Assembly: GCA_902800715.1 (NCBI GenBank)
Contig: CADCFN010000010.1
Location: 62,001-126,000 of the forward strand
Direction: 5' to 3'
DNA: 64,000 nucleotides
DNA from: an uncultured Bacteroidales bacterium
Lineage (GTDB): Bacteria > Bacteroidota > Bacteroidia > Bacteroidales > Muribaculaceae
The position numbers and the translations under genes are program-made. Below the pieces are notes generated by a model. It worked only from the letters and a program-made list of their open reading frames with translations, was not told the DNA's origin and searched no databases. Shown here in pieces: positions 1 through 64,000 of the stretch. The first letter of the stretch is position 1; each line of letters opens with the position of its first letter.

Positions 1-3000
1 CGAGAATACGCGCGGGGTTACCAGGATGTCACCCACATAACCGCTGTAGTTCTGCTGCGGGTTCATACCCTTGCGAGCACTCTTGGTGTACAGGTTCTCA
101 ACAGTTGCGTTGAGAGAAATGTTGGTGAGACCAATCTTGTTCAGCAGCGAGTGAGGCAGACGGTAAGTCAGACCGATGTTCTTCACGATGAAGAAGTTCG
201 ATGAGGTGATGTAACGGTCACTGGTTGCGCTGTTGTAGCTGTTGTCGCCAGAGTAAACAGCGGGGGTGCCGTTGGGATCAAGGCGGCTAGCGGGATAGTT
301 GATGTAAGCTTTCTCGCCCTCGCCCACGAGCATATTCTTGAGTTGGTCTTCAGTGTAGGTAACTACGGTACCATTCAGGTCCTTAACCCAAGCCTTCTCC
401 ATGTCGGCATGGATAGCACTGGGAGAACCGCCCATTGAGGTCAGGCTCTGATAGGTCCAGTCGATACACTTGCCACCCAGCTGGAACGAGAAGATACCGC
501 TCAGGGTGAAGTTCTTGAAGTCGATAGTGGGGTTGAAGCTACCATAGAGCTTGGGCACTGCACTGCCGTGCCATTCGCGCTTGCCATAGGTGGCGGGCTT
601 GTAAACGTAGGGAACACCGTCGATAACAACGTATTCCTCAGCAGGGATAGCCTCGCGTTTGCTGATGTCCTCACCTTCTTTCAGCATACCAGGAATATAG
701 AAGTCATGATCGTTGTAGGTATAGAGAGCCTTACCGGTCATGTCATCGATGCCCTTGTAAGTATAGGTGTAGAACGAATACATCGACTTGCCCTCACGGT
801 AGTTATACTGACCGCTCTGCAAACCGGCATTATACTCGTCCTTCTCCTCGCCAACATTATAGATGTCGGGCATCTTGGTAATCTTGTTCTTCAGATAGGT
901 CAGGTTGAGACCGAGGTTGAAACGGAAGTCACCGGTATTGATGAGGTCAGCGTCTGCCGAGAACTCGATACCACGGTTAACCATGTTACCCAGGTTCACT
1001 TGAACCTGTGATACAGCGCTGCTGGTGCTGGTTGCACCGGCCGACAGCGGCTGGTTGAGGCTGAAGATCAGGTCATGAGAACCCTTGATAAAGTACTCAA
1101 TGCTGAAGTTGAGGCGGTTGAACAGACGGCCTTCGAGACCGAAGGTAGCGTTTCTAACCGACTCCCAGCTGAGGTTCTCGTTGGTGAGCTGGCTCTTAAC
1201 CAGAGCACCCATACCACCGTTAACGGTGATGTCATACAGTGCCATGTAGCTGTAGTAGTCAGCGGCACGGTCGTTACCTACCTCACCATAAGCGGCGCGG
1301 AGTTTCAGGTTGTTGATCCAGTCATACTTGCGGATGAAGTCTTCACGGCTCAGAATCCAGCTGGCACCGAAGCTGTAGAAGTTACCCCAGCGGTGCTTGG
1401 GATGGAAACGTGAGCTACCGTCACGACGGAAGGAACCCTCAAATGCATACTTGTCATCCAGGACGTAGCGAATGCGGCCCAGGTAGCTCTCCTTGCGGTC
1501 GTTGTTCTCATAGTCATACAGGTTCTGGATGTCAGAGAAGTTAATCATGTCAATGTGACCGGCAAGGGTCTCGTTGGCCTTGAAACCATACAGGTAGTTG
1601 TACTTGTAGTAGTAGTTCTCATGACCAATCAGGGCCTCAAATGCGTGGCGCTCACCGAAGGTCATGTTCCAGTTCAACAGCTGCTGGAGGGTATAGTTCT
1701 TGTAGCGATACATGGTGCGCTTGGTGCGGGCGTTGTTACCCTGACCGTCACCGATGATGGCGTTGTTGTACTCGCGGTTCTCGGTGTTGCGCACGTTCAG
1801 GTCAGCCTTGGCGGTGATATCAAATCCGTAGGGGAGTACGAAGGTCAAGTAGCCCTGTCCGTTCAATACATTGCGGTAGGTCTTATCCATATCCAGCTCG
1901 GTCTCCCACAGGTAGTGACGACCCGGGTACTGGGTGCGGCCAAACATTTCACCGCTGTCATAAATCTTGTTGCCCATATCGTCGAGCATGTAATCGCCAT
2001 TGGCGCTGTTCATGTCATGCAGGTGGATGGGATAGATAGGAGCGATGTTGCGGCAATAGCCGAAAGCGTTCTTGTAGCTGCCCTCGCTATCGGAGTGGAA
2101 GCGGGTCAACTGGTGAGAACCAGCCATGGTAAAGCCAGTCTTGAACCAGCTCTTGGGCTCCAGATTGACACGGGCACGGCCAGTGATACGCTCAAAGCCC
2201 GACTCCTTGGTGTAACCGTCTTCCTTGGTATAACCAACGCCGAAGTAGTAGTTGGCATTCTTGTTGCCACCGTCGCCGCTCAGGTTATAATCCTGACGGA
2301 AACCGCTGCGGATAGCAGCCTTGAACCAGTCGAGGTCATCAGCCAGACCGCTCTTGATTTCGGCATTGCTCTTCAAGGTGAAGCCGTCAAACAGATTGTC
2401 GTTGGGCTGGTTGAAGATGTTGTAGTGCAGATAGTCGTTGATGATGCCCTTGTTGGCGTTGGCGATAGCCTCGGTCATGGACATTACCTTGGGGGTGCCG
2501 TCGGGGTTCGTACCGCTGTTGCCTGCAACATAGTGCTCACGAGCATAGCTCTGCATCATAGCATTCATCCACTGACGGGCGTTCATGCGGTCGTACTCGG
2601 GGATACCACGGTTGTAAGTACCCATCATGACCGATGCGTTGATGCGAACCTTGTCGTTGCGACCTTTCTTGGTGTTAATCAGAATAACACCATTACCAGC
2701 GCGGTTACCATACAGAGCTGCCGAGGTTGCGTCCTTCAGCACGGTGATGCTCTCGATATCGGCACTGTTAAGGTCACTGATGTTACCACCGAAGGGGACA
2801 CCGTCGATGACGTACAGGGGCTCGTTGCTACCGTTAATCGAAGCGAAACCACGGATGCGGACCGAAGCGTCACTACCAGGCTGGCCATAGGTCGAGTTCA
2901 CAACCAGACCGGTTGTGGTACCTTCCAGAGCCGAGGTGACACTGGTCACGGGGCGGGCCTCAATCTGTTGAGCGGTCACCTGTGACACGGCACCGGTAAG

Positions 3001-3342
3001 CTCGCTCTTCTTGGCGGTACCATAAGCAACTACCACCACCTCGTCAAGGTCTTGGGTGTTGCTGTGCAGCTCTACGACCATACCGTTCTCGGCCTTGACA
3101 GTAACGGGCGTCATGCCGATGTACGAGATGTTCAGTTGGCTGTTAGCATTGGGCACGGTCACGGTAAAGCGGCCATCCAGGTCGGTGGCTGCTCCCGTCT
3201 TGGTGCCTACAACGGTGACTGTAGCACCGATGACAGGTTCATTGTCACCTGCCGACACCACAGTGCCGGTGATGGTGACCTGCGCAAGCGCTGCCGAACA
3301 TACGAGCAGCAGGCTCACTAGCAGTAAAGATAATCTTTTCAT
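1..3342 (-). CDS. SusC/RagA-family TonB-dependent outer-membrane receptor (3' end outside window)
   Basis: An open frame runs from an ATG at 3342 to the window edge, so about 1114 codons are visible and the end of the barrel is missing. The N-terminus is a Sec signal peptide ending near residue 20 (SAALA|Q). It is followed by a carboxypeptidase-regulatory-like domain (about 22-95), a TonB-box/plug start around DEVVVVAYG, and the plug signature PLYVIDGVPFGG with the nearby SITVLKDATSAALYGNRAGN stretch. SusC proteins import oligosaccharides or other nutrients with a SusD lipoprotein lid, powered by TonB. The partner SusD would lie to the left, outside the window, so the substrate cannot be named. 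It differs clearly from the SusC at 7087. A 394-bp gap separates it from pafA, suggesting its own promoter. Confidence 0.95.
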   Translation of the reverse strand, partial: MKRLSLLLVSLLLVCSAALAQVTITGTVVSAGDNEPVIGATVTVVGTKTGAATDLDGRFTVTVPNANSQLNISYIGMTPVTVKAENGMVVELHSNTQDLDEVVVVAYGTAKKSELTGAVSQVTAQQIEARPVTSVTSALEGTTTGLVVNSTYGQPGSDASVRIRGFASINGSNEPLYVIDGVPFGGNISDLNSADIESITVLKDATSAALYGNRAGNGVILINTKKGRNDKVRINASVMMGTYNRGIPEYDRMNARQWMNAMMQSYAREHYVAGNSGTNPDGTPKVMSMTEAIANANKGIINDYLHYNIFNQPNDNLFDGFTLKSNAEIKSGLADDLDWFKAAIRSGFRQDYNLSGDGGNKNANYYFGVGYTKEDGYTKESGFERITGRARVNLEPKSWFKTGFTMAGSHQLTRFHSDSEGSYKNAFGYCRNIAPIYPIHLHDMNSANGDYMLDDMGNKIYDSGEMFGRTQYPGRHYLWETELDMDKTYRNVLNGQGYLTFVLPYGFDITAKADLNVRNTENREYNNAIIGDGQGNNARTKRTMYRYKNYTLQQLLNWNMTFGERHAFEALIGHENYYYKYNYLYGFKANETLAGHIDMINFSDIQNLYDYENNDRKESYLGRIRYVLDDKYAFEGSFRRDGSSRFHPKHRWGNFYSFGASWILSREDFIRKYDWINNLKLRAAYGEVGNDRAADYYSYMALYDITVNGGMGALVKSQLTNENLSWESVRNATFGLEGRLFNRLNFSIEYFIKGSHDLIFSLNQPLSAGATSTSSAVSQVQVNLGNMVNRGIEFSADADLINTGDFRFNLGLNLTYLKNKITKMPDIYNVGEEKDEYNAGLQSGQYNYREGKSMYSFYTYTYKGIDDMTGKALYTYNDHDFYIPGMLKEGEDISKREAIPAEEYVVIDGVPYVYKPATYGKREWHGSAVPKLYGSFNPTIDFKNFTLSGIFSFQLGGKCIDWTYQSLTSMGGSPSAIHADMEKAWVKDLNGTVVTYTEDQLKNMLVGEGEKAYINYPASRLDPNGTPAVYSGDNSYNSATSDRYITSSNFFIVKNIGLTYRLPHSLLNKIGLTNISLNATVENLYTKSARKGMNPQQNYSGYVGDILVTPRVFS

Positions 3343-3511
3343 ACACGTTTTGTTTTTAAATTTATAGTAAAAATTATAGTAAAAAGTTATTCAAATTTCT
3401 ATTATCTGCGAGCGTCTCATGGATGTTTTATGAGGACATCATGGCTAAAGAACTACTCAAGATTAGTCAATTATAACCATTGATACTTACCCACATTAAT
3501 AATGAATTTTA

Positions 3512-3519
3512 CAAAATTA
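3512..3519 (-). promoter_or_regulatory. -7 box (TAATTTTG) for the SusC-like gene
   Basis: On the minus strand TAATTTTG matches the Bacteroidota -7 consensus TAnnTTTG. It would give a leader of about 165 nt before the ATG at 3342. The leader holds an imperfect small hairpin around 3418-3443 but nothing else recognised. The rest of the 3343-3736 gap is AT-rich, apart from the pafA terminator. Confidence 0.5.
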
Positions 3520-3681
3520 CTGCTTTTTTTTGAAACTAAGTATAAAAAATGCAAAAAATGTTACTGCTATTGATGAATCAGTGCTCTGAAACATGCTGGA
3601 AAGGGAGCAAAAAGTGTAGGTCTCAAGGCGGTGAAAGTGGCTTGAAAAGCATAGTTTTCAAGAGGCTTTTTAACATTACGA

Positions 3682-3714
3682 AACAAGGGCGCCTTATGCC
3701 TGTGCGCCCTTGTT
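3682..3714 (-). terminator. Terminator hairpin downstream of pafA
   Basis: A perfect 11-bp stem (3682-3692 pairing with 3704-3714) with an 11-nt loop lies 23 nt beyond the pafA stop codon. No long U tract follows, so termination strength is uncertain. Confidence 0.65.
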
Positions 3715-3736
3715 GAAGATATTGATAACCAATGTT

Positions 3737-5200
3737 TTACTCAAAAATCGGCTTGCCGATGCAGCCGTTGGGGGCCTGAATGTGGAGCATGGCGCACACA
3801 GTGGCTGCGATGTCGGTCATGTGGGTGAGACGTGAGGTTTCACCGGGGGTAATGTGCCAACCCATAAAAATCAGCGGTATGTGGCTGTCGCTCTGGCTCC
3901 AGGTGCCGTGATTGGACCCTGCTTCCTCTTTCTTGCCGGCATAGACTCCCGTGCGGGGCACAATGTAGATTTCGCCACTGCGTTCGGGGAAGTAACCCAG
4001 CTTGATGCGCTCCTTCAGGATGGTAGGAATGGGGTAGGTGTCGATATGGGCAACATCGATGGCCCATTGTATTTCCTCGGGGGTTTCCAGAGCCTGGCAA
4101 GCGGCGCGCATTACTTCGTCATAGTTGAGATGGGCATTGTTGATGACCTCGTGATTGAGGTAGAAGGTGTACTCCATCTCAGCCTTGAGGATGTCTTTTA
4201 CACCGAATTGTTGCTCGAGCAAGGTGTTGGCAGCCGTGAGGGCGTCGGGATTTTGCCAGCAGCCACTGGGCAGTCCGTGCTTGGTCATGCGGGGATAGCT
4301 GTGGGTGCCACCATGGTCGGCACTCAGGAACAGCAGGTAGTTGCCGCGTCCGATGCGTTGATCCAAAACTTCGATGAAATGGGCAATTTCCTTGTCCAAT
4401 TGCTGATAGATGGAATCGACTTTGGGCGAATGGGTACCGTAGTAGTGCGAACACATGTCGGTGTTGGAAACGCTGATGGTGAGCATGTCAGTTACCTCGC
4501 CTTGGCCTAATTTCTCGTTGATGAGTGCCTGCTCGGCGAGCGCAAAGGTCAAAGTCGTACCAATGGGAAGGTTATAGACATCGCTGGAAAGCTCGTCACG
4601 GTGTTGCTTGTTGAAGTCACTGACCCACTTCGGCAGTTTATCCATGTAGTAAGTGCTGGTAACCATAGACTTGCTGCCATTATCATACCAATAGGCGCCG
4701 ATGGGGCGGTGTCCCGACGGCAGGATGGCGGCGCGGTCTTTGAGGGCGATGCCCACAGTGCGACTCTTGAAGTCGGTGGCAAGCAGCAACTGGTCGGCAA
4801 TGGTGGTCGTAATCAGGTTGCGCGGTGACTTGCCGCGGGTCTTTTCGTTACCCCCTACGCCCCGTTCGGAATCGTCCTGCACGCTGGTCACATTCTTGCC
4901 GTTAAGCATGAAGTTGTTGCCCGCGATGCCGTGAAAGGCGGGTGTCGTGCCCGTGTAAATGCTGGAGTGCCCGATTGCGGTCACCGTGGGCACATAGTCG
5001 ATGATGGTGTTATTGCACAGGTAACCGTCATGGAGCAATGTCTTGAAGCCGCCTTCCCCCCACTGATAGTTATAGAGGTAGTCCCACCTCATCTGGTCCA
5101 CAACGAGCCCCACAACCAACTTGGGCCTCTCCACTTGGGCCGTAGCGCTAAGCGCCATTACAGCCATCACGACAACAAAAAATTTCTTTATATTATTCAT
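3737..5200 (-). CDS. pafA: PafA-type alkaline phosphatase
   Basis: This 487-aa exported phosphomonoesterase of the alkaline phosphatase/nucleotide pyrophosphatase superfamily has a signal peptide (residues 1-21, SATAQ). Active-site features of Bacteroidota PafA are visible: metal ligand Asp35 (VVDQMRWD), the predicted nucleophile Thr74 in PTVTAIGH, Asn95 in HGIAGNNF, and Lys154/Arg156 in LKDRAAILPSGH. The metal motifs SADHGG and HGTWSQSDSHIPL come later. The Thr-Asn and Lys-x-Arg spacings agree with the known enzyme. It releases phosphate from organic phosphomonoesters in the periplasm, largely independent of phosphate level in the species studied. The gene is convergent with nothing and is followed by a hairpin. 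Its upstream side abuts the GxxExxY cassette, whose end carries a possible promoter. Confidence 0.9.
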   Translation of the reverse strand: MNNIKKFFVVVMAVMALSATAQVERPKLVVGLVVDQMRWDYLYNYQWGEGGFKTLLHDGYLCNNTIIDYVPTVTAIGHSSIYTGTTPAFHGIAGNNFMLNGKNVTSVQDDSERGVGGNEKTRGKSPRNLITTTIADQLLLATDFKSRTVGIALKDRAAILPSGHRPIGAYWYDNGSKSMVTSTYYMDKLPKWVSDFNKQHRDELSSDVYNLPIGTTLTFALAEQALINEKLGQGEVTDMLTISVSNTDMCSHYYGTHSPKVDSIYQQLDKEIAHFIEVLDQRIGRGNYLLFLSADHGGTHSYPRMTKHGLPSGCWQNPDALTAANTLLEQQFGVKDILKAEMEYTFYLNHEVINNAHLNYDEVMRAACQALETPEEIQWAIDVAHIDTYPIPTILKERIKLGYFPERSGEIYIVPRTGVYAGKKEEAGSNHGTWSQSDSHIPLIFMGWHITPGETSRLTHMTDIAATVCAMLHIQAPNGCIGKPIFE

Positions 5201-5237
5201 AAAAACAAGTATTTAGTTGATATCTGTAAGAATTATG

Positions 5238-5267
5238 AAAACAAGAAATACAAGAAATACAAATATA
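5238..5267 (+). repeat. Left inverted repeat of the GxxExxY cassette (three 9-bp units)
   Basis: Positions 5241-5267 hold three consecutive 9-bp units: ACAAGAAAT, ACAAGAAAT, ACAAATATA. The 25 bases at 5238-5262 match the reverse complement of 5728-5752 with one mismatch. The gene 5286-5720 lies between the two arms. Confidence 0.85.
5260..5267 (-). promoter_or_regulatory. Outward-facing -7 box (TATATTTG) within the cassette end, toward pafA
   Basis: Read on the minus strand, the third 9-bp unit contains TATATTTG, a full match to TAnnTTTG, 59 nt before the pafA start codon. No other -7 match is visible between here and pafA, so pafA may be transcribed from it. Confidence 0.4.
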
Positions 5268-5285
5268 AAATCTTATGGACAATTA

Positions 5286-5720
5286 TTATCTGTATCTGTG
5301 AACTAGACGCCCATATACATCTAGGATGTCTCTTTTCTCTGTATCATAAAAAAACCGTTGAATGTCAACATTTTTTGGAGCAAAGTTCACTAAAATTCCA
5401 CATGGGAGATTCAGTAGCCTCATGTAATTGAACAATTGGGCTCGGTGGTTGTTGTTCAACTCTTCAACTGACTTGCATTCAAGGACTATGTCATCCTTGC
5501 AAAGAAAGTCAACGCGATAGTGGGTTTTCATCTGTTGCCCATGATACCGTGGATAGAATGTGAGTTCTTTTTTGTAGGGAATTTGTGATTCCTCAAGTTG
5601 AATTTGCAAACCTTCTTGATAACAGTATTCGTTGAGTCCAGCACCGAGCTCTTTATGGACTTCATAGAGAGCGCCTACAACATCATAAACATGCTCCTTT
5701 AATTTGTGGACATCAATCAT
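5286..5720 (-). CDS. GxxExxY protein (PD-(D/E)XK-like fold)
   Basis: This 144-aa protein belongs to the GxxExxY family, named for the motif seen here as GLNEYCY (about residues 28-34). A PD-(D/E)XK nuclease-like core is present: Asp in YRVDF and an ExK pair in VLECKSVEEL, followed by HRAQLFNYMRLLNLPCGILVNF. The biochemical role of the family is not established, and nuclease activity is inferred only from the fold. There is no signal peptide, so it is probably cytoplasmic. The gene is bounded on both sides by inverted 9-bp-unit arrays, and its start is only 3 nt from the right array. It lies between lacI and pafA and looks like an inserted single-gene cassette. Confidence 0.85.
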   Translation of the reverse strand: MIDVHKLKEHVYDVVGALYEVHKELGAGLNEYCYQEGLQIQLEESQIPYKKELTFYPRYHGQQMKTHYRVDFLCKDDIVLECKSVEELNNNHRAQLFNYMRLLNLPCGILVNFAPKNVDIQRFFYDTEKRDILDVYGRLVHRYR

Positions 5721-5722
5721 TG

Positions 5723-5752
5723 TTTAATTGTATTTTTTGTATTTCTTGTTTT
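5723..5752 (-). repeat. Right inverted repeat of the GxxExxY cassette (three 9-bp units)
   Basis: Read on the minus strand, 5749-5723 is ACAAGAAAT, ACAAAAAAT, ACAATTAAA, mirroring the left array. The outer end is 5 bp from the lacI stop codon. Confidence 0.85.
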
Positions 5753-5757
5753 TAAAT

Positions 5758-6789
5758 TTATGGGTGGCGGGTGGTGCCGCGGATGACGAGGCGGGTCTTG
5801 ACGATGCGTTTCTCGGCGTGGTCAGGTGACAGAGTGCCTTCTACCAGACCGATAAGGATGTCGGCGGCCTCTTTTCCCACTTGGGTGCCGCGTTGCTCCA
5901 CCGTCGTCAGCATCGGATCGCACACCGTGGCACGGAAACCGTTGGTGAAGCCGCAGATGCTCACGTCGTCAGGGACGGTATAGCCCATACGCTTGACCAC
6001 CGAGAGGATGCCGATGGCGGTCTCGTCGTTGACGGCAAAGAAAGCGTCAGGGCGGTTCTCCATGTGCATCATGGCGGGCGTAATGCGTTCTGCATCAGCG
6101 CGGTTGTCGCAGATGCGCACCAGGTCCTCGTCGAGTGTCAGTCCATACTTGTACAGGGCGTCGCGGTAACCGTTGAAGCGATTCTTGGCAATCATCATAT
6201 TCATCGATGCCCCATAGAAGGCGATGCGTTTGCACCCCGTCTCGATAAGGTGTGACACGGCATTCATGGTGCCCATGTAATCATCGACCACCACGCGGCT
6301 GGCGTTGAGGGCGGGGCAGATGCGGTCATAGAATACCAGCGGCACGCCTGCCGCTGTGAGATGCTCAAAGTGGTCATAGCGCTCGGTGTCCTTGGCTTGG
6401 GACACGATGATGCCGCACACCTTGTTCTTCAGCATCGCCTCACATATCTGCACCTCGCGCTCATAACTCTCGTTACTTTTTGCCACAATCAGATGATAGC
6501 CTCGCGACGACGCCTCGCTCTCGATGCCATCGAGGATGGACGAGAAGTAGTAATGCACCAGTTCGGGCACAATCACTCCGATGGCACGCGAAGGGTTGCG
6601 ACGGCTGTGTCGCAGCTGCTCGGCAATGACATTGGGAAAATAGTTGTGCTCTCGGGCGAATTGTTGGATAGCCTGGCGGCGTTCGCGCGAGATGCTGGGG
6701 CTGTCACTCAAAGCCCTTGATACCGTGGCTACTGATACGCCCAACTCGCGGGCGATATCTTTCATAGTCATCTGTCGTTTATCATCCAT
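5758..6789 (-). CDS. LacI-family transcriptional regulator, probable regulator of the starch genes
   Basis: This 343-aa protein has the classic layout: an N-terminal LacI helix-turn-helix (residues about 7-55, MKDIARELGVSVATVSRAL) and hinge, followed by a periplasmic-binding-protein-like effector domain (IGVIVPELVHYYFSSILDGI onward). It is divergent from susC, with a 297-bp shared gap. That gap holds a GCAANCGNTTGC palindrome, a typical LacI-family half-site arrangement, and two more copies lie before the amylase and transporter operons. The protein is therefore inferred to sense a maltooligosaccharide-type ligand. This replaces the SusR regulator of Bacteroides thetaiotaomicron. Position relative to the promoters suggests activation of the target operons and possible autoregulation. 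Confidence 0.88.
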   Translation of the reverse strand: MDDKRQMTMKDIARELGVSVATVSRALSDSPSISRERRQAIQQFAREHNYFPNVIAEQLRHSRRNPSRAIGVIVPELVHYYFSSILDGIESEASSRGYHLIVAKSNESYEREVQICEAMLKNKVCGIIVSQAKDTERYDHFEHLTAAGVPLVFYDRICPALNASRVVVDDYMGTMNAVSHLIETGCKRIAFYGASMNMMIAKNRFNGYRDALYKYGLTLDEDLVRICDNRADAERITPAMMHMENRPDAFFAVNDETAIGILSVVKRMGYTVPDDVSICGFTNGFRATVCDPMLTTVEQRGTQVGKEAADILIGLVEGTLSPDHAEKRIVKTRLVIRGTTRHP

Positions 6790-6855
6790 TGTGATTCAAT
6801 TATAATAACTTAAGTTGGTTGGAGTTGATGGTAGTACTTAACCAGCAATCTGTTG

Positions 6856-6863
6856 CGAAATTA
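6856..6863 (-). promoter_or_regulatory. Probable -7 box (TAATTTCG) for lacI
   Basis: TAATTTCG on the minus strand is one base off TAnnTTTG and lies 66 nt before the lacI ATG. The operator at 6883-6894 falls about 20 nt upstream of it, over the -33 region, so the regulator could also repress its own gene. Confidence 0.4.
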
Positions 6864-6882
6864 CAACGAAAAAACGGACTAC

Positions 6883-6894
6883 GCAAACGATTGC
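6883..6894. promoter_or_regulatory. LacI-type operator upstream of susC
   Basis: GCAAACGATTGC is a palindromic LacI-family site of form GCAANCGNTTGC. Its right edge is exactly 56 nt before the -7 box at 6951. Confidence 0.7.
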
Positions 6895-6950
6895 ATTCAA
6901 TTAAACATTTTTTTAACATTAATAAAAAAGAAAGTTATATTTAATATTTC

Positions 6951-6958
6951 TATTTTTG
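6951..6958 (+). promoter_or_regulatory. -7 box (TATTTTTG) for the susC operon
   Basis: It matches TAnnTTTG and lies 128 nt before the susC start. No clear -33 element is seen, which fits a promoter that needs an activator. Confidence 0.6.
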
Positions 6959-7086
6959 CCATGTTTTATAGGCTGCAAAATAGGCCTTTAAACCTAGGTA
7001 GAAATATGGATATGACGATTTTTAGCGTTGTAAACGAATATTAAACGATTGATTACCAATATAATATTAACTTTAAAAATTTTAAA

Positions 7087-10000
7087 ATGAAGCAGGTAAA
7101 CATCAGAATTCCTATTAGGATTCTTACCCTCGTGATGGGACTCTTCCTGTCACTGGGAGCCTATGCACAGATTACTGTGAATGGCATTGTGAAGGATGCT
7201 ACCGGCGAGCCTGTCATCGGCGCGAGTGTTCGTGTCGCTGGCACCCAGCAGGGTACAGTAACCGACTTTGACGGTCTGTTCACCCTCGAAGGTGTGCCTC
7301 AGGGCGCCAAGCTCCAGATTTCGTCTATCGGCTACGACACCCATGAGGTGACGGCAGCCAGTGACTTAGTAATCACCCTGGCCGAGAGCACCCAGATGCT
7401 GCAAAATCTGGTGGTCATCGGTTATGGTGTCGTTAAGAAAAACGACTTGACCGGTTCGGTAGCGGCTCTCAAGCCCGATTCCAAGAACAAGGGTGTCGTT
7501 GTCAGCGCTCAGGACATGCTCGGCGGTAAGGTTGCCGGTGTGAGCGTGACCAGCAACAGTGGTGAGCCTGGTGGCGGTGCAACCATCCGCGTGCGTGGTG
7601 GTTCGTCACTGAACGCCAGCAACAACCCCCTCATCGTTATCGATGGTATCGCCATGGATAACAACGGTGTGAGCGGTCTGTCCAACCCCCTGTCACTGGT
7701 TAACCCCCAGGACATCGAGAGCTTCAACGTGCTGAAGGATGCTTCGGCCACCGCCATCTACGGTAGCCGTGGTTCTAACGGTGTCATCATCATCACCACC
7801 AAGAAAGGTCGTCGTGGCCAGCGTCCCGCCGTTTCCTATAACGGTAGTGTGACTTGGAGCATGAAGAAGAAGACCATCGACGTGATGACCGGTGATGAGT
7901 ACCGTGATTTCGTGAAGAAAATCTTCGAGAACAACACCCGTAGGGATAATGCCCTGTCGCTGCTGGGCAATGCCAACACCGACTGGCAGAAAGAGATTTA
8001 CCGCACTGCATTGAGCCATGACCACAACCTGACCGTGGCCGGTTCTGTAGGTGATTATCTGCCTTATCGTGTTTCGGCAGGCTTCACCGACCAGCAAGGT
8101 ATCCTCAAGACCTCTGACTTCAAGCGTTATACCGTGGCCTTGAACCTGAATCCTTCGCTGTTCAACGATCATCTGACCTTCAACCTCAACGGTAAGTTGG
8201 CTTGGACCAAGTCTCGTTGGGCTGACACTGGTGCTGTGGGTAATGCCGTTCGCATGGACCCGACGCAGCCTATTACCAGCAACAACCCGATGTATGACGG
8301 TACTGGTGGCTATTTCGAGTGGATGCAGCCCAATGGCTCTGATCCCGCTTGGCCCTATACCAAGAACACCAACGCACCCTACAACCCCGTGGCAATGCTC
8401 GACAACCATGACAACAGTGGTAAGACCCACTCGTTCATCGGTAGCGCCGACATCGATTACAAGATTCACGGCTTTGAGGACTTGAGGCTCCACCTCACCC
8501 TGGGTGGTGACTTCACCGGCGGTAATGGTCACAACATCAGTGCCAATATCTCTAACACCTCCAACTACTGGGGCAATAACAGCTATTATACCCAGAGCAA
8601 GGAGAACTTGCAGTTGAGTACTTATGCTCAGTACTACAAGGACTTCAACGACAAGCACCATTTCGACATCATGGCAGGTTACGAGTGGCAGCACAACTGG
8701 CGCAAGGAGTATAACGAGTCGTGGGGTACCTATCCCAGCACTTCGGAACTCTACTTCCTCGCTGCTGATGCCGAGAATGGCGCACTTAAGGTCGTTCCTG
8801 GCCAGTGGATTCCCGGAGCCCAGTACAACATTGGTGACTCCAAGGCCGGTGCCATCCGTGCCGAGGGCGTTTACCGCCAGAACAACGGTCTGGGTTACCG
8901 CACCGAGAACTACTTGGTATCGTTCTTTGGCCGTATGAATTACAGCTACGCTAGCCGCTACCTGTTGACCTTCACCATGCGTTATGACGGCTCGTCACGC
9001 TTCAAAAAGCACTGGGCTATGTTCCCGTCGGCAGCCTTTGCATGGAAGATCAACGAGGAAGCCTTCATGAAGGATGGTGCTTTCAGCGACCTCAAGTTGC
9101 GCCTCGGTTGGGGTAAGACCGGTCAGCAGGAAGGCATCGGTGACTATAACTACTTTGCCACCTACGTGATGAGCAACGGTAGCATGGGTTCCTTCTATGA
9201 TATTTCAGGTGACGGCTCCAAGGCTAAGCCCAATGTTTACAACCCCGAGCTCAAGTGGGAGACCACCACAACGACCAACGTCGGTATTGACTGGGGTATC
9301 ATGAACCAGCGTCTGAGCGGTAGCATCGACTGGTACTATCGCAAGACTACCGACCTGTTGAACTGGGCCACCTTCTCGGCTATGACCAACTTCAAGAACG
9401 CGTTCTACAAGAACATTGGTTCGCTGCGCAACACCGGTCTTGAGTTCACCTTGAACTGGAAGGCCATCTCTACCAATGACCTGTTGTGGACCATCGACTA
9501 TAACTTGACCTACAACAGCAATAAGGTCCTCGAGCTCATCAACGACGATCCCAGCTACTTCGTGACCACTGGTAGCATCGGTATCAACGGTCCTGCTCAG
9601 GCTCACGTAGTAGGTCATCCCTCGAACAGCTTCTATGTTTACCAGCAGGTCTATGACCAGGCCGGCAAGCCCATCGAGGGCCAGGTGGTTGACCGCAACG
9701 GTGACGGTGTGATCAGTGACGCCGACAAGTACCTGTACAAGTCGCCGTGGGCTCCTGTAACCATGGGTCTGGGTTCGCGCCTTGACTGGAAGAATTGGGA
9801 CTTCGGTTTCAACCTGCGTGCCAGCATCGGCAACTACGTGTTCAACAATGTGATGCAGGGTTATCACAACGTGAGCCCCGCTGCAGTGTTCGAGGAGGTT
9901 GGTGCCTTCTATCTGAACAACCGTCCCCGCACGTCGGTTGAGATGGGCTGGCAGACCTATAACAACCACGCTAACTTCAGCGACTACTGGGTACAGAACG

Positions 10001-10224
10001 CTTCGTTCCTCAAGTGTGACAACATCACCCTGGGTTACAGCTTCAACAACCTGTTCAAGCGTGGCAGTTACAATGGTGTCGGTGGCCGTCTCTACGGTAC
10101 CGTTTCCAATGTGTTCTGCATCACCAAGTATGATGGTATCGATCCCGAGGTATTCGGTGGTATCGGCGGTGACATCTTCCCCCGTCCCATCTCATTCATC
10201 GTTGGTTTGAGCCTGAACTTCTAA
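7087..10224 (+). CDS. susC: SusC, TonB-dependent starch oligosaccharide transporter
   Basis: This 1045-aa complete SusC/RagA receptor has a signal peptide (to about residue 27, GAYAQ) and a carboxypeptidase-regulatory-like domain (about 28-105). Next comes a plug domain with PLIVIDGIAMDNNG and SFNVLKDASATAIYGSRGSN, then a 22-strand barrel ending in the aromatic-terminal LSLNF. It transports maltooligosaccharides across the outer membrane together with SusD. Assignment to starch comes from the neighbours: susD, two SusE/F proteins, an amylase, a neopullulanase and a pullulanase. It is the first gene of susC-susD-susE-susF, 39 nt ahead of susD. A LacI-type operator and a -7 box lie upstream. 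Confidence 0.95.
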   Translation: MKQVNIRIPIRILTLVMGLFLSLGAYAQITVNGIVKDATGEPVIGASVRVAGTQQGTVTDFDGLFTLEGVPQGAKLQISSIGYDTHEVTAASDLVITLAESTQMLQNLVVIGYGVVKKNDLTGSVAALKPDSKNKGVVVSAQDMLGGKVAGVSVTSNSGEPGGGATIRVRGGSSLNASNNPLIVIDGIAMDNNGVSGLSNPLSLVNPQDIESFNVLKDASATAIYGSRGSNGVIIITTKKGRRGQRPAVSYNGSVTWSMKKKTIDVMTGDEYRDFVKKIFENNTRRDNALSLLGNANTDWQKEIYRTALSHDHNLTVAGSVGDYLPYRVSAGFTDQQGILKTSDFKRYTVALNLNPSLFNDHLTFNLNGKLAWTKSRWADTGAVGNAVRMDPTQPITSNNPMYDGTGGYFEWMQPNGSDPAWPYTKNTNAPYNPVAMLDNHDNSGKTHSFIGSADIDYKIHGFEDLRLHLTLGGDFTGGNGHNISANISNTSNYWGNNSYYTQSKENLQLSTYAQYYKDFNDKHHFDIMAGYEWQHNWRKEYNESWGTYPSTSELYFLAADAENGALKVVPGQWIPGAQYNIGDSKAGAIRAEGVYRQNNGLGYRTENYLVSFFGRMNYSYASRYLLTFTMRYDGSSRFKKHWAMFPSAAFAWKINEEAFMKDGAFSDLKLRLGWGKTGQQEGIGDYNYFATYVMSNGSMGSFYDISGDGSKAKPNVYNPELKWETTTTTNVGIDWGIMNQRLSGSIDWYYRKTTDLLNWATFSAMTNFKNAFYKNIGSLRNTGLEFTLNWKAISTNDLLWTIDYNLTYNSNKVLELINDDPSYFVTTGSIGINGPAQAHVVGHPSNSFYVYQQVYDQAGKPIEGQVVDRNGDGVISDADKYLYKSPWAPVTMGLGSRLDWKNWDFGFNLRASIGNYVFNNVMQGYHNVSPAAVFEEVGAFYLNNRPRTSVEMGWQTYNNHANFSDYWVQNASFLKCDNITLGYSFNNLFKRGSYNGVGGRLYGTVSNVFCITKYDGIDPEVFGGIGGDIFPRPISFIVGLSLNF

Positions 10225-10263
10225 TTGCCTTGACACATTAATTTATTAATTAGATTGATCACA

Positions 10264-11916
10264 ATGAATAAGTTTTTCAAATATATCATGTGTGCTGCGG
10301 TCCTGTTGATGATGAGTGGATTGTCCTCATGTGTCAAGGACTTGGACGTAGAGCCTATTGACCCGTCACTGCAGAGCGATGTCACTCCCGAGCAGCTGTT
10401 CAACAAGTGCTATTCGGTATTCGCTACCTCGGGTAACAACGGTGGTGACGAAAATGTTGACGTCGACGGTCTTGATGGTGGTTTCCAGCACAAGTATCGC
10501 CAGATGTGGAACTCTAACGAGTTGACCACCGATGAGGCTATCTGCGGTTGGGGTGATGAGGGTATCCCCTCCTACTGCCACAATACCTACGATGCCAGTC
10601 ACCCGATGCTTCGCGGCTACTACTATGGCCTGTGTATCGGTATCACCTTCTGCAACCAGTATCTGCAGGTCTATGGTGACTATAATTCCACGATGACTGC
10701 CGAGGTCCGCTTCCTGCGCGCCTTCCAGTTCTATCTGTTGACCGATGCCTTTGGCAACATTCCTTTTGCAACCACTATTTCGGGTGATAACCCCGAGCAG
10801 TACACCCGTGCACAGGTGTGTGAGTTTATCGAGAAGGAGCTGAAGGCTATTATCGGCGAGGATTCCAATGACAATGCTACTATCCTGAACGACCCGAAGC
10901 CCAAGAAATATGGTGAGGATGGTTATGGCCGCATTGATAAGGCTGCCGCTTGGATGCTGCTTTCCCGCATCTACCTGAACTCTCAGGTGTACACGGGCAC
11001 TCCCCGCTGGCAAGATGCTGCTAACTATGCCAAGAAGGTCATGGATTCACCTTACAAGCTGCACACTGTGGGCTACAATACCAATGGCCGTCAGTTCACG
11101 GCTTACCAGATGCTGTTCATGGGTGATAACAGCAAGACCGATGCCGCCTATGAGGCTGTGTTCCCTGTTATCCAAGATGGTACTCGCACCACCTCGTGGG
11201 GCGGTACCAACTTCCTGATCTGCTCTACCGCCGATGCTGACATTCATCCCAACCGCTACGATGAGACTGAGGTGAATGGTCTGTACAACAACAGTGCTTG
11301 GAGTGGTAACCGTGCTCGTCCCGAGCTGGTTCGTCTGTTCTTCCCCAACGATGACGCTCCTTCGGGCCATGCCTATGACCTTGCCGAGATCGCTGAGGAT
11401 GACCGCGCTCTGTTTGAGACCGAGGGCCGTTACCTCAATGTGAATGATGAGTCCAACTTCAAGTATGGCTATGCTGTTGCCAAGTTCAACAACTTCATGT
11501 GCGACGGCAGCAAGGGCAGTGATATTACCTTTGCTGATTCTCACCTGTTCTACATGCGTGTGGCTGAGGCCTATCTGACCTATGCAGAGGCCCTTACCCG
11601 CATGAGTGGTGATGTTGCTCCCGCCGAGGCCGTGGCTGCTATCAATGCAATCCGTGGCCGTGCCCACGCCCTGCAGCGCAACCGCTACACGCTCGACCAG
11701 ATTCTCGATGAGTGGGGCCGTGAGTTCTACTTCGAGGGCCGTCGTCGTGTGGATTTGATTCGCTTCAACAAGTTTGGTGGCGACACCGGCTACCAGTGGC
11801 AATGGAAGGGTGGCGTTTACGCAGGTCGCGACTTCGAGGCATTCCGCAATGTGTTTGCTATCCCCACCGATGACCTGATTGCTAACTCCAATCTGTCACA
11901 GAATCCCGGTTATTAA
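10264..11916 (+). CDS. susD: SusD, starch-binding outer-membrane lipoprotein
   Basis: This 550-aa SusD/RagB lipoprotein has a lipobox with lipidated Cys (GLSSC) at residue 23. The family C-terminal region is clear: MRVAEAYLTYAEALTRMSG, then AINAIRGRAHA, then EFYFEGRRRVDLIRFNKFGG. SusD caps SusC and binds glycans through aromatic residues on a TPR-helix scaffold. The ATG at 10264 is chosen over an in-frame TTG at 10255 because it starts the signal peptide directly. It follows susC closely, so the two are co-transcribed. A 7-bp-unit hairpin array separates it from the next gene. Confidence 0.95.
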   Translation: MNKFFKYIMCAAVLLMMSGLSSCVKDLDVEPIDPSLQSDVTPEQLFNKCYSVFATSGNNGGDENVDVDGLDGGFQHKYRQMWNSNELTTDEAICGWGDEGIPSYCHNTYDASHPMLRGYYYGLCIGITFCNQYLQVYGDYNSTMTAEVRFLRAFQFYLLTDAFGNIPFATTISGDNPEQYTRAQVCEFIEKELKAIIGEDSNDNATILNDPKPKKYGEDGYGRIDKAAAWMLLSRIYLNSQVYTGTPRWQDAANYAKKVMDSPYKLHTVGYNTNGRQFTAYQMLFMGDNSKTDAAYEAVFPVIQDGTRTTSWGGTNFLICSTADADIHPNRYDETEVNGLYNNSAWSGNRARPELVRLFFPNDDAPSGHAYDLAEIAEDDRALFETEGRYLNVNDESNFKYGYAVAKFNNFMCDGSKGSDITFADSHLFYMRVAEAYLTYAEALTRMSGDVAPAEAVAAINAIRGRAHALQRNRYTLDQILDEWGREFYFEGRRRVDLIRFNKFGGDTGYQWQWKGGVYAGRDFEAFRNVFAIPTDDLIANSNLSQNPGY

Positions 11917-11942
11917 TGTGATTGTAATGTCTAACAATTAAA

Positions 11943-12019
11943 AGTTGTCAGTCATCAGTCGTCAGTTGTCAGCGGCATTCGCAATCAACTGAAAACTGGA
12001 AACTGAAAACTGAAAACTT
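11943..12019 (+). repeat. 7-bp-unit hairpin array between susD and susE
   Basis: Left-arm units such as GTCAGTC, ATCAGTC, GTCAGTT face right-arm units AACTGAA, AACTGGA, AACTGAA, AACTGAA across a short GC-rich loop. The arms are complementary in 7-bp steps. The right arm ends about 20 nt before the susE ATG. Confidence 0.8.
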
Positions 12020-12039
12020 AAAATAATGACAATAAGAAA

Positions 12040-13227
12040 ATGAAAAAGATATTTTTATCATCACTGATGCTGCTGAGCATGGCACTCGTGTTCACCGCAT
12101 GCGAGGATGACCGTGATTCCAACCCCACGCTGAAGCAACCTACCACGTTCAAGCTCAATGAACCTGTGAACCCGATGGTTGACTTGGCTCTTTCCACGGG
12201 CATTCCCATGGCTTGGTCACAGCCCGACTTCGGCGGCTGGCCTGCAGCCTGTGAGTACCAGTTCGAGGTATCTCCCACCAACGAGTGGACCGTTTCGACC
12301 GAGATGGCTGCTGCCGACACTACTGGCGCTACCGTTGCCAACTATTCAGTGTTGAGGGCCGTATATGCTAGTTGCAGTGGCGACATGAATGTTGAGGACC
12401 TGAACAAGGCGCTGAATCGTATTTTCCAATGGGAAGAGGAAACTGTGCCTGAGAAGCAGACGGTGTATGTGCGCTGCCGTGCTATCACTGCTGGTGCAGA
12501 GCCCGTTTACTCCAATGTAGTAAGTCTGGAAGTGAATCCCTATTATGTTGACCTCAGCGCCGAGGTTAGCGATGAGATTGAACTGTGGTACCTCATCGGT
12601 GCTTGCATCGGTGACGGTTCATGGGGCAACGATCCCGCTAATGTGGGTACCGCTCTCATCCCGATGTATCCCGTTTATGACACCGATGGCAGTGTAATGC
12701 CCGGTGAAATCCAGTATGTGGGTTACTTCCCCGCCGACCAGGGCTTCAAGCTTGTCAAGGTTCCCGGTAGTTGGGACGAGCAGTGGGGCCAGGGCGACGC
12801 TGGCTACGTGAAGAATGATGGTGGCAGCAGTGACATTAAGCTTTCTGCCGATGGTTACTACAAGATCCACCTCAACACCGCTACCGACGAGCTCACCATT
12901 GAGCCTTACGAGGGCGCTGTGGGTGTTTACACCCAGATTGCTATGCCTGGTGATTATCAGGGTTGGAGCACTGCCGATAACCTGTTGAATCCCATGAGCA
13001 CCCTTGACAATGTTGAGAACCATGACTGGTTCCTTAAGAGTGTGACCTATGAGGACACTGGTCTCAAGTTTGCTGCCGACAACGACTGGGCTGTGAACTG
13101 GGGTGGTGTTGGCTTCCCGCATGGCCAGGGTACTCAGGACGGTCCCAACATCAATGTTGTTGCTGGTACCTACCATGTATACTTCAACGATATCTTGGGC
13201 ACCTACAACTTTGTCCCTGTCGAGTAA
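12040..13227 (+). CDS. susE: SusE-like outer-membrane starch-binding lipoprotein
   Basis: This 395-aa lipoprotein has a lipobox at about residue 20 (VFTAC). An N-terminal SusE domain follows (TTFKLNEPVNP, then AWSQPDFGGWPAACEYQFEVS). Two tandem SusE/F-type starch-binding domains come next (about residues 185-290, starting near LWYLIGACIGDGSWGND, and 295-395, starting near TQIAMPGDYQGW). Its length is close to the 387 aa of the B. thetaiotaomicron SusE. It should hold starch at the cell surface next to SusCD. The last two domains are strongly similar to those of the following gene, including near-identical DNA around 12605-12665, so the pair looks recently duplicated. Confidence 0.88.
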   Translation: MKKIFLSSLMLLSMALVFTACEDDRDSNPTLKQPTTFKLNEPVNPMVDLALSTGIPMAWSQPDFGGWPAACEYQFEVSPTNEWTVSTEMAAADTTGATVANYSVLRAVYASCSGDMNVEDLNKALNRIFQWEEETVPEKQTVYVRCRAITAGAEPVYSNVVSLEVNPYYVDLSAEVSDEIELWYLIGACIGDGSWGNDPANVGTALIPMYPVYDTDGSVMPGEIQYVGYFPADQGFKLVKVPGSWDEQWGQGDAGYVKNDGGSSDIKLSADGYYKIHLNTATDELTIEPYEGAVGVYTQIAMPGDYQGWSTADNLLNPMSTLDNVENHDWFLKSVTYEDTGLKFAADNDWAVNWGGVGFPHGQGTQDGPNINVVAGTYHVYFNDILGTYNFVPVE

Positions 13228-13238
13228 ATTAATAACCA

Positions 13239-13319
13239 AGTTTTCAGTCATCAGTTTTCAGTTGTCAGCGGCATCCGCATTCAACTGAAAACTGAGAACT
13301 GAGAACTGAAAACTGAGAA
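13239..13319 (+). repeat. 7-bp-unit hairpin array between susE and susF
   Basis: Left-arm units TTCAGTC, ATCAGTT, TTCAGTT, GTCAGCG and right-arm units AACTGAA, AACTGAG (repeated five times in total) are complementary around a GCGGCATCCGC mini-hairpin. The core is nearly identical to the array before susE. It ends 8 nt before the susF ATG. Confidence 0.82.
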
Positions 13320-13326
13320 ATAAAAA

Positions 13327-14400
13327 ATGAAGAAGTTTTTATATATTGCTGCAATGGGCTTGTTGCTGGCAAGCTGTACCGAGGATTTCAAGGATTGGGC
13401 AGAGCCCCAGAGCAATCCCCAGGCCGAAGTAATTACCTTCGGAACTGGTTCGGTAACTCCTGCAGACGTAATTGACTTTGCTGAGGTGACAGGAGATCGC
13501 GTTAAGGTGTGCAACATCACTGCTCCGGCTACCACTGACACCACTTATCATCCTGAATATACTATCTATCTCAATGGCGAGCCTTTCGTTCTGGGTTTAG
13601 ACGGTACGATGGATGCTGATGAACTTTCAAACTATGTGGTTTCGCTCTTTGGCAAGGCTCCCGAGCTCCGCGTACTCCTCGCCCGTGTGATGTGCGTGAT
13701 GAGCAATGGTGTCACTGCTACCACAATCATGAGCGAACCGTTTGATGTTAATGTTATCCCCGCTCCCATCGAAGTGCCCGACTTGTGGTATCTGGTGGGT
13801 TCGTGCATCGGTGACGGTTCATGGGGCAACGATCCCGCCAACGTGGGTACCGCTCTCATTCCCATGTACGCCGAGGCTGAGGACTACACGATTCTTAACT
13901 ATGTTGGTTTCTTCCCTGCCGGCCAGGGCTTCAAGATTATCCACAATCCCGGCAACTGGGACGAGCAGTGGGGTCAGGGTGCTGACGGCTACGTGAAGAA
14001 CGATGGCGGCAGTGGCAACATTGAGGTGCCTGCCGACGGCTACTACGTGATTACCTACGACATGAACGCCGAGACGCTGTCAGTTGAGCCCTACGATGGT
14101 TTGGTAGGTGTCTATGGCATGATTACCATGCCTGGCGGTTATCAGGATTGGGACGTTAGCGGTAACGCTATGACGCCCATGAGCACTGTGGTCGAGAATC
14201 ACGACTGGATTATGAAGGACGTGACCTATGATAACACCGAGCTCAAGTTTGCCAATGGCACATGGGCTGTGAACTGGGGCGCAACGACCTTCCCCGTGGG
14301 TGTGGGCACCCAGGGCGGTCCCAACATCCCTGTTGAGGCTGGAACCTACACTGTTGTGTTCAACGACATCATGGGCAGGTACTACTTCATTATGCAGTAA
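13327..14400 (+). CDS. susF: SusF/SusE-like outer-membrane starch-binding lipoprotein
   Basis: This 357-aa lipoprotein has a lipobox at about residue 16 (LLLASC). A short N-terminal SusE-type domain (about 20-140) precedes two starch-binding domains (about 150-255, starting LWYLVGSCIGDGSWGND, and 258-357, starting GMITMPGGYQDW). It is shorter than the 485-aa SusF of B. thetaiotaomicron, which has an extra module, so calling it SusF rather than a second SusE is by position only. It is the last gene of the susCDEF unit and is followed by a GC-rich hairpin and a new promoter region. Confidence 0.82.
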   Translation: MKKFLYIAAMGLLLASCTEDFKDWAEPQSNPQAEVITFGTGSVTPADVIDFAEVTGDRVKVCNITAPATTDTTYHPEYTIYLNGEPFVLGLDGTMDADELSNYVVSLFGKAPELRVLLARVMCVMSNGVTATTIMSEPFDVNVIPAPIEVPDLWYLVGSCIGDGSWGNDPANVGTALIPMYAEAEDYTILNYVGFFPAGQGFKIIHNPGNWDEQWGQGADGYVKNDGGSGNIEVPADGYYVITYDMNAETLSVEPYDGLVGVYGMITMPGGYQDWDVSGNAMTPMSTVVENHDWIMKDVTYDNTELKFANGTWAVNWGATTFPVGVGTQGGPNIPVEAGTYTVVFNDIMGRYYFIMQ

Positions 14401-14425
14401 GCACTTGTCATAACTGAGAATTCCC

Positions 14426-14459
14426 GGCGGGGACGTGCCACATGAGGCGCGTCCCCGCC
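14426..14459 (+). terminator. GC-rich hairpin after susF
   Basis: A perfect 10-bp stem (14426-14435 with 14450-14459) with a 14-nt loop lies 25 nt after the susF stop. A T-rich stretch comes about 30 nt later rather than directly, so it may be a weak terminator or mRNA-stabilising hairpin. Confidence 0.5.
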
Positions 14460-14461
14460 TT

Positions 14462-14473
14462 GCAATCGGTTGC
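14462..14473. promoter_or_regulatory. LacI-type operator upstream of the amylase gene
   Basis: GCAATCGGTTGC matches GCAANCGNTTGC. It lies 58 nt before the -7 box at 14532, almost the same geometry as at susC (56 nt) and the transporter operon (56 nt). Confidence 0.62.
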
Positions 14474-14531
14474 CCTTGAATATTTTTTTGTGTTTTTTGT
14501 GTAAAATGAGTTGGAAGTGAGGATAAATTGC

Positions 14532-14539
14532 TATATTTG
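14532..14539 (+). promoter_or_regulatory. -7 box (TATATTTG) for the amylase-galactanase unit
   Basis: It is a full TAnnTTTG match, 70 nt before the start codon at 14610. The 14401-14609 gap thus holds a hairpin, an operator and a promoter. Confidence 0.6.
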
Positions 14540-14609
14540 CATAAATTTGGCAGTACAATCTGCATGCACAAATTTTAGAGAAAACAACCATTCAAAAATG
14601 ACATAGACT

Positions 14610-16676
14610 ATGAAAAAGATTCTTACTTCACTTGTTGTGATGTTGCCGTTGCTGATGCTGGCACAAGGTTGGCCGGAACAATATAACGGCGTGATGTTGC
14701 AGGGCTTCTATTGGGACTCTTTCAGCGAGACCCAATGGACCAAGCTCGAGTCCCAGGCCGATGAACTGTCGGAGTTTTTCAAACTCGTGTGGATACCGCA
14801 GAGTGGCTATTGCGGCGGCAAGTCGATGGGCTATGATGACCTGTATTGGTTCAATAATTACAGCAGTTCCTTTGGTAACGAGGCACAGCTGCGCTCGATG
14901 ATCAATACCTTCAAGGATAAGGGCATCGGCACCATCGCCGATGTGGTCATCAACCACCGCAAGACAATCAACAACTGGGTGACCTTCCCCATCGAGGTGT
15001 ATAAGGGCAGGACTTATGAAATGAAATCCACCGACATCTGCCGCAACGATGACGGTGGCGCCACGCTCGAATGGGCAAACCAGAATGGCAAGTCACTTAG
15101 TGCCAATTACGACACCGGTGAAGACTGGAGCGGCATGCGTGACCTGGACCACAAGAGCGAAAACGTGCAGACGATTGTCAAGGCCTACCTGAAGTTCCTG
15201 CTCAATGACCTGGGCTATGTGGGCTTCCGCTATGATATGACCAAGGGCTATGCCGCATCCTACACGGGATTGTATAACGTGGATGCAGCTCCCGAGTTCT
15301 CGGTTGGTGAGTTCTGGGATGGCTATCTGCCGACGGTGAAGGCGTGGATTGACGGCACCAAGGTTGATGGTGTGGTTCAGAGTGCAGCATTTGACTTCCC
15401 CTTCCGTTACACCATCCGTGACGCTGTCAATTCAAGTAAGTGGAGCAATCTTGCAGGCACTGGCAAGGGTCTGTGCTTGGATAACAACTACAAGCGCTAT
15501 GCAGTGACCTTCGTTGAGAACCACGACACGCAGTACCGTGATGCCGGTAACCAGCAGGACCCCATCCGTACCAATATTGAGGCTGCCAACGCCTATCTGC
15601 TGGCGATGCCCGGCACCCCGTGCATCTTCCTCAAGCACTGGATTGACTACAAGGAGAACATCAAGCAGATGATTTATGCCCGTCAGCTCGCTGGAATCAC
15701 CAACACCAGCACGACACGTAACATGGCTAACGCCCAGGATAAGAACTACTATGCACAGAGCACAATGGGCACCCGCGGTGCTATACTGGCAGCGATGGGT
15801 TCGACAGCTTACAATATTCCTGCTACCTATGTGCAGGTGGTAAGTGGCAACAATTACCGTCTGGCGTTGAGCAAGACCACCGAGACCGCATGGGTGAGCA
15901 AGCCCAGTGGCGAGTATAAGAGTGCCATCGATGTGACCTTCACCGCCGTGAGCCAGACCGACGGTGCACAGCTCGTCTATACCCTTGATGGCAGTGAGCC
16001 TACCGCCAGCAATGGTACTAAGGTGAGCAATGGTACCACCATCAACCTCACTGATAACTGCACGCTGAAGGTGGGTCTGCTGATCAATGGCGCAGTGAGT
16101 GGTCTTATCACCCGCAACTATGTTGTCGGCAACCAGCCGATTGAGCCATTTGAGCCTTATGAAATCACTGTTTATCTCAAGGATCCGACCGTTGCTCCCA
16201 ACAACTGGTCACAGGTGAACTTCTATACATGGGATAGTGGTGACGTGCAGTTTAACGGTAACTGGCCCGGCCAGACGATTACCGCTACCAAGGAGGTCAA
16301 TGGCGTCAAGTTCTACTATCACACCTATTCCATCACGAGCAGGGACTACTACATGAACTTCGTGTTCAATCAGGGTGGCAGCAATGCCGGAAACTTCCAG
16401 ACCGAGGACGTTACCCACGTGACCAAGTCTTCCGTCTATGAGGTGACGTCACAGACCAACAAGTATACCGTCAAAGACGTGTCCGATGAGTATCTGCCTT
16501 ATCTGGAACGCGTCAAGGGTGACGTGAACGGTGACGGTGAGGTGAGCATTGCCGATATCAATGCGATTATCACCATGATTCTGACTTCAAATCCCACTGC
16601 TGCTGGTGATGTGAACGGTGACAATGAGGTAACCATTGCCGATGTCAATGCTGTTATCGGAATCATTTTGAGTTGA
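14610..16676 (+). CDS. Secreted GH13 alpha-amylase with starch-binding and dockerin-like modules
   Basis: This 688-aa enzyme cuts internal alpha-1,4 bonds of starch. It has a signal peptide (to about residue 19, MLAQG) with no lipobox, unlike SusG. The GH13 barrel (about 22-410) has predicted nucleophile Asp209 (GFRYDMTKGY), acid/base Glu234 (SVGEFWDG) and Asp306 (FVENHDTQ). A chitobiase-C-terminal/FN3-like domain follows (about 430-510, VYTLDGSEPTASNG). A CBM26-like starch-binding module covers about 520-625 (VNFYTWDSG), and two dockerin-like calcium loops end the protein (about 635-688, GDVNGDGEVSIADINAI and GDVNGDNEVTIADVNAV). It has its own operator and promoter and probably shares a transcript with the GH53 gene 28 nt downstream. 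Confidence 0.93.
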   Translation: MKKILTSLVVMLPLLMLAQGWPEQYNGVMLQGFYWDSFSETQWTKLESQADELSEFFKLVWIPQSGYCGGKSMGYDDLYWFNNYSSSFGNEAQLRSMINTFKDKGIGTIADVVINHRKTINNWVTFPIEVYKGRTYEMKSTDICRNDDGGATLEWANQNGKSLSANYDTGEDWSGMRDLDHKSENVQTIVKAYLKFLLNDLGYVGFRYDMTKGYAASYTGLYNVDAAPEFSVGEFWDGYLPTVKAWIDGTKVDGVVQSAAFDFPFRYTIRDAVNSSKWSNLAGTGKGLCLDNNYKRYAVTFVENHDTQYRDAGNQQDPIRTNIEAANAYLLAMPGTPCIFLKHWIDYKENIKQMIYARQLAGITNTSTTRNMANAQDKNYYAQSTMGTRGAILAAMGSTAYNIPATYVQVVSGNNYRLALSKTTETAWVSKPSGEYKSAIDVTFTAVSQTDGAQLVYTLDGSEPTASNGTKVSNGTTINLTDNCTLKVGLLINGAVSGLITRNYVVGNQPIEPFEPYEITVYLKDPTVAPNNWSQVNFYTWDSGDVQFNGNWPGQTITATKEVNGVKFYYHTYSITSRDYYMNFVFNQGGSNAGNFQTEDVTHVTKSSVYEVTSQTNKYTVKDVSDEYLPYLERVKGDVNGDGEVSIADINAIITMILTSNPTAAGDVNGDNEVTIADVNAVIGIILS

Positions 16677-16704
16677 CGTACTTAACGAGTGTATTTATCT
16701 TACT

Positions 16705-18054
16705 ATGAGATTTAAATTAATGTGTTTGGCGCTGGTGATTTTGTCACTCAGCGCCAGCGCTGTATCAAAAAGCGACGTGAATGGTGATGGCGAGGTGACC
16801 ATTGCCGATGTGAATGTGATTATCGGGGATATTACCTCAGGTGTTTTTTCTGCCGCCAGTGACGTGAATGGTGACGGCGAGGTGACCATTGCTGATATCA
16901 ACAGGGTGATTGATACCATCCTGGGGCGTGATGAAGAAGAGCCCTATGACGGTCCCGTGGTCGGTGGTGATATCTCGATGCTGACCAAGTATGAGGCACA
17001 CCAGCGCATGGCATTGCGCTATGGTATCAGAAACGCTCATTACTATGACATCAATGGCCAGATTATTGACGATGTGATTACTTGGACCAAGCAACAAGGG
17101 TGGAATGCAGCACGCGTGCGCTTGTTCGTCAATCCTGCCAATGCTTCGGCGACCGATGTGGGACAGGGCGTTATCCAGAATCTGGATACCGTCATTGTGC
17201 TCGGACAGCGCATCAAGGCCGCCGGCATGCAGTTCATGCTTGACTTCCACTACAGCGACAGCTGGGCCGACCCTGTCAAACAGTTTACGCCCGCCGAGTG
17301 GGCAGGTTTGGATGACGATGCGTTGACGCAACGGGTGTATGAATACACGCGTGATTGCCTGCGTGCCCTCAAAGCCGCTGGAGCGACGCCCGATTATATC
17401 CAGACGGGCAACGAAATCAGTTACGGTATGTTGTGGGGACCGGTGGGAACGCCTACCAGCCAACTCAAGAAGTGCTATAGCGGCGACGAGACCAATTGGG
17501 TGCGTTTTACCAATCTGCTCAAGGCTGCTGGACGAGCCTGCCGTGAAGAGTGTCCCAATGCTAAAATCATCCTGCACACCGAGCGCGTAGCCAAACCATC
17601 CATTCTGCTCAATTTCTACAACCAGATGCGGAACAAGCAGGTGGACTATGATATTATTGGCTTGAGCTATTATCCTTACTTCCATGGCAATCTGTCAACA
17701 TTGGCAACAGCGCTCAATAGCGTGAGCAATTCGTTCCAGGACAAGGATATCATGATTGTCGAGACGGGCTATAGCTATAAGTACCCGATGGGTGATATTG
17801 ACTACTCGTCAACATGGCCGCTGACATACGAGGGACAGCGCAAGTATACTGCCGACCTCATCGCTAAACTCAAGCCCTATGTCCGCGTCAAGGGATTGTT
17901 CTGGTGGTTCCCCGAAGCTAACGAGTATGGTCTGGGCGGGAGCTATTGGAGCACGCTTCACGTCAACGATGCTTGGTACAATGCCGGTCTGTGGAGCCAC
18001 GAGACTGGCAAAGTGCAGCCAGCCCTCTATGAACTCAAAAACTTCCTGGAATAG
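16705..18054 (+). CDS. GH53 endo-beta-1,4-galactanase with N-terminal dockerin-like repeats
   Basis: This 449-aa protein has a signal peptide (to about residue 20). Two dockerin-like loops span about 22-75 (DVNGDGEVTIADVNVI and DVNGDGEVTIADINRV). A GH53 (beta/alpha)8 catalytic domain covers about 90-449. Predicted catalytic residues are Glu237 (YIQTGNEISYG) and Glu353 (IMIVETGYSY). The motif MLDFHYSDSWADP is typical of the family. GH53 enzymes hydrolyse beta-1,4-galactan side chains of pectin, not starch, so its place inside the starch regulon is unexpected. A bidirectional terminator follows. The dockerin placed before rather than after the catalytic domain is also unusual. Confidence 0.92.
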   Translation: MRFKLMCLALVILSLSASAVSKSDVNGDGEVTIADVNVIIGDITSGVFSAASDVNGDGEVTIADINRVIDTILGRDEEEPYDGPVVGGDISMLTKYEAHQRMALRYGIRNAHYYDINGQIIDDVITWTKQQGWNAARVRLFVNPANASATDVGQGVIQNLDTVIVLGQRIKAAGMQFMLDFHYSDSWADPVKQFTPAEWAGLDDDALTQRVYEYTRDCLRALKAAGATPDYIQTGNEISYGMLWGPVGTPTSQLKKCYSGDETNWVRFTNLLKAAGRACREECPNAKIILHTERVAKPSILLNFYNQMRNKQVDYDIIGLSYYPYFHGNLSTLATALNSVSNSFQDKDIMIVETGYSYKYPMGDIDYSSTWPLTYEGQRKYTADLIAKLKPYVRVKGLFWWFPEANEYGLGGSYWSTLHVNDAWYNAGLWSHETGKVQPALYELKNFLE

Positions 18055-18080
18055 TTCTTTTGGATTCTATTAAGAATAAT

Positions 18081-18116
18081 CAAAGACCGCGTGACTGTCA
18101 ATCTACGCGGTCTTTG
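18081..18116. terminator. Bidirectional terminator between GH53 and methyltransferase genes
   Basis: A perfect 12-bp stem (18081-18092 with 18105-18116), 12-nt loop and following TTTATTGTTTATT tract serve the convergent genes on both sides. Confidence 0.85.
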
Positions 18117-18145
18117 TTTATTGTTTATTCTTGTCGCACTCTGGA

Positions 18146-18778
18146 CTAAGGCTTTTGAGCAATAGCACAGAGATAATGCGTAGCAGGGTCGTGGTGGATG
18201 GTGACGTTGATAAAACCCGCCCCAACGAGGCAATCTTTCAATTCCTCGGCAGTGTAGATGTACATGTGGCCGATACGCTTAGCCCATTTCTCACCGATAG
18301 GGTCAATGCCATCGGTTTCATTGGCAATCAAGAAATAGCCTCCGGATTTGAGCACGCGGTATATCTCGAGAAGACATAGTTCGAATGCGGGCCAGTAGTA
18401 AACGGTTTCAAATGCTGTGGCAAAATCGATGGTATCCTTGATGACAGGCAACATCTTGGCATTGCCGCCGATGATACGGCAACGGTTCTTGAGAATCGCT
18501 TGGCTGTTGAGCCTGCGTGCGATTTGTATTGCTGCAGGAGCAAAGTCTACGCCATTGACCGTACCCTTTGGATACTTGACGAGCATACGAGCCACATTGG
18601 CACCACCGCCACAACCGATGTCCAGGACATGGGCATCCTCTTTGATATCGACAAAGTTCAGCGCCCACTCAGCAAGCGCACCATGGCGTTTGCCGTTCAT
18701 GGCTTTGACAACGTATCTGCCAAGCAATCCTTTAGGATGCCTGTAGTTTGAATAGTATTTACTTAGTAAACCCATCAA
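18146..18778 (-). CDS. Class I SAM-dependent methyltransferase
   Basis: This 210-aa protein shows the SAM-binding motif I VLDIGCGGGANVARM (about residues 52-66), motif II region GVDFAPAAIQIARR, and a DFATAFETVYYW stretch typical of Methyltransf_11/25-type small-molecule methyltransferases. No transmembrane or signal segment is seen, so it acts in the cytoplasm. The substrate is unknown. It is a single-gene unit between two terminators with its own -7 box, and nothing links it to starch use. Confidence 0.85.
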   Translation of the reverse strand: MMGLLSKYYSNYRHPKGLLGRYVVKAMNGKRHGALAEWALNFVDIKEDAHVLDIGCGGGANVARMLVKYPKGTVNGVDFAPAAIQIARRLNSQAILKNRCRIIGGNAKMLPVIKDTIDFATAFETVYYWPAFELCLLEIYRVLKSGGYFLIANETDGIDPIGEKWAKRIGHMYIYTAEELKDCLVGAGFINVTIHHDPATHYLCAIAQKP

Positions 18779-18807
18779 TCTTCACTGATATCTCGTAAAT
18801 TTTGTCG

Positions 18808-18815
18808 CAAAATTA
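18808..18815 (-). promoter_or_regulatory. -7 box (TAATTTTG) for the methyltransferase gene
   Basis: It is a full TAnnTTTG match on the minus strand, 29 nt before the ATG at 18778. Confidence 0.55.
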
Positions 18816-18869
18816 CTAAATTCGTGAAGATCAGCCAAACTTTGACAAGACATTTTTATAAAGGAAATG

Positions 18870-18926
18870 CAAGACAGCAATTCACCGTTTCCTGTAGGTG
18901 CAGGAAAGCGGTGAATTGCTGTCTTG
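18870..18926 (-). terminator. Long terminator hairpin after susA
   Basis: An 18-bp outer stem (18870-18887 with 18909-18926) continues after one bulged base into a 7-bp inner stem with a 6-nt loop. It lies 9 nt beyond the susA stop. Confidence 0.85.
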
Positions 18927-18934
18927 TTCGAGAT

Positions 18935-20800
18935 TTAATACTCCAGCACGAGTGTGCCGCGGGCGGGTAGGGTAATCTCACCGCTGGTGAGGTTCACAGT
19001 CTTTCCTGTGGGCACATCGCGGGCTACTGTGGCGTTGCCGAAGACCTCGTTGTATCGGTCGAGCTTCATTTGGCGCTGTTGTGACGTGCCATTGATAATG
19101 GTCACGGCATGGCGTCCCTTATAGGTGCGGGCAACGACATAGATGCCGTCCTTGGGGATGAATTGCGTCATTTTACCCTTGGTGATGACCTCATTACCCT
19201 GACGCCAGTGCAGCAGGACACTCAGCCAGTTGAACATATCGTTCTGTTCAGGTGTGCGACCCTCGACAGTGAAGGCGTTTTTCGGGTCACCGGGAAAACC
19301 GCCGGGGAAGTCCTTGCGCACGTTGCCATCAGTAATCTCCTTGGTGCCGTTCATCAGGATTTCGGTGCCGTAGTACAGTTGTGGGATGCGTTTGATGGTC
19401 AGCAACAGGGCAAGGGCTTGTTTCAGCGCTGCAACGTCCTGGCCGTTGCGCAGGAAGCGGTCAGTATCATGATTCTCGATAAATGCCATCACACTCGACG
19501 GGTTGGGGTAGAGGTAGTCATGGCACAGGCTGTTGTACACGCGGTTATAACCACGCCACCAGCCGTCGGTTTCCTCATGCTTGGCGCTGTCGATTTTCTC
19601 ATAGAAGGAGAAGTCCATCACGGTGGGCAGGTAGCTCTCGGGCATGCCCATCTTGTTGCCTTTCTGCCAGGCGGCGGTATAGGCAGGATTCTCAACCCAG
19701 GTCTCGCCAACGACATTGAAGTTGGGATACTCGGTGTTGAGTACCTTCATCCAGCGCGCCATGGCGTCGGCATAGGCGTATGGGTAGGTGTCCATCCTGA
19801 TGCCGTCGATACCCACGGTCTCAATCCACCAGACGCTGTTCTGAATCAGGTAGTTCATCACATGGACGTTGTGATGGTTCAGGTCGGGCATCGAGCGGAC
19901 GAACCAACCCTCCACGGTCTCCTTGAGGTCCACCTCGCTGGCATAGGGGTCCATCACTGGCGTGAGTTTGTAGCTGGTCTGCAAATAGTTGTTCTTATAG
20001 TCAGGCTGGTTGAACCAGTCATGGGTTGGCATGTCCTTCAACCAGGGGTGATAGTCACCGCAGTGGTTGAAAATCATGTCCATCACCACCTTGAGGCCAC
20101 GGCTGTGGGCCTCGTCGCACAGGCGGCGGTACTCCTCGTTGGTGCCAAAGCGTGGATCCACCTGATAGTAGTTGGTGGTGGCATAGCCGTGATAGGTCGA
20201 GTGGTTGTGCCCATCAGGTGAATTGTTCTCCAGCACGGGGGTGAACCACAAGGCGGTAACGCCCAGTTGGGTAAAGTAATCCAGGTGCTGGCGAATGCCT
20301 TCGATGTCGCCGCCGTGCCTCAGGCTGGGCTTTGTGCGGTCATTTGTGTAGGCCTCCATGCCTGGTAGTTGGTTGTTGGCAGGGTTGCCGTCGGCAAAGC
20401 GGTCGGGCATGAGCATATAGAGCACATCGGCATTGGTGAATCCCATGCGCTCGCTGCCGCGTTTCTCGCGGGCCTTGAGTTGGTATTTTACGACCTTCTT
20501 GTTGCGTCCCTGCTGGAACTTGAGTTCCATGGTGCCGGGTTGGGCATTGCGGGTGTCGATGTACACGAGCAGATAGTTGGGCGAATCAACCCTTACCACA
20601 CTATCGATGGTCACTCCGGGATATTGAGTAGTCACCTCGGCACTGCCGATGCCGTTGCCATACACCATGAGTTGCACGCTAGGGATAGCGCGAAGACCGA
20701 CATACCAGTCAGTCGGCTCGATGCGGTCCACGTTGACTTTTGCTGCCTGGGCAGTGAACAGGCCTGCAACTGCCGCAAGAATCAATAATATTCTCTTCAT
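18935..20800 (-). CDS. susA: Neopullulanase/cyclomaltodextrinase-type GH13 (SusA-like)
   Basis: This 621-aa protein is nearly the length of B. thetaiotaomicron SusA (617 aa). It has a signal peptide (to about residue 19, TAQAA) and no lipobox, so it is placed in the periplasm. An N-terminal CBM34-like/Ig domain (about 20-115) precedes the GH13 barrel, then a C-terminal beta domain. Predicted catalytic residues are Asp337 (GIRMDTYPYA), Glu366 (VVGETWVE) and Asp445 (FIENHDTDR). It degrades imported maltooligosaccharides and pullulan-like fragments. It is transcribed alone, opposite to the C10 peptidase gene, and no GCAANCGNTTGC site is visible before it. Confidence 0.92.
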   Translation of the reverse strand: MKRILLILAAVAGLFTAQAAKVNVDRIEPTDWYVGLRAIPSVQLMVYGNGIGSAEVTTQYPGVTIDSVVRVDSPNYLLVYIDTRNAQPGTMELKFQQGRNKKVVKYQLKAREKRGSERMGFTNADVLYMLMPDRFADGNPANNQLPGMEAYTNDRTKPSLRHGGDIEGIRQHLDYFTQLGVTALWFTPVLENNSPDGHNHSTYHGYATTNYYQVDPRFGTNEEYRRLCDEAHSRGLKVVMDMIFNHCGDYHPWLKDMPTHDWFNQPDYKNNYLQTSYKLTPVMDPYASEVDLKETVEGWFVRSMPDLNHHNVHVMNYLIQNSVWWIETVGIDGIRMDTYPYAYADAMARWMKVLNTEYPNFNVVGETWVENPAYTAAWQKGNKMGMPESYLPTVMDFSFYEKIDSAKHEETDGWWRGYNRVYNSLCHDYLYPNPSSVMAFIENHDTDRFLRNGQDVAALKQALALLLTIKRIPQLYYGTEILMNGTKEITDGNVRKDFPGGFPGDPKNAFTVEGRTPEQNDMFNWLSVLLHWRQGNEVITKGKMTQFIPKDGIYVVARTYKGRHAVTIINGTSQQRQMKLDRYNEVFGNATVARDVPTGKTVNLTSGEITLPARGTLVLEY

Positions 20801-20835
20801 TTTGGTTGTTGGATTGGTTATACATTATATATCTG

Positions 20836-20843
20836 CAAATATA
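20836..20843 (-). promoter_or_regulatory. -7 box (TATATTTG) for susA
   Basis: It is a full TAnnTTTG match 35 nt before the susA ATG. Confidence 0.55.
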
Positions 20844-20917
20844 GCAACTTTCCCTCTCTTGACAAAATAATGGTGTAATTACAATCGCCTAATGTTAGAT
20901 TCTTCCAGAAAAATGAT

Positions 20918-20925
20918 TATCTTTG
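20918..20925 (+). promoter_or_regulatory. -7 box (TATCTTTG) for the C10 peptidase gene
   Basis: It is a full TAnnTTTG match 38 nt before the ATG at 20964 and supports that start. Confidence 0.58.
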
Positions 20926-20963
20926 CAAAATGATACATAATATGCACTTTTATTGATTTGAAT

Positions 20964-23318
20964 ATGAGAAATCGGATACTTTTAATTGCACTGTTTTGTG
21001 CGGTGATGTTGTGCCCTTCTTGGGCAGCGACCATCAGTGAGAGTAGGGCCCGTCAAGTTGCTGCCGACTTTATGTCCGCCCATGTCAGGAAAGTGAATGG
21101 AGGAAGTATGCAGCTGGCTCGTAAGGCGCCTTCAATCAATGCGACGACCCCTGCTCCCTATTATGTGTTTAACGCCGGTAGCAGCAATGACGGATTTGTC
21201 ATTGTGGCTGGTGATGATAGAGTGCCTCTGGTGCTTGGCTATAGTGATCAGGGATCGTTTGATGTCACCTCGGTGCCCGAGGCTATGGAAGAATGGCTTG
21301 ATGGTTATGCCCAACAGATTGCAGCCTTGGACCAAGGCGGCAAGATGGCAGCACACATCAGTTCATCAACTCCGATTCTTCCCATGGTGGATGCAGTCTG
21401 GTCCCAAAATCCACCTTTTAACACAATGCTTCCTTTCTTGTCCAATGGCAAACATGCCTATGTGGGCTGTGTGGCAACGGCGATGGCCCAGGTGATGTAC
21501 TACTGGAAATGGCCCAAGAGGTCGGAGATTGTTCCTTACTATCGTAGCGAGACATTAGGTGTCGAAATGCCTGCTTTGCCGGCTGTGGACTTTAATTGGG
21601 ATGCCATGCAGAACACCTATCTCACGAGCGATAGCCTTAGCGCCGAAGGACGAGCTGCTGCTCAACTTTCCCTCTATTGCGCCCAAGCAGTACAAATGGA
21701 CTTCATGAAAAATTCATCTTCAGCTCAAACAAGTGACGTTCCGGCTGCTATGTCTCAATATTTTGGCTATTCGCCCAATGCCAAAGCTGTCAGACGTATC
21801 TTCTACACAACTCCGGAATGGGAGCAACTCGTCCTTGACGAGTTAGAGGCTGGACGTCCAGTCATCTATAGCGGTCACAAGGAATCATCGGGCCATTCCT
21901 TTGTGTGTGATGGTTATGATGGTCAAGGAAGATTCCACTTCAATTGGGGATGGAATGGCAAGAGTAATGGTTATTTCCTGCTCAATGTGCTCAATCCTGA
22001 CCTAGAAGGAACAGGGGGAGCCGGTGGTTCATACGGCTATGTCTCAAATCAATACATTGTTGCTGGGTTGGAACCTGGTGAAACCTATGTGGAAGATTTA
22101 GAAGTCGCTGTCAGAGGTGTTGAAATACAGGACTTTAAGAGAACACGCACCTTGTCAAGTCAGAATTTCACGCTGACTCAGGCCACTCAGTTTGGAAATT
22201 ATATGAATAATCCCATTGACTTTTACTATGGATGGGGACTGTATCAAGGCAACCAATTGCTTTCGGTGCTTGAGAACGGAATCAAGTATGGTCTGCCTTC
22301 CTGGTATTATAGCACAATCACTTCAACCTTGTCATTTGGTAGTGGTATCACTAGTGGCTCATACCGCATATTGCCTATCTATAAAGATCTCTTTGAGGAA
22401 GAATGGGCTCCATGTGTAGGTAGTGATATTTCTTTCTACGAAGTGATAATTAGTGGAAACAACTGTACTATAATCGGGCATGGCGCTGGCATGGCTCCGT
22501 ACTATCAGGTCAACAATATTACTGCGACTGGTCATATGCATCCCACTAGGCCGGTGGACATCACTCTTAATGTGACTAATCTGGGAAATACCCGTAACGA
22601 CATCATTTATATGTTTGCCAAGAATGAACTTGTTGCGATGGGTTTTGTCGACCTCAATAAGAATGAGAGTGGCAATGTCGTTTACCGTTATGAGCCAGAG
22701 GCTGTTGGTACAGTGGACTTAAAGTTCACAACCGATGAGGAGGGTAATAATGTGCTGGCGACCAAGACGATTACGATTAACCCGATGCCCGCTGCCTCGC
22801 TCACGGGACAGGCAACAGCCCTCAATGTGACGAATGCCGGTGATAAGATAATAACCGCCAATTACTTTGGCATGGATGTGCAAATAACCAATGTCGGCAC
22901 CAATACCTATGACGAAGATATCACGATTAAACTCTATAAGCGGGTTTATGGCACCACGGGAACATTGGTACAGACCTTAAGCCAGCATTTGGTGCTTGCT
23001 CCTCAGGAGACAAAGAAATTGACCTTCCACATGGATAACGTCATCGATGGTTGGAAGTACTTTGCTAAAGCCTACTACTATAGCAACGCCGAGCAGATTA
23101 ATTTGGCTAATGTTAGCACCCACACCATTATCTTCCCTGCTAGTGGACCCATCAAGGGTGATGTCAACAAAGACGGAGAGGTATCGATTGCCGACGTTAA
23201 CGCCGTCATCTACATGATTACAAAGGGCGTACAGGACCTCGATGGTGACGTGAATAATGACGGTGAGGTGACCTTAGCCGACGTGAATGCTGTTATCAGC
23301 ATTATCTTGGCCAATTAA
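20964..23318 (+). CDS. C10-family cysteine peptidase (streptopain-like) with C-terminal dockerin-like repeats
   Basis: This 784-aa exported protein has a signal peptide (to about residue 21). A Spi/C10 inhibitory propeptide covers about 22-130 (GFVIVAGDDRVPLVLGYSD), followed by a papain-like C10 catalytic domain. Predicted catalytic residues are Cys169 (YVGCVATAMAQVMYYWKWP) and His311 (GHSFVCDGYDG), with the FHFNWGWNGKSNGYF stretch after them. About 300 residues of beta-rich adhesin-like domains come next. Two dockerin-like loops end the protein (GDVNKDGEVSIADVNAV and GDVNNDGEVTLADVNAV). The ATG at 20964 is preferred over a TTG at 20958. It is likely a secreted or surface protease, and its T9SS dependence is unknown because no classic T9SS C-terminal domain is seen. 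Confidence 0.92.
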   Translation: MRNRILLIALFCAVMLCPSWAATISESRARQVAADFMSAHVRKVNGGSMQLARKAPSINATTPAPYYVFNAGSSNDGFVIVAGDDRVPLVLGYSDQGSFDVTSVPEAMEEWLDGYAQQIAALDQGGKMAAHISSSTPILPMVDAVWSQNPPFNTMLPFLSNGKHAYVGCVATAMAQVMYYWKWPKRSEIVPYYRSETLGVEMPALPAVDFNWDAMQNTYLTSDSLSAEGRAAAQLSLYCAQAVQMDFMKNSSSAQTSDVPAAMSQYFGYSPNAKAVRRIFYTTPEWEQLVLDELEAGRPVIYSGHKESSGHSFVCDGYDGQGRFHFNWGWNGKSNGYFLLNVLNPDLEGTGGAGGSYGYVSNQYIVAGLEPGETYVEDLEVAVRGVEIQDFKRTRTLSSQNFTLTQATQFGNYMNNPIDFYYGWGLYQGNQLLSVLENGIKYGLPSWYYSTITSTLSFGSGITSGSYRILPIYKDLFEEEWAPCVGSDISFYEVIISGNNCTIIGHGAGMAPYYQVNNITATGHMHPTRPVDITLNVTNLGNTRNDIIYMFAKNELVAMGFVDLNKNESGNVVYRYEPEAVGTVDLKFTTDEEGNNVLATKTITINPMPAASLTGQATALNVTNAGDKIITANYFGMDVQITNVGTNTYDEDITIKLYKRVYGTTGTLVQTLSQHLVLAPQETKKLTFHMDNVIDGWKYFAKAYYYSNAEQINLANVSTHTIIFPASGPIKGDVNKDGEVSIADVNAVIYMITKGVQDLDGDVNNDGEVTLADVNAVISIILAN

Positions 23319-23350
23319 TTACCGTCGGTAGTTATCCTGGAAAGAATTTA

Positions 23351-23391
23351 GTGCAACAAACGCAGTCATTTGAACTCTGCGTTTGTTGCAC
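23351..23391. terminator. Bidirectional terminator between C10 peptidase and murF
   Basis: A perfect 15-bp stem (23351-23365 with 23377-23391), an 11-nt loop and T-rich flanks lie between convergent genes. Confidence 0.9.
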
Positions 23392-23421
23392 TTGTTTTAT
23401 TCCCTTTAGAGCAACAGCGAA

Positions 23422-24735
23422 TTACAGCACCTCGGGGAGCTGGAACAGGCGGTTGCCGTTGGAGCCTTTGATGAGGATGTAGTAGCCCTCAGGTCGGTCG
23501 GCAGCAATGGCGGCCTTGACTTGCTCCACGTCGTCAAATTTGCGGTAGGGGCAATCAATATCCTTGAACTCGTCACCTACAAGCCACACCTCGTCAAAGG
23601 GACAGTTGGCCAGTTTTTCCACTAAACGACGGTGCTCCTCGGCACTGCTGTCGCCCAGTTCACGCATCTCGCCCAGAATCGCCATCTTGGGAGCCACTTC
23701 CATCAGGCAGAAGTTGTCGAGCGCTGCCACCATCGATGTGGGATTGGCATTGTAAGCGTCTACTACTAGGTGGTTATAGGGCGTCTCGGTGAGTTGTGAG
23801 CGGTTGTTGGCAGGAACGTAGTTCTCGATTGCGTGGCAAATCTGTTCAGGTGAAACCTCAAAGTGCAGACCTACGGTAATCGCAGCCAACACGTTGTCAA
23901 GGTTATAACTGCCGATAAGGTGGGTGGCCACCTCATGCCAGTCGCTGTTGGTTGAGTGCCATTTCAGGCGCAGGAATGGGTCACAGGCTATAATTTGGCC
24001 ATAGACTGCTGCTCCGACCTTGTTCTCATCACGGGTGTAGTACTCGGCTTTGACACCTTGGGGCAGAATGTCCATCAGGTACTTGTTGTCGGCGTTGATG
24101 AAGATGACGCTATCCTTGCGCTTTGCCAGGTTTTCATAGAGTTCGCCCTTGGTGCGGATGACGCCTTCGAGCGAGCCGAAGCCCTGCAGGTGTGCCTTGC
24201 CCACATTGGTGATGAGGCCACAGGTGGGTTCGGCTGTCTCGGCAAGAGTCTTGATGTCGCCAGGATGGCTGGCGCCCATCTCGATGACGGCGATTTCGTC
24301 CATGACGCTTAGGCGGAGCAGCGTCTTAGGCACGCCTACATCGTTGTTGAAGTTGCCTTCGGTCGCCATCTCGTCATAGCGCTCGGTGAGGACGGCGCGC
24401 ACGAGTTCCTTGGTCGTTGTCTTGCCGTTGGTGCCCGTGATGGCTATCACGGGGATGTCAAAACGGCGACGGTGCTCACGTGCCAGGTCTTTATAAGCCT
24501 GTAGCGTGTCGGGCACAAGAATCATCTGTTTGTCACCGTGATAGTTGTTGTAAATCTGCTCGTCATCAACGATGGCGACGGCACAACCCTTGTCAAGTGC
24601 CTGTACTGCAAACTGGTTGCCGTCAAACGATTCACCTTTCAATGCAATGAAAATGCTGCCCTCGGGGCAGTCGCGACTATCGGTCGTGATGCAAGGATGT
24701 TGCTCGTAGATGGCGTAAAGTTCTTTGCTATTCAT
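23422..24735 (-). CDS. murF: UDP-N-acetylmuramoyl-tripeptide--D-alanyl-D-alanine ligase
   Basis: This 437-aa Mur ligase adds D-Ala-D-Ala to UDP-MurNAc-tripeptide in cytoplasmic peptidoglycan precursor synthesis. The ATP-binding loop ITGTNGKTTTKELV lies near residues 99-112. The family motifs EMGASHPGDI and the Asn/Asp region VVDAYNANPTSM are present, and the C-terminal domain starts near ILGEMRELG. Its length is normal for Bacteroidota. It is divergent from ddl, which makes the D-Ala-D-Ala that MurF uses, with back-to-back -7 boxes in an 87-bp gap. Confidence 0.95.
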   Translation of the reverse strand: MNSKELYAIYEQHPCITTDSRDCPEGSIFIALKGESFDGNQFAVQALDKGCAVAIVDDEQIYNNYHGDKQMILVPDTLQAYKDLAREHRRRFDIPVIAITGTNGKTTTKELVRAVLTERYDEMATEGNFNNDVGVPKTLLRLSVMDEIAVIEMGASHPGDIKTLAETAEPTCGLITNVGKAHLQGFGSLEGVIRTKGELYENLAKRKDSVIFINADNKYLMDILPQGVKAEYYTRDENKVGAAVYGQIIACDPFLRLKWHSTNSDWHEVATHLIGSYNLDNVLAAITVGLHFEVSPEQICHAIENYVPANNRSQLTETPYNHLVVDAYNANPTSMVAALDNFCLMEVAPKMAILGEMRELGDSSAEEHRRLVEKLANCPFDEVWLVGDEFKDIDCPYRKFDDVEQVKAAIAADRPEGYYILIKGSNGNRLFQLPEVL

Positions 24736-24757
24736 AATCTGTTCATTTTATTTGCCA

Positions 24758-24765
24758 CAAAATTA
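24758..24765 (-). promoter_or_regulatory. -7 box (TAATTTTG) for murF
   Basis: It is a full TAnnTTTG match 22 nt before the murF ATG. Confidence 0.58.
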
Positions 24766-24787
24766 CAATAAAAGGAGAATTTTTGTG

Positions 24788-24795
24788 TAATTTTG
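24788..24795 (+). promoter_or_regulatory. -7 box (TAATTTTG) for ddl
   Basis: It is a full TAnnTTTG match 27 nt before the ATG at 24823. It overlaps a longer TTG-started reading, which argues for the ATG. Confidence 0.6.
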
Positions 24796-24822
24796 CACCT
24801 GAATTTTAATGTGCGCACAAAA

Positions 24823-25824
24823 ATGAACGACACCAAAAGAACCATAGCCATCGTGTGTGGTGGCGATTCCTCTGAGTATGAGGTGTCCCTGCGTTCTGCA
24901 CAGGGCATCGACTCGGCATTTGACCACGAGCGTTACAACGTCTATATCGTTTTAATCAGGAAGGATGATTGGCATGTTAACCTGCCTGACGGCAGCACGC
25001 CTGTCATCGACAAGAACGATTTCTCTTTTATGAAAGACGGTCAGAAAATCCGTTTTGATTATGCTTATATCACCATTCACGGCACCCCCGGTGAAAACGG
25101 TGTGCTTCAGGGTTATTTTGACATGATTGGACTGCCTTATTCGACCTGCAACGTGCTGGTTGAGGCTCTGACGTTCCACAAATTTGCCCTGAACAACTAC
25201 CTGAAGGCTTTCGGTTGCTCAGTGCCCGATAGCATCCAGGTGCGTCGCGGTGTGCCTCATGGTTGGACCGCCGAGAAGGTCAAGGACTATCTGGGCATGC
25301 CTTGCTTTGTTAAGCCTACTGCCGATGGTTCGAGCTTCGGCGTGACCAAGGTGAAAAGCTGTGATCAGCTGGACGAAGCCATGGAGTTTGCCTTTAAGCA
25401 GTGCGACAATGTGATGATTGAGCGTTTCCTGGATGGAACCGAGGTCACTGTGGGCTGCTATAAGACCAAGGATAAATCGGTTGTCTTTCCCGTGACCGAG
25501 GTTGTGACCGACAACGAGTTCTTTGATTATGATGCTAAGTACAACGGTCAGGTGGAGGAGATTACTCCTGCCCGCATCAGCGACGAATTGACCGCAGCCC
25601 TGCAGGCCGAGACGTCACGCATCTATGACATCCTGCACTGCAACGGCATCATCCGCATCGACTTTATCATCACCAAGAACCCCGACGGCACCGACCACAT
25701 CAACCTGCTGGAAATTAACACAACCCCAGGCATGACCGCTACCAGCTTCATTCCCCAGCAAGTGCGCGCCGCCGGACTGAGTCTGACAGACGTCCTCACC
25801 GACATCGTCGAGAATCAATTCTAA
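24823..25824 (+). CDS. ddl: D-alanine--D-alanine ligase
   Basis: This 333-aa ATP-grasp ligase joins two D-alanines for peptidoglycan. Features seen are the N-terminal IAIVCGGDSSEYEVSLRSA, the grasp-loop region PCFVKPTADGSSFGVTKV, and the metal/substrate end IRIDFIITKN with LLEINTTPGMTATSF. The start at 24823 is chosen because the promoter box lies between a TTG at 24793 and this ATG. It pairs functionally with the divergent murF. Its 3' end is followed at once by the 9-bp-unit array of the four-helix-bundle cassette. Confidence 0.95.
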   Translation: MNDTKRTIAIVCGGDSSEYEVSLRSAQGIDSAFDHERYNVYIVLIRKDDWHVNLPDGSTPVIDKNDFSFMKDGQKIRFDYAYITIHGTPGENGVLQGYFDMIGLPYSTCNVLVEALTFHKFALNNYLKAFGCSVPDSIQVRRGVPHGWTAEKVKDYLGMPCFVKPTADGSSFGVTKVKSCDQLDEAMEFAFKQCDNVMIERFLDGTEVTVGCYKTKDKSVVFPVTEVVTDNEFFDYDAKYNGQVEEITPARISDELTAALQAETSRIYDILHCNGIIRIDFIITKNPDGTDHINLLEINTTPGMTATSFIPQQVRAAGLSLTDVLTDIVENQF

Positions 25825-25827
25825 CCA

Positions 25828-25949
25828 ACGGATAAAACAGAAGTAACGGAAATAACGGAATAAACGGAGGTGACGGGCAATCCCGTTCCCTCCGTTTTAT
25901 CTATTTTCTCCGTTCTCTCCGTTTTATCCGTAATATCCGTTTTATCCGT
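25828..25949. repeat. Opposed 9-bp-unit arrays on the downstream side of the four-helix-bundle gene
   Basis: Plus-strand units run in phase from 25828 to 25881 (ACGGATAAA, ACAGAAGTA, ACGGAAATA, ACGGAATAA, ACGGAGGTG, ACGGGCAAT). Seven inverted units run from 25887 to 25949, six of them ending in CCGT. Together they form a long imperfect hairpin whose outer ends are CCAACGG and CCGTTGG. The array runs into the end of the neighbouring gene and encodes part of its tail. Confidence 0.88.
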
Positions 25950-26625
25950 CCCGTTGGTCAAGTTGGGCTCTTAGCCGTGTTATCTCTTGCTTGAGGCCTG
26001 CGATTTCTTGTGCTTGACGCTCGATGATTTCCTTCTGGGTAGCACGTTGGTCCAGACGGGCTGCTGTCATGCGTTCGCGTATGCCTCCCTCCGTCGTGAA
26101 TTCACGGTCTTTCCGCTCGATGTATTTGTTGAGAGCAGCATCCACTTGATGGCACAGGCAAATGGCCATATTCGCCATTTCTTCATCGTTCATCTTGGGC
26201 AGCAGGTCCTTATAGTCCTCATATTGGCTATGCTTGCGGCAAAAGTCGAGCATGGCTTTATATCGCGGATTCTTGCCAAACCATTCGGTATATCCCATGC
26301 GCTTGATATAGTCCTGGTAGTCTTCCAGTAGTTCCTTGTTGCTGCCACGGGCGACACCCAGCAGTTTCAACTCTATTTCCATTGATGTTTGCCCGTCGCT
26401 GCTGCCCTCGACAATGTTTTGCTTGGTGCTGCGTGCGGCTTGCACCATCTGGTCGACAGTGCGGTCGCCATATTGCTTCAAGAACCTCTGGCAGAACACT
26501 CGAGTCAACTGATATAACACGTCACTTCGTTGATAAAAACGTAGTTCAGTATACATCACGCCCTTGCGCAACACGCTGGCAGTTCCGTCATCGTAGTGGT
26601 TGATTTTTGGTCTCTTGTCATCCAT
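25942..26625 (-). CDS. Four-helix-bundle protein (S23/IVP-like) with suffix domain
   Basis: This 227-aa protein resembles proteins of the four-helix-bundle family first seen in 23S rRNA intervening sequences (central region YQRSDVLYQLTRVF, then QMVQAARSTKQNIVEGSSDG and ELKLLGVARGSNKELLEDY). It also carries the extra C-terminal suffix domain found in Bacteroidota and a short coiled coil at the end (EIIERQAQEIAGLKQEITRL). The function of the family is unknown. It has no signal peptide. Arrays of ACGGA-type 9-bp units flank it, the downstream one overlapping its last codons. It sits between ddl and the starch operon and looks like an inserted cassette, not part of either unit. Confidence 0.82.
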   Translation of the reverse strand: MDDKRPKINHYDDGTASVLRKGVMYTELRFYQRSDVLYQLTRVFCQRFLKQYGDRTVDQMVQAARSTKQNIVEGSSDGQTSMEIELKLLGVARGSNKELLEDYQDYIKRMGYTEWFGKNPRYKAMLDFCRKHSQYEDYKDLLPKMNDEEMANMAICLCHQVDAALNKYIERKDREFTTEGGIRERMTAARLDQRATQKEIIERQAQEIAGLKQEITRLRAQLDQRDG

Positions 26626-26630
26626 TGTAA

Positions 26631-26666
26631 ACGGAGAATACGGAGTTGACGGATATTACGGACTTA
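26631..26666 (+). repeat. 9-bp-unit array on the start side of the four-helix-bundle gene
   Basis: Four in-phase units, ACGGAGAAT, ACGGAGTTG, ACGGATATT, ACGGACTTA, begin 6 nt from the start codon. The 14 bases at 26649-26662 are the exact reverse complement of 25927-25940 on the other side of the gene. Confidence 0.88.
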
Positions 26667-26678
26667 TCATTCACAAGG

Positions 26679-28601
26679 CTAGTTGTGGATGATGAGGGCG
26701 CTTTGGGCGGGGATGGTGACCTTACCGCCCTTGGTGGTGACGGTGGTGAGGCCAGCCTGGTCGCACTTGATGTTGCGGCAGACGACGGTGTAGGTGCCCT
26801 CGGGGACTTGGATGGTGCGGGCGCGCTTGTGGGCGTTGAAAGCCACATAGATGTCACCCCAGGTCTCGCCGGGTACGCCATGGCCGTTGATATGGTATGC
26901 CACGAGGCAGTTCTCGGTAGGCAGGAATTCCAAGTTGCGGCGCACCAAGTCGGCTTTACCCATGTGGAAGGCAGGATGAGCCTTGCGCATGGCAATCAAG
27001 CCCTTGTAATACTCCATCACCTGCGGGTAGCGCTCCATGTTGCCCCAATCCAGGTGGTTGATGCTGTCAGGGCTCTCGTAGCTGTTGTGAACTCCCTTCT
27101 TGTCGCGCAGCATTTCCTCGCCACTGAGCAGGAACGGCACGCCCTGAGAGGTCATGACCACGGTTTGTGCCAGCAGGTCCAGACGGATGAGCTCATCTAT
27201 GGTGATGCCCTTGACGCTGGCTTTGAGGCGGTCCACGAGGCACATGTCATCGTGGCAGCTCACATAGGCTATCATCTGGGTGGGCTCGTTGGCATAAGGT
27301 GCCTTGCTGTAGTTCACCTTGCTGTAATCTACGCCAGGATGCTGGATAGCTCCCACGATGCCGAATTTGATGCTCTCCTCGTTGCCCTTGACACCTCCCA
27401 GGAAGGCTGCCTTGCTGTTGCTGTCCCATGGGCCACGCAATGCGTCGCGCATCTCGTCACTGAAGGCAGCGATGCCCGGCATCTTGTTGATGTTGGCCTT
27501 CATGGCCAGTTCTCCTGAATAAGCGCAGCTGCCGGCACTCCAGCCCTCACCATAGATGAAGATGTCGCGGGGCACTGCTGCTCGGATGGCATTCATCGTC
27601 TCGACATCGTGAACGCCCATCAGGTCGAAGCGGAAACCATCGATGTGGTATTCCTCAACCCAGTATTTCACGCTCTCGATCATAAACTGGCGCATACCCT
27701 CGCGCTCACTTGCTGTCTCGTTGCCGCAACCGCTGCCGTTGCTATAGGAGCCATCGGCATTCTTGCGGTAGTAGTAGTCGGGGCGGGTGCGCTGGAAGTT
27801 GCTGCCATCGATGTTCCAAGTGTGGTTATACACCACATCGAGGATGACCTTGATGCCTGCCTTGTGTAGCGCTTGCACCATCTGCTTGAATTCGTTGATG
27901 CGCACCTCGGGCTTGTAGGGGTCGGTGGAGTAGCCGCCCTCGGGCACATTGTAGTTCACAGGGTCGTAGCCCCAGTTGTACTGCGGCTCGTCAAGGCGTG
28001 TCTCATCGACCGAGGCATAGTCAAACGACGGCAGGATATGCACGGCGTTTACACCCAGCGCCTTCAGATGGCTGATAGCGCGCGGTTCGGTCAAGGCGAG
28101 GAACTTGCCCCTGTGGACAAAGTCGCCCGAATCGTCGATGGAGAAATCGCGGTGGTGCATCTCATAGAGGATGAGATCCTGGGGGGCTATAGTCGGTCGC
28201 TTGTCGGCTTTCCAACCCTGCGGGTCGGTATCTGCCATGTCAACGATGGCGCCGCGCTTGCCGTTCACGCCGACAGCTGTTGCCCAGATGCCTGCACACT
28301 CGCCCATGAACTTGCCGCCATATTTCACGTCAAACGTGTAGAACTTGCCTTTCAGGTCGCCCTTGACGGTAGCCTGCCACAGAGTGCCGCCCGCCTGAGC
28401 GCGCTTCATGTTGACGGTCTTGATGGGCTTGCCACCCAGTCCGTCCTTGTAGATGCGCAGTTTCACCTGCTGGGCGTCATTGTTGGCTTCAACAGAAAAA
28501 GCGCTCGCGCTGGGGCTGTAGTTGACCCCAGTGCGAGCGTTGATAGTCTTCGGTACGAGTAATGCCATGATTATCGCTACCAGTATAAAGAAGTGTTTCA
28601 T
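26679..28601 (-). CDS. pulA: Type I pullulanase (GH13)
   Basis: This 640-aa debranching enzyme hydrolyses alpha-1,6 bonds of pullulan and branched dextrins. It has a signal peptide (to about residue 22), a CBM48-like N-terminal domain (about 30-125), the type I pullulanase signature YNWGYDP (208-214), predicted nucleophile Asp326 (DGFRFDLMG), acid/base Glu352 (YGEGWSAG) and the SCHDDMCL motif. A longer in-frame reading starts at 28697, but the ATG at 28601 begins the signal peptide and overlaps the malQ stop as TAATG, indicating translational coupling. It is the last gene of the transporter-malQ-pulA operon. Confidence 0.93.
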   Translation of the reverse strand: MKHFFILVAIIMALLVPKTINARTGVNYSPSASAFSVEANNDAQQVKLRIYKDGLGGKPIKTVNMKRAQAGGTLWQATVKGDLKGKFYTFDVKYGGKFMGECAGIWATAVGVNGKRGAIVDMADTDPQGWKADKRPTIAPQDLILYEMHHRDFSIDDSGDFVHRGKFLALTEPRAISHLKALGVNAVHILPSFDYASVDETRLDEPQYNWGYDPVNYNVPEGGYSTDPYKPEVRINEFKQMVQALHKAGIKVILDVVYNHTWNIDGSNFQRTRPDYYYRKNADGSYSNGSGCGNETASEREGMRQFMIESVKYWVEEYHIDGFRFDLMGVHDVETMNAIRAAVPRDIFIYGEGWSAGSCAYSGELAMKANINKMPGIAAFSDEMRDALRGPWDSNSKAAFLGGVKGNEESIKFGIVGAIQHPGVDYSKVNYSKAPYANEPTQMIAYVSCHDDMCLVDRLKASVKGITIDELIRLDLLAQTVVMTSQGVPFLLSGEEMLRDKKGVHNSYESPDSINHLDWGNMERYPQVMEYYKGLIAMRKAHPAFHMGKADLVRRNLEFLPTENCLVAYHINGHGVPGETWGDIYVAFNAHKRARTIQVPEGTYTVVCRNIKCDQAGLTTVTTKGGKVTIPAQSALIIHN

Positions 28602-31282
28602 TATCGTCCGCTTTGTGAGATGAGTTCTTTCACATGGTTGTTGAATGCGGTGGACTTCATCAGCTCCTCGATAGTGAGGTGCATGCGGTAGCGCCAATAG
28701 TGGCGGGGATTGGCTGGGATGTTAATGCGTTCGGCATCGGCATCAGCCAGTCGCATCTTCTCGTCAATAGCGAGCCAGTCCTGCAGCGAGAGCAGACACA
28801 GCATCGACGGGCAGTTGAGGTGCGAGCGTACGATATCGTCGGCAAGCCATCCGGGCAGGGGATGCGGTGCTGCATCGTTGTGCCACAGGGTGGTGTTGTA
28901 GTACTCCTGCGTGCGGTCCCAATCCTCGTCCCACCATTGCCTCATTGTGGGCATGTCGTGGGTCGAGATGGTAGCAACGCTGCGGTAGGGATTGGCGCTG
29001 AGGTTGCCGAATTTGATGTGGTTGTCCTTGGGCATCGACTGGATTTCGAGGCTCAGGATACGCAACTCGTTCATTACCCAGGCTACACAGTCGGGCACCA
29101 TACCGAGGTCCTCGGCACATACAAGCATGCGGGTAGCCTGTACCAGCTTGGGCAGTTTCTTCATCGCCTCATGATACCAGAAGTCATTGTTGCGGCGGTA
29201 GTAGTACTCGTTGTAGAGTTTGTTGAAAGCTGCCTTGTCGTTGTCGTAGAGCGCCTCGTAGATGAAGTCGAACTGAACCGAGATGCGCGGGTGGAACAGG
29301 GCAGGATTCTTGCGGTCGCGCACGAACAGCACATCGCTGATGAGGGCATACAGTCCATCCCTCAGCCACTTGTCTTCCTCTTTGGTCTTGTTCTGGAAGG
29401 CTGCCTCAATCTTGCGTTGTGTGTCATATTCGGGCCTCATGCGGTAGATATCGTCATGCACACGCTCGACATATTTCTCGCGTACCAGGTCGGCGCGTTC
29501 ACCGAAGATGCGGTCCAGCACCCAGTCGGCAATGAACGGCTCGGTCATCAGCTGCTCTTGGAAATTCAGGTCGTAGCTGCGAATCTCCTGCGCGCTCATG
29601 CCCTGTGAGGGCGAGAACTGGCCCAGCAGACCGTGAACAGCGTTGATGGGAATTTCCCAGATGCGGAAGAAGCCCAGCACATGGTCAATGCGGTAGGCGT
29701 CAAAGTACTGTGACATCTTGCGGAATCGCTTCACCCACCACTTGCAGCCGTCGGCAAGCATCACGTCCCAGTTGTAGGTCGGGAAGCCCCAGTTCTGGCC
29801 GTTGGTCGAGAACGCATCGGGTGGGGCGCCTGCTTGACCGTTGAGGTTGAAATACTTGGGCTCTACCCATGCCTCCACGCTGTCGCGGCTGATACCGATG
29901 GGGATGTCGCCCTTGAGAATAACGTGCTTGCTCTGGGCGTACTCATGGGCACCACGCATCTGCTTGTCCAAATAATATTGCACATAATACCACAAGCTGG
30001 CTTCCTTATAGGCCTTAGTGCGCGGGTTGCTCATCGAGGCACGCTCCTCGTCGCTGAAGGTGTGATGGTCGGGCCAGCGTGAGAAGGTCGCCGTGCCATA
30101 CAGGTCGCGATAGTGGCAGAATGCTGCATAGGGCACCAGCCAATCCTGGTTGGCGTCGAAGAATTCCTTGAAATCGTTGCTCTTGAGCACCTCGGCACCC
30201 TCTTGAGCGAACAAGAGTTTCATATATTCGCGCTTGGCGTTGTTCACGCGCTCATAGTCGATTTGGGGCAGGGCATTCAGCTCCTTGCGCAGTTTCTCGA
30301 ACTCGGCAGCACGTTTCTTGTCGGCGAGTTTGGGCAGTTGGCGCAGGTCCATGTACTGCGGATGCAGGGCATAGATGCTGATGCTGTTGTAGGGATAGCT
30401 GTCGCTCCAGGTATGGGTAATCGTGGTGTCGTTGATGGGCAGCACCTGCAGGGCGCGTTGGTTGGTGTTGGCTACCCAGTCTACCATAAGCCTGAGGTCA
30501 CCGAAGTCACCCACGCCGAAGCTGCCCTCGCTGCGTAACGAGAAGATGGGCACAACGGTACCTGCCAGCTTGACGGGATAAAGCGGGAAATAGGCCTGCT
30601 GCAGCTCATAAATGATGTGTTCGCCTTCCTTGAGCACGGGCAGCAGCACGGTGCGGTTGTCACCGGTTTCCCAGATGGGGGCTTTGCCCTTGTTGCCCAT
30701 GATGACGAACTTGAACTCGACGAAAGCCTTCTTGAAAGCGGCACCATCTAGCGAGATGACCCACTCGTTGTGGTTGTGCTCGGTCATCTTCAGGGCCTTG
30801 GTCTCGTCCCAATCGCCCAGGGTAGGCTCATTGCCCACGACACCCAGCGTTTCGCCCGAGCGCAGTTGCGGGGCACGCACCTTGAGCTGAATAATGGTCG
30901 GATATTTGCACTTGGCGACAGGGAGCTGCTTGCGCAGTGACACGCAGTCGGTGAATGCCGAGCTGTACAGGTAGCTGTCGTCGGGCATGTCGTTCCAGTG
31001 GTCGAAGGTGATGTATTTCGTAGCCTTGGAAGCGTTCAGGTCCAGACGGTGGGGGATGACCGTCCACTCGTGGCGCATTTCCTTGCCCTCGCGTTCCACA
31101 CTGTAATAGTAATCGATTTGTCCGGCTTTTGCCGAGAAGTCCAAATCGCATTTCCATGCTTTGTCGGTGGCGGGTTTCATGGCATGGCTTGCCACTTTCT
31201 CACCACTGGCGTTATCCACGATATTGAGTACCAAATTCTCACCATAGACGGTGCTGTACTCCAGGTTAAATCTAACTTTCAT
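28601..31282 (-). CDS. malQ: 4-alpha-glucanotransferase with N-terminal starch-binding domains (GH77)
   Basis: This 893-aa amylomaltase transfers glucan segments between maltooligosaccharides in the cytoplasm. Two CBM20-like domains occupy about residues 1-240 (VVGNEPTLGDWDETKAL in the second). The GH77 catalytic domain follows, with predicted catalytic Asp in AYRIDHVLGFFRIWEIP, acid/base Glu in CAEDLGMVPD and the third Asp in STHDMPTMRQWW. The extended N-terminus is the usual Bacteroidota/plant DPE2-like arrangement. There is no signal peptide. The gene begins 20 nt after the transporter stop and overlaps pulA by one base. Confidence 0.94.
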   Translation of the reverse strand: MKVRFNLEYSTVYGENLVLNIVDNASGEKVASHAMKPATDKAWKCDLDFSAKAGQIDYYYSVEREGKEMRHEWTVIPHRLDLNASKATKYITFDHWNDMPDDSYLYSSAFTDCVSLRKQLPVAKCKYPTIIQLKVRAPQLRSGETLGVVGNEPTLGDWDETKALKMTEHNHNEWVISLDGAAFKKAFVEFKFVIMGNKGKAPIWETGDNRTVLLPVLKEGEHIIYELQQAYFPLYPVKLAGTVVPIFSLRSEGSFGVGDFGDLRLMVDWVANTNQRALQVLPINDTTITHTWSDSYPYNSISIYALHPQYMDLRQLPKLADKKRAAEFEKLRKELNALPQIDYERVNNAKREYMKLLFAQEGAEVLKSNDFKEFFDANQDWLVPYAAFCHYRDLYGTATFSRWPDHHTFSDEERASMSNPRTKAYKEASLWYYVQYYLDKQMRGAHEYAQSKHVILKGDIPIGISRDSVEAWVEPKYFNLNGQAGAPPDAFSTNGQNWGFPTYNWDVMLADGCKWWVKRFRKMSQYFDAYRIDHVLGFFRIWEIPINAVHGLLGQFSPSQGMSAQEIRSYDLNFQEQLMTEPFIADWVLDRIFGERADLVREKYVERVHDDIYRMRPEYDTQRKIEAAFQNKTKEEDKWLRDGLYALISDVLFVRDRKNPALFHPRISVQFDFIYEALYDNDKAAFNKLYNEYYYRRNNDFWYHEAMKKLPKLVQATRMLVCAEDLGMVPDCVAWVMNELRILSLEIQSMPKDNHIKFGNLSANPYRSVATISTHDMPTMRQWWDEDWDRTQEYYNTTLWHNDAAPHPLPGWLADDIVRSHLNCPSMLCLLSLQDWLAIDEKMRLADADAERINIPANPRHYWRYRMHLTIEELMKSTAFNNHVKELISQSGR

Positions 31283-31302
31283 GATGATAATGTTCTTTGG
31301 GT

Positions 31303-32631
31303 TTATTTCTTGTGTTTTTTATCCTCGATAATGAAGACGCAGGCAGCACCCAAAATCAAGAGGATGCCGGCCAGCAAGAGCATATTGCCCTGAACGCTGC
31401 CCAGAGCAGCCAGTATCGCGCCACCCAGTGCGGAGGCAACAATCTGCGGAATACAGATGGTGCAGTTGAACAGACCCAGTGCGGTACCCATGCGGCTACT
31501 GCCCTCAAAAGCGTTGGTCACCATGGTAAACGGCATAGCCAACATGGCAGCCCAGGCGAAGCCGATGAGGAAGTAAGGCACGAACAGCATATACTGGTTG
31601 TGGATGTAGGGTACCATGGCAAAGCCGATACCACCGATGACAAGACTCAAGGCGTAAGCTACCTTGATGTTCTTGAACTGTGGCAGTACAACAGCCCACA
31701 GCACACTGCCGATGGCCTGAACGGCAAACAGAATGCCCACCCAGTTACCGGCCAGTTGATAACCCTCGCTGGAGGCATCGGTGGTGTTCCACACGGTGTC
31801 GGCGATGGTGCCGTTAGTATAGACCCACATATACATGAATGCGGCCCAGCAGAAGAACTGTACCAAACCGACCTCGAAGAACACCTTGTAGGCGTGCTTC
31901 TTCTGAGCCGGACTCATCTCGGTAGAGGTCTGTTCACCTTGACCCTCGGCATTGGCAGCGGCGTTAAACTCGGCCATCTCTTGAGGGGTGTATTCCTTCA
32001 CGTGGCTGATGGTGTATAGGACGCACAGGATGAGGATGGCGGCTCCCACATAGAAGGACCATTTCACGCTGTCGGGCACAACGCCCTCAGGTGCGATGTT
32101 TGCAATGCCGATAGCGGTGAACAGGAACGGGAAGATGTAGCCCACCAGTGAACCGGCGTTACACAGGAATGACTGGATGCTGTAGGCCTTGGCCTTCTGT
32201 TTCTCGTTGACCATGTCGCCCACCATCATTTTGAAGGGCTGCATCGCCATGTTGATGCTCGTGTCAAGGAACATCAGGGCAATCAGACCGAAAATCATCG
32301 CTCCGGCAATAGTCAATCCGAACGAACCGGCATTAGGCAACAGGCACATCACGATGATTGCAGCAAAGGCTCCGATGAGCAGATAAGGGATGCGGCGGCC
32401 CCAGCGGCCCATCCATGTCTTGTCGCTGAAGTAGCCCACCAGTGGCTGAACTACCATGCCCATCAAGGGCGGCAAAATCCAAAAGTAACTCAGGTCGTGG
32501 GGGTCGGCACCCAAAGTCGCAAAGATGCGGCTGATGTTAGCGCTCTGCAGCGCATAAGCAATCTGCACCCCGAAGAATCCAAAGCTGATATTCCACAGCT
32601 GATTAAATTTTAAATCCGGTTTAGTTTTCAT
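31303..32631 (-). CDS. MFS sugar transporter (SLC45/maltose-type), inner membrane
   Basis: This 442-aa carrier has about twelve predicted membrane segments. It resembles the maltose/sucrose-type transporters found in Bacteroidota starch loci: WNISFGFFGVQIAYALQSAN at the start, then WILPPLMGMVVQPLVGYFSD and the motif A-like GYFSDKTWMGRWGRRIPYL. It is expected to move maltose or maltooligosaccharides from periplasm to cytoplasm for MalQ. It heads the operon with malQ and pulA. A LacI-type operator lies 56 nt upstream of a TATATTTG box before it, the same arrangement as at susC. Confidence 0.9.
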   Translation of the reverse strand: MKTKPDLKFNQLWNISFGFFGVQIAYALQSANISRIFATLGADPHDLSYFWILPPLMGMVVQPLVGYFSDKTWMGRWGRRIPYLLIGAFAAIIVMCLLPNAGSFGLTIAGAMIFGLIALMFLDTSINMAMQPFKMMVGDMVNEKQKAKAYSIQSFLCNAGSLVGYIFPFLFTAIGIANIAPEGVVPDSVKWSFYVGAAILILCVLYTISHVKEYTPQEMAEFNAAANAEGQGEQTSTEMSPAQKKHAYKVFFEVGLVQFFCWAAFMYMWVYTNGTIADTVWNTTDASSEGYQLAGNWVGILFAVQAIGSVLWAVVLPQFKNIKVAYALSLVIGGIGFAMVPYIHNQYMLFVPYFLIGFAWAAMLAMPFTMVTNAFEGSSRMGTALGLFNCTICIPQIVASALGGAILAALGSVQGNMLLLAGILLILGAACVFIIEDKKHKK

Positions 32632-32689
32632 AATGATATATTTTTTAGTGTTATGTAATAGTTTCTATAGAATTGATTTTAATTACCTA

Positions 32690-32697
32690 CAAATATA
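32690..32697 (-). promoter_or_regulatory. -7 box (TATATTTG) for the transporter-malQ-pulA operon
   Basis: It is a full TAnnTTTG match on the minus strand, 58 nt before the ATG at 32631. No good -33 element is seen. Confidence 0.62.
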
Positions 32698-32753
32698 ACA
32701 TGATTCTATTGATTTTTATTATAAATAATGTAGCGCATGTGGAAAAAATCTAT

Positions 32754-32765
32754 GCAACCGATTGC
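32754..32765. promoter_or_regulatory. LacI-type operator upstream of the transporter operon
   Basis: GCAACCGATTGC, extended to the perfect arms ATGCAA and TTGCAT, matches GCAANCGNTTGC. The gap to the -7 box is exactly 56 nt. Confidence 0.7.
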
Positions 32766-32802
32766 ATTGCCCTCATTGTTTGGTGGAGTGCGTGGAATTG
32801 TT

Positions 32803-32810
32803 TATCTTTG
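32803..32810 (+). promoter_or_regulatory. -7 box (TATCTTTG) for ychF
   Basis: It is a full TAnnTTTG match 34 nt before the ychF ATG. Confidence 0.58.
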
Positions 32811-32844
32811 CAGGCTGGAATATAAACAAAACAAGATATAGATT

Positions 32845-33948
32845 ATGTCACTACAATGTGGAATCGTAGGGTTGCCCAATGTGGGGAAATCAACCCTGTT
32901 CAACTGCCTGTCGAATGCCAAGGCGCAATCGGCAAACTTTCCTTTCTGCACCATCGAGCCAAACGTCGGTGTCATCACCGTGCCCGATGAACGCCTGAAT
33001 GAACTTGCCAAGCTGGTGAATCCTGCCCGCATCGTGCCCACCACCGTCGAAATCGTCGATATCGCTGGTCTGGTGAAGGGTGCCAGCCGTGGCGAGGGTT
33101 TGGGCAACAAGTTCTTGGGCAATATCCGTGAGACCGATGCCATCATCCATGTGTTGCGTTGCTTCGATGACGACAATGTGACCCACGTGGACGGCACCAT
33201 CGACCCCGTGCGCGACAAGGAGGTGATTGACCTGGAGTTGCAGCTTCGTGACCTGGAAACAATCGAGAGTCGCATCAACCGCGTTCAGAAACAGGCTCAG
33301 ACCGGTGGCGACCGTGAAGCCAAGGTGCAGTATGAGGTGCTCAAGCGTTACAAGGAGGCGCTGGAACAGGGCCGCAGTGCCCGTACCGTGGAACTGCTCA
33401 ACAAGGACGAGGAGAAAATCGCCCACGAACTGTTCCTGCTGACCAACAAGCCCGTGATGTACGTCTGCAACGTCGATGACAAGAGCGTGGTGAATGGCAA
33501 CGCCTATGTGGACGCCGTGCGCGAGGCTGTCAAGGACGAGGATGCCCAAATCCTTGTTGTCGCTGCACAGACCGAGAGCGAAATCGCCGAACTCGAGGAC
33601 TATGAGGAGCGCCAGATGTTCCTTGCCGAAATCGGCCTGGAGGAAAGTGGCGTGAACCGCATCATCAAGTCGGCTTATGCCCTGTTGAACCTCGAGACCT
33701 TCCTCACCGCCGGTCCCAAGGAGGTGAGGGCATGGACTTACCGCCGTGGCAGCAAGGCTCCCCAGTGTGCTGGTGTTATCCACAGCGATTTTGAGCGTGG
33801 TTTCATCCGTGCCGAGATTATCAAGTATGACGACTACATCCACTACGGTAGCGAGGCTGCTGTCAAGGAGGCCGGCAAACTGCATATCGAGGGCAAGGAA
33901 TATGTCATGCAGGACGGTGATATCGTCGTGTTCCGCTTTAATGTGTGA
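32845..33948 (+). CDS. ychF: YchF, Obg-like ribosome-associated ATPase
   Basis: This 367-aa conserved P-loop protein of the OLA1/YchF family binds ATP in preference to GTP, associates with ribosomes and affects stress responses. Features are the G1 loop GLPNVGKSTLFN (residues about 7-18), the TIEPNVGVITVPDERL switch region, a DIAGLVKGASRGEGLGNKFL G3 region, a coiled-coil insert and a C-terminal TGS domain (IHSDFERGFIRAEIIKYDDY). Its length is as expected. It is a housekeeping gene. A 7-bp-unit repeat array follows before the next gene. Confidence 0.96.
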   Translation: MSLQCGIVGLPNVGKSTLFNCLSNAKAQSANFPFCTIEPNVGVITVPDERLNELAKLVNPARIVPTTVEIVDIAGLVKGASRGEGLGNKFLGNIRETDAIIHVLRCFDDDNVTHVDGTIDPVRDKEVIDLELQLRDLETIESRINRVQKQAQTGGDREAKVQYEVLKRYKEALEQGRSARTVELLNKDEEKIAHELFLLTNKPVMYVCNVDDKSVVNGNAYVDAVREAVKDEDAQILVVAAQTESEIAELEDYEERQMFLAEIGLEESGVNRIIKSAYALLNLETFLTAGPKEVRAWTYRRGSKAPQCAGVIHSDFERGFIRAEIIKYDDYIHYGSEAAVKEAGKLHIEGKEYVMQDGDIVVFRFNV

Positions 33949-33954
33949 TTTTTA

Positions 33955-34038
33955 GGTTAAAGTTTAAAGGTTACAGGTTAAAGTTTAGGGTTTCGAGAGG
34001 CTTATTCTCTCGGCTTTGTCCCGACAACTAAAGACTGA
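33955..34038 (+). repeat. 7-bp-unit array between ychF and the glycosyltransferase gene
   Basis: Left-arm units of the type AGGTTAA/AGTTTAA lead to a CGAGAG...CTCTCG hairpin and then right-arm units AACTAAA and GACTGAA directly before the ATG at 34042. It is the same design as the arrays at 11943 and 13239 but with diverged sequence. Confidence 0.65.
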
Positions 34039-34041
34039 AAC

Positions 34042-35247
34042 ATGACAAAACGGGTATTACTGGTCAATAAGTTTTACTATCCTCGTGGGGGCGACTGTGT
34101 TGTCGTCCTCAATACCGAGACGCTGCTCCGTGAGAACGGGGTGGAAACGGCGGTATTTGCTATGAAATATCCCGAGAACCTCGATTCTCGCTATCAGGAT
34201 AGCTTTGCCGAAGAAGTGTCGTTCGGCGGCGGCATCGGCAATCAGCTGCGTGCGATGAAGCGCACGTTGGGCATGGGTGACGTGTGCCGTCGTTTCGAGG
34301 CGGTACTCGATGATTTCAAGCCCGACGTGGTGCATCTGCACAATATCCACAGCTATCTCTCGCCCGTGGTGGGCAAGCTGGCGCACAAGCGTGGTATCAG
34401 GGTGGTGTGGACTTTGCATGACTACAAGCTGCTGTGTCCCCGCTACGACTGCCTGCTCGATGGCAAGCCCTGCGAGAAATGTTTCTCGGGCGCCAAGTTC
34501 AACGTCCTGTCGCACCGTTGCATGAAGGGCTCGTTGCCTGCCAGTGCCGTGGCATGGCTCGAGGCTTTGAAATGGAATCGCGGACAGCTCGAGCGTAATA
34601 CCGATGTGTTCCTGTGTCCCAGCGAATTCATGGCATCCAAGATGAAACAGGGCGGCTTTGATTCTGCCAAGGTCAAGGTGCTCAACAACTTCCTTGACCC
34701 CGTGAAACTGCAGCAGTACCAGACCATCGACAAAACGGCTCCTCGCGGCGATTACTATTGCTATGTGGGCAGGTTGTCCCAGGAGAAAGGCGTTGCCGAC
34801 CTGCTTGAAGTGGCGTCACATCTGCCTTATCACCTCAAGGTCGCTGGTGGCGGTCCGCTGGAAGCCGAGTTGCGCGACAGGTATGGCTCATGCAGCAATA
34901 TTGAGTTCCTGGGCATGATTGATGCCGCTGGAGTCACCCGTGTGTTGACGGGCGCGCGGTTGAGCGTGATGCCTTCGCAGTGCTACGACAACAATCCGCT
35001 GAGCGTGGTCGAGTCGTTGTGTGCCGGCACCCCAGTTGCCGGAGCACGCATCGGTGGCATCCCCGAACTCATTGACAGCCAGAGTGGTGTGGTCTTCAAA
35101 CCCTTTGACCGAGAGGCCCTTGCCAGTGCCGTAACCGAATCGATGGAGAAGGAATGGAATCATGCCGAGATTGCCCGTAAGGCCCTCGAGCGCTTCAGCC
35201 CGCAAACACATTTGCAGGTGCTGTTGAACGATATTTACCATTTTTGA
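34042..35247 (+). CDS. Glycosyltransferase family 4
   Basis: This 401-aa GT-B fold glycosyltransferase has the N-terminal VNKFYYPRGGDCVVVLNTE and the acceptor-domain VHLHNIHSYLSPVVGKLAHK. The C-terminal donor-binding region has YYCYVGRLSQEKGVADLLEV and the late NNPLSVVESLCAGTPVAGAR with GGIPELI. A CxxC-like cluster (LDGKPCEKCFSG) resembles the Cys insert of some capsule GT4 enzymes. It is likely cytoplasmic at the membrane face, adding a sugar to an exopolysaccharide or glycolipid repeat unit. It is followed by a radical SAM gene and another glycosyltransferase on the same strand. Confidence 0.9.
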   Translation: MTKRVLLVNKFYYPRGGDCVVVLNTETLLRENGVETAVFAMKYPENLDSRYQDSFAEEVSFGGGIGNQLRAMKRTLGMGDVCRRFEAVLDDFKPDVVHLHNIHSYLSPVVGKLAHKRGIRVVWTLHDYKLLCPRYDCLLDGKPCEKCFSGAKFNVLSHRCMKGSLPASAVAWLEALKWNRGQLERNTDVFLCPSEFMASKMKQGGFDSAKVKVLNNFLDPVKLQQYQTIDKTAPRGDYYCYVGRLSQEKGVADLLEVASHLPYHLKVAGGGPLEAELRDRYGSCSNIEFLGMIDAAGVTRVLTGARLSVMPSQCYDNNPLSVVESLCAGTPVAGARIGGIPELIDSQSGVVFKPFDREALASAVTESMEKEWNHAEIARKALERFSPQTHLQVLLNDIYHF

Positions 35248-35269
35248 CAGTCACATTACGTTTTTTTAT

Positions 35270-35277
35270 TACCTTTG
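35270..35277 (+). promoter_or_regulatory. -7 box (TACCTTTG) for the radical SAM gene
   Basis: It is a full TAnnTTTG match 59 nt before the ATG at 35337. Confidence 0.55.
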
Positions 35278-35336
35278 CACAATATTTTGCTATTACTCTA
35301 GTTAAAATAGTGTAATAAGGCTTATTGACGATAGCA

Positions 35337-36344
35337 ATGAAGAATGTGATTCAGGGAAGTCTGATCACCACTTTCAGGTGCAATGCGCAGTGTAACATGT
35401 GCAATATCTGGAAGTTCCAGACCCACCCTAATGAAGAAATAGACGCCTCTTTCTACGAGAGTCTGCCTGCGGGGTTGCGCATCAACATCACGGGCGGAGA
35501 GCCTACGTTGCGTCGTGACATCGATAAGATTTTTGAAATCCTCTATCCCAAATCCCGACTGCTTGAGCTGAGCACTAACGGTTACAACACCGAGAAAATC
35601 GTTGAACTTGCCAACAGATTTCCCAATATTCTCATTCGTGTCAGTGTGGAGGGTCTGCCCAAAATCAATGATGCCAAGCGTGGTATCAAGGACGGCTTTG
35701 ACCATGCCTTGCGCACGATGCTGGAATTGAAGAAGACCAAGTGCAAGAACATCGGTTTTTCGGTCGTTATATCCCCCGACAACTACAAGGATTTGCTCCA
35801 TCTCTATGACCTGTGTGTGGCCCTGGATGTGGAGCTGGGTAACAGTGCCGTCCACAACTCGTGGTACTTCCACAAGGAGGACAACCAGATTGAGAGCGAG
35901 GAGGCCCTGCGTCAGCACGAACTCTTTGTCAAGGCCCTGCTCACCAGCAAGCGCCGTCACTTTAAGGACCGCCTCAAGGACTATGGCCGTGCCTACTTCA
36001 ACCGTTCCATCCATCGTCGCCTGCGTGGCGATACCGACGAGTACCGTCCGCCCTGTGGCGCATTGAGCGATTTCTTCTTTATCGACCCGTGGGGCAACGT
36101 CACCCCTTGCAACGGCAGTGGCGAGGAATGGATTCTGGGCAACATCAAGGAGGATTCCTTCGAGAACATCATGAACAGCGACAAGGCCCGCGAGGCGATG
36201 GAAAAGGTGCGCAACTGCAAGCGCAACTGCACCTTTATCGTTACCGAGCGCCACGACATGGTGCGCCGTCCCTGGGTGCCCATCATGTGGGTGCTCAAGA
36301 ACAAGTGGCGCATCCGCAAGGGTCAAGACCTCTGCTGGGACTAA
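35337..36344 (+). CDS. Radical SAM/SPASM-type protein
   Basis: This 335-aa enzyme has the radical SAM cluster CNAQCNMC (CxxxCxxC, near residue 15) that binds a 4Fe-4S cluster. It also shows the NITGGEPTLRRD motif, a TIM-barrel body, and a C-terminal Cys-rich SPASM-like part (PPCGALSDFFF, then VTPCNGSGEEW and CKRNC) that should hold auxiliary clusters. The reaction is unknown. Related proteins act on peptides or on sugars and nucleotides. The ATG at 35337 is preferred to a TTG at 35325. It lies between two GT4 genes, so a role in modifying a cell-surface glycan or its carrier is plausible but unproven. Confidence 0.87.
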   Translation: MKNVIQGSLITTFRCNAQCNMCNIWKFQTHPNEEIDASFYESLPAGLRINITGGEPTLRRDIDKIFEILYPKSRLLELSTNGYNTEKIVELANRFPNILIRVSVEGLPKINDAKRGIKDGFDHALRTMLELKKTKCKNIGFSVVISPDNYKDLLHLYDLCVALDVELGNSAVHNSWYFHKEDNQIESEEALRQHELFVKALLTSKRRHFKDRLKDYGRAYFNRSIHRRLRGDTDEYRPPCGALSDFFFIDPWGNVTPCNGSGEEWILGNIKEDSFENIMNSDKAREAMEKVRNCKRNCTFIVTERHDMVRRPWVPIMWVLKNKWRIRKGQDLCWD

Positions 36345-36350
36345 GGCTGT

Positions 36351-36431
36351 TTAGTTAATAGTTAATAGAGAATAGTTAATAGTTGACAATTCTCATTCAA
36401 CTGAAAACTGCCAACTGAAAACTGAAAACTT
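36351..36431 (+). repeat. 7-bp-unit hairpin array before the second glycosyltransferase
   Basis: Left-arm units GTTAATA (several copies) and right-arm units AACTGAA, AACTGCC, AACTGAA, AACTGAA run up to the ATG at 36432 with no spacer. The right arm is nearly the same as those before susE and susF, although the genes are unrelated. Confidence 0.75.
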
Positions 36432-37499
36432 ATGAAGACGGTAGCGGTGATCGGCACGCGCGGTTTCCCTGGCATCCAGGGTGGCGTTGAAGCTCATAGC
36501 TACCATCTTTATACCCACATGGACGACGTGCACGTGCGTCTCTACCGCCGTCGTGCCTATCTCACCGAGCAGTCGTCACAGTCTTTCCCCAACATCGAGT
36601 ACGTTGACCTGCCCTCGACCCGCATCAAGGGCTTTGAAGCGGTGTGGCACACCTTGCTGAGCGTGCTGCACATCCTCTTTCACCGTCCCGACGTGGTTCA
36701 CATCCACAACATCGGTCCCGGCATGTTTGCTCCGCTGGTGCGCCTGATGGGACTGCCCGTGGTGCTGACCTACCACAGCCCCAACTATGAGCACAGCAAG
36801 TGGAATGCGCCCGCCCGTTGGCTGCTGCGCCAGTGCGAGCGTATTTCTCTCCACTATAGCAACCGCATCATCTTTGTCAACCGTTATCAGATGGAGAAGT
36901 GTGGCGCTATGGATAAGAGCGTCTTCATCCCCAATGGCATCGACCCCGTGACGCGCAGCGATTCCACTGCTTTTCTTGAGAAGCATGGCATCGTCGCTGG
37001 CGGCTACCTGCTCGCCGTGGGCCGTCTCACGCCCGAGAAGGGCTTTGAGTATCTCGTTCAGGCTGCCAACCGCCTGCCGCAGGTCGCTCAGGTCGTCATC
37101 GCCGGAGCCAGTGACCATGACAGCCTTTATCGGGAACAGCTGGAGCGGTTAGATGTCAATAAGAAGGTGGTTTTCACAGGATTCACCACGGGCGAGGACC
37201 TGCGCCAGCTTTACAGCCATGCACGCGCCTTCGTCCTGCCGTCGGTCAACGAGGGCTTCCCGATGGTCTTGCTCGAAGCGATGGCCTATGGGCTGCCCAT
37301 CCTTTGCAGTGACATTCCCGGCACGCGACAGGTGGAACTCCCCGAGACCGACTATTTCGCCGTGAGCGACGTCGATTCGCTGTGTGCCGCCATTACCCGC
37401 CTGCTGGATTCCCCAGTCGAGGCTCAGCATTACGACCTTGAAAAGTATAATTGGGATACGATTGCTGCCGCCACCCGTCAGCAGCTTTTTCCTCATTGA
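36432..37499 (+). CDS. Glycosyltransferase family 4 (rhamnosyl/galactosyl-type, DUF1972 N-terminus)
   Basis: This 355-aa GT-B enzyme begins with KTVAVIGTRGFPGIQGGVEA, the hallmark of the DUF1972 N-terminal domain found in exopolysaccharide GT4 proteins. VHIHNIGPGMFAPLVRLMG follows. The donor-site region has LAVGRLTPEKGFEYLV and LPSVNEGFPMVLLEAMAYGL. It probably transfers a sugar to the growing repeat unit. The array before it ends exactly at the start codon. The repeat-rich stretch after it marks the end of this glycan gene group. Confidence 0.9.
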   Translation: MKTVAVIGTRGFPGIQGGVEAHSYHLYTHMDDVHVRLYRRRAYLTEQSSQSFPNIEYVDLPSTRIKGFEAVWHTLLSVLHILFHRPDVVHIHNIGPGMFAPLVRLMGLPVVLTYHSPNYEHSKWNAPARWLLRQCERISLHYSNRIIFVNRYQMEKCGAMDKSVFIPNGIDPVTRSDSTAFLEKHGIVAGGYLLAVGRLTPEKGFEYLVQAANRLPQVAQVVIAGASDHDSLYREQLERLDVNKKVVFTGFTTGEDLRQLYSHARAFVLPSVNEGFPMVLLEAMAYGLPILCSDIPGTRQVELPETDYFAVSDVDSLCAAITRLLDSPVEAQHYDLEKYNWDTIAAATRQQLFPH

Positions 37500-37535
37500 A
37501 TTACAATAATATCGATTTATTAGTGTTGGCGAAAA

Positions 37536-37756
37536 GCTCCGTTAGGAGCGGCCAGGGCATAGGCAGGGGTGCAGCGAGGCGAAGCCGAGTGTAACCCCTG
37601 TAAGAGTGAGCATTCGTCCTAGTCCCATCGGGACGCGACGTCCTTTGTGTCGCTCTGTCGCCCCTAGCGGGGCTATATATAGCTGGGTGTACTATCAACA
37701 GGAGTTCCGCTTCGCTCCACTCCTGCCTATAACCTGTCGGCCCGACGGGCCTAAAA
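37536..37756 (+). repeat. 221-bp multi-hairpin element, copy 1 (inverted relative to copy 2)
   Basis: This non-coding, GC-rich stretch begins GCTCCGTTAGGAGC, a small palindrome, and contains further short hairpins. It ends in a CCTATAACCTGTCGGCCC-type segment. It matches the reverse complement of 44034-44254 over the same length, with scattered differences. Apart from the tandem repeats right after it, nothing else is seen in the 37500-37919 gap. Confidence 0.85.
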
Positions 37757-37838
37757 GCGGTCACCGGCCTTGGCTGTTCATTCGGGCCTAAATGCGGTCA
37801 CCGGCCTTGGCTGTTCATTCGGGCCTAAAAGCGGTCAC
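37747..37838 (+). repeat. 37-bp tandem repeat, 2.5 copies
   Basis: Units at 37747-37783 and 37784-37820 differ by one base, and a third partial unit covers 37821-37838. Each starts GGGCCTAAAAGCGGTCAC. It overlaps the end of the 221-bp element. Confidence 0.9.
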
Positions 37839-37919
37839 GCCAAAGCGAGGCTCTACCACCTTTTATATCATTACAGTTTTTGCATTGAATTACATCCATC
37901 CGGTCTTCAACACCTGTTT

Positions 37920-39440
37920 TTACCGATGGGTGCCATCTCCTGGGGGTCCAACACTTGGGTCGAAGCCCCACTGTGACTGCAGCCAGTCGATTTTGCTGTG
38001 GATATAGGATTTGTATTGAGCGGCAGCATAGTCGATGTTTAACCAATCCCAATACCTCCATCTCACGGCATGACAGGACCAAGCCGAGCGTATGGCAGCA
38101 ACATGGTCGTCAATCATCTGGTCGATATCCAGCCCATTGAAGCCCGAAGCGTAAAACTCTTGCCAATGGCTGTTGACAACTCTTTGGAAATGAGGGAATT
38201 TGGCTATTTCCTTAATCCAGTGGGAATGAAAGTACTCATCCTGATAGATGAAATAATGGAAACTGGTGGCTTCGGTCAGGTTGATTCTCTCAAAAGATTG
38301 ACCCATGTCCCATACTGGGCCGAAAATCAATTTCGTTGAGTCGCCCTTGTGCTTGTGCATGTAGCAACTGCCGTAGAAACACTCGAGATTATCGATGATT
38401 TCGGCAACGATATAGAAACAGGCGAGCGAATCGATGTCTATGTATTTTTCCCATTCGGTATTAAGTTTATTGGGTGTGTAGATTGCGGCATTTGCCTTCT
38501 CGATGAACTGTTTGATATAAGACTGTTGCTGCGAGGATAAGTTCTCGGGCGAGTGTGGCGTAATCCATAGCCAGTCATACCAATTGCCCCCATCTCTTTC
38601 TTTGATTTTGATGGTGTTGTCCTCAAAATAGTTGTCGATTTCGATAAGCCAGCCGCCAGTGACTTTATCGGGATTGGTTTCCCCGTCGTCCTGTTCCTCA
38701 ATATTGACACGATTCTTGTCCACGCGTATTTTCTCGGTGAGGAAATACAGACCGATGTATTGCCCGTTGAGTACCACCTCGACGGGTGCTTGGGCAGGCG
38801 TGTACGACAGTCCGATGCGGCGGCTCAACTCAAACCCCATCGTGTTTTTCAGCTTCGCATAGAGGTCATCGGCATGCGGCAGCAGGCAGAAGTGCTTGTT
38901 GCTCTTCATGCCCATCAGGGGCTGTTTGGTATCGAGCTTGATGCGGTAGGGTTTTTCGGGAAACACTATCCATGTGTAGTTGCCGTGCCCTTTAATCTGC
39001 ATCCCGAGCGGGTTAGTCGAGGATCCGATGGAAGTATAGCCGTCGATGCCCATGGCGTCGAGCCACCAGTCGGCTTGCAGGTATTCTTCCTTGCTCACGA
39101 TATTGAGGTGATTGCTGGTGTTGATATACAGCACGGGTAGCGTGCCCGAGAAGGTGGGCATGGGTGGCAGGTCACCATTCTGCAGGCCATCAATCAGCAT
39201 GGTAATATCTTGAATATCGATGGCGTGGTCGTCGTTGATGTCGATAGCATAGGTGTACAATTGGTCATACTCCACGCCTTTCATCACGCTGTCGATGAGT
39301 GCGGTAAGGTCATTGATATCAGTTGACCAGTCACAATTCACGTCACCACGGGGCCGCAAGCCTCCCTGGGCGTGCAGATTAAAGCCCGTGACACCAAGAA
39401 GGCACAGGATAAATATCGTTAAGCGAACTCTCATGGCCAT
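37920..39440 (-). CDS. CotH-like kinase family protein with N-terminal dockerin-like repeats
   Basis: This 506-aa exported protein has a signal peptide (to about residue 24, LHAQG). Two dockerin-like calcium loops span about 30-90 (GDVNCDWSTDINDLTALI and AIDINDDHAIDIQDITMLI). A CotH domain (about 105-500) carries PVEVVLNGQYIGLYFLTEKI and GGWLIEIDN. CotH proteins are protein-kinase-like, phosphorylating spore-coat proteins in Bacillus, and in Bacteroidota they are usually exported with unknown substrates. Met1 or Met3 could be the start. It is transcribed toward the 221-bp repeat. The second dockerin loop is degenerate. Confidence 0.88.
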   Translation of the reverse strand: MAMRVRLTIFILCLLGVTGFNLHAQGGLRPRGDVNCDWSTDINDLTALIDSVMKGVEYDQLYTYAIDINDDHAIDIQDITMLIDGLQNGDLPPMPTFSGTLPVLYINTSNHLNIVSKEEYLQADWWLDAMGIDGYTSIGSSTNPLGMQIKGHGNYTWIVFPEKPYRIKLDTKQPLMGMKSNKHFCLLPHADDLYAKLKNTMGFELSRRIGLSYTPAQAPVEVVLNGQYIGLYFLTEKIRVDKNRVNIEEQDDGETNPDKVTGGWLIEIDNYFEDNTIKIKERDGGNWYDWLWITPHSPENLSSQQQSYIKQFIEKANAAIYTPNKLNTEWEKYIDIDSLACFYIVAEIIDNLECFYGSCYMHKHKGDSTKLIFGPVWDMGQSFERINLTEATSFHYFIYQDEYFHSHWIKEIAKFPHFQRVVNSHWQEFYASGFNGLDIDQMIDDHVAAIRSAWSCHAVRWRYWDWLNIDYAAAQYKSYIHSKIDWLQSQWGFDPSVGPPGDGTHR

Positions 39441-39651
39441 AGTCGTTCGATTGTCCTTGTTCTATTATTTTAACGATTAAACGGCAGTTTTATTACTGCA
39501 ATTTCCTTTTTTCTCATTTTTCCCCATGCACGCGTTAAGTAATGGGTATTTAGCAATTTATCTAGTCGAATTCCGCCAAAATCAATTATATATTGTTGGT
39601 GTTTTGCAAACTTTTTTACCGTTTTTCTTGACTTTGGGGGTCTCCAGGCAG

Positions 39652-39659
39652 TAACTTTG
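39652..39659 (+). promoter_or_regulatory. -7 box (TAACTTTG) for the AAA ATPase gene
   Basis: It is a full TAnnTTTG match with a TTG 21 nt upstream. It would place the whole 7-bp-unit array in a leader of about 195 nt. Confidence 0.55.
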
Positions 39660-39664
39660 CAGCG

Positions 39665-39832
39665 ACCTTTAGGAATTAGGAATTAGGAATTAGGAGTTAG
39701 GAATTAGGAGTTAGGAATTAGGAGTTAGGAATTGGCATCCGCCCTTCTTTCAACTAAGGACTAACAACTAGCAACTAACAACTAGCAACTAAGGACTAGC
39801 AACTAAGGACTAGAAACTAGCAACTAGCAACT
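39665..39832 (+). repeat. Long 7-bp-unit array in the leader of the AAA ATPase gene
   Basis: The left part repeats TTAGGAA/TTAGGAG about nine times. The right part repeats AACTAGC, AACTAAG and GACTAGC-type units about eleven times, ending shortly before the ATG at 39860. It is the largest of the 7-bp arrays in the window. The rest of the 39441-39859 gap is AT-rich, with a TTTCTCATTTTTCCC motif at 39510-39524. Confidence 0.85.
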
Positions 39833-39859
39833 TTTATTAACCATTCAAACCTTACAGCC

Positions 39860-40927
39860 ATGACAGAACAAGAAATTTTAGACCGAATCAGGGCTGCCAA
39901 CGAGCAACCCTTTGATGAACCCCAGAACGAGGTATACATCGAGAAAAAGAGTGAGTATGCCATCAAGGATGGCGTCGATTACCCCGACCCCGAATATCTC
40001 ATTGACATTGGCGGTGTGCCGACGATGCCCAAAGGCAACCTCGTCGCCTTGAGTGCCAAGTGGAAGAACGGCAAGACCTTCTTCTGCGACATCATCAGTG
40101 CCATTTTCCTCGGGTCGCGTGCCTTCGGGCAGTGTACTGCCCTGCAGTCCACAGGCAAGGTGCAGTTCTTTGACACTGAGCAGGCCGTGAGCGACACCGC
40201 CCGCATCCGCAAGACCATCAAGGCAATGACCGACGAGAGCCGCCACAGCGACCTGGAGGTCTATTGCCTGCGTAATGCCGAAATCGATACCGACGAGGAT
40301 GACAACAAGCGTATTTCGCGCTTTGATTTCATCAAGCACAGCATTGAGCAAGACCATCCCGACCTGGTCATCATCGACGGCATCGCCGACCTGATTTACA
40401 ACTACAACGACGTGAATGAATCAAATGATATGGTCAGCCGCCTTGCCGCCATTGCCAACGAGCACAACTGCTGCATCGTCGTGGTCATGCACCAGAACAA
40501 GGGGCAAAAGGACAAGAACATGAAGGGCCACCTGGGCACCATGCTGTTCCAGAAGTGCAGCGACGTGTTCAACGTGGAGAAATGCGGCAGTGTCTTTGTT
40601 GTCAGCCATGGTGTGAGCCGCCACCGCCAGTGTGAGGACATCGCCTTCAAGCTCGATGCCAATGCCGTGCCCATGGATGCCTTTGCCGACCGCCAGCTGC
40701 AAGTAGAGATGGCACGACAGTCTGAAAGGGCAAAGCTACACGACCAACTGGCACAATGCCTTGAAGAGAATGCCACAGGGTACAAGAAGAGCGAAGTGGT
40801 CAATCTTGTCAAGGAAAACTTGGGTTACAGCCAGTCTCAAGCCTACAGGTTAGTTGCAAAGGCTGAGGAGATGAAGGTATTGTCTTCCAATGATAAGAGA
40901 AGGTATTATCTCGCACCCTTACAGTAA
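39860..40927 (+). CDS. AAA (RecA/RepA-like) ATPase with C-terminal winged-helix-like region
   Basis: This 355-aa P-loop protein of the AAA_25/RepA-helicase-like type has a Walker A at about residues 65-73 (SAKWKNGKT), where Lys-Trp-Lys-Asn replaces the usual small residues. The Walker B is DLVIIDGIADL. A VVVMHQNKG sensor region follows. The C-terminal 70 residues (ATGYKKSEVVNLVKENLGYS) look like a helix-turn-helix. Related proteins are found on Bacteroidota plasmids and integrated elements, but no other mobile-element gene is present here. Its own promoter and a very long repeat leader precede it. It is divergent from cotH. Confidence 0.75.
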   Translation: MTEQEILDRIRAANEQPFDEPQNEVYIEKKSEYAIKDGVDYPDPEYLIDIGGVPTMPKGNLVALSAKWKNGKTFFCDIISAIFLGSRAFGQCTALQSTGKVQFFDTEQAVSDTARIRKTIKAMTDESRHSDLEVYCLRNAEIDTDEDDNKRISRFDFIKHSIEQDHPDLVIIDGIADLIYNYNDVNESNDMVSRLAAIANEHNCCIVVVMHQNKGQKDKNMKGHLGTMLFQKCSDVFNVEKCGSVFVVSHGVSRHRQCEDIAFKLDANAVPMDAFADRQLQVEMARQSERAKLHDQLAQCLEENATGYKKSEVVNLVKENLGYSQSQAYRLVAKAEEMKVLSSNDKRRYYLAPLQ

Positions 40928-41109
40928 AATTATTTAGGCAATGATATAGCTGTTGGCGCAAAACCCTGCGGAGCTAATGTTAATTATGCGAATTGGACCA
41001 ATTTAACGCGAATTTTTAATATTTTTTCGTGATATTGGCTTCGCTAAAGGTTCGCATTAAAAAACTTTCAGGGTCAACTCCTATATCGTTTCATTTTTAT
41101 TTCTCATTT

Positions 41110-41372
41110 TTCTCATTCTCATATATAAATGAGAAGAATGAGAAATATTTATTTTTATTTAAATGGCATGTTATCGCAAGTATTAACATGACTATTAATT
41201 ATCTTGTTATACTGCAATAGCAAGATAATTGTCACTTTCCCTCTATTCCCATTTTTCTCATCTTTCCCGTGCAGACGTGTTTTTCTCAACAAAACCGGAA
41301 TTCTCCCCTCATTTGGAAAACACGCGCGTGTGAGAAGAATGAGAAAAACGGGAAAATGGGAATGTGTAATCT
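41110..41372. repeat. Inverted TTCTCATT-type repeats in the gap after the AAA ATPase gene
   Basis: An imperfect hairpin of CATTCTCAT / ATGAGAAGAATG lies near 41112-41140. A second, longer one pairs CCCATTTTTCTCAT-type sequence near 41249 with AATGAGAAAAACGGG near 41338. The 41254-41268 motif matches 39510-39524 on the other side of the gene with one mismatch. The rest of the 40928-41451 gap is AT-rich with nothing else recognised, apart from the promoter at 41417. Confidence 0.6.
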
Positions 41373-41416
41373 CAAAGCCGTTGCGTTGAGATGATGTGTG
41401 ATTGGTAAAAATGATG

Positions 41417-41424
41417 TACCTTTG
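41417..41424 (+). promoter_or_regulatory. -7 box (TACCTTTG) for the MBOAT operon
   Basis: It is a full TAnnTTTG match 27 nt before the ATG at 41452. It lies inside a longer GTG-started reading, so the ATG is the better start. Confidence 0.6.
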
Positions 41425-41451
41425 TGGATTCACATCAGCAGTCACTGCCCA

Positions 41452-42867
41452 ATGGTTTACAACTCGATTAACTTTATAGTGCTGTTTCCGCTCATCTTCT
41501 TGCTGTACTATGTCATTCCGGCACGTTACGGCAAGGCTAGGAACCTGTTCCTGCTGGTGGTGAGTTATCTGCTCTATATGCAGTGGAAACCGGTGTATGC
41601 CTTGATGCTCATGGGGGTGACCGTGGTGACCTATTGGGCGGCACTCAGGCTGAACGGCACCAGGCGCTCGAGAGCGGTGGTCACTGCCGGAGTGCTACTG
41701 GCACTGTTGCCGCTAGTGCTGTTCAAGTATTTCAACTTCATCAACGACAGCCTGAGTGAGGCGCTCTCGCTTGCCGGGCTGCACTTCCAGTTGCCGGGCT
41801 TGAATTGGGCGGTGCCGATTGGCATCTCGTTCTTCACCTTCCAGGCACTGGGCTACCTGTGGGACGTCTATTACAAGCGCCAGGAGGCTGAGCGCGATTT
41901 CTTGACCTATGCCTTGTTTGTCTCGTTCTTCCCCAGCATCCTGTCGGGTCCCATCAACAAGGCGTCGCTCGTCATCCCGCAGTTGAAGGCGTTGCGTCCG
42001 CAATACGACCGTGCCAAGGTCACCGAGGGCTTGCGGCTCATATTGTGGGGCATGTTCATGAAGGTGGTGGTCGCCGACCGCGTGGCGCTCTATGTTGACA
42101 CGGTGTTGCCCAACTATATGTATTATTCGGGCATCTCCTGCTTTGTGGCTAGCGTGTGCTATACGATACAGATTTATGCCGATTTTGCGGGCTACTCGCT
42201 CATGGCAATCGGTGTTGGCAAGACCTTGGGCTTTGAATTGACCGAGAACTTCCGTCGTCCCTATTTTGCGGTCAGCGTGACCGATTTCTGGCACCGCTGG
42301 CACATCTCGCTGTCCACATGGCTCAAGGATTATATCTACATCCCGATGGGCGGTAGCCGTTGTTCGCGGCTGCGCAACTACTGGAACATCTTTGTGACGT
42401 TCCTGGTGAGTGGTGTGTGGCACGGTGCCAACTGGACGTTCATCGTGTGGGGCTGCATGCACGGCATCTGCCAGATTGTCGAGAAAATGCTCAACCAGCA
42501 GCGTTGCCGCTATGGCATGGCGGGCAAGACCGTCAAGGTCATCATCACCTTCCTGGTGGTGAACTTTGCATGGATTTTCTTCCGTATGCCCACGTTGGGC
42601 GATGCCTGCGGTGTTATTGCCAGGATATTCGACCTGTCGCACGCTCATGCCGTCTTCATGCCCACAGCGACCGATTCGGCGCTGATGGCGTTAGGCGTCG
42701 GCATGTTGTTTGCCAAGGATTTCCTTGACGAGTTCTTCCCTTGCCGTTGCCGCTTGCTCGACAACAGGCGTGCCGTGGTGCGATGGAGCGCTGCCGTTGT
42801 TACCCTGGTGCTGATTTTGCTCTGCGGGGTATTCAGCGCCGACCAGTTCATTTACGCCAAATTCTGA
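41452..42867 (+). CDS. MBOAT-family O-acyltransferase (AlgI-like)
   Basis: This 471-aa polytopic inner-membrane protein moves acyl groups, usually acetyl, onto exported polysaccharides. It starts with the typical VYNSINFIVLFPLIFLLYY. Family motifs follow: FFTFQALGYLWDVYY, SFFPSILSGPI, and the catalytic-His region TDFWHRWHISLSTWLKDYIY with the later SGVWHGANWTFIVWG. About eleven hydrophobic segments are visible. It is coupled to the SGNH gene five bases downstream, the same pairing as AlgI with AlgJ/AlgX-type partners. It probably decorates the exopolysaccharide made by the neighbouring genes, although it lies in the repeat-bounded segment. Confidence 0.93.
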   Translation: MVYNSINFIVLFPLIFLLYYVIPARYGKARNLFLLVVSYLLYMQWKPVYALMLMGVTVVTYWAALRLNGTRRSRAVVTAGVLLALLPLVLFKYFNFINDSLSEALSLAGLHFQLPGLNWAVPIGISFFTFQALGYLWDVYYKRQEAERDFLTYALFVSFFPSILSGPINKASLVIPQLKALRPQYDRAKVTEGLRLILWGMFMKVVVADRVALYVDTVLPNYMYYSGISCFVASVCYTIQIYADFAGYSLMAIGVGKTLGFELTENFRRPYFAVSVTDFWHRWHISLSTWLKDYIYIPMGGSRCSRLRNYWNIFVTFLVSGVWHGANWTFIVWGCMHGICQIVEKMLNQQRCRYGMAGKTVKVIITFLVVNFAWIFFRMPTLGDACGVIARIFDLSHAHAVFMPTATDSALMALGVGMLFAKDFLDEFFPCRCRLLDNRRAVVRWSAAVVTLVLILLCGVFSADQFIYAKF

Positions 42868-42872
42868 CCCTC

Positions 42873-43829
42873 ATGAAGCGACATCTGTTCAAAATAGCGG
42901 CTTTCTTCCTCATCGTTGTCCTGCTTGACTTGGCGACAGGAATGGTGTTCTCGCGCCTGACGGGTTGTGCTCGTGGCGGCGATACTGCCCGCAACGAGTA
43001 TATCTGCAACAAGACCAGCGAGGATATTCTTGTTTTCGGCTCATCCCGCGCCATCCATCATTATAATCCCCTCATCATTGCCGATTCCCTGGGCTTGACG
43101 TGTTATAACTGCGGTCAGGACGGGAATGGCGCCATTTTGAATTATGGCCGTTACCACCTCATCAGCCAGCGCTATCACCCCAAGGTGGTCATCTATGACG
43201 TGATGCCCTTGTATGACCTGCTGACGGGTGAGGACAACCGCAAATTCCTGGGATGGCTCAGGCCCTATTACGACCGCCCTGGCATCGACAGCGTGTTCGC
43301 TTGGGTGGACCCGATGGAGAAATACAAGATGATGAGCAGGATGTACCGCTACAATTCCCGTTTCCTGCAGATTCTGTCAGATTGCGTGAGGCCAGCCCAA
43401 GAAGATGCCTTGAAAGGCTTCCAACCCATTGACGGGACACTGGACACCCTGAAAATCAACCCCGAGGTCATCGAGTCGCCCCGGCTGGATTCGCTCAAGA
43501 TTTCCTGCCTCAAGAGGATGATTGACGAGACCGATGCCACACGCTTTGTCTTTGTCGTTTCTCCGTATTGGTATGGTATGGATGACAGGCTGATAGCGCC
43601 GTTGCGAGACCTGTGCCGGCAGCGTGGCATCCTGTTGCTGGATTTCTCCAACGACCCGAAATATGTTCACAACGACGATTATTTCATTGACGGGGTGCAT
43701 CTCAACGCACGGGGCGCCGATGAATTCACACGGGACCTCGTCAAGCGGCTCAAGCAGGTGTGTGCCGAGGTGGTTCAGGACGCAATGTCGCCCCGCTTGG
43801 CAGCCATTAGCTTTTCCAAGAGGGGGTAA
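42873..43829 (+). CDS. SGNH/GDSL-hydrolase-like membrane-anchored protein
   Basis: This 318-aa protein has an N-terminal membrane anchor or signal (FKIAAFFLIVVLLDLATGMV). It has an SGNH-like core: ILVFGSSRAIHHYNP as block I with the nucleophile Ser, and DGVHLNARGADEFTRDL as the Asp-x-x-His block V. Such proteins act with MBOAT acyltransferases in transferring acetyl groups to periplasmic polysaccharide. The ATG at 42873 is chosen because the longer reading lies inside the MBOAT gene and lacks the hydrophobic start. The 449-bp gap after it holds only repeat elements. Confidence 0.83.
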   Translation: MKRHLFKIAAFFLIVVLLDLATGMVFSRLTGCARGGDTARNEYICNKTSEDILVFGSSRAIHHYNPLIIADSLGLTCYNCGQDGNGAILNYGRYHLISQRYHPKVVIYDVMPLYDLLTGEDNRKFLGWLRPYYDRPGIDSVFAWVDPMEKYKMMSRMYRYNSRFLQILSDCVRPAQEDALKGFQPIDGTLDTLKINPEVIESPRLDSLKISCLKRMIDETDATRFVFVVSPYWYGMDDRLIAPLRDLCRQRGILLLDFSNDPKYVHNDDYFIDGVHLNARGADEFTRDLVKRLKQVCAEVVQDAMSPRLAAISFSKRG

Positions 43830-43887
43830 GGCTCACCAAGGAGTTGCAGGACTTGCACATGCTTTACTATAGTGGAGGTTTCCCGTG

Positions 43888-44033
43888 CAGGGGCTTGCTT
43901 TTAAGCCTGTAGGGTTATAGTGTATGGTCCGCCTATAGGCCTGTAAGGCAGAAAGGGCAGGTGGACGTTTTTAAGCCCGTAGGGCTGACGGGCAAAGGTG
44001 TTGCTTGATGGTGGCGAGTACGTAGGTGTCCGT
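43888..44033 (+). repeat. Extra AAGCCCGTAGGGCT hairpin units beside copy 2
   Basis: Short palindromes of the type AAGCCCGTAGGGCTGAC occur near 43980 and, more degenerately, near 43899. They repeat the unit found at the edge of the 221-bp copy 2, so the element seems modular. Confidence 0.6.
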
Positions 44034-44254
44034 TTTTAAGCCCGTAGGGCTGACAGGTTATAGGCAGGAGTGGAGCGAAGCGGAACTCCTGTGGATGACA
44101 TTCCCCGACAATATAGCCCCACTAGGGGCGACACGGTGATACAAGATTACTGCCGCCCCGATGGGGCTAAGGATGGGTACTGACTGTTGCAGGAATTGCA
44201 CTCGGCTCTGCCTCGTTGCACCCCTGCCTATGCTCTGGCCGCTCCTAACGGAGC
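44034..44254 (-). repeat. 221-bp multi-hairpin element, copy 2
   Basis: It is the inverted partner of 37536-37756, with the same order of small palindromes on the opposite strand. The outer end is GCTCCTAACGGAGC at 44241-44254. The pair brackets 6.3 kb holding cotH, the AAA ATPase gene, the MBOAT gene and the SGNH gene. Confidence 0.85.
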
Positions 44255-44278
44255 TTTTGCGGAAAAGGATGAAAAATA

Positions 44279-45379
44279 TTACAGGTTACCGGCTATTTCT
44301 ATCATCTTGCGGGCACATGCCACATTGGTCAGTTCCTTGCCCTCCCTGACACAGGCTTCATGCATCTGGTCATAGTTCTCGATGACCTTGATGAGGTCGC
44401 TCTCGTCCCATCCGTCACGAGCGATGCCCAATCCGTTGTCGGCAATAAAAGATGCCGTGGAGGGCTTGGTGTTGGTCACGACGGGCGTGCCGCTGGTGAT
44501 GGCTTCGGCAATGGTCACCATGTTGAGGTCGCTGCTGGTGTCCACCAGCAATGCAGTGGCCCGCCTGAGGGGCTCCGCCAGTTGCTTGTGGCTGAGGAAA
44601 CCATGGAAAACGACATTCTCCTGGATGCCCAGGGTTGCCGTCAGATGCTTCAGCGCATTGGCCTGGTCACCGTCACCGATGATGTCCAGCCGATAGTCCT
44701 TATAGGCGTCTTGGGCGACTAGACGGGCAAATTTCTTGATGATTTTGTCCACCTGCTTGCGCTGCACAAGCTGGGAAACGACGATGAACGCCTTGTCGGT
44801 CTCGTCGCCGGGGAATAGGGTGTGGGCATCGGTGCCATGGTCCACAATCACATCGCTCACATGGCGGCTGTAACGGTGCATGAAACGTCCGGCGGGCTCA
44901 CTGCGGGGCACGATGGTCACCTTGCTCATCAGCGACGGCACAATCGCATGGTACCAGAACTTGGACGGCAGTTTGAACAGCAGACGCTGGTGACGGTCCA
45001 TCTCCTGCCAGATGAGCAGGCGCGAGGGGCAGACGCGGGCGGCAATCAGCGAGGAAATCTGGAACGACTCGCTGGCAATCACGAGGTCATAAGCATCGGC
45101 ATGTTCTTTCAGCCATCGGTGCATCCCTTTGGGCCAAGGCAACAGGCTAGGTTTGAACACCTGCGGCAGGCGCGACGGGAAATACACCACCTTAAAGGGC
45201 AATCTCTCGTCGTTGCCGGTGGGACGGAATTCCTCTGACGCCAGCAGCGTAACGGTGTGCCCCAGTTCAATGAAACCGCGGGCAAAATTGCTGATCATGC
45301 AATCGCCGATGGTCTCCTTGCGCTTGATGATGCCGTGCTCGGCAGTCGTGAGGATGCAGTTTATAATCAGTACCTTCAT
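44279..45379 (-). CDS. Glycosyltransferase family 4
   Basis: This 366-aa GT-B glycosyltransferase has an N-terminal domain with GDCMISNFARGFIELGHTVT. The C-terminal donor domain has AFIVVSQLVQRKQVDKIIKKF and DIIGDGDQANALKHL, then VDTSSDLNMVTIAEAITSGTP. The acceptor and donor sugars cannot be deduced. It is the last gene of the minus-strand exopolysaccharide operon, 36 nt after the beta-helix gene. It ends only 25 nt from the 221-bp repeat copy 2. Confidence 0.88.
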   Translation of the reverse strand: MKVLIINCILTTAEHGIIKRKETIGDCMISNFARGFIELGHTVTLLASEEFRPTGNDERLPFKVVYFPSRLPQVFKPSLLPWPKGMHRWLKEHADAYDLVIASESFQISSLIAARVCPSRLLIWQEMDRHQRLLFKLPSKFWYHAIVPSLMSKVTIVPRSEPAGRFMHRYSRHVSDVIVDHGTDAHTLFPGDETDKAFIVVSQLVQRKQVDKIIKKFARLVAQDAYKDYRLDIIGDGDQANALKHLTATLGIQENVVFHGFLSHKQLAEPLRRATALLVDTSSDLNMVTIAEAITSGTPVVTNTKPSTASFIADNGLGIARDGWDESDLIKVIENYDQMHEACVREGKELTNVACARKMIEIAGNL

Positions 45380-45415
45380 GATTCTTCGTTGGTTTTTCAG
45401 CCGTTATCCACCGGG

Positions 45416-47128
45416 TTACTGCCTGATGGTGTTGTTGCTCACCTTGCGCTTGCGGGTGTTGGTCATGTTCTTGAACATTTCCTTCTCGTTTTTTACGCCC
45501 TTAAAGATATTGCCCTTCACCTCAAGCTGGTTGAAGCGCATGGCATTGGTCGGCACCTTGGTGTTCCAGTGGGTCATGAGCGTGCCGTTGCCGGGCTTGA
45601 CAGTGACGTTGTTGTAATTGAATACCACCTTGCCCTTGGAGGCAAACTCCTGCAGGAAGAAGTTCATATCGTTGCTGACGAAGGTGTTGCGGGTGAAATT
45701 GAGGTCCAGGTCTTCAATCTTGTGGCAATAGATGCGCGTGTCGCCCTCAAAATGGTTGTTCTCGGCATTGAGCGTGAACTTGCGGGTGCCGTTGCCAGCG
45801 CCCACCGTGGCGATGAACTTGAGGCCCTTGCACACGTTGTCGCGCATCGTGACCGAACCACCGTCGGCACCGCACCAGATGAGCTGCACGCCCGTGTCCT
45901 TGCCCGTCTTCGGGTCAACGGTCAGCTCGTTGAGAATCTTGTTGCCGCGCAGCTCAACATTGCCACCCTGCATGAGCAGGAAGCTGTAACCCTGGGTGCC
46001 GTACTCGGTGAGCACCAGGTCCTTGTTTCTCACCGTGTTGTTCACGATGCGAATGGTATCGTTGCTGCTGCTCAAGTCATTGACCTCGATATCCTGCCTG
46101 TAGTAGGGGTCATTGCCCTTAAGCCTTGCATTGTAAATCTCGTTGTTCTCGATGGTGATGTTCTCGTGGACATCGGCAGGATTGAAGTTGATGTACATGC
46201 AACGGGTACACACATCGTTGATATAGAATTTATTGTTCCTGACGTGGAAATTGCGTGTGGTGCAACGGTCATTGCTCTTGTGCTGCTCGGTAAAGAGGGA
46301 CACAATCATGTGGCTGATGGCAGATTTGCTCGTATTCTTGTCAGACTTGTCATATCCGCCGTAGTAAAACTCGTTGTCCTCGATGAAGATATTGGAGCGG
46401 GTTGCTTTGCCCCTGACATAGCCGTTGTTGTAGTTCTCCACCACCCGGTCAAAGACCGCCAGCAACTCGTCGTTACCGTATTTATAGAACTTGTTACGCT
46501 TCACCACGATGTTGTGCAGCTCGCCACGGAACCACAGGTTGCCGCCGTCGATGCAATTGTTGAAATTGCTGATAACGCAATCGGTAATTTTGACGTTGGA
46601 GCAAACGTGGAAATCATAGTTGGTGATGATGGCGTTATCCATATAGCTGTCCACATCATGGATGTCCACACCGTCGGCATGATAGACCTTGACGGCATAG
46701 CGTGCCTCGCCCTGCCACCAGATGCCCTTGTGCTCCTTGAGCCTGATGGTGAGGTCGTTGATTTTGAGCGATACAGGATAATTGGGGCGACCAGTGACCT
46801 TGAAGAAGACATCGTCGAGAAAGGCCTTGAAACCACCGGAGTCATTGCCCTTGTTAAGGATAATGGTGGTCTTGTCTTTGCCCAGGCCCTTAATCACGGT
46901 GTGGCAGCGGCACTGGATGGTTCCGTTAATGGTGTAAGTGCCCTTGCCGAAATTCATGACCACGGTATCGCTGATAGCCACCTTCTCACACGTCGAGCGC
47001 AACGCCTTGGTGATATCGCCACGAATGGCATCGACGTCAATATTCACGGTCCTGGCATGCCCTGAGAGCGCTGTCAAGCAGGCCAACATGACAAAGCAAC
47101 TGTATTTCAAGAACTGTTTCATAGTCAT
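45416..47128 (-). CDS. Exported right-handed parallel beta-helix protein
   Basis: This 570-aa protein has a signal peptide (to about residue 25, SGHAR). A long series of beta-helix coils is rich in N and D turns (for example NVKITDCVISNFNNCIDGG, then FHVRNNKFYINDV and IVNNTVRNKDLVLTE), similar to the pectate-lyase/polysaccharide-lyase superfamily. No catalytic set is identifiable. Beta-helix proteins inside polysaccharide operons commonly act as lyases, epimerases or export-linked modifying enzymes in the periplasm, so a role on the polymer made here is inferred. It has its own -7 box upstream as well as lying in line with the operon. Confidence 0.82.
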   Translation of the reverse strand: MTMKQFLKYSCFVMLACLTALSGHARTVNIDVDAIRGDITKALRSTCEKVAISDTVVMNFGKGTYTINGTIQCRCHTVIKGLGKDKTTIILNKGNDSGGFKAFLDDVFFKVTGRPNYPVSLKINDLTIRLKEHKGIWWQGEARYAVKVYHADGVDIHDVDSYMDNAIITNYDFHVCSNVKITDCVISNFNNCIDGGNLWFRGELHNIVVKRNKFYKYGNDELLAVFDRVVENYNNGYVRGKATRSNIFIEDNEFYYGGYDKSDKNTSKSAISHMIVSLFTEQHKSNDRCTTRNFHVRNNKFYINDVCTRCMYINFNPADVHENITIENNEIYNARLKGNDPYYRQDIEVNDLSSSNDTIRIVNNTVRNKDLVLTEYGTQGYSFLLMQGGNVELRGNKILNELTVDPKTGKDTGVQLIWCGADGGSVTMRDNVCKGLKFIATVGAGNGTRKFTLNAENNHFEGDTRIYCHKIEDLDLNFTRNTFVSNDMNFFLQEFASKGKVVFNYNNVTVKPGNGTLMTHWNTKVPTNAMRFNQLEVKGNIFKGVKNEKEMFKNMTNTRKRKVSNNTIRQ

Positions 47129-47158
47129 TCCTCGTTTTTTTTCTGTTAGACGGATTTA

Positions 47159-47166
47159 CAAAGGTA
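47159..47166 (-). promoter_or_regulatory. -7 box (TACCTTTG) for the beta-helix and final glycosyltransferase genes
   Basis: It is a full TAnnTTTG match 30 nt before the ATG at 47128, so this pair could be expressed separately from the upstream operon genes. Confidence 0.52.
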
Positions 47167-47235
47167 GCGTTTATTTCCCAATTACACCAATTGTGAAATC
47201 AGGAATTTGAAAACAATCGTTGACGAGGATAGTGA

Positions 47236-48372
47236 TTATTTCCTGGACGTCAGGACCTGTGACAGAATCTGGTTGAGGGAGGAGCAGAGGGCTTCGGACG
47301 TGTATTCACGGTCATACAGGGGGCGGGTGCTGGCATCGCGAGATTGCAGCGAGCGGGTAATAGCGGCGGCTAGAGATTCGCTGTCGCCGGTCGTGAAAAA
47401 CTCCACACCCGCACTGCCGTCACAGCTCTGCTTGAAGAAAGGCAGGTCGCTCAACACCATTGGTTTATCAAAATAGCTTGCGATGCTCGCCACGCCGCTT
47501 TGCGTTGCCGAGATATAGGGATAAACAACCACTGCAGCACGTGAGAACAGGTCTTTCAGCTCGCTGTCATCAATAAAACGGTTGAGAAAAATGAGAAATT
47601 CCTCGTCCTCGCTGTTGCGCTCGAAATAGATATAGCCTGCACCCGCTATCACGAGAGGATGCTGCTGCAACTCGCGGTGGGACCTGTAAGCGTCATAGAG
47701 CAGGTGGACACCCTTGTACAGCTGCAGGTTGCCGAAGAACAGGATATAGCCGTCGGGGACATCGGCAAGTTCAGGCACACGGGCATTGCCCTGGACGATG
47801 GCATCGGTGACCAGGGTAGGGAAGGGGGCGTAGTACACGTTGTGGTAGGGGAACTGCTCCTTGACCAGCTGCTGTTGCGGCTTGCTGTTGGTAATCTGGT
47901 GGCGCGTCATCTTAATGAGGCGGCGCTGCGGCCATGCCACGAGCAATTGGTGCTTGAGCCATGTCACCACGCCGTCAAACTTGGAATCATGCCCCACGGC
48001 ATCGTGGATGGTGTACAACAGGGGCGCCATGTGTTGCAACTGCTGGCATCCGTTCACCAGCACAAGTTCCCCGGTGAGGGAATAGATGAGCTGGATGCCG
48101 CCATCGGCAATTATCTGTTTGATGGTATCGAACAACCGTGACGGCCAGAACCTGAACGCCAGTTTCTTGAATTTGGAAACGGGATAATCAACCCAAGTGA
48201 TACTGTCGGCTGGCAGGTCGTCAAAATCGTGTTTTACACTATCGTCCTTGGCAACGATAAGCACATGGTCGCCTGGCTGCCACAGGGCGTGGATGATGGT
48301 GTGGGCATAGGGCCGCATTCCTGCGGCATACTCGGTGGCAATGAACAATATGTGCTGCGAGGCGTCTCTCAT
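47236..48372 (-). CDS. Glycosyltransferase (GT4-like)
   Basis: This 378-aa GT-B type protein has an N-terminal domain with FIATEYAAGMRPYAHTIIHA. The C-terminal half has GYILFFGNLQLYKGVHLLYDA and VVVYPYISATQSGVASIASYF, then DKPMVLSDLPFFKQS. It is probably a cytoplasmic enzyme of exopolysaccharide repeat-unit assembly. Its ATG overlaps the stop of the Wzy-like gene by four bases (ATGA), so the two are translationally coupled. The sugar transferred cannot be told. Confidence 0.85.
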   Translation of the reverse strand: MRDASQHILFIATEYAAGMRPYAHTIIHALWQPGDHVLIVAKDDSVKHDFDDLPADSITWVDYPVSKFKKLAFRFWPSRLFDTIKQIIADGGIQLIYSLTGELVLVNGCQQLQHMAPLLYTIHDAVGHDSKFDGVVTWLKHQLLVAWPQRRLIKMTRHQITNSKPQQQLVKEQFPYHNVYYAPFPTLVTDAIVQGNARVPELADVPDGYILFFGNLQLYKGVHLLYDAYRSHRELQQHPLVIAGAGYIYFERNSEDEEFLIFLNRFIDDSELKDLFSRAAVVVYPYISATQSGVASIASYFDKPMVLSDLPFFKQSCDGSAGVEFFTTGDSESLAAAITRSLQSRDASTRPLYDREYTSEALCSSLNQILSQVLTSRK

Positions 48373-49883
48373 TCAGGCTCCTGGGTTGTTGGTGGCTCTT
48401 GTTGCGCCTGCTCTTGCTGTTCGTGCTCTTGTTGCGCCTCGACGTTCTCGGCTATCTGGCGGCGCCGGGCCGACTCGACCGTCTCAAACTCGGGGTGCAC
48501 CTCCTTGCTGTAATGCCTGTTGAGCGACAAGGCAAAGAACATCAGCGACAGGTTGAGCACATGGGGGCTTAGAGGCGCCCAGTCGCTACTGCCCTGCACA
48601 AGCCAGCAGCAAACGATGCCAAAACCTGTGATATTCAGAATGTTATAGTAGCGGTTGCGGGATAGGCGCGTTCGTCGCTTGAAGGTCGCAATATAGTAGA
48701 TGACAAAGCCCATAATGGGCAGGTAGCCAATCAGTCCCAACTCCACAATCATGATAATCCAGATGTTGTGGATGGGAGTGACAAAGAAGTAATCCTCGGG
48801 GCGCCAGATGCCGCTCATGTCAAACACCTGCTCAAAGACGACTGCCGAGGTGTGCTCCGTGAGATAAAACAGATGGTTGTTCATACTCACGCCAATCAGG
48901 GGATGGTCCATGAAAATCTCGTAGCCGCAGTAATAGTGCATCAGACGAGACGTGGTCATTTCGTCCAGGTTCTCAACGTCGCTGAACAGGAAGTTCAAGG
49001 GACCTGAAATCAGCAGGGCTACCAGGATGGCAAAGGGGATGATGGCCTTGAGAAAACTCTGCATGCTGATGAGTTTGTAACGCCGGTACACATAGAACAC
49101 GACGATGGCAATCATTGCCATGATAATCGATACCAACGCACTGCGGCTGGCGCTCAAGACGATGACAAGGAATGCCATGCCCGCAAGAATGATGCTCGTG
49201 CGCCGCTTGAAATTGGTGAGGAAGCACGCCAGGAAGAACGTGAAGTAATAGGAGGCGTAGGTGCCCAGCACGTTAGGGTGTCCCATCGTGCCCACGGCGC
49301 CCACACGTTCTTCGCTTCTCGTCGAGGCATCGCTGTCAAATATCTTGACGGCGATTTCCATGTCCAGCACGGGGTAGCAGATGGCGAGCAGGAAGTGCAG
49401 TGCCACGGTTACCGCCAATCCCAGGAAAATGCCGTTAATCACCGTCTTTACCGAGAAACAGTTGGCAAACAGGTAGATGAACACGGCAAACGAGAGGCAG
49501 TAAATCACCTCGATGATGGAATGAACGCGGGATATGCCGAACGGGTTGACCAGCGTATAGGCGGCATAGGCCGAGAAGAGCAATGCCAGCACCAGATTGG
49601 GACGGCGGATGCGCCATGATTTCTCGACAGCAATAATCCACACCAGCAGGAAGGAAAGGAGATAGAAGGGCCAAATGCCTCCCGAGGGGCCGAAAGAGCC
49701 ACCCTGGCTGTCTTCGCCACCGGCGTTGACATAAGGGATGTACAATCGGGCAAAACAGCAGGAAAAGGTATAGAGGGCTATGACGATCTTATATGCGTTC
49801 TGCTTGCTCAAGCGTGTGCCTTCACGTGCGATGAAGAACATCAACGCGAAGACTAAGGTCGCCAATATGACCAATCGATCCAT
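48369..49883 (-). CDS. O-antigen ligase/polymerase-like membrane protein (Wzy-type)
   Basis: This 504-aa protein has about eleven hydrophobic segments and the large periplasmic loop typical of Wzy/WaaL proteins (region FEQVFDMSGIWRPEDYFFV, then HNIWIIMIVELGLIGYLPI, matching the Wzy_C pattern). It would polymerise lipid-linked repeat units on the periplasmic side. The last 45 residues are unusually rich in Gln and Glu (EAQQEHEQQEQAQQEPP), probably a disordered cytoplasmic tail. It lies between the wzc and glycosyltransferase genes, 24 nt after wzc. Confidence 0.87.
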   Translation of the reverse strand: MDRLVILATLVFALMFFIAREGTRLSKQNAYKIVIALYTFSCCFARLYIPYVNAGGEDSQGGSFGPSGGIWPFYLLSFLLVWIIAVEKSWRIRRPNLVLALLFSAYAAYTLVNPFGISRVHSIIEVIYCLSFAVFIYLFANCFSVKTVINGIFLGLAVTVALHFLLAICYPVLDMEIAVKIFDSDASTRSEERVGAVGTMGHPNVLGTYASYYFTFFLACFLTNFKRRTSIILAGMAFLVIVLSASRSALVSIIMAMIAIVVFYVYRRYKLISMQSFLKAIIPFAILVALLISGPLNFLFSDVENLDEMTTSRLMHYYCGYEIFMDHPLIGVSMNNHLFYLTEHTSAVVFEQVFDMSGIWRPEDYFFVTPIHNIWIIMIVELGLIGYLPIMGFVIYYIATFKRRTRLSRNRYYNILNITGFGIVCCWLVQGSSDWAPLSPHVLNLSLMFFALSLNRHYSKEVHPEFETVESARRRQIAENVEAQQEHEQQEQAQQEPPTTQEPE

Positions 49884-49907
49884 ACTGCCCTTACTGCTGT
49901 ATCAGGT

Positions 49908-52238
49908 TTATTCCTCGTCTTTGGTCTTGCCGTAACCGTAGCCGTAGGTATTGTCGCTCGACGGCTTGGTGTCGTTGAGCACAACGCACATGTTCTTGAG
50001 CTGCTTGTTGGCAGAGATGCGGTTCATGAACTTGATGTGCTTGCGCTGCGTGAAATTGGCGCGCGTTACATAGACGGTGGCGTTGGTGTACTTATCCAGG
50101 GCGAAGCTGTCGCTCACCATGGCAACGGGTGCAGAATCGACGATGATAACGTCATAGTTGGCGCGCAGGTCGTTGAAGAAATCCTTCACGCGGTCACCAA
50201 GCAACAACTCCGAGGGATTGGGCGGAATGGCTCCACCGACGAATACGTCAAGACCTTTAACCTCCTTGCAGGGCTGTGCAATCTGGTCGATGGTGACGTC
50301 GTTGCGCGACAGGTAGGAGGTCACACCGGGCATCTCCTGCAAGTCGAGCATGGTAGCCAACTTGGGCGAACGAATGTCCATACCCACCAGGGCTACACGC
50401 TTGCCCAGCAGGGCAAACGAAGAAGCGATGTTGGTGCTGATGAACGATTTGCCCTCGCCACTCACACTGCTGGTAACCAGAATAACCTTGTCGTCTTCCT
50501 TATTGAGCAGGAACTGCAGGTTGTTACGCACATAGCGGAACAGTTCGACAATGGATGAGGTCTTGCCGTCCTTAACAACAAGCTGGGTGTTGTGGCGGTT
50601 GTGGTGGATGTGACCGATAAAGGGCACCTGGGAAATTTCCTCGAGTTCTTCCTGGTTGGAGAACTTGGTGGTGAACAGGTCCTTGAGGTAAATCAGCAAC
50701 AGAGGCAAAATCAGACCTGCCAGCATGGCCAATGCCAGCGCAACCATACGTTTGGGGCTGATGGGCGTATGCTCGGCATAGGCGTGGTCCACAATCTTGC
50801 CCTTGGGCGTGGTGGCAGCAAGAACGAGGGCGTTTTCCTCGCGTTTCTGCAACAGGAAGGTGTAGAGGGCATTTTGGATGCCCTGCTGACGGTACAGCTC
50901 GCGTGCTTCACGTTCCTCGCTGGGCACCTTGTTCAGGTCGCCTGACGACAGGTTGTACTCGCTGCGCATCTTGTTCAGCTGCACGTTCAGCCCGCTGATT
51001 GAACTGTTGATGCCTTGCACCACATTGGCGTGCATGGTCTCAATCTGCTGGTCAATCTGCTTGAGGGCAAGGTTGTCACCCTTAGCTGACTGCTCTAACT
51101 CTTGACGCTTGGCAATCAGATTGTTGTAGGCGCGAATGGAGCCCGAGGCGGCACTGGAGTCCACTTCAAAGGGGATATAGGAGTTCTTGTTGGCAGGGCT
51201 GTTAACAAAGTCCTTGACCATGCCCAGCAACTGCTTCTTGGTTTCCAGCTTGATGATGGCTTGGTCGGCCATCTGCTGCTTGGTCACCGAGGTCCTGATT
51301 TGCAGCTCGGGGTCCACAATGTTGTGGTTGCGTTTGTATTGCTCGATATCGGCCTCGCTGCTGGTCAGACCCTTGTAGATGAGCGCCAGACGCTCGTCGA
51401 TGAATTTCGCTGTGTTGATGGCTTCCTCGTCCTTCTCACGCTGACCGCGCTCGTTATACAGCTCCATGAGTTTGTTAAGGATATCCTTACCACGCGCTGT
51501 ATTGGTCTCGGCAATTGACAGGTCGATGCCGTTGGATTTCTTGGTGACAAGCTTGATTTTGACACGGTGATTCAAAACTTCACCACGCAACTGGTTGCCG
51601 TACAGTGTCGCTGTAATCTTATGATTCTTGCCCGGCTTGAAATCTTCAGACGGCTGGAAGGCAAACACGCCGTATGCGGTCTTGAGGGTGATAGGCAACT
51701 GGGCATCCTTCACGTCAACGATGGCTTTCTTGCTTTTTTCGGCTTTGATACTGGCAAGGCCTTGCTTGTTCACGTCAATCTTGAACTTGAGCGGTGATGA
51801 CAGGGTGTCGAAGAACTCCTCAGGGGCGAGAATCTCGACAGGAGAGCTGTTGTAATGGTCGCGTTTGGGCTTGAACCAACCCTTGTCCTCGATGTAGGAA
51901 CGGTTGAGCTTGAGCTGCTTGACAACCTGGGTACACAATTCCTGAGACGAGAAGACTACCATCTCGTCATCGACCTTGCTGCCCTGGCCCATAAGCTTCA
52001 TGCTCTTGAGCAGGGTGGCTCCAGCACCGGCGCCGGTGTCATCTTGGGCAACGAGGACGACCGATTTGACATTGTAAATACGTTGGGCGGCCTTCAGGTA
52101 TAGGAATGCCAGTGATATGCAAGCAATTAGTGACAGCACGAACAGCCACCAATAGCGCTTGTACTTGCGCACAAACGCACCAAAATCAATGATTTGTTCC
52201 TCTTGTTGGGGGGTGGGAGGTGTATTGAAATTTGCCAT
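49908..52238 (-). CDS. wzc: Wzc-like polysaccharide co-polymerase/tyrosine autokinase
   Basis: This 776-aa inner-membrane protein controls chain length and export. It has two membrane segments (near residues 31-50, WWLFVLSLIACISLAFLYLK, and near 495-515) around a large periplasmic Wzz-type coiled-coil domain. A cytoplasmic BY-kinase domain follows, with Walker A VTSSVSGEGKSFIS, Walker A' VALVGMDIRSP and Walker B DVIIVDSAPVAMVSD. The Tyr cluster at the C-terminus is short (NTYGYGYGKTKDEE), with three Tyr, less than in many Wzc proteins. It is directly downstream of the Wza-like gene, as usual for Wzy-dependent export. Confidence 0.93.
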   Translation of the reverse strand: MANFNTPPTPQQEEQIIDFGAFVRKYKRYWWLFVLSLIACISLAFLYLKAAQRIYNVKSVVLVAQDDTGAGAGATLLKSMKLMGQGSKVDDEMVVFSSQELCTQVVKQLKLNRSYIEDKGWFKPKRDHYNSSPVEILAPEEFFDTLSSPLKFKIDVNKQGLASIKAEKSKKAIVDVKDAQLPITLKTAYGVFAFQPSEDFKPGKNHKITATLYGNQLRGEVLNHRVKIKLVTKKSNGIDLSIAETNTARGKDILNKLMELYNERGQREKDEEAINTAKFIDERLALIYKGLTSSEADIEQYKRNHNIVDPELQIRTSVTKQQMADQAIIKLETKKQLLGMVKDFVNSPANKNSYIPFEVDSSAASGSIRAYNNLIAKRQELEQSAKGDNLALKQIDQQIETMHANVVQGINSSISGLNVQLNKMRSEYNLSSGDLNKVPSEEREARELYRQQGIQNALYTFLLQKREENALVLAATTPKGKIVDHAYAEHTPISPKRMVALALAMLAGLILPLLLIYLKDLFTTKFSNQEELEEISQVPFIGHIHHNRHNTQLVVKDGKTSSIVELFRYVRNNLQFLLNKEDDKVILVTSSVSGEGKSFISTNIASSFALLGKRVALVGMDIRSPKLATMLDLQEMPGVTSYLSRNDVTIDQIAQPCKEVKGLDVFVGGAIPPNPSELLLGDRVKDFFNDLRANYDVIIVDSAPVAMVSDSFALDKYTNATVYVTRANFTQRKHIKFMNRISANKQLKNMCVVLNDTKPSSDNTYGYGYGKTKDEE

Positions 52239-52256
52239 GATGATTCTACTAGGAAT

Positions 52257-53063
52257 TTAACGTACCAGAGCGATGATGAGCGATATTACGACCGAAGCAC
52301 TGCTCACGATGGTCGAAATAACAGACAGCTTGAATGCGTTGTTCTGGTTATACTTGGAGTTGTCGATGCGGATGTTGTTGGGCTCGACATAGACGATGTC
52401 GTTCTGCTTCAGGTAGAAGTAGGGTGAACTGAACACCTCTGAACTGTTGAGGTTAAGACGCTGATATGTGCGTTTGCCCTCTTCGGTGCGGATGACATAT
52501 ACCCTGTCGCGCTTGCCATATTCGGTCAAGTCGCCACACTGGGTAATGGCGTCAAGCACCGTATAGTTCTGGCGGCTGGTGTGTAAGCGCTGCGGGTTAT
52601 GTACCTCGCCCATCACATCCACGGCAAAATTCACCAGGTCGATGCGCACATGAGGATCCTTGACATCGCGTTCCACCATAGCCTTGATTTCTTTGGACAA
52701 CTGGGTAATGGTCTTGTCCTTGACCAGAATGCGACCCAGGACGGGCATCATGATATAACCCTCCTCGTCAACGATGTAAGTCTGGCTGCGGGGCTGGGTC
52801 ACCTGGCGCACGTTGCCGCGTGTGGCGGGATTGTCCATCGGCAGGTTATAGGAAGCGGTGGCCTCGGGGATAGCCGATGTGATGGTGATGAAAAGCTCGT
52901 CATCACACTGGATGCGAACGGGGTAAATACCCTGTTCGTTAGGCAGAGTGCCACTATCGGCGAGTGAAAAATCCTGGAAATAGGCAAGGTTGTTCTCCTT
53001 TGTTGTTGAGCATGACAACAGCAACACCGCTGCCATCATCGTTATAAGTAATCTTGATTTCAT
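52257..53063 (-). CDS. wza: Wza-like polysaccharide export lipoprotein
   Basis: This 268-aa outer-membrane polysaccharide export protein has a lipobox with lipidated Cys near residue 18 (LLLSC). A Poly_export domain (region IYPVRIQCDDELFITITSAI) and a SLBB-type domain (GEVHNPQRLHTSRQNYTVLD) follow, and a C-terminal transmembrane helix ends the protein (SVISTIVSSASVVISLIIAL). The C-terminal helix and short length are typical of Bacteroidota Wza homologs. It forms the outer-membrane exit for the polymer and precedes wzc by 18 nt. Confidence 0.92.
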   Translation of the reverse strand: MKSRLLITMMAAVLLLSCSTTKENNLAYFQDFSLADSGTLPNEQGIYPVRIQCDDELFITITSAIPEATASYNLPMDNPATRGNVRQVTQPRSQTYIVDEEGYIMMPVLGRILVKDKTITQLSKEIKAMVERDVKDPHVRIDLVNFAVDVMGEVHNPQRLHTSRQNYTVLDAITQCGDLTEYGKRDRVYVIRTEEGKRTYQRLNLNSSEVFSSPYFYLKQNDIVYVEPNNIRIDNSKYNQNNAFKLSVISTIVSSASVVISLIIALVR

Positions 53064-53117
53064 ACGGATGTGAAATAATAGTAGTATTTACACACTATAA
53101 ACGAGGATAGGAGGGAA

Positions 53118-54563
53118 TTATTTTGTGGAGTGGCGTGTTTTGGTGAATTTTGATATCAACAAGTCGCGCATGTCCTTACCGCAACTCCATGCGATAATCA
53201 TGAGGGCAACAATCATGAAGGCAATGTCAATCAACTTGTTGGGGCTAAGATAGAACGGAATGCCGCTTAGCAAAACTATGGTTATCGGCACGATGACGCG
53301 CCTACTGATTTTGAGTGTAAAATAGCGTTTCATGTCAAACCATCGATAGGTGACCAGCACAACATAGGTGACCAGCTGGGTGGTGATAACGCCATAAACG
53401 CCCAGAGGCTTGATTAAGGCGAAATTAAGCGCCACATTAACGACGGCGGCAAGCACGATGGCAGGCAGCGTGCGCGCAGTGTCCTTGGCGCACTGGTACC
53501 CCATATCAAAGAACGCTGCCAGGGCAAAAATTACAGCCGACACGCCCAGCGGGTAAATGAAGTTGAGACTCTCGCCGTAACTGTTGGCAAGCCAGCCGTA
53601 ACACAGCTTGAGCACGAAAAGATAGCCTACCAGAATAGCCGACAGCAAGAAGATGTAGCCATTGAACATCTTGGAAAAGAAGCGGTTGCGGTCAGCGCTA
53701 TGGTATTGAAGGATGGCTGTTTCCTGCCATGCCTGATAGAAAACGACGGCCAGTGTCATGATGATACCCGTGTAACGGGCAGCCACACCATATAATCCGT
53801 TGATATCCAGCCCTAAGAAGAACTTGATGAACTGGCGGTCGCTGCTGCCGGTAATCCACCAGCACAACGAGCCCGGCAGCAGGGGCAGCGAGTAGCGGAG
53901 CAGGTCACGTCCCACTTCACCAATATTGATGGACCACCGCGTGTTGCGGGTAATTAGGCGCACACGCGCTTCCACTACAATCAGCGCCACAATGCGTGCC
54001 AGGATATTCGCCAGGAACACGCCCTTGATACCCCAACCGAATCCAGCGACAAAAAGTACGCTGAACAGACCGATGCAGAACGCCGACAAGATGCCCACCA
54101 TGACAAAAGCGCGGTTATTGCCCAGGCCACGGAACACCTGGGAATAGACATCCTGTAACGCTAGGGCTATCAGCAGTCCAAGCGAATAGCCGAGATAGCC
54201 GATTTTGGTTGTCAACGACAGCACGATGGTGACCAGCACCGCCAGAGTCATTGTCGTCAGCATCGAACGGGTTACAAAGGTGACAATGCGCTGGCGACGC
54301 GTGTCGTCATCACAGTCGAGCAGGAATCGGAAAGCGCCGTCACGCATCTGCAGGGTGACAAACGGGATGAGCAGGAAGCACATCGACAGACACACGTCAT
54401 AGTAACCGAAATCGGACTTGTTGGGCATGAAATAGGTGTACAGCGGCACCATCAGGAAAGTGATGATTTTGGAGCCGATGTTGCCAATAGCATAAATGCC
54501 AATGTCCTTGATGAACTTGGAGCCTCGGTTGCTTGATTTATTGTTGTTGTCTGTTGTTGTCAT
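53118..54563 (-). CDS. wzx: Wzx-type oligosaccharide flippase
   Basis: This 481-aa MATE/MOP-superfamily flippase has about twelve to fourteen hydrophobic segments. It starts with the typical IKDIGIYAIGNIGSKIITFL, followed by MVPLYTYFMP. It would flip the undecaprenol-linked repeat unit across the inner membrane. The ATG at 54563 is chosen because the longer reading (from 54674) runs through promoter-like and tandem-repeat sequence and lacks a natural start. It is the first gene of the exopolysaccharide operon on this strand and is divergent from the first acyltransferase. Confidence 0.9.
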   Translation of the reverse strand: MTTTDNNNKSSNRGSKFIKDIGIYAIGNIGSKIITFLMVPLYTYFMPNKSDFGYYDVCLSMCFLLIPFVTLQMRDGAFRFLLDCDDDTRRQRIVTFVTRSMLTTMTLAVLVTIVLSLTTKIGYLGYSLGLLIALALQDVYSQVFRGLGNNRAFVMVGILSAFCIGLFSVLFVAGFGWGIKGVFLANILARIVALIVVEARVRLITRNTRWSINIGEVGRDLLRYSLPLLPGSLCWWITGSSDRQFIKFFLGLDINGLYGVAARYTGIIMTLAVVFYQAWQETAILQYHSADRNRFFSKMFNGYIFLLSAILVGYLFVLKLCYGWLANSYGESLNFIYPLGVSAVIFALAAFFDMGYQCAKDTARTLPAIVLAAVVNVALNFALIKPLGVYGVITTQLVTYVVLVTYRWFDMKRYFTLKISRRVIVPITIVLLSGIPFYLSPNKLIDIAFMIVALMIIAWSCGKDMRDLLISKFTKTRHSTK

Positions 54564-54575
54564 TTTTTGCGGCTG

Positions 54576-54583
54576 CAAAATTA
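54576..54583 (-). promoter_or_regulatory. -7 box (TAATTTTG) for wzx
   Basis: It is a full TAnnTTTG match 12 nt before the wzx ATG, which would give a very short leader. Two further TAAATTTG boxes lie within the 65-bp tandem repeat just upstream (54639-54646 and 54704-54711). Confidence 0.5.
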
Positions 54584-54584
54584 C

Positions 54585-54714
54585 AAAATTTGTGCAAACC
54601 GAACACCATAAAGCAAGATTTAATGGTTGAGGTGCCGCCAAATTTATGTAAAATTTGTGCAAACCGAACACCATAAAGCAGGATTTAATGGTTGAGGTGC
54701 CGCCAAATTTATGT
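54585..54714. repeat. 65-bp tandem duplication between wzx and the acyltransferase gene
   Basis: Units 54585-54649 and 54650-54714 are identical except for one base (AGCAAGATT versus AGCAGGATT). Each contains a minus-strand TAAATTTG box. Confidence 0.93.
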
Positions 54715-54754
54715 AAAATTTTGCCTTTTTGAGCGCTCTTTGGACAATTGTTTG

Positions 54755-54762
54755 TAATTTCG
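54755..54762 (+). promoter_or_regulatory. Probable -7 box (TAATTTCG) for the first acyltransferase
   Basis: It is one base off TAnnTTTG, 8 nt before the ATG at 54771. The same TAATTTCG variant is seen before lacI. Confidence 0.42.
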
Positions 54763-54770
54763 CACGAAAA

Positions 54771-55823
54771 ATGATACGGACAATCAACTCATGGCGTGGA
54801 CTGATGGCGGTCGCGGTAGTACTGTTCCACTGTGAGGTGGGATGGAGCTACAACGTGGCAGTCTCGGGTGTGACGTTTTTTTTCATTTCCAGCACATTTC
54901 TGCTGGCGATGCGTCACCCCTTTGAGCGCATCACCAGGTCGGGTTACGGCAGGTTTGTCATGGAACATGCCATGCGATTGTACCCGCTCCATTGGCTAGG
55001 GTTGGCATTGCTCGTGCTTCTTGCCCTCGTGTGTCACACGGCAGTGATTGATTGGGGCGCAACAGCATTGAGCGCCTTGCTGCTGCAGGCATGGTCGCCT
55101 GTGCATGAAGTCCATTATGGACTCAATCCGGTGGCTTGGTACATGAGCGCTTTGTTGTTCTGTTACATCATTTATCCCTTCATGGCGCATTGGTTGGGAC
55201 CTTGGCGACTTCGTTACAAGGCATTGTTGGCGGCATTGCTGGCGGTGGTGCTGGCGGTGGTACTTTTCCCGCTTAATATCCCCCAGCGCGAGGCGATTTT
55301 TGTCAATCCCGCCTCCCATGTGCTTGACGTCACGGTAGGCTTGACGTTGTTCCACCTTTACCGTGTCCTCGGTGACGGGTTGAAGCAGGTGGGCTTCAGC
55401 AAAGCAACGCTCATCGAGGTGGTGGCGCTGCTCCTGCTCGCCCTTGTCATCACGATTAATGTGGCGACAACGTGGATCAGGCCTTGGGAAGACGACATTA
55501 TCTGGCTGCTGCCGCAGGGCGCGATTCTCGTCGCTTTTGCCCTGCTGGCGGGGCGTGAGGGTGCCGTGGGGCGCCTGTTGCTGTGCCGTCCGTTGCAATG
55601 GCTGGGCAGTATCAGCTTCGAGATGTTTGTGCTGCAGTTTGTGGCATTCCTGTTATTCAATTTTATAGTTTCGCCGTTTGCTGGGCATTTCGGATGGCAG
55701 ATTTACGACAAGTTGGTATGGTTTGCTTTACCGCTGTTGATTTTGCTGTCATGGGGTGTAAACCGCTGTTTTACGCGTCCGTTGTTCGCAGCAATCAAGC
55801 GCCAATTCGCCGACAAAAGATGA
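54771..55823 (+). CDS. Acyltransferase family 3 (AT3) membrane protein, first copy
   Basis: This 350-aa protein has about ten hydrophobic segments of the AT3/OafA type. It begins TINSWRGLMAVAVVLFHCEV, the R-G-x-x-x-x-x-V-x-x-x-H motif of the family with the catalytic-type His in LFHCEV, and later has YMSALLFCYIIYPFMAHWL. AT3 proteins O-acetylate surface polysaccharides or lipids. The ATG at 54771 is preferred to an earlier start at 54729. A paralog follows after 55 nt, so the two may add acyl groups to different positions of the same polymer. Confidence 0.88.
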   Translation: MIRTINSWRGLMAVAVVLFHCEVGWSYNVAVSGVTFFFISSTFLLAMRHPFERITRSGYGRFVMEHAMRLYPLHWLGLALLVLLALVCHTAVIDWGATALSALLLQAWSPVHEVHYGLNPVAWYMSALLFCYIIYPFMAHWLGPWRLRYKALLAALLAVVLAVVLFPLNIPQREAIFVNPASHVLDVTVGLTLFHLYRVLGDGLKQVGFSKATLIEVVALLLLALVITINVATTWIRPWEDDIIWLLPQGAILVAFALLAGREGAVGRLLLCRPLQWLGSISFEMFVLQFVAFLLFNFIVSPFAGHFGWQIYDKLVWFALPLLILLSWGVNRCFTRPLFAAIKRQFADKR

Positions 55824-55878
55824 CTGTGCCGACACGAGGCTTAACGGCCTGAAAATTTGACAACTTACGACTAAAAAT

Positions 55879-56973
55879 ATGATAAAGACAATAAATGGCT
55901 GGCGCGCCGTATTTGCGCTGATGATAGTCCTTTTTCATGTGGGTGTGACGGGACTTGAGGAGATGACCTGGGCTGGCGTATCATTCTTTTTTATGGCTAG
56001 CGGTTTCCTGTTGGCGATGAAGCATCCTTTTGACCGTCTTGACGGCCCGACGTGGAAGCGTTTTGCTTGGACCCATGCCGCCAAACTGTTTCCCTTGCAC
56101 TGGCTGTCATTGGTGTTGTGGCTGGTGGCTATGGCGTTGGTGGGCATGCTGGTTATCCGCCCGTTGGCATTGTCGCTCAATGCGCTGTTGCTGCACAGCT
56201 GGTCGCTCTCCCATTCAGTCTATTTCTCTTACAATAAGTTCTCGTGGTTCCTGAGCACGCTGCTGTTCTGCTACCTTTGTTATCCGTTGCTGGCCAAGTG
56301 GTTGTCACCCCTGCGTCAACGCACCAGGCTCATCATCGTCGCGGTGCTCGCGATGATTGATTTCATTGTGCTGGCGGTAACGGGCTCCAATGATTACTAC
56401 CGCACCGCGCTCTACGTTTTCCCGCCTGTGCGCATCATTGATTTTATCATCGGGATGGTGCTCGCTGGTGTGTTGCCGCGCGTGAGGACGCTTCCGGTCA
56501 TCGGTAAGAGTGAGAATGGCACCGATGCCGAATTGGTGGCTATTGCATTGCTGTCGGTCATGGTAATGAGCTACCGCACCTATTCTTGCCTGTTGCCATG
56601 GAGTGACGCCATCCTGTGGTGGATACCGATAGCGTTAATCTTGCTGATGAGCGTCATTTATGACAAGCGTGAAGGCTTTATCGGCAAGTTGCTGGCATCC
56701 AAACCGTTGCAGTGGCTTGGTGATATCAGTTTTGAGATTTTTATCTTGCAAGGTCTTGCAGCTCTGGTATTTAACTACCTGTGTGCCCCTGCATTGGCTC
56801 ACATCGGGCTGGGCCATGCATCGCCTTTTGACAGCCCAGGTAGTACCGACATCTTCAGTATCAGCCCATATAGCCTTATTGCCTGGTTCATCCTGCCCAT
56901 TGACATCCTGCTCGCTTGGGTGGTCAACCGCCTGTTCACGCGTCCTGTGTCGCGCCTCCTGCGCCACCAATGA
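55879..56973 (+). CDS. Acyltransferase family 3 (AT3) membrane protein, second copy
   Basis: This 364-aa AT3 protein is of the same design as the gene just upstream. It begins TINGWRAVFALMIVLFHVGV, has about ten membrane segments, WFLSTLLFCYLCYPLLAKWL in the middle and a conserved PLQWLGDISFEIFILQG near the end that parallels PLQWLGSISFEMFVLQF in the first copy. The two are clear paralogs from a tandem duplication, since diverged. In copy 2 the Arg of the family motif is followed by Ala instead of Gly (WRAV versus WRGL). Confidence 0.88.
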   Translation: MIKTINGWRAVFALMIVLFHVGVTGLEEMTWAGVSFFFMASGFLLAMKHPFDRLDGPTWKRFAWTHAAKLFPLHWLSLVLWLVAMALVGMLVIRPLALSLNALLLHSWSLSHSVYFSYNKFSWFLSTLLFCYLCYPLLAKWLSPLRQRTRLIIVAVLAMIDFIVLAVTGSNDYYRTALYVFPPVRIIDFIIGMVLAGVLPRVRTLPVIGKSENGTDAELVAIALLSVMVMSYRTYSCLLPWSDAILWWIPIALILLMSVIYDKREGFIGKLLASKPLQWLGDISFEIFILQGLAALVFNYLCAPALAHIGLGHASPFDSPGSTDIFSISPYSLIAWFILPIDILLAWVVNRLFTRPVSRLLRHQ

Positions 56974-57073
56974 TGTGTTTCTATGGCTTTATTCCAAGGA
57001 ATCTCGACGGGTTTTATAACAGTTTTTTGCATTTTGAGCAATAAGGCGGGATTATTTGCGTTATTAAGGGTAA

Positions 57074-57823
57074 ATGGACCTGACTAAGCTGAGACATATT
57101 GCATGTGCAGTGCTGTTGTTACTGGGGTGCGCTGTGGCGCATTCACAGGATAATGACATGATTCTGAACCGTCCCTATGCCGATGTAAAGCCGATACACT
57201 TCGGCTTCTCGGTGGGTATGAATTTCCAGAACATCGCCATTACTAACAATGGCACTATCTCTGATGACGGTGTGGAGGAGTGGTACGCCGATGTGCCTGC
57301 CAACTCACCGGGCTTCAGTGTGAATGTGCTTGCCGATTACCGCATTGCCGAGCATTTCAACCTGAGGCTATCACCTGGTCTGTACTTTGGCAATAAGACC
57401 GTGCGCTTCCTCAACCACCGTGGCAACCCAGAGTGGGTCGAGCAGACCCGCTACAAACAGACCCAAAACATCAAGTCAACGTACATTGTCGTTCCCATTG
57501 ACTTGAAGATGAGCGCCAAGCGTTACCACAACATGCGCCCCTATTTCACTGCCGGTGCAATGTACACGGGTGACTTGGCCAAGGACCGCAGTGAGCAGTT
57601 GAAGCTCAAGAACAGCGATGTAATGCTCACCGTCGGCATGGGATGCGACTTCTATATGCACTTTTTCAAACTCTGTCCAGAGGTGAAGTTCTGCTTTGGA
57701 TTAAAGAACCTGTTGGAAAAGAACCGCCCTGACTTGCAGGAGGACGACATGACACGAATCTTCACCCAGAGTGTTAGCAAAATCAAGAGCAATATGGTGG
57801 TAGTCACCTTCTTCTTTGAATAA
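57074..57823 (+). CDS. porT: PorT-family outer-membrane beta-barrel protein of the type IX secretion system
   Basis: This 249-aa protein has a signal peptide (to about residue 24, AHSQD). It is built as an eight-stranded barrel of the PorT/SprT type (HFGFSVGMNFQNIAIT, then FNLRLSPGLYFGNKTVRF and KSTYIVVPIDLKMSAKR), ending in VVVTFFFE. PorT is needed for T9SS function in Porphyromonas gingivalis, though its exact place in the machine is less clear than for the core proteins. Position just before porP-K-L-M-N supports the assignment. The gap to porP is 45 nt with a weak trace of the 7-bp repeat type. Confidence 0.88.
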   Translation: MDLTKLRHIACAVLLLLGCAVAHSQDNDMILNRPYADVKPIHFGFSVGMNFQNIAITNNGTISDDGVEEWYADVPANSPGFSVNVLADYRIAEHFNLRLSPGLYFGNKTVRFLNHRGNPEWVEQTRYKQTQNIKSTYIVVPIDLKMSAKRYHNMRPYFTAGAMYTGDLAKDRSEQLKLKNSDVMLTVGMGCDFYMHFFKLCPEVKFCFGLKNLLEKNRPDLQEDDMTRIFTQSVSKIKSNMVVVTFFFE

Positions 57824-57868
57824 GTTTAAAGTTTTAGTCCAGACAATGCACAACTGAAAAACAGAATA

Positions 57869-58846
57869 ATGACCATAAAGTTGCTTGACATCCGACGCCT
57901 GATAGCCGCAATGACCATGAGTTTGGTCGTTGCGTTTGGCGCTATGGCACAGGCCGATGCGGCAATGTCCCATTTCTGGACTGCACAGGGCTATTACAAC
58001 CCTGCATCGGCAGGCAACCTCGACGCAATTAACCTGCAGTTGGGCAGCCGCATGCAGTGGGTGGATTTCAGGCATGCTCCCATGAACTTTTATATCACGG
58101 CAGATATGCCCTACAAGTTCCTGGAGCAGCGCTTTGGAGTGGGTGTGAAGGCAGAGTTTGAACGTATCGGTCTATATACTAACTCGCGTATCGGTGCACA
58201 GATTGCCTACAAGCGCAAGCTGGGACGCAACATTATGCTCAGTGTGGGTGTCCAGCCCGGTGTGTTCTCACAGACTTTCCGCGCCGACGAGGCAGTTACT
58301 CCATCTAGTGCGGAACATGATGTCGCTATCCCCGAGCGTAATGTGTCGGGTACCGCATTTGATGCCAATGTGGGCGTTTACTTGTCGGCTCCTCGTTATT
58401 GGGCGGGTTTCTCAGTAACCCATGTGACGTCGCCAAGCATCGAGTTGAAGGAGTCCCGTGACGCCATCTATATCTATGAGTTCAAAATAAGTCGCGCCTA
58501 TTATTTGATGGGTGGTGGCAATATTCCAATTAATAATACGTTATTTGATATACAACCCGCAGCCATGTTTGCTACCGATCTGAAGGCATGGACGGCACAG
58601 ATCGCCGCCAAACTGCGATATAACCGCATGTTTAGCATCGGCGCGGGATACCGTTACAAGGATGCCGTCACGGCCTTTATCGGCGTAAACCTTAAGGATG
58701 CTTATATCGGGTATGCCTATGATTATCCCGTATCTGCAATCAGCAAGGCGACGTTTGGTAGTCACGAGGTGTTTATCACCTATAACGTGAAACTGGACAA
58801 CCGGGTGAAGAACAAGAACAAACAAAAAAGCGTACGCTTAATGTAG
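57869..58846 (+). CDS. porP: PorP/SprF-family type IX secretion outer-membrane protein
   Basis: This 325-aa protein has a signal peptide (to about residue 28, GAMAQ). The conserved SprF/PorP start follows (HFWTAQGYYNPASAGNL), then repeated barrel strands (FGVGVKAEFERIGLYTNSRI, KRKLGRNIMLSVGVQPGVFS). In T9SS it links the outer membrane to the PorK-PorN ring or to surface substrates. A basic tail (VKNKNKQKSVRLM) ends the protein. It is separated from porK by 5 nt, so the genes are co-transcribed. Confidence 0.92.
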   Translation: MTIKLLDIRRLIAAMTMSLVVAFGAMAQADAAMSHFWTAQGYYNPASAGNLDAINLQLGSRMQWVDFRHAPMNFYITADMPYKFLEQRFGVGVKAEFERIGLYTNSRIGAQIAYKRKLGRNIMLSVGVQPGVFSQTFRADEAVTPSSAEHDVAIPERNVSGTAFDANVGVYLSAPRYWAGFSVTHVTSPSIELKESRDAIYIYEFKISRAYYLMGGGNIPINNTLFDIQPAAMFATDLKAWTAQIAAKLRYNRMFSIGAGYRYKDAVTAFIGVNLKDAYIGYAYDYPVSAISKATFGSHEVFITYNVKLDNRVKNKNKQKSVRLM

Positions 58847-58851
58847 AGAAT

Positions 58852-60294
58852 ATGAAACAATTATTTTTGATACTGTTGGTCGCTGTGGCGACTGTGTCGT
58901 GCAGCTCGATTCGCAAGGGCGGCTCCAATGGCGGTGAGGTGACCGGCGTTGGAGGTGCCGTGTTTAACGAGACCACACCCTTTGGCATGGTGCTCGTGGA
59001 TGTGGGATCGATGCGAGAGGGACCCAGCGAGCGCGACTCAATCTGGGGTACTGATTCGACAGCACATGGTGTGTCGGTTGATGCCTTCTGGATGGACGAG
59101 ATGGAAGTCAGCAATTCCAAGTACAAGCAGTTTGTTTACTGGGTGCGTGACTCTATCATCCGCGAACGTCTTGCCGACCCGCAATATGGTGGTAACGAGG
59201 AATTCAAAATCGAGGAGGATAAGGAGGGTAACCCCATCACTCCGCATCTGGACTGGAGCAAGTCCATTCCCTGGAAGAATCCCAGCGAGGACGAGGAGCG
59301 TGCCATCGAGAGCGTTTACCGCATTAACCCCATCACCGGCGTGAAGGAGTTGGATGCCGCTCAGATGAATTACCGCTATGAGGTCTACAACCTGACAGAG
59401 GCTGCCAAGCGCAAACACCGCTTCGACCCGACCCGTCGCGACTATAACACCGACCATGAGGTGGACATGACGCCTCCCACCATCAGCAAGGACACTGCCT
59501 ATATTGATGATGAGGGCCGCATCGTGAGACAGACCATCACACGCGCGTTGCAGAGCGACTATGATTTCTTGAACACCTACATTGTTAATATATATCCCGA
59601 CACCACCTGTTGGGTCAACGACTTTGAGAACGCATATCAGGAGCCGTATGTGCGCATGTATTTCGCCAACGGCAACTACAACAATTATCCTGTCGTAGGT
59701 GTGAGCTGGGAGCAGGCCAACGCCTTCTGCCACTGGCGCACCGAGTTCCTGAAGAAGTCGATGGGTGACCTTGCAGCCTATGTGGAGCCTTTCCGTTTGC
59801 CCACCGAGGCCGAGTGGGAGTTTGCTGCCCGTGCCGGTAAGAACAAGAACAAGTATCCGTGGGACGGTGACCTGCCATTGACAGTGGACGAGGGCTGCTT
59901 CTACGCCAACTTCAAGCCCGACGAGGGTAACTACGTCAAGGACGGTTACATCATCTCGGCGCCCGTGGGCACCTATGAGCCTAACGACTACGGCCTGTAT
60001 GACATGGCTGGTAACGTCAGCGAGTGGACATCGACCGCCTATACCGAGAGCATCGACCGCATGACCGATGACATCAACCCCGAGTACCGCTACTATGTGG
60101 CCAAGGAGGACCCCTACAAGATGTCCCGCAAGATTGTGCGCGGCGGTTCGTGGAAGGACGTGGTACACAACATTCGCGCCGACCTGCGCATGTGGGAATA
60201 CCAGAACGAGCAGAGGAGCTACATCGGATTTCGTTGTGTCCGCTCCAAGGTGGGCCTTGTCAAGGGACGCCGCAAGAACTGCTGCAAAGACTAA
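58852..60294 (+). CDS. porK: PorK/GldK type IX secretion lipoprotein
   Basis: This 480-aa lipoprotein has a lipobox at about residue 17 (TVSCSS). A formylglycine-generating-enzyme-like (SUMF1) fold (NETTPFGMVLVDVGSMREGP and PVGVSWEQANAFCHWRTEFL, then FRLPTEAEWEFAARAGKNK and YDMAGNVSEWT) lacks any known sulfatase-modifying role here. PorK joins PorN to form the large periplasmic ring at the outer membrane. An insert between about 110 and 250 is typical of GldK. It lies between porP and porL. Confidence 0.94.
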   Translation: MKQLFLILLVAVATVSCSSIRKGGSNGGEVTGVGGAVFNETTPFGMVLVDVGSMREGPSERDSIWGTDSTAHGVSVDAFWMDEMEVSNSKYKQFVYWVRDSIIRERLADPQYGGNEEFKIEEDKEGNPITPHLDWSKSIPWKNPSEDEERAIESVYRINPITGVKELDAAQMNYRYEVYNLTEAAKRKHRFDPTRRDYNTDHEVDMTPPTISKDTAYIDDEGRIVRQTITRALQSDYDFLNTYIVNIYPDTTCWVNDFENAYQEPYVRMYFANGNYNNYPVVGVSWEQANAFCHWRTEFLKKSMGDLAAYVEPFRLPTEAEWEFAARAGKNKNKYPWDGDLPLTVDEGCFYANFKPDEGNYVKDGYIISAPVGTYEPNDYGLYDMAGNVSEWTSTAYTESIDRMTDDINPEYRYYVAKEDPYKMSRKIVRGGSWKDVVHNIRADLRMWEYQNEQRSYIGFRCVRSKVGLVKGRRKNCCKD

Positions 60295-60361
60295 GCACAG
60301 CATTTAAAAATAGTATTCAGTCAATTGTTATCACACTCATTATATTATAGTTTAAGCAACA

Positions 60362-61333
60362 ATGGGTAAAATCAAGAGATATAAAAAGAAAGCCGGCCGT
60401 TTCCTCAAGAGCGACAGCGGACAGCGTTTTTTCAACTTCGCTTACAGTATCGGTGCTGCAATCGTTATTTGGGGTGCCTTGTTCAAGATTCTGCACTTGC
60501 CTGGTGGCAACACATTGTTGTGTATCGGTATGGGTACCGAGGTGTTGATGTTCATCCTTACGGCATTTGACAAGCCTGAGAAGGAATATCACTGGGAAGA
60601 AGTGTTCCCCGTGCTTGCCAGCAATAATCCCGAGGACCGTCCCGACTTTAACGGCGGTGGCGGCATCGTCATTGGCGGCAATGGCCAGGGCTATGAAGGC
60701 GGTGACATCAACGTCAGCGTCAGCGATGCCAAGAACGCAGTGGGACTGCCTCAGGGCGTGAACCTGAGCGAGGAAGACACCTTGTCGCTGAGTGAGAGCA
60801 TTGCCAAGATGGCAGCTGCCAGCGACCAGCTCTCGCGCATGGCCGAACTGACCGACGCCACTCAGCAGTATCTGAGCCAGATGGCAGGTATCAGCGAGCA
60901 GATGCAGAAACTGCAGGCTACGACCACCGCATTGAACGAGGTGAGCCAGACCCTGTTGGGCAGCTACCGCGCCATTACCGAGAACAGTCAGACCATTTCG
61001 GACAGTTCAACGGGATATGTTGACCAGATGCAGGCCCTCAACCAGAACATCAGTGGCTTGAATACCATCTACGAGATCCAGCTCAAGAGCATCTCATCGC
61101 AGCTTGATAACATCGACCGCGTGAACCGTGGCTTGAAGGACATCCGCGACATGTATGAGAAGAGTGCTGCCGAGAGCGCACACTACTGTGACGAGACCGA
61201 GAAGATGGCACGTTACATGAAGCAGTTGAACAGCGTCTATGAGAAGATGATCAAGGCGATGACCGTCAACATGTACCGTCCCATGCCCGGTATGCCTGGC
61301 ATCGAGCCCGACGCTGATGACCAGAACGCCTAA
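60362..61333 (+). CDS. porL: PorL/GldL type IX secretion inner-membrane motor protein
   Basis: This 323-aa protein has two transmembrane helices near the N-terminus (about residues 22-40, NFAYSIGAAIVIWGALFKI, and 48-66, LLCIGMGTEVLMFILTAF). A Glu lies in the second helix (GTEVLMF), the position of the acidic residue linked to proton use in GldL. A long cytoplasmic alpha-helical part with coiled coils follows. PorL forms the stator of the rotary proton-driven motor with PorM. The 67-nt gap to porK has no clear signal. Confidence 0.94.
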   Translation: MGKIKRYKKKAGRFLKSDSGQRFFNFAYSIGAAIVIWGALFKILHLPGGNTLLCIGMGTEVLMFILTAFDKPEKEYHWEEVFPVLASNNPEDRPDFNGGGGIVIGGNGQGYEGGDINVSVSDAKNAVGLPQGVNLSEEDTLSLSESIAKMAAASDQLSRMAELTDATQQYLSQMAGISEQMQKLQATTTALNEVSQTLLGSYRAITENSQTISDSSTGYVDQMQALNQNISGLNTIYEIQLKSISSQLDNIDRVNRGLKDIRDMYEKSAAESAHYCDETEKMARYMKQLNSVYEKMIKAMTVNMYRPMPGMPGIEPDADDQNA

Positions 61334-61409
61334 CAAAGCGTCACATCTATAGTATAGTTACAGTTATCGACAACCAATCCTATTTTAACCGATAGAGAGA
61401 ATCAGATAG

Positions 61410-62987
61410 ATGGCAACCTCAAAAAATAAGAGCGTCAACCGCATGTCGCCGCGAGAGAAGATGATTAACCTCATGTACATCGTCTTGACGGCCATGCTTG
61501 CACTGAACGTGTCGAGCGACGTGCTCAACGGTTTCAGTCAAGTGGAAGATGGTTTGACCCGCTCCAACCGCACCATCACGGCGCGTAACCAAGCCCTCTA
61601 TGGCCAGCTTCAGGCCTTCAACGAGAAGAACCCCGAGAAAGGCAAAATCTGGTTGGACAAGGCTACCCAAGTGGTGGGAGAGACCGATAAGCTCTTTAAC
61701 TATATCGACTCGCTCAAATTGGAGATTGTGCGCCATGCCGATGGCGAGGATGCTGATGTCCATAACATCCGCAACCGTGACAATCTGGATGCCGCCAGCG
61801 AGGTGATGCTCGCCGCAACCGGAGGAAAGGGCAAATTGCTGCGTACGCGTATCGACCAGTACCGGCAGTTCGTCACCTCGTTCCTCGAGGACCCCGAGAA
61901 ACGCAAGAACCTGGAGGCCGCACTCTCGACAGTGCCCCCCAAGACCACAAAATACGATATCAGCAAGAAGACTTGGGAAGATTTCATGTTTGACAACATG
62001 CCCTGTATCGCTGCCGTCACACTGCTTACCAAACTGCAGAACGACGTGCGCTATGCCGAGGGTGAGGTGTTGAACCAGATGCTCACCAATGTCGATTTGG
62101 GTGACCTGCGTGTAAACCTGGTCAACGCGTTTGTGGTACCTGACTCGCGCATCGTGATGCGTGGCACCAAGTACAGCGCACAGATTGTGCTCGCTGCTAT
62201 CGATACCACCCAGCGACCCGTTGTCTATGTCAACGGCAGCCGCTTGGCTAACAACACTGGCCTTTATGAGGTGGGAACCGGCAAGGCCGGCAAGTATGAG
62301 TATTCAGGTTGGATCGAGGTGCTGGGACGCGACGGCACGGTGACACGCCGTGACTTCAAGTCGAGCTACACCGTCATCGACCCCTTGGCTACCATCAGCG
62401 CCACGATGATGAACGTCCTCTATGCCGGTATCAACAACCCCATCAGCATTGCTGTGCCGGGTGTGCCCCAGGGCAGTATCAGCGCTACAATGACCAACGG
62501 TACGCTCACCAAGAGCGGAGAAGGATGGATTGCCCATCCCACCAAGGTCGGTGCCGAGTGCGTCATCTCGGTAACTGCCGAGATGGACGGACAGCGCACC
62601 AATGTGGGCAGCACCACCTTCAGGGTGCGTAAGTTGCCCGACCCGACGCCTTTCATCACCTATAAGGATGCCAATGGCCAGACCAACCGTTTCAAGGGCG
62701 GTAAGTTCTCCAAGGCCCTCCTTATGGCCGCTCCTGGACTGGATGCAGCTATCGACGATGACATGTTGAATATCGACTACAAGGTCGTGTCGTTTGAGAC
62801 CGTCTTTGTTGATGCCATGGGCAACGGTATCCCCGAGATGTCTAACGGCTCCCAGTTCTCTGAGCGTCAGAAGACCCGTATGCGCAGCTTGCAGCGCGGC
62901 AAGTTCTTCCTGATTCGTAACGTCAAGGCCACTGGACCCGATGGTATCACGCGTACCATCTCGTCGATGGATGTCACCGTAAATTAA
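61410..62987 (+). CDS. porM: PorM/GldM type IX secretion periplasmic shaft protein
   Basis: This 525-aa protein has a single N-terminal membrane helix (about residues 18-36, MINLMYIVLTAMLALNVSSD) and four periplasmic domains, the last starting near PLATISATMMNVLYAGINNP. It has the length expected for GldM. It spans the periplasm as a dimer, transmitting motor force from PorL to the PorK-PorN ring. The spacing to porL (76 nt) and porN (32 nt) fits one operon. Confidence 0.94.
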   Translation: MATSKNKSVNRMSPREKMINLMYIVLTAMLALNVSSDVLNGFSQVEDGLTRSNRTITARNQALYGQLQAFNEKNPEKGKIWLDKATQVVGETDKLFNYIDSLKLEIVRHADGEDADVHNIRNRDNLDAASEVMLAATGGKGKLLRTRIDQYRQFVTSFLEDPEKRKNLEAALSTVPPKTTKYDISKKTWEDFMFDNMPCIAAVTLLTKLQNDVRYAEGEVLNQMLTNVDLGDLRVNLVNAFVVPDSRIVMRGTKYSAQIVLAAIDTTQRPVVYVNGSRLANNTGLYEVGTGKAGKYEYSGWIEVLGRDGTVTRRDFKSSYTVIDPLATISATMMNVLYAGINNPISIAVPGVPQGSISATMTNGTLTKSGEGWIAHPTKVGAECVISVTAEMDGQRTNVGSTTFRVRKLPDPTPFITYKDANGQTNRFKGGKFSKALLMAAPGLDAAIDDDMLNIDYKVVSFETVFVDAMGNGIPEMSNGSQFSERQKTRMRSLQRGKFFLIRNVKATGPDGITRTISSMDVTVN

Positions 62988-63019
62988 TCAAACTGGAATT
63001 AAACTGAACATTTAGGAAT

Positions 63020-64000
63020 ATGAAAACTCTTAGATTGATTATTGCTCTCTTGCTTATCGGCTTCGCCCTGGGTGCCAATGCCCAAGTCACGAAGCGTAGC
63101 GGTAACGATCCCCGCGGCAAGAAAGACAAAAAAGAGGGTGGGGTGGCCATCACCGACCGCCAGCAATCGTTCTATGAGGTCAAGGAACCGCATGATGCCG
63201 ACCTCCAGTGGATGAAGGTCATCTACCGTTCCATCGATTTGACCAAGGGTAAGAATGCCGCACTGTTCTATCCGGAACTGCCCAACGAGGATGGTGCCAA
63301 CCTGTATTTCATCATCATGCGCCTGATGGCCAAAAACCAGCTCACCGCATACGAATACCTGCCTGATGGACGAGAAATGTTCACCGACGAGTATAAGGTC
63401 AAGATGGAAGACGTGATTACCCGTTTCCAGCTCTATATGACCGAGGCCAAAGGAAGCACCGAGAAGAATCCGCTCTACGAGTTTGAGGATGCTGACATCC
63501 GCGGTAACGAGGTGTTGTGCTATTATGTGATTGAGAAGTGGGAGTTTGACACCCGCAGCAACCAGATGAGGCCTCGCGTCGAGGCGCTGTGTCCCGTGCT
63601 GATGCAGGTGGACGATTTCACTGGCGAATCGATGGGCTATCCCATGTTCTGGGTGAAGTTGAACGACATCCGCCCCTACATGGCACAGCAGTATGTCTTC
63701 ACCGATGACGACAACAACCTGGCCCGTTACAGCATTGACGATTTCTTCAAGCTGAACATGTACTCTGGCGAAATCATCAAGACCAAGAACCTGCGCAACA
63801 AGCCGCTGAAAGAGCTCTTCCCCGATGCCAAAGCCTACAAGCACGCTCAGGACAGCATCGAACAGCGACTGCGCAGCTTCAACCAGGACCTTTGGGTTCC
63901 GCCTCTGGAGGTGCTGCAGGCCCGTGCCGAAGCCGAGGAGAAAGCCCGCGCCGAAGCCGAGGGTGAACTTGAAGAGGGCGAGGAAGGCGCCGAAGTGGCA
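63020..64000 (+). CDS. porN: PorN/GldN type IX secretion ring protein (3' end outside window)
   Basis: The 327 codons visible run open to the window edge. The protein has a signal peptide (to about residue 21, GANAQ) and the GldN body (YEVKEPHDADLQWMKVIYRS, then NQLTAYEYLPDGREMFTDEY and GYPMFWVKLNDIRPY). The last visible part is an Ala/Glu-rich repeat (RAEAEEKARAEAEGELEEGE), likely a disordered or coiled tail. PorN binds PorK in the outer-membrane-associated ring and contacts PorM. The ATG at 63020 is the first in-frame Met and starts the signal peptide. Confidence 0.93.
   Translation, partial: MKTLRLIIALLLIGFALGANAQVTKRSGNDPRGKKDKKEGGVAITDRQQSFYEVKEPHDADLQWMKVIYRSIDLTKGKNAALFYPELPNEDGANLYFIIMRLMAKNQLTAYEYLPDGREMFTDEYKVKMEDVITRFQLYMTEAKGSTEKNPLYEFEDADIRGNEVLCYYVIEKWEFDTRSNQMRPRVEALCPVLMQVDDFTGESMGYPMFWVKLNDIRPYMAQQYVFTDDDNNLARYSIDDFFKLNMYSGEIIKTKNLRNKPLKELFPDAKAYKHAQDSIEQRLRSFNQDLWVPPLEVLQARAEAEEKARAEAEGELEEGEEGAEVA

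Follow-up and report, generated by a model that had tools for sequence, protein, structure and literature searches.

We propose that the two genes examined here, both lying in a 64,000-nucleotide stretch of DNA (the window, meaning the whole stretch analysed), are carried like their relatives in one-gene mobile cassettes, each placed between arrays of short units that are usually inverted and specific to the encoded protein; we put the probability of this reading at roughly 0.6. Sequence comparison revealed a layout that recurs across phyla, common arms at unrelated sites, alternation of cassette types, inversions and dispersed hairpins. Somewhat short of even odds, in our estimate, is the broader view that these cassettes make up a phylum-crossing class of mobile elements whose tandem-array ends are read unit by unit by their own protein, in which unrelated families (GxxExxY, short four-helix-bundle or 4HB, and 4HB with a suffix domain) share one design, and which, with their gene-less hairpins, would be a main source of heptamer-type repeats, with the 23S rRNA intervening sequences (IVS) as the subset that landed in rRNA.

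Both window genes do lie between period-9 arrays, as the initial annotation had claimed (TRF coordinates in Table 1), and the pattern is much wider than first seen. Array segments scoring at least 12 numbered five at period 9 (one of them, at 50584-50612, inside coding sequence) and eight at period 7, compared with 0.0 in the null, five first-order Markov shuffles of the window; the window arrays lie beyond chance expectation. The GxxExxY gene, with pafA-like and lacI-like neighbours, has the unit GAAATACAA on one side and its complement on the other (TRF), in the paired inverted layout first described. In the form proposed for the unit, AC followed by two purines and five variable bases, the variability did not hold for GxxExxY, where the remaining five bases are near-constant. 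The gaps of 3 and 6 nt between arrays and start codons are revised by TRF to 7 nt for GxxExxY (3 nt counting the degenerate unit ACAATTAAA) and 5 nt for the suffix gene.

Table 1. Genes and arrays of the window, in order of position.
Feature	Coordinates	Strand	Details
3'-side array, GxxExxY cassette	5238-5262 (TRF 5237-5262)		ACAAGAAAT units, period 9
GxxExxY gene	5286-5720	minus	144 aa, PD-(D/E)XK nuclease-like; TIGR04256 E 1.6e-36, PF13366 E 3e-33
5'-side array, GxxExxY cassette	5728-5753		Inverted partner, adjoins start codon; TRF
Gene-less period-7 hairpin	11932-12023		CAGTTnT / AACTGAn arms, apex CAGCGGCATTCGCAATC
Gene-less period-7 hairpin, CAGTTnT / AACTGAn kind	13239-13334		Apex CAGCGGCATCCGCATTC
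Outer arm, ACGG/CCGT hairpin behind S4 gene	25827-25868		TRF
Inner (CCGT) arm, hairpin behind S4 gene	25883-25966 (TRF edges 25891-25949)		Overlaps gene end
S4 gene, four-helix bundle with suffix domain	25942-26625	minus	227 aa; TIGR04258 E 3e-18, TIGR02436 E 5.9e-7
ACGG array at S4 start codon	26631-26662		TRF
Gene-less period-7 arrays TAGTTAA, AACTGAA in tandem	36352-36430		TRF
Gene-less period-7 arrays TTAGGAA, ACTAGCA	39669-39832		TRF

From its profiles and motif, the GxxExxY protein is assigned as nuclease-like and probably cuts: the conserved D and ExK core of PD-(D/E)XK (D71, E81, K83) is present in 99-100% of 89 proteins, and among these relatives E31, D71, E81, Q95 and Y99 reach 100% and K83 99%. 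The window protein gave no match to IVP/S23 four-helix-bundle models in the profile search and no PDB match by sequence. The suffix (S4) gene, whose neighbours are ddl and pulA, is of the IVP/S23 four-helix-bundle kind by TIGR02436, the match being above the cut-off (that to PF05635, E 1.7e-6, lies under the gathering score), and PDB sequence matches for 4HB are 2gsc and 2rld. It has not the two inverted arrays initially described but three, built of the unit ACGGnnnnn and its complement: an ACGG/CCGT hairpin past the stop codon, which covers the final bases of the gene, and a single array at the start codon.

The design is general among relatives, and an account restricted to the two window loci was rejected on that ground. 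Among the loci taken (for GxxExxY and 4HB a subset of the matches, namely the best-scoring, at most 30 per search, plus 60 hand-picked from the lists), inverted flank matches above the control threshold were found within the genus for 28 of 34 GxxExxY and 27 of 33 short 4HB genes, across the phylum for 19 of 29 GxxExxY genes, and in many phyla for 51 of 77 4HB genes, the other 26 falling under the arm threshold; all three S4 genes had matched inverted arms. Dropped before this count were L012 and L013 (a single gene in two pieces), L254 (without an open frame), and L155, L177 and L198 (flanks short or containing N). Such matching, in 66-82% of cassette genes, compares with about 1% of control genes (3/315) and with 1/97, 3/38 and 7/112 of neighbouring ORFs. 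GxxExxY arrays are short, reaching the array threshold on both flanks in 6/34 loci of the genus and 1/29 of the phylum, and arms matched in direct orientation too for 3/3 S4 and 14/77 4HB genes. The polarity of 4HB arrays is conserved, and at most loci read, near-matched arms surround the gene without a hairpin apex. Plasmids carry 4HB genes in 33 of 72,556 records and GxxExxY genes in 8 records; Nostoc-type plasmid 4HB genes are flanked by 7-bp intergenic arrays, which we take to be classic STRR units. One 4HB protein used as query had 0 matches in 50,697 phage records, and no relative of the two window proteins was confirmed on viral contigs in scans sensitive to close relatives only.

Both unit and period track the encoded protein, the period being mostly 7 in short 4HB and mostly 9 in GxxExxY. 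The period of 9 that had been taken as a shared constant varies from 8 to 10 in relatives whose arms match: 23 of 35 GxxExxY genes have 9 (eight have 8, four have 10), as do four of seven suffix genes (two have 8, one has 10). At sites without flank similarity, arm similarity tracks protein identity for GxxExxY (rho 0.54, 0/300 permutations as high) and for 4HB (rho 0.22, 0/300 permutations), while the link is absent for S4 (rho -0.02, n=13); same-genome copies with at least 70% identity had common arms in three cases of three. Since related proteins share a unit at unrelated sites and distant proteins do not, the arrays travel with the gene, and should proteins and arrays prove cognate, a rule would follow for repeats of this type, with the protein family setting the period.

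At one site the gene-plus-array types differ in five of six sister-species pairs, and in 19 species cassette type agrees with the unit of both arms whereas the flanking genes disagree. Between ddl and pulA, 4HB and S4 cassettes alternate between sister species, and whole cassettes are inverted between unchanged neighbours in G023 and at L132. The gene lies within one hairpin arm at L109 and in S4 cassettes; gene-less hairpins of matching unit occupy the same site at L056 and L034 and occur elsewhere in the genome; and gene remnants beside L062 and L040 show gene loss from a full cassette. The idea of small mobile cassettes that exchange cargo via common ends is borne out in its limited cargo and in the different cassettes at one site, but not in free exchange. 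GxxExxY synonymous sites are saturated even within a type (below lacI in only 2/49 same-type pairs), so the pafA-lacI exchange cannot be called recent. By eye, no target-site duplication was readable at pafA-lacI, ddl-pulA, the C1:188 kb site of the window's own genome or a tRNA-side site, where the intergenic DNA is too diverged, and neither an insertion event nor a clean empty site was read at the loci compared.

In 464 kb sampled from the window's own genome, four inverted array pairs spaced under 1 kb enclose an ORF, and the enclosed genes are all of the 4HB type or GxxExxY, as the initial annotation would have it. Three (window S4, L004 on C1, L003 on C3) were found by script and the fourth, the window GxxExxY pair, by TRF, the script having overlooked this last pair since the left one of its arrays falls inside an opposite-strand ORF. 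The same sample contains 69 gene-less arrays outside ORFs of at least 400 bp; the counter-evidence named at the outset, arrays mostly without genes between them, therefore applies in part, most arrays there being gene-less. We read such arrays as gene-less derivatives of cassettes. One gene-less hairpin family with the apex pattern occurs in 11 of 61 genomes at 1-20 copies each (reversed-pattern control, 0), and relatives have gene-less hairpins whose outer end is that of L012/L013, a gene-bearing locus of the window's own genome. L112, L124 and L125 have related units although their genomes hold 0 copies of the apex pattern. The window's own genome, G036 and G052 have many AACTGA hairpins, and among the loci read there no 4HB gene had an AACTGA unit. 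Also in the own genome, two period-7 hairpins 1.2 kb apart flank a SusE-like gene, and direct array pairs surround other ORFs, two within 1 kb and one at 1.45 kb.

A mechanism can be sketched in which the cargo protein would bind the arrays of its own cassette, each protomer or binding step taking up one unit, perhaps on a folded single strand, so that the period would be fixed by the protein through unit-wise recognition. Copies of array hairpins, whether or not they include the gene, would be placed at new positions between genes. Cutting would probably fall to the GxxExxY protein itself, and the 4HB protein would probably form a ring like that of Avd and bring in the chemistry of the host or of a reverse transcriptase; Avd, of the diversity-generating retroelements, and IVP proteins are reported to be alike in sequence and structure (PMC10053308). 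Gene-less hairpins would be mobilised in trans, much as RAYTs are suspected of moving REPINs. Weighing against the cassette reading, besides the short GxxExxY arrays, the 26 4HB genes under the arm threshold, the direct-orientation matches, the absent S4 link, the saturated synonymous sites, the lack of a readable insertion, and the AACTGA hairpins and related units described above, is a report that the Coxiella S23 protein is probably not produced in vivo (PMC4990558).

Among other explanations, the one to take most seriously, if still unlikely, makes the arrays operators: the protein would bind arrays on its own mRNA or promoter and regulate itself and other array-bearing genes, with loci moving by homologous transfer only. 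It accommodates arrays that adjoin start codons and gene-less arrays that directly precede SusE- and SusF-like genes, and it has precedents in TAACTGA arrays near start codons interpreted as regulatory sites (PMC4679880) and in xanthomonad GGGAATC-type heptamers, mostly at conserved positions and unlinked to mobile elements (PMC4692102), yet it leaves unexplained the additional inverted array downstream of the gene, the same-arm cassettes at unrelated sites, and the cassette alternation and patchy copy numbers. Genes might instead home into hairpins that are old intergenic elements, inserting where their preferred unit is present. The fixed 4HB polarity, the near-matched arms without an apex at most loci read and the remnants left by gene loss make this quite improbable, even with genes sitting in one hairpin arm and gene-less hairpins of matching unit at the same site.

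The model of the initial annotation, one recombinase that reads all array ends with cargo swapped freely, draws on the common general design and on the different cargo families held by one site; we rejected it as the main account because units and periods follow the protein lineage, and with no recombinase inside the cassettes read it appears very improbable. Arrays as putative binding sites for the cargo protein fit better. Least probable of all is slippage, by which the arrays would be passive replication products in intergenic DNA, as already proposed for heptamers (PMC4692102): gene-less arrays are common enough to suit it, but the control genes and neighbouring ORFs led us to reject it as a full account, and it predicts neither a unit that depends on the protein nor a conserved polarity. 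Slippage may still be the process that lengthens arrays.

In searches of open-access PMC articles, we found no description of a class of array-ended one-gene cassettes. Genes for IVP-type four-helix bundles and for GxxExxY proteins occur widely with no role assigned, and the origin of heptamer arrays and rRNA intervening sequences is left open in the available text of PMC4990558, PMC4692102 and PMC4679880; the cassettes may be a type of mobile element that has attracted little notice, and puzzling short repeats in bacteria may derive from them. Were each array and its protein a cognate pair, every one of these genomes would contain a set of binding sites of its own, which would open the way to simple tests of binding and of copy number. 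The known heptamer arrays (cyanobacterial STRR, TAACTGA, GGGAATC) are likewise 7-bp and intergenic, whereas the TAACTGA and GGGAATC heptamers are described without a linked gene ("helix bundle" and "S23" have 0 occurrences in the available text of PMC4679880 and PMC4692102). In the 23S rRNA IVS, too, a small 4HB ORF occupies the loop that the inverted ends enclose; the IVS of Coxiella has tandem heptamers (GACAGAT, AG core) of strain-variable number ahead of the start codon (PMC4990558), and CPR rRNA insertions come in ORF-bearing and ORF-less forms at the same sites (PMC11270868). The window cassettes differ in sitting between protein genes and not inside the 23S rRNA gene, in ending in arrays with a private unit each, and, for GxxExxY, in the fold. 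REPIN/RAYT systems have hairpin-forming inverted short repeats and dispersed gene-less copies, both found here, and their suspected mover is a gene with the same repeat in its flanks (PMC3116915); unlike them, our cassettes have tandem arrays instead of a single palindrome and several copies of the gene in a genome, and their genes match GxxExxY/PDDEXK_3 and 4HB models only, with no RAYT-type or Y1-type (HUH) transposase. The cassettes are best read as resembling REPIN/RAYT in logic and as akin to the 23S rRNA intervening sequences.

The array-ended design is that of a class, not of a pair of loci: one small gene lies between two arms, arrays of short units that are usually inverted relative to each other. 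The genome that carries the window (G000, the window being G000:C10:62001-126000; 3.3 Mb, 27 contigs, 88.9% complete) has six matches to TIGR02436, the profile of four-helix-bundle (4HB) proteins, and seven to TIGR04256, that of the nuclease-like GxxExxY proteins, representing six genes, one split in two pieces. On inspection by eye, repeated units were present on both flanks of 11 of its 12 4HB, GxxExxY and S4 genes (S4 being a 4HB with a suffix domain, TIGR04258), each with a private unit; locus L011 is the sole exception. The units are AGTTTAG, TAGTTAA and AATTAGA (period 7) at short 4HB genes; TTAAGGACT and ACGGnnnnn (9) and TTGTCnGACn (10) at S4 genes; and AATT-, ACAAGAAAT-, AAACAAC- and GAATT-type (9) and ACGCTAAG (8) at GxxExxY genes. 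The initial annotation had described inverted arrays of differing units around both window genes, as we also find, and had proposed one end design of period 9 for the two; flanking arrays do recur at nearly all such genes of this genome, but with periods from 7 to 10. Array segments scoring at least 12 in the window numbered five of period 9 (one coding) and eight of period 7, compared with 0.0 in five first-order Markov shuffles.

Array-flanked genes and other repeats of the window
Feature	Position	Strand	Description
GxxExxY gene	5286-5720	minus	between ACAAGAAAT array and its inverted partner
S4 gene	25942-26625	minus	ACGG/CCGT hairpin 3' of stop codon; third array adjoins start codon
Period-7 hairpin	11932-12023		directly before SusE-like gene
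Period-7 hairpin	13239-13334		near-identical; directly before SusF-like gene
Three gene-less arrays	41089-41356		ATGAGAAnA and GGGAA units; inverted pairs within 300 bp
Tandem repeat, 37 bp	37746-37838		unrelated to cassette arrays
Tandem repeat, 65 bp	54585-54721		unrelated to cassette arrays

Arms were scored by matching the 160 bp upstream of a gene to the reverse complement of the 160 bp downstream, with a threshold of 15, the 99th percentile of 315 same-genome control genes (3/315 exceed it). Inverted arms above 15 were found for 27/33 short 4HB and 28/34 GxxExxY genes of the genus, 3/3 S4 genes, 51/77 4HB genes of a named set over many phyla and 19/29 GxxExxY genes across the phylum; in the same order, direct-orientation matches above 15 were found for 4/33, 5/34, 3/3, 14/77 and 7/29, and the array threshold was passed on both flanks by 26/33, 6/34, 3/3, 35/77 and 1/29 (controls 8/315). 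Since few GxxExxY genes pass the latter, their arms must often be just two or three units long. The arm threshold was reached by 0-1.3% of shuffled flanks, by 0-19% of mismatched pairs from one family and by 1/97, 3/38 and 7/112 neighbouring ORFs of the cassette loci (three sets). The many-phyla set (80 loci, the best among the matches listed) includes Bacteroidota, Bacillota, Planctomycetota, Acidobacteriota, Pseudomonadota, Chloroflexota, Nitrospirota, Verrucomicrobiota, Kiritimatiellota and candidate phyla. Two loci of same-genus genomes have counterparts among the named records: the L318 protein (G035) is identical to that of L154, and the 4HB locus L111 (genome G033) has the same arrays as L153. 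Thirty-three plasmid records also match 4HB, among them ten cyanobacterial-plasmid genes that are array-flanked on one or both sides (inverted-arm score above 15 in 5/10; the arrays of L241 are direct). Beyond the genus, many Bacteroidota GxxExxY genes (loci L243-L272) carry a CACRGAG-type core in their arms, with spacing 8-11.

Judged from sequence comparison, gene and arrays travel together. Each comparison set one cassette's upstream arm against another's downstream arm, at sites whose host flanks lack DNA similarity; short or diverged flanks might also pass this filter. Among GxxExxY cassettes (n=61), arms were common to a share of 0.00 (rounded) of the 929 pairs whose proteins are less than 40% identical, to 30% at 60-70%, 61% at 70-80% and 90% above 80%; among 4HB cassettes (n=51), the shares were 7%, 4% and 1% for the bins under 50% identity, then 9% at 50-60%, 67% at 60-70%, 89% at 70-80% and 3/3 above 80%. 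The arm-protein correlations (0.54 and 0.22, respectively) were each reached by 0/300 permutations; for S4 (n=13, with three pairs only at 60% identity or more) there was none (rho -0.02). Within single genomes, arms were shared by 3/3 pairs of copies at 70% identity or more and 0/6 at 60-70%.

Cassettes alternate at both host sites. At ddl-pulA, the site of the window S4 gene, the 30 loci examined out of a longer match list comprised seven S4 with ACGG arrays, six short 4HB with GATTAGT arrays (also found as 4HB profile matches), two ACGG hairpins lacking a gene (a remnant of one persists at L062), one with single ACGG remnants, one with ACGG-type arrays around an unrelated ORF instead of S4 (L070, in G035), two with other genes and 11 with flanks unjoined on the locus. 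The flank tree (18 loci) pairs 4HB with S4 in G054/G002 (0.999) and G048/G024 (1.0), and has the same cassette type within G057/G058 and within G017/G007; the earlier suggestion of small cassettes that vary in cargo thus holds at this site, in sister genomes. The entire cassette is inverted in G023 and also at L132 of G043 (by eye). At L108 and L314, a TAGTnnn array has its opening unit on the TAG that ends the preceding gene, as would be expected had insertion started there.

The pafA-lacI site, host to the window GxxExxY gene, was matched in 62/101 genomes; the 30 loci examined included 19 GxxExxY cassettes, six gene-less loci (L033-L035, L037, L040, L041) with single arrays, hairpins or remnants, three missing one flank, and the more distant L042 and L043. 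Protein clade corresponds to the unit on both arms: A with ACAATAAAT (6), B with ACAAGAAAT (8), C with ACAACTTnA (4) and D with GACAAGAAA (1); L024 has an additional ACAAT-type array beside its B cassette. The genus tree unites the 19 proteins, though weakly (support 0.277). In the tree of the two neighbouring genes, five of the six sister pairs (support at least 0.98) differ in cassette type, about the random-label expectation (71% of pairs, by arithmetic); G000 (B) and its sister G036 (A) have flanks 90.7% identical and GxxExxY proteins 66% identical. Synonymous sites of the gene are saturated (pS 0.85 within type; lacI 0.55), with divergence below that of lacI in 2/49 same-type pairs, and dN/dS within type is about 0.05; the types are therefore old and the protein conserved, which fits long-lived allelic lineages as well as replacement by donors outside the sample.

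Arrays also occur alone. In 464 kb of the window's genome, we found 69 arrays outside ORFs of at least 400 bp (33 of period 7, 21 of period 9). The search for inverted pairs within 1 kb put forward by the initial annotation did recover cassette genes between them (the window S4, L004 and L003 by script; the window GxxExxY by TRF), but most of the 69 bracket nothing. Direct array pairs surround other ORFs, and a SusE-like gene lies between two hairpins. A period-7 hairpin with apex CAGCGGCATnCGCAnTC is present in 11/61 genus genomes (reversed-pattern control 0): 20 copies in G009, 11 in G052, 10 in G000, 6 in G036, 5 in G033, 4 in G032, 3 in G054 and 1 in each of four others. A 4HB gene with the same unit also occurs in G009 (L109) and G033 (L111), and none was seen in G000 among the loci inspected; L112, L124 and L125 have related units, yet their genomes lack the hairpin. 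The site at C1:188-kb of G000 has a hairpin in 20/20 loci examined (by eye): nine of the apex-CAGCGGCATnCGCAnTC kind or variants, nine of an AATT/GCGAATT kind, which shares its outer end with the gene-bearing L012/L013 of G000, and two others.

The initial annotation had taken period 9 as the common constant; instead, the period differs by protein family. Among cassettes with matched arms and sufficient array score, it is 7 in 73/87 4HB (8 in 11, 6 in 2, 9 in 1), 9 in 23/35 GxxExxY (8 in 8, 10 in 4) and 9 in 4/7 S4 (8 in 2, 10 in 1). On the 4HB tree, it needs nine changes; shuffles average 13.5, and 0/200 get by with so few. Many forks of this tree lack resolution, and near-copies contribute to the clustering. 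The 4HB arrays have direction: AG exceeds CT upstream in 41/50 (many phyla) and 34/40 (genus), and CT exceeds AG downstream in 37/44 and 38/41.

Layout, co-inheritance of arm and gene, alternation at sites, inversion and gene-less copies are all evident in the sequences themselves; the cassette protein would then recognise its own arrays, reading them unit by unit, perhaps on a single strand. A period that differs between protein families and is mostly below 10 argues against simple one-face phasing on double-stranded DNA and for unit-by-unit reading. XCC0516 (2gsc), which matches the 4HB profile (E 8.7e-38), reportedly consists of five four-helix bundles arranged in a ring (PMC4990558). GxxExxY keeps the PD-(D/E)XK core and may cut. 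Avd is reported as essential to reverse-transcriptase retrohoming (PMC10053308), and the kinship of 4HB with it is a lead only to how a 4HB protein might move DNA.

In the Coxiella IVS, as described in PMC4990558, heptamers precede the S23 ORF, the protein is probably not made, and the idea of a mobile element is credited to earlier authors; CPR rRNA insertions are reported to carry IVP ORFs (PMC11270868), and 18 IVP genes are reported in cas loci (PMC3936711). Three of the ten cyanobacterial-plasmid 4HB genes lie between cas genes, and array-flanked 4HB genes there may explain such reports; of L233, L241 and L238, two records have the gene flanked by cas6 and cas4, the third by cas10 and cmr3. 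The relevant passages of PMC4679880 and PMC4692102 present heptamer arrays and name no linked gene. No description of array-ended GxxExxY or 4HB cassettes was found in searches of the open-access literature, to which our claim of novelty is limited. Set beside the REPIN/RAYT system as presented in PMC3116915, the cassettes appear to work alike, but without its defining Y1-type transposase; they likewise resemble the IVS in working, but without its defining place in rRNA.
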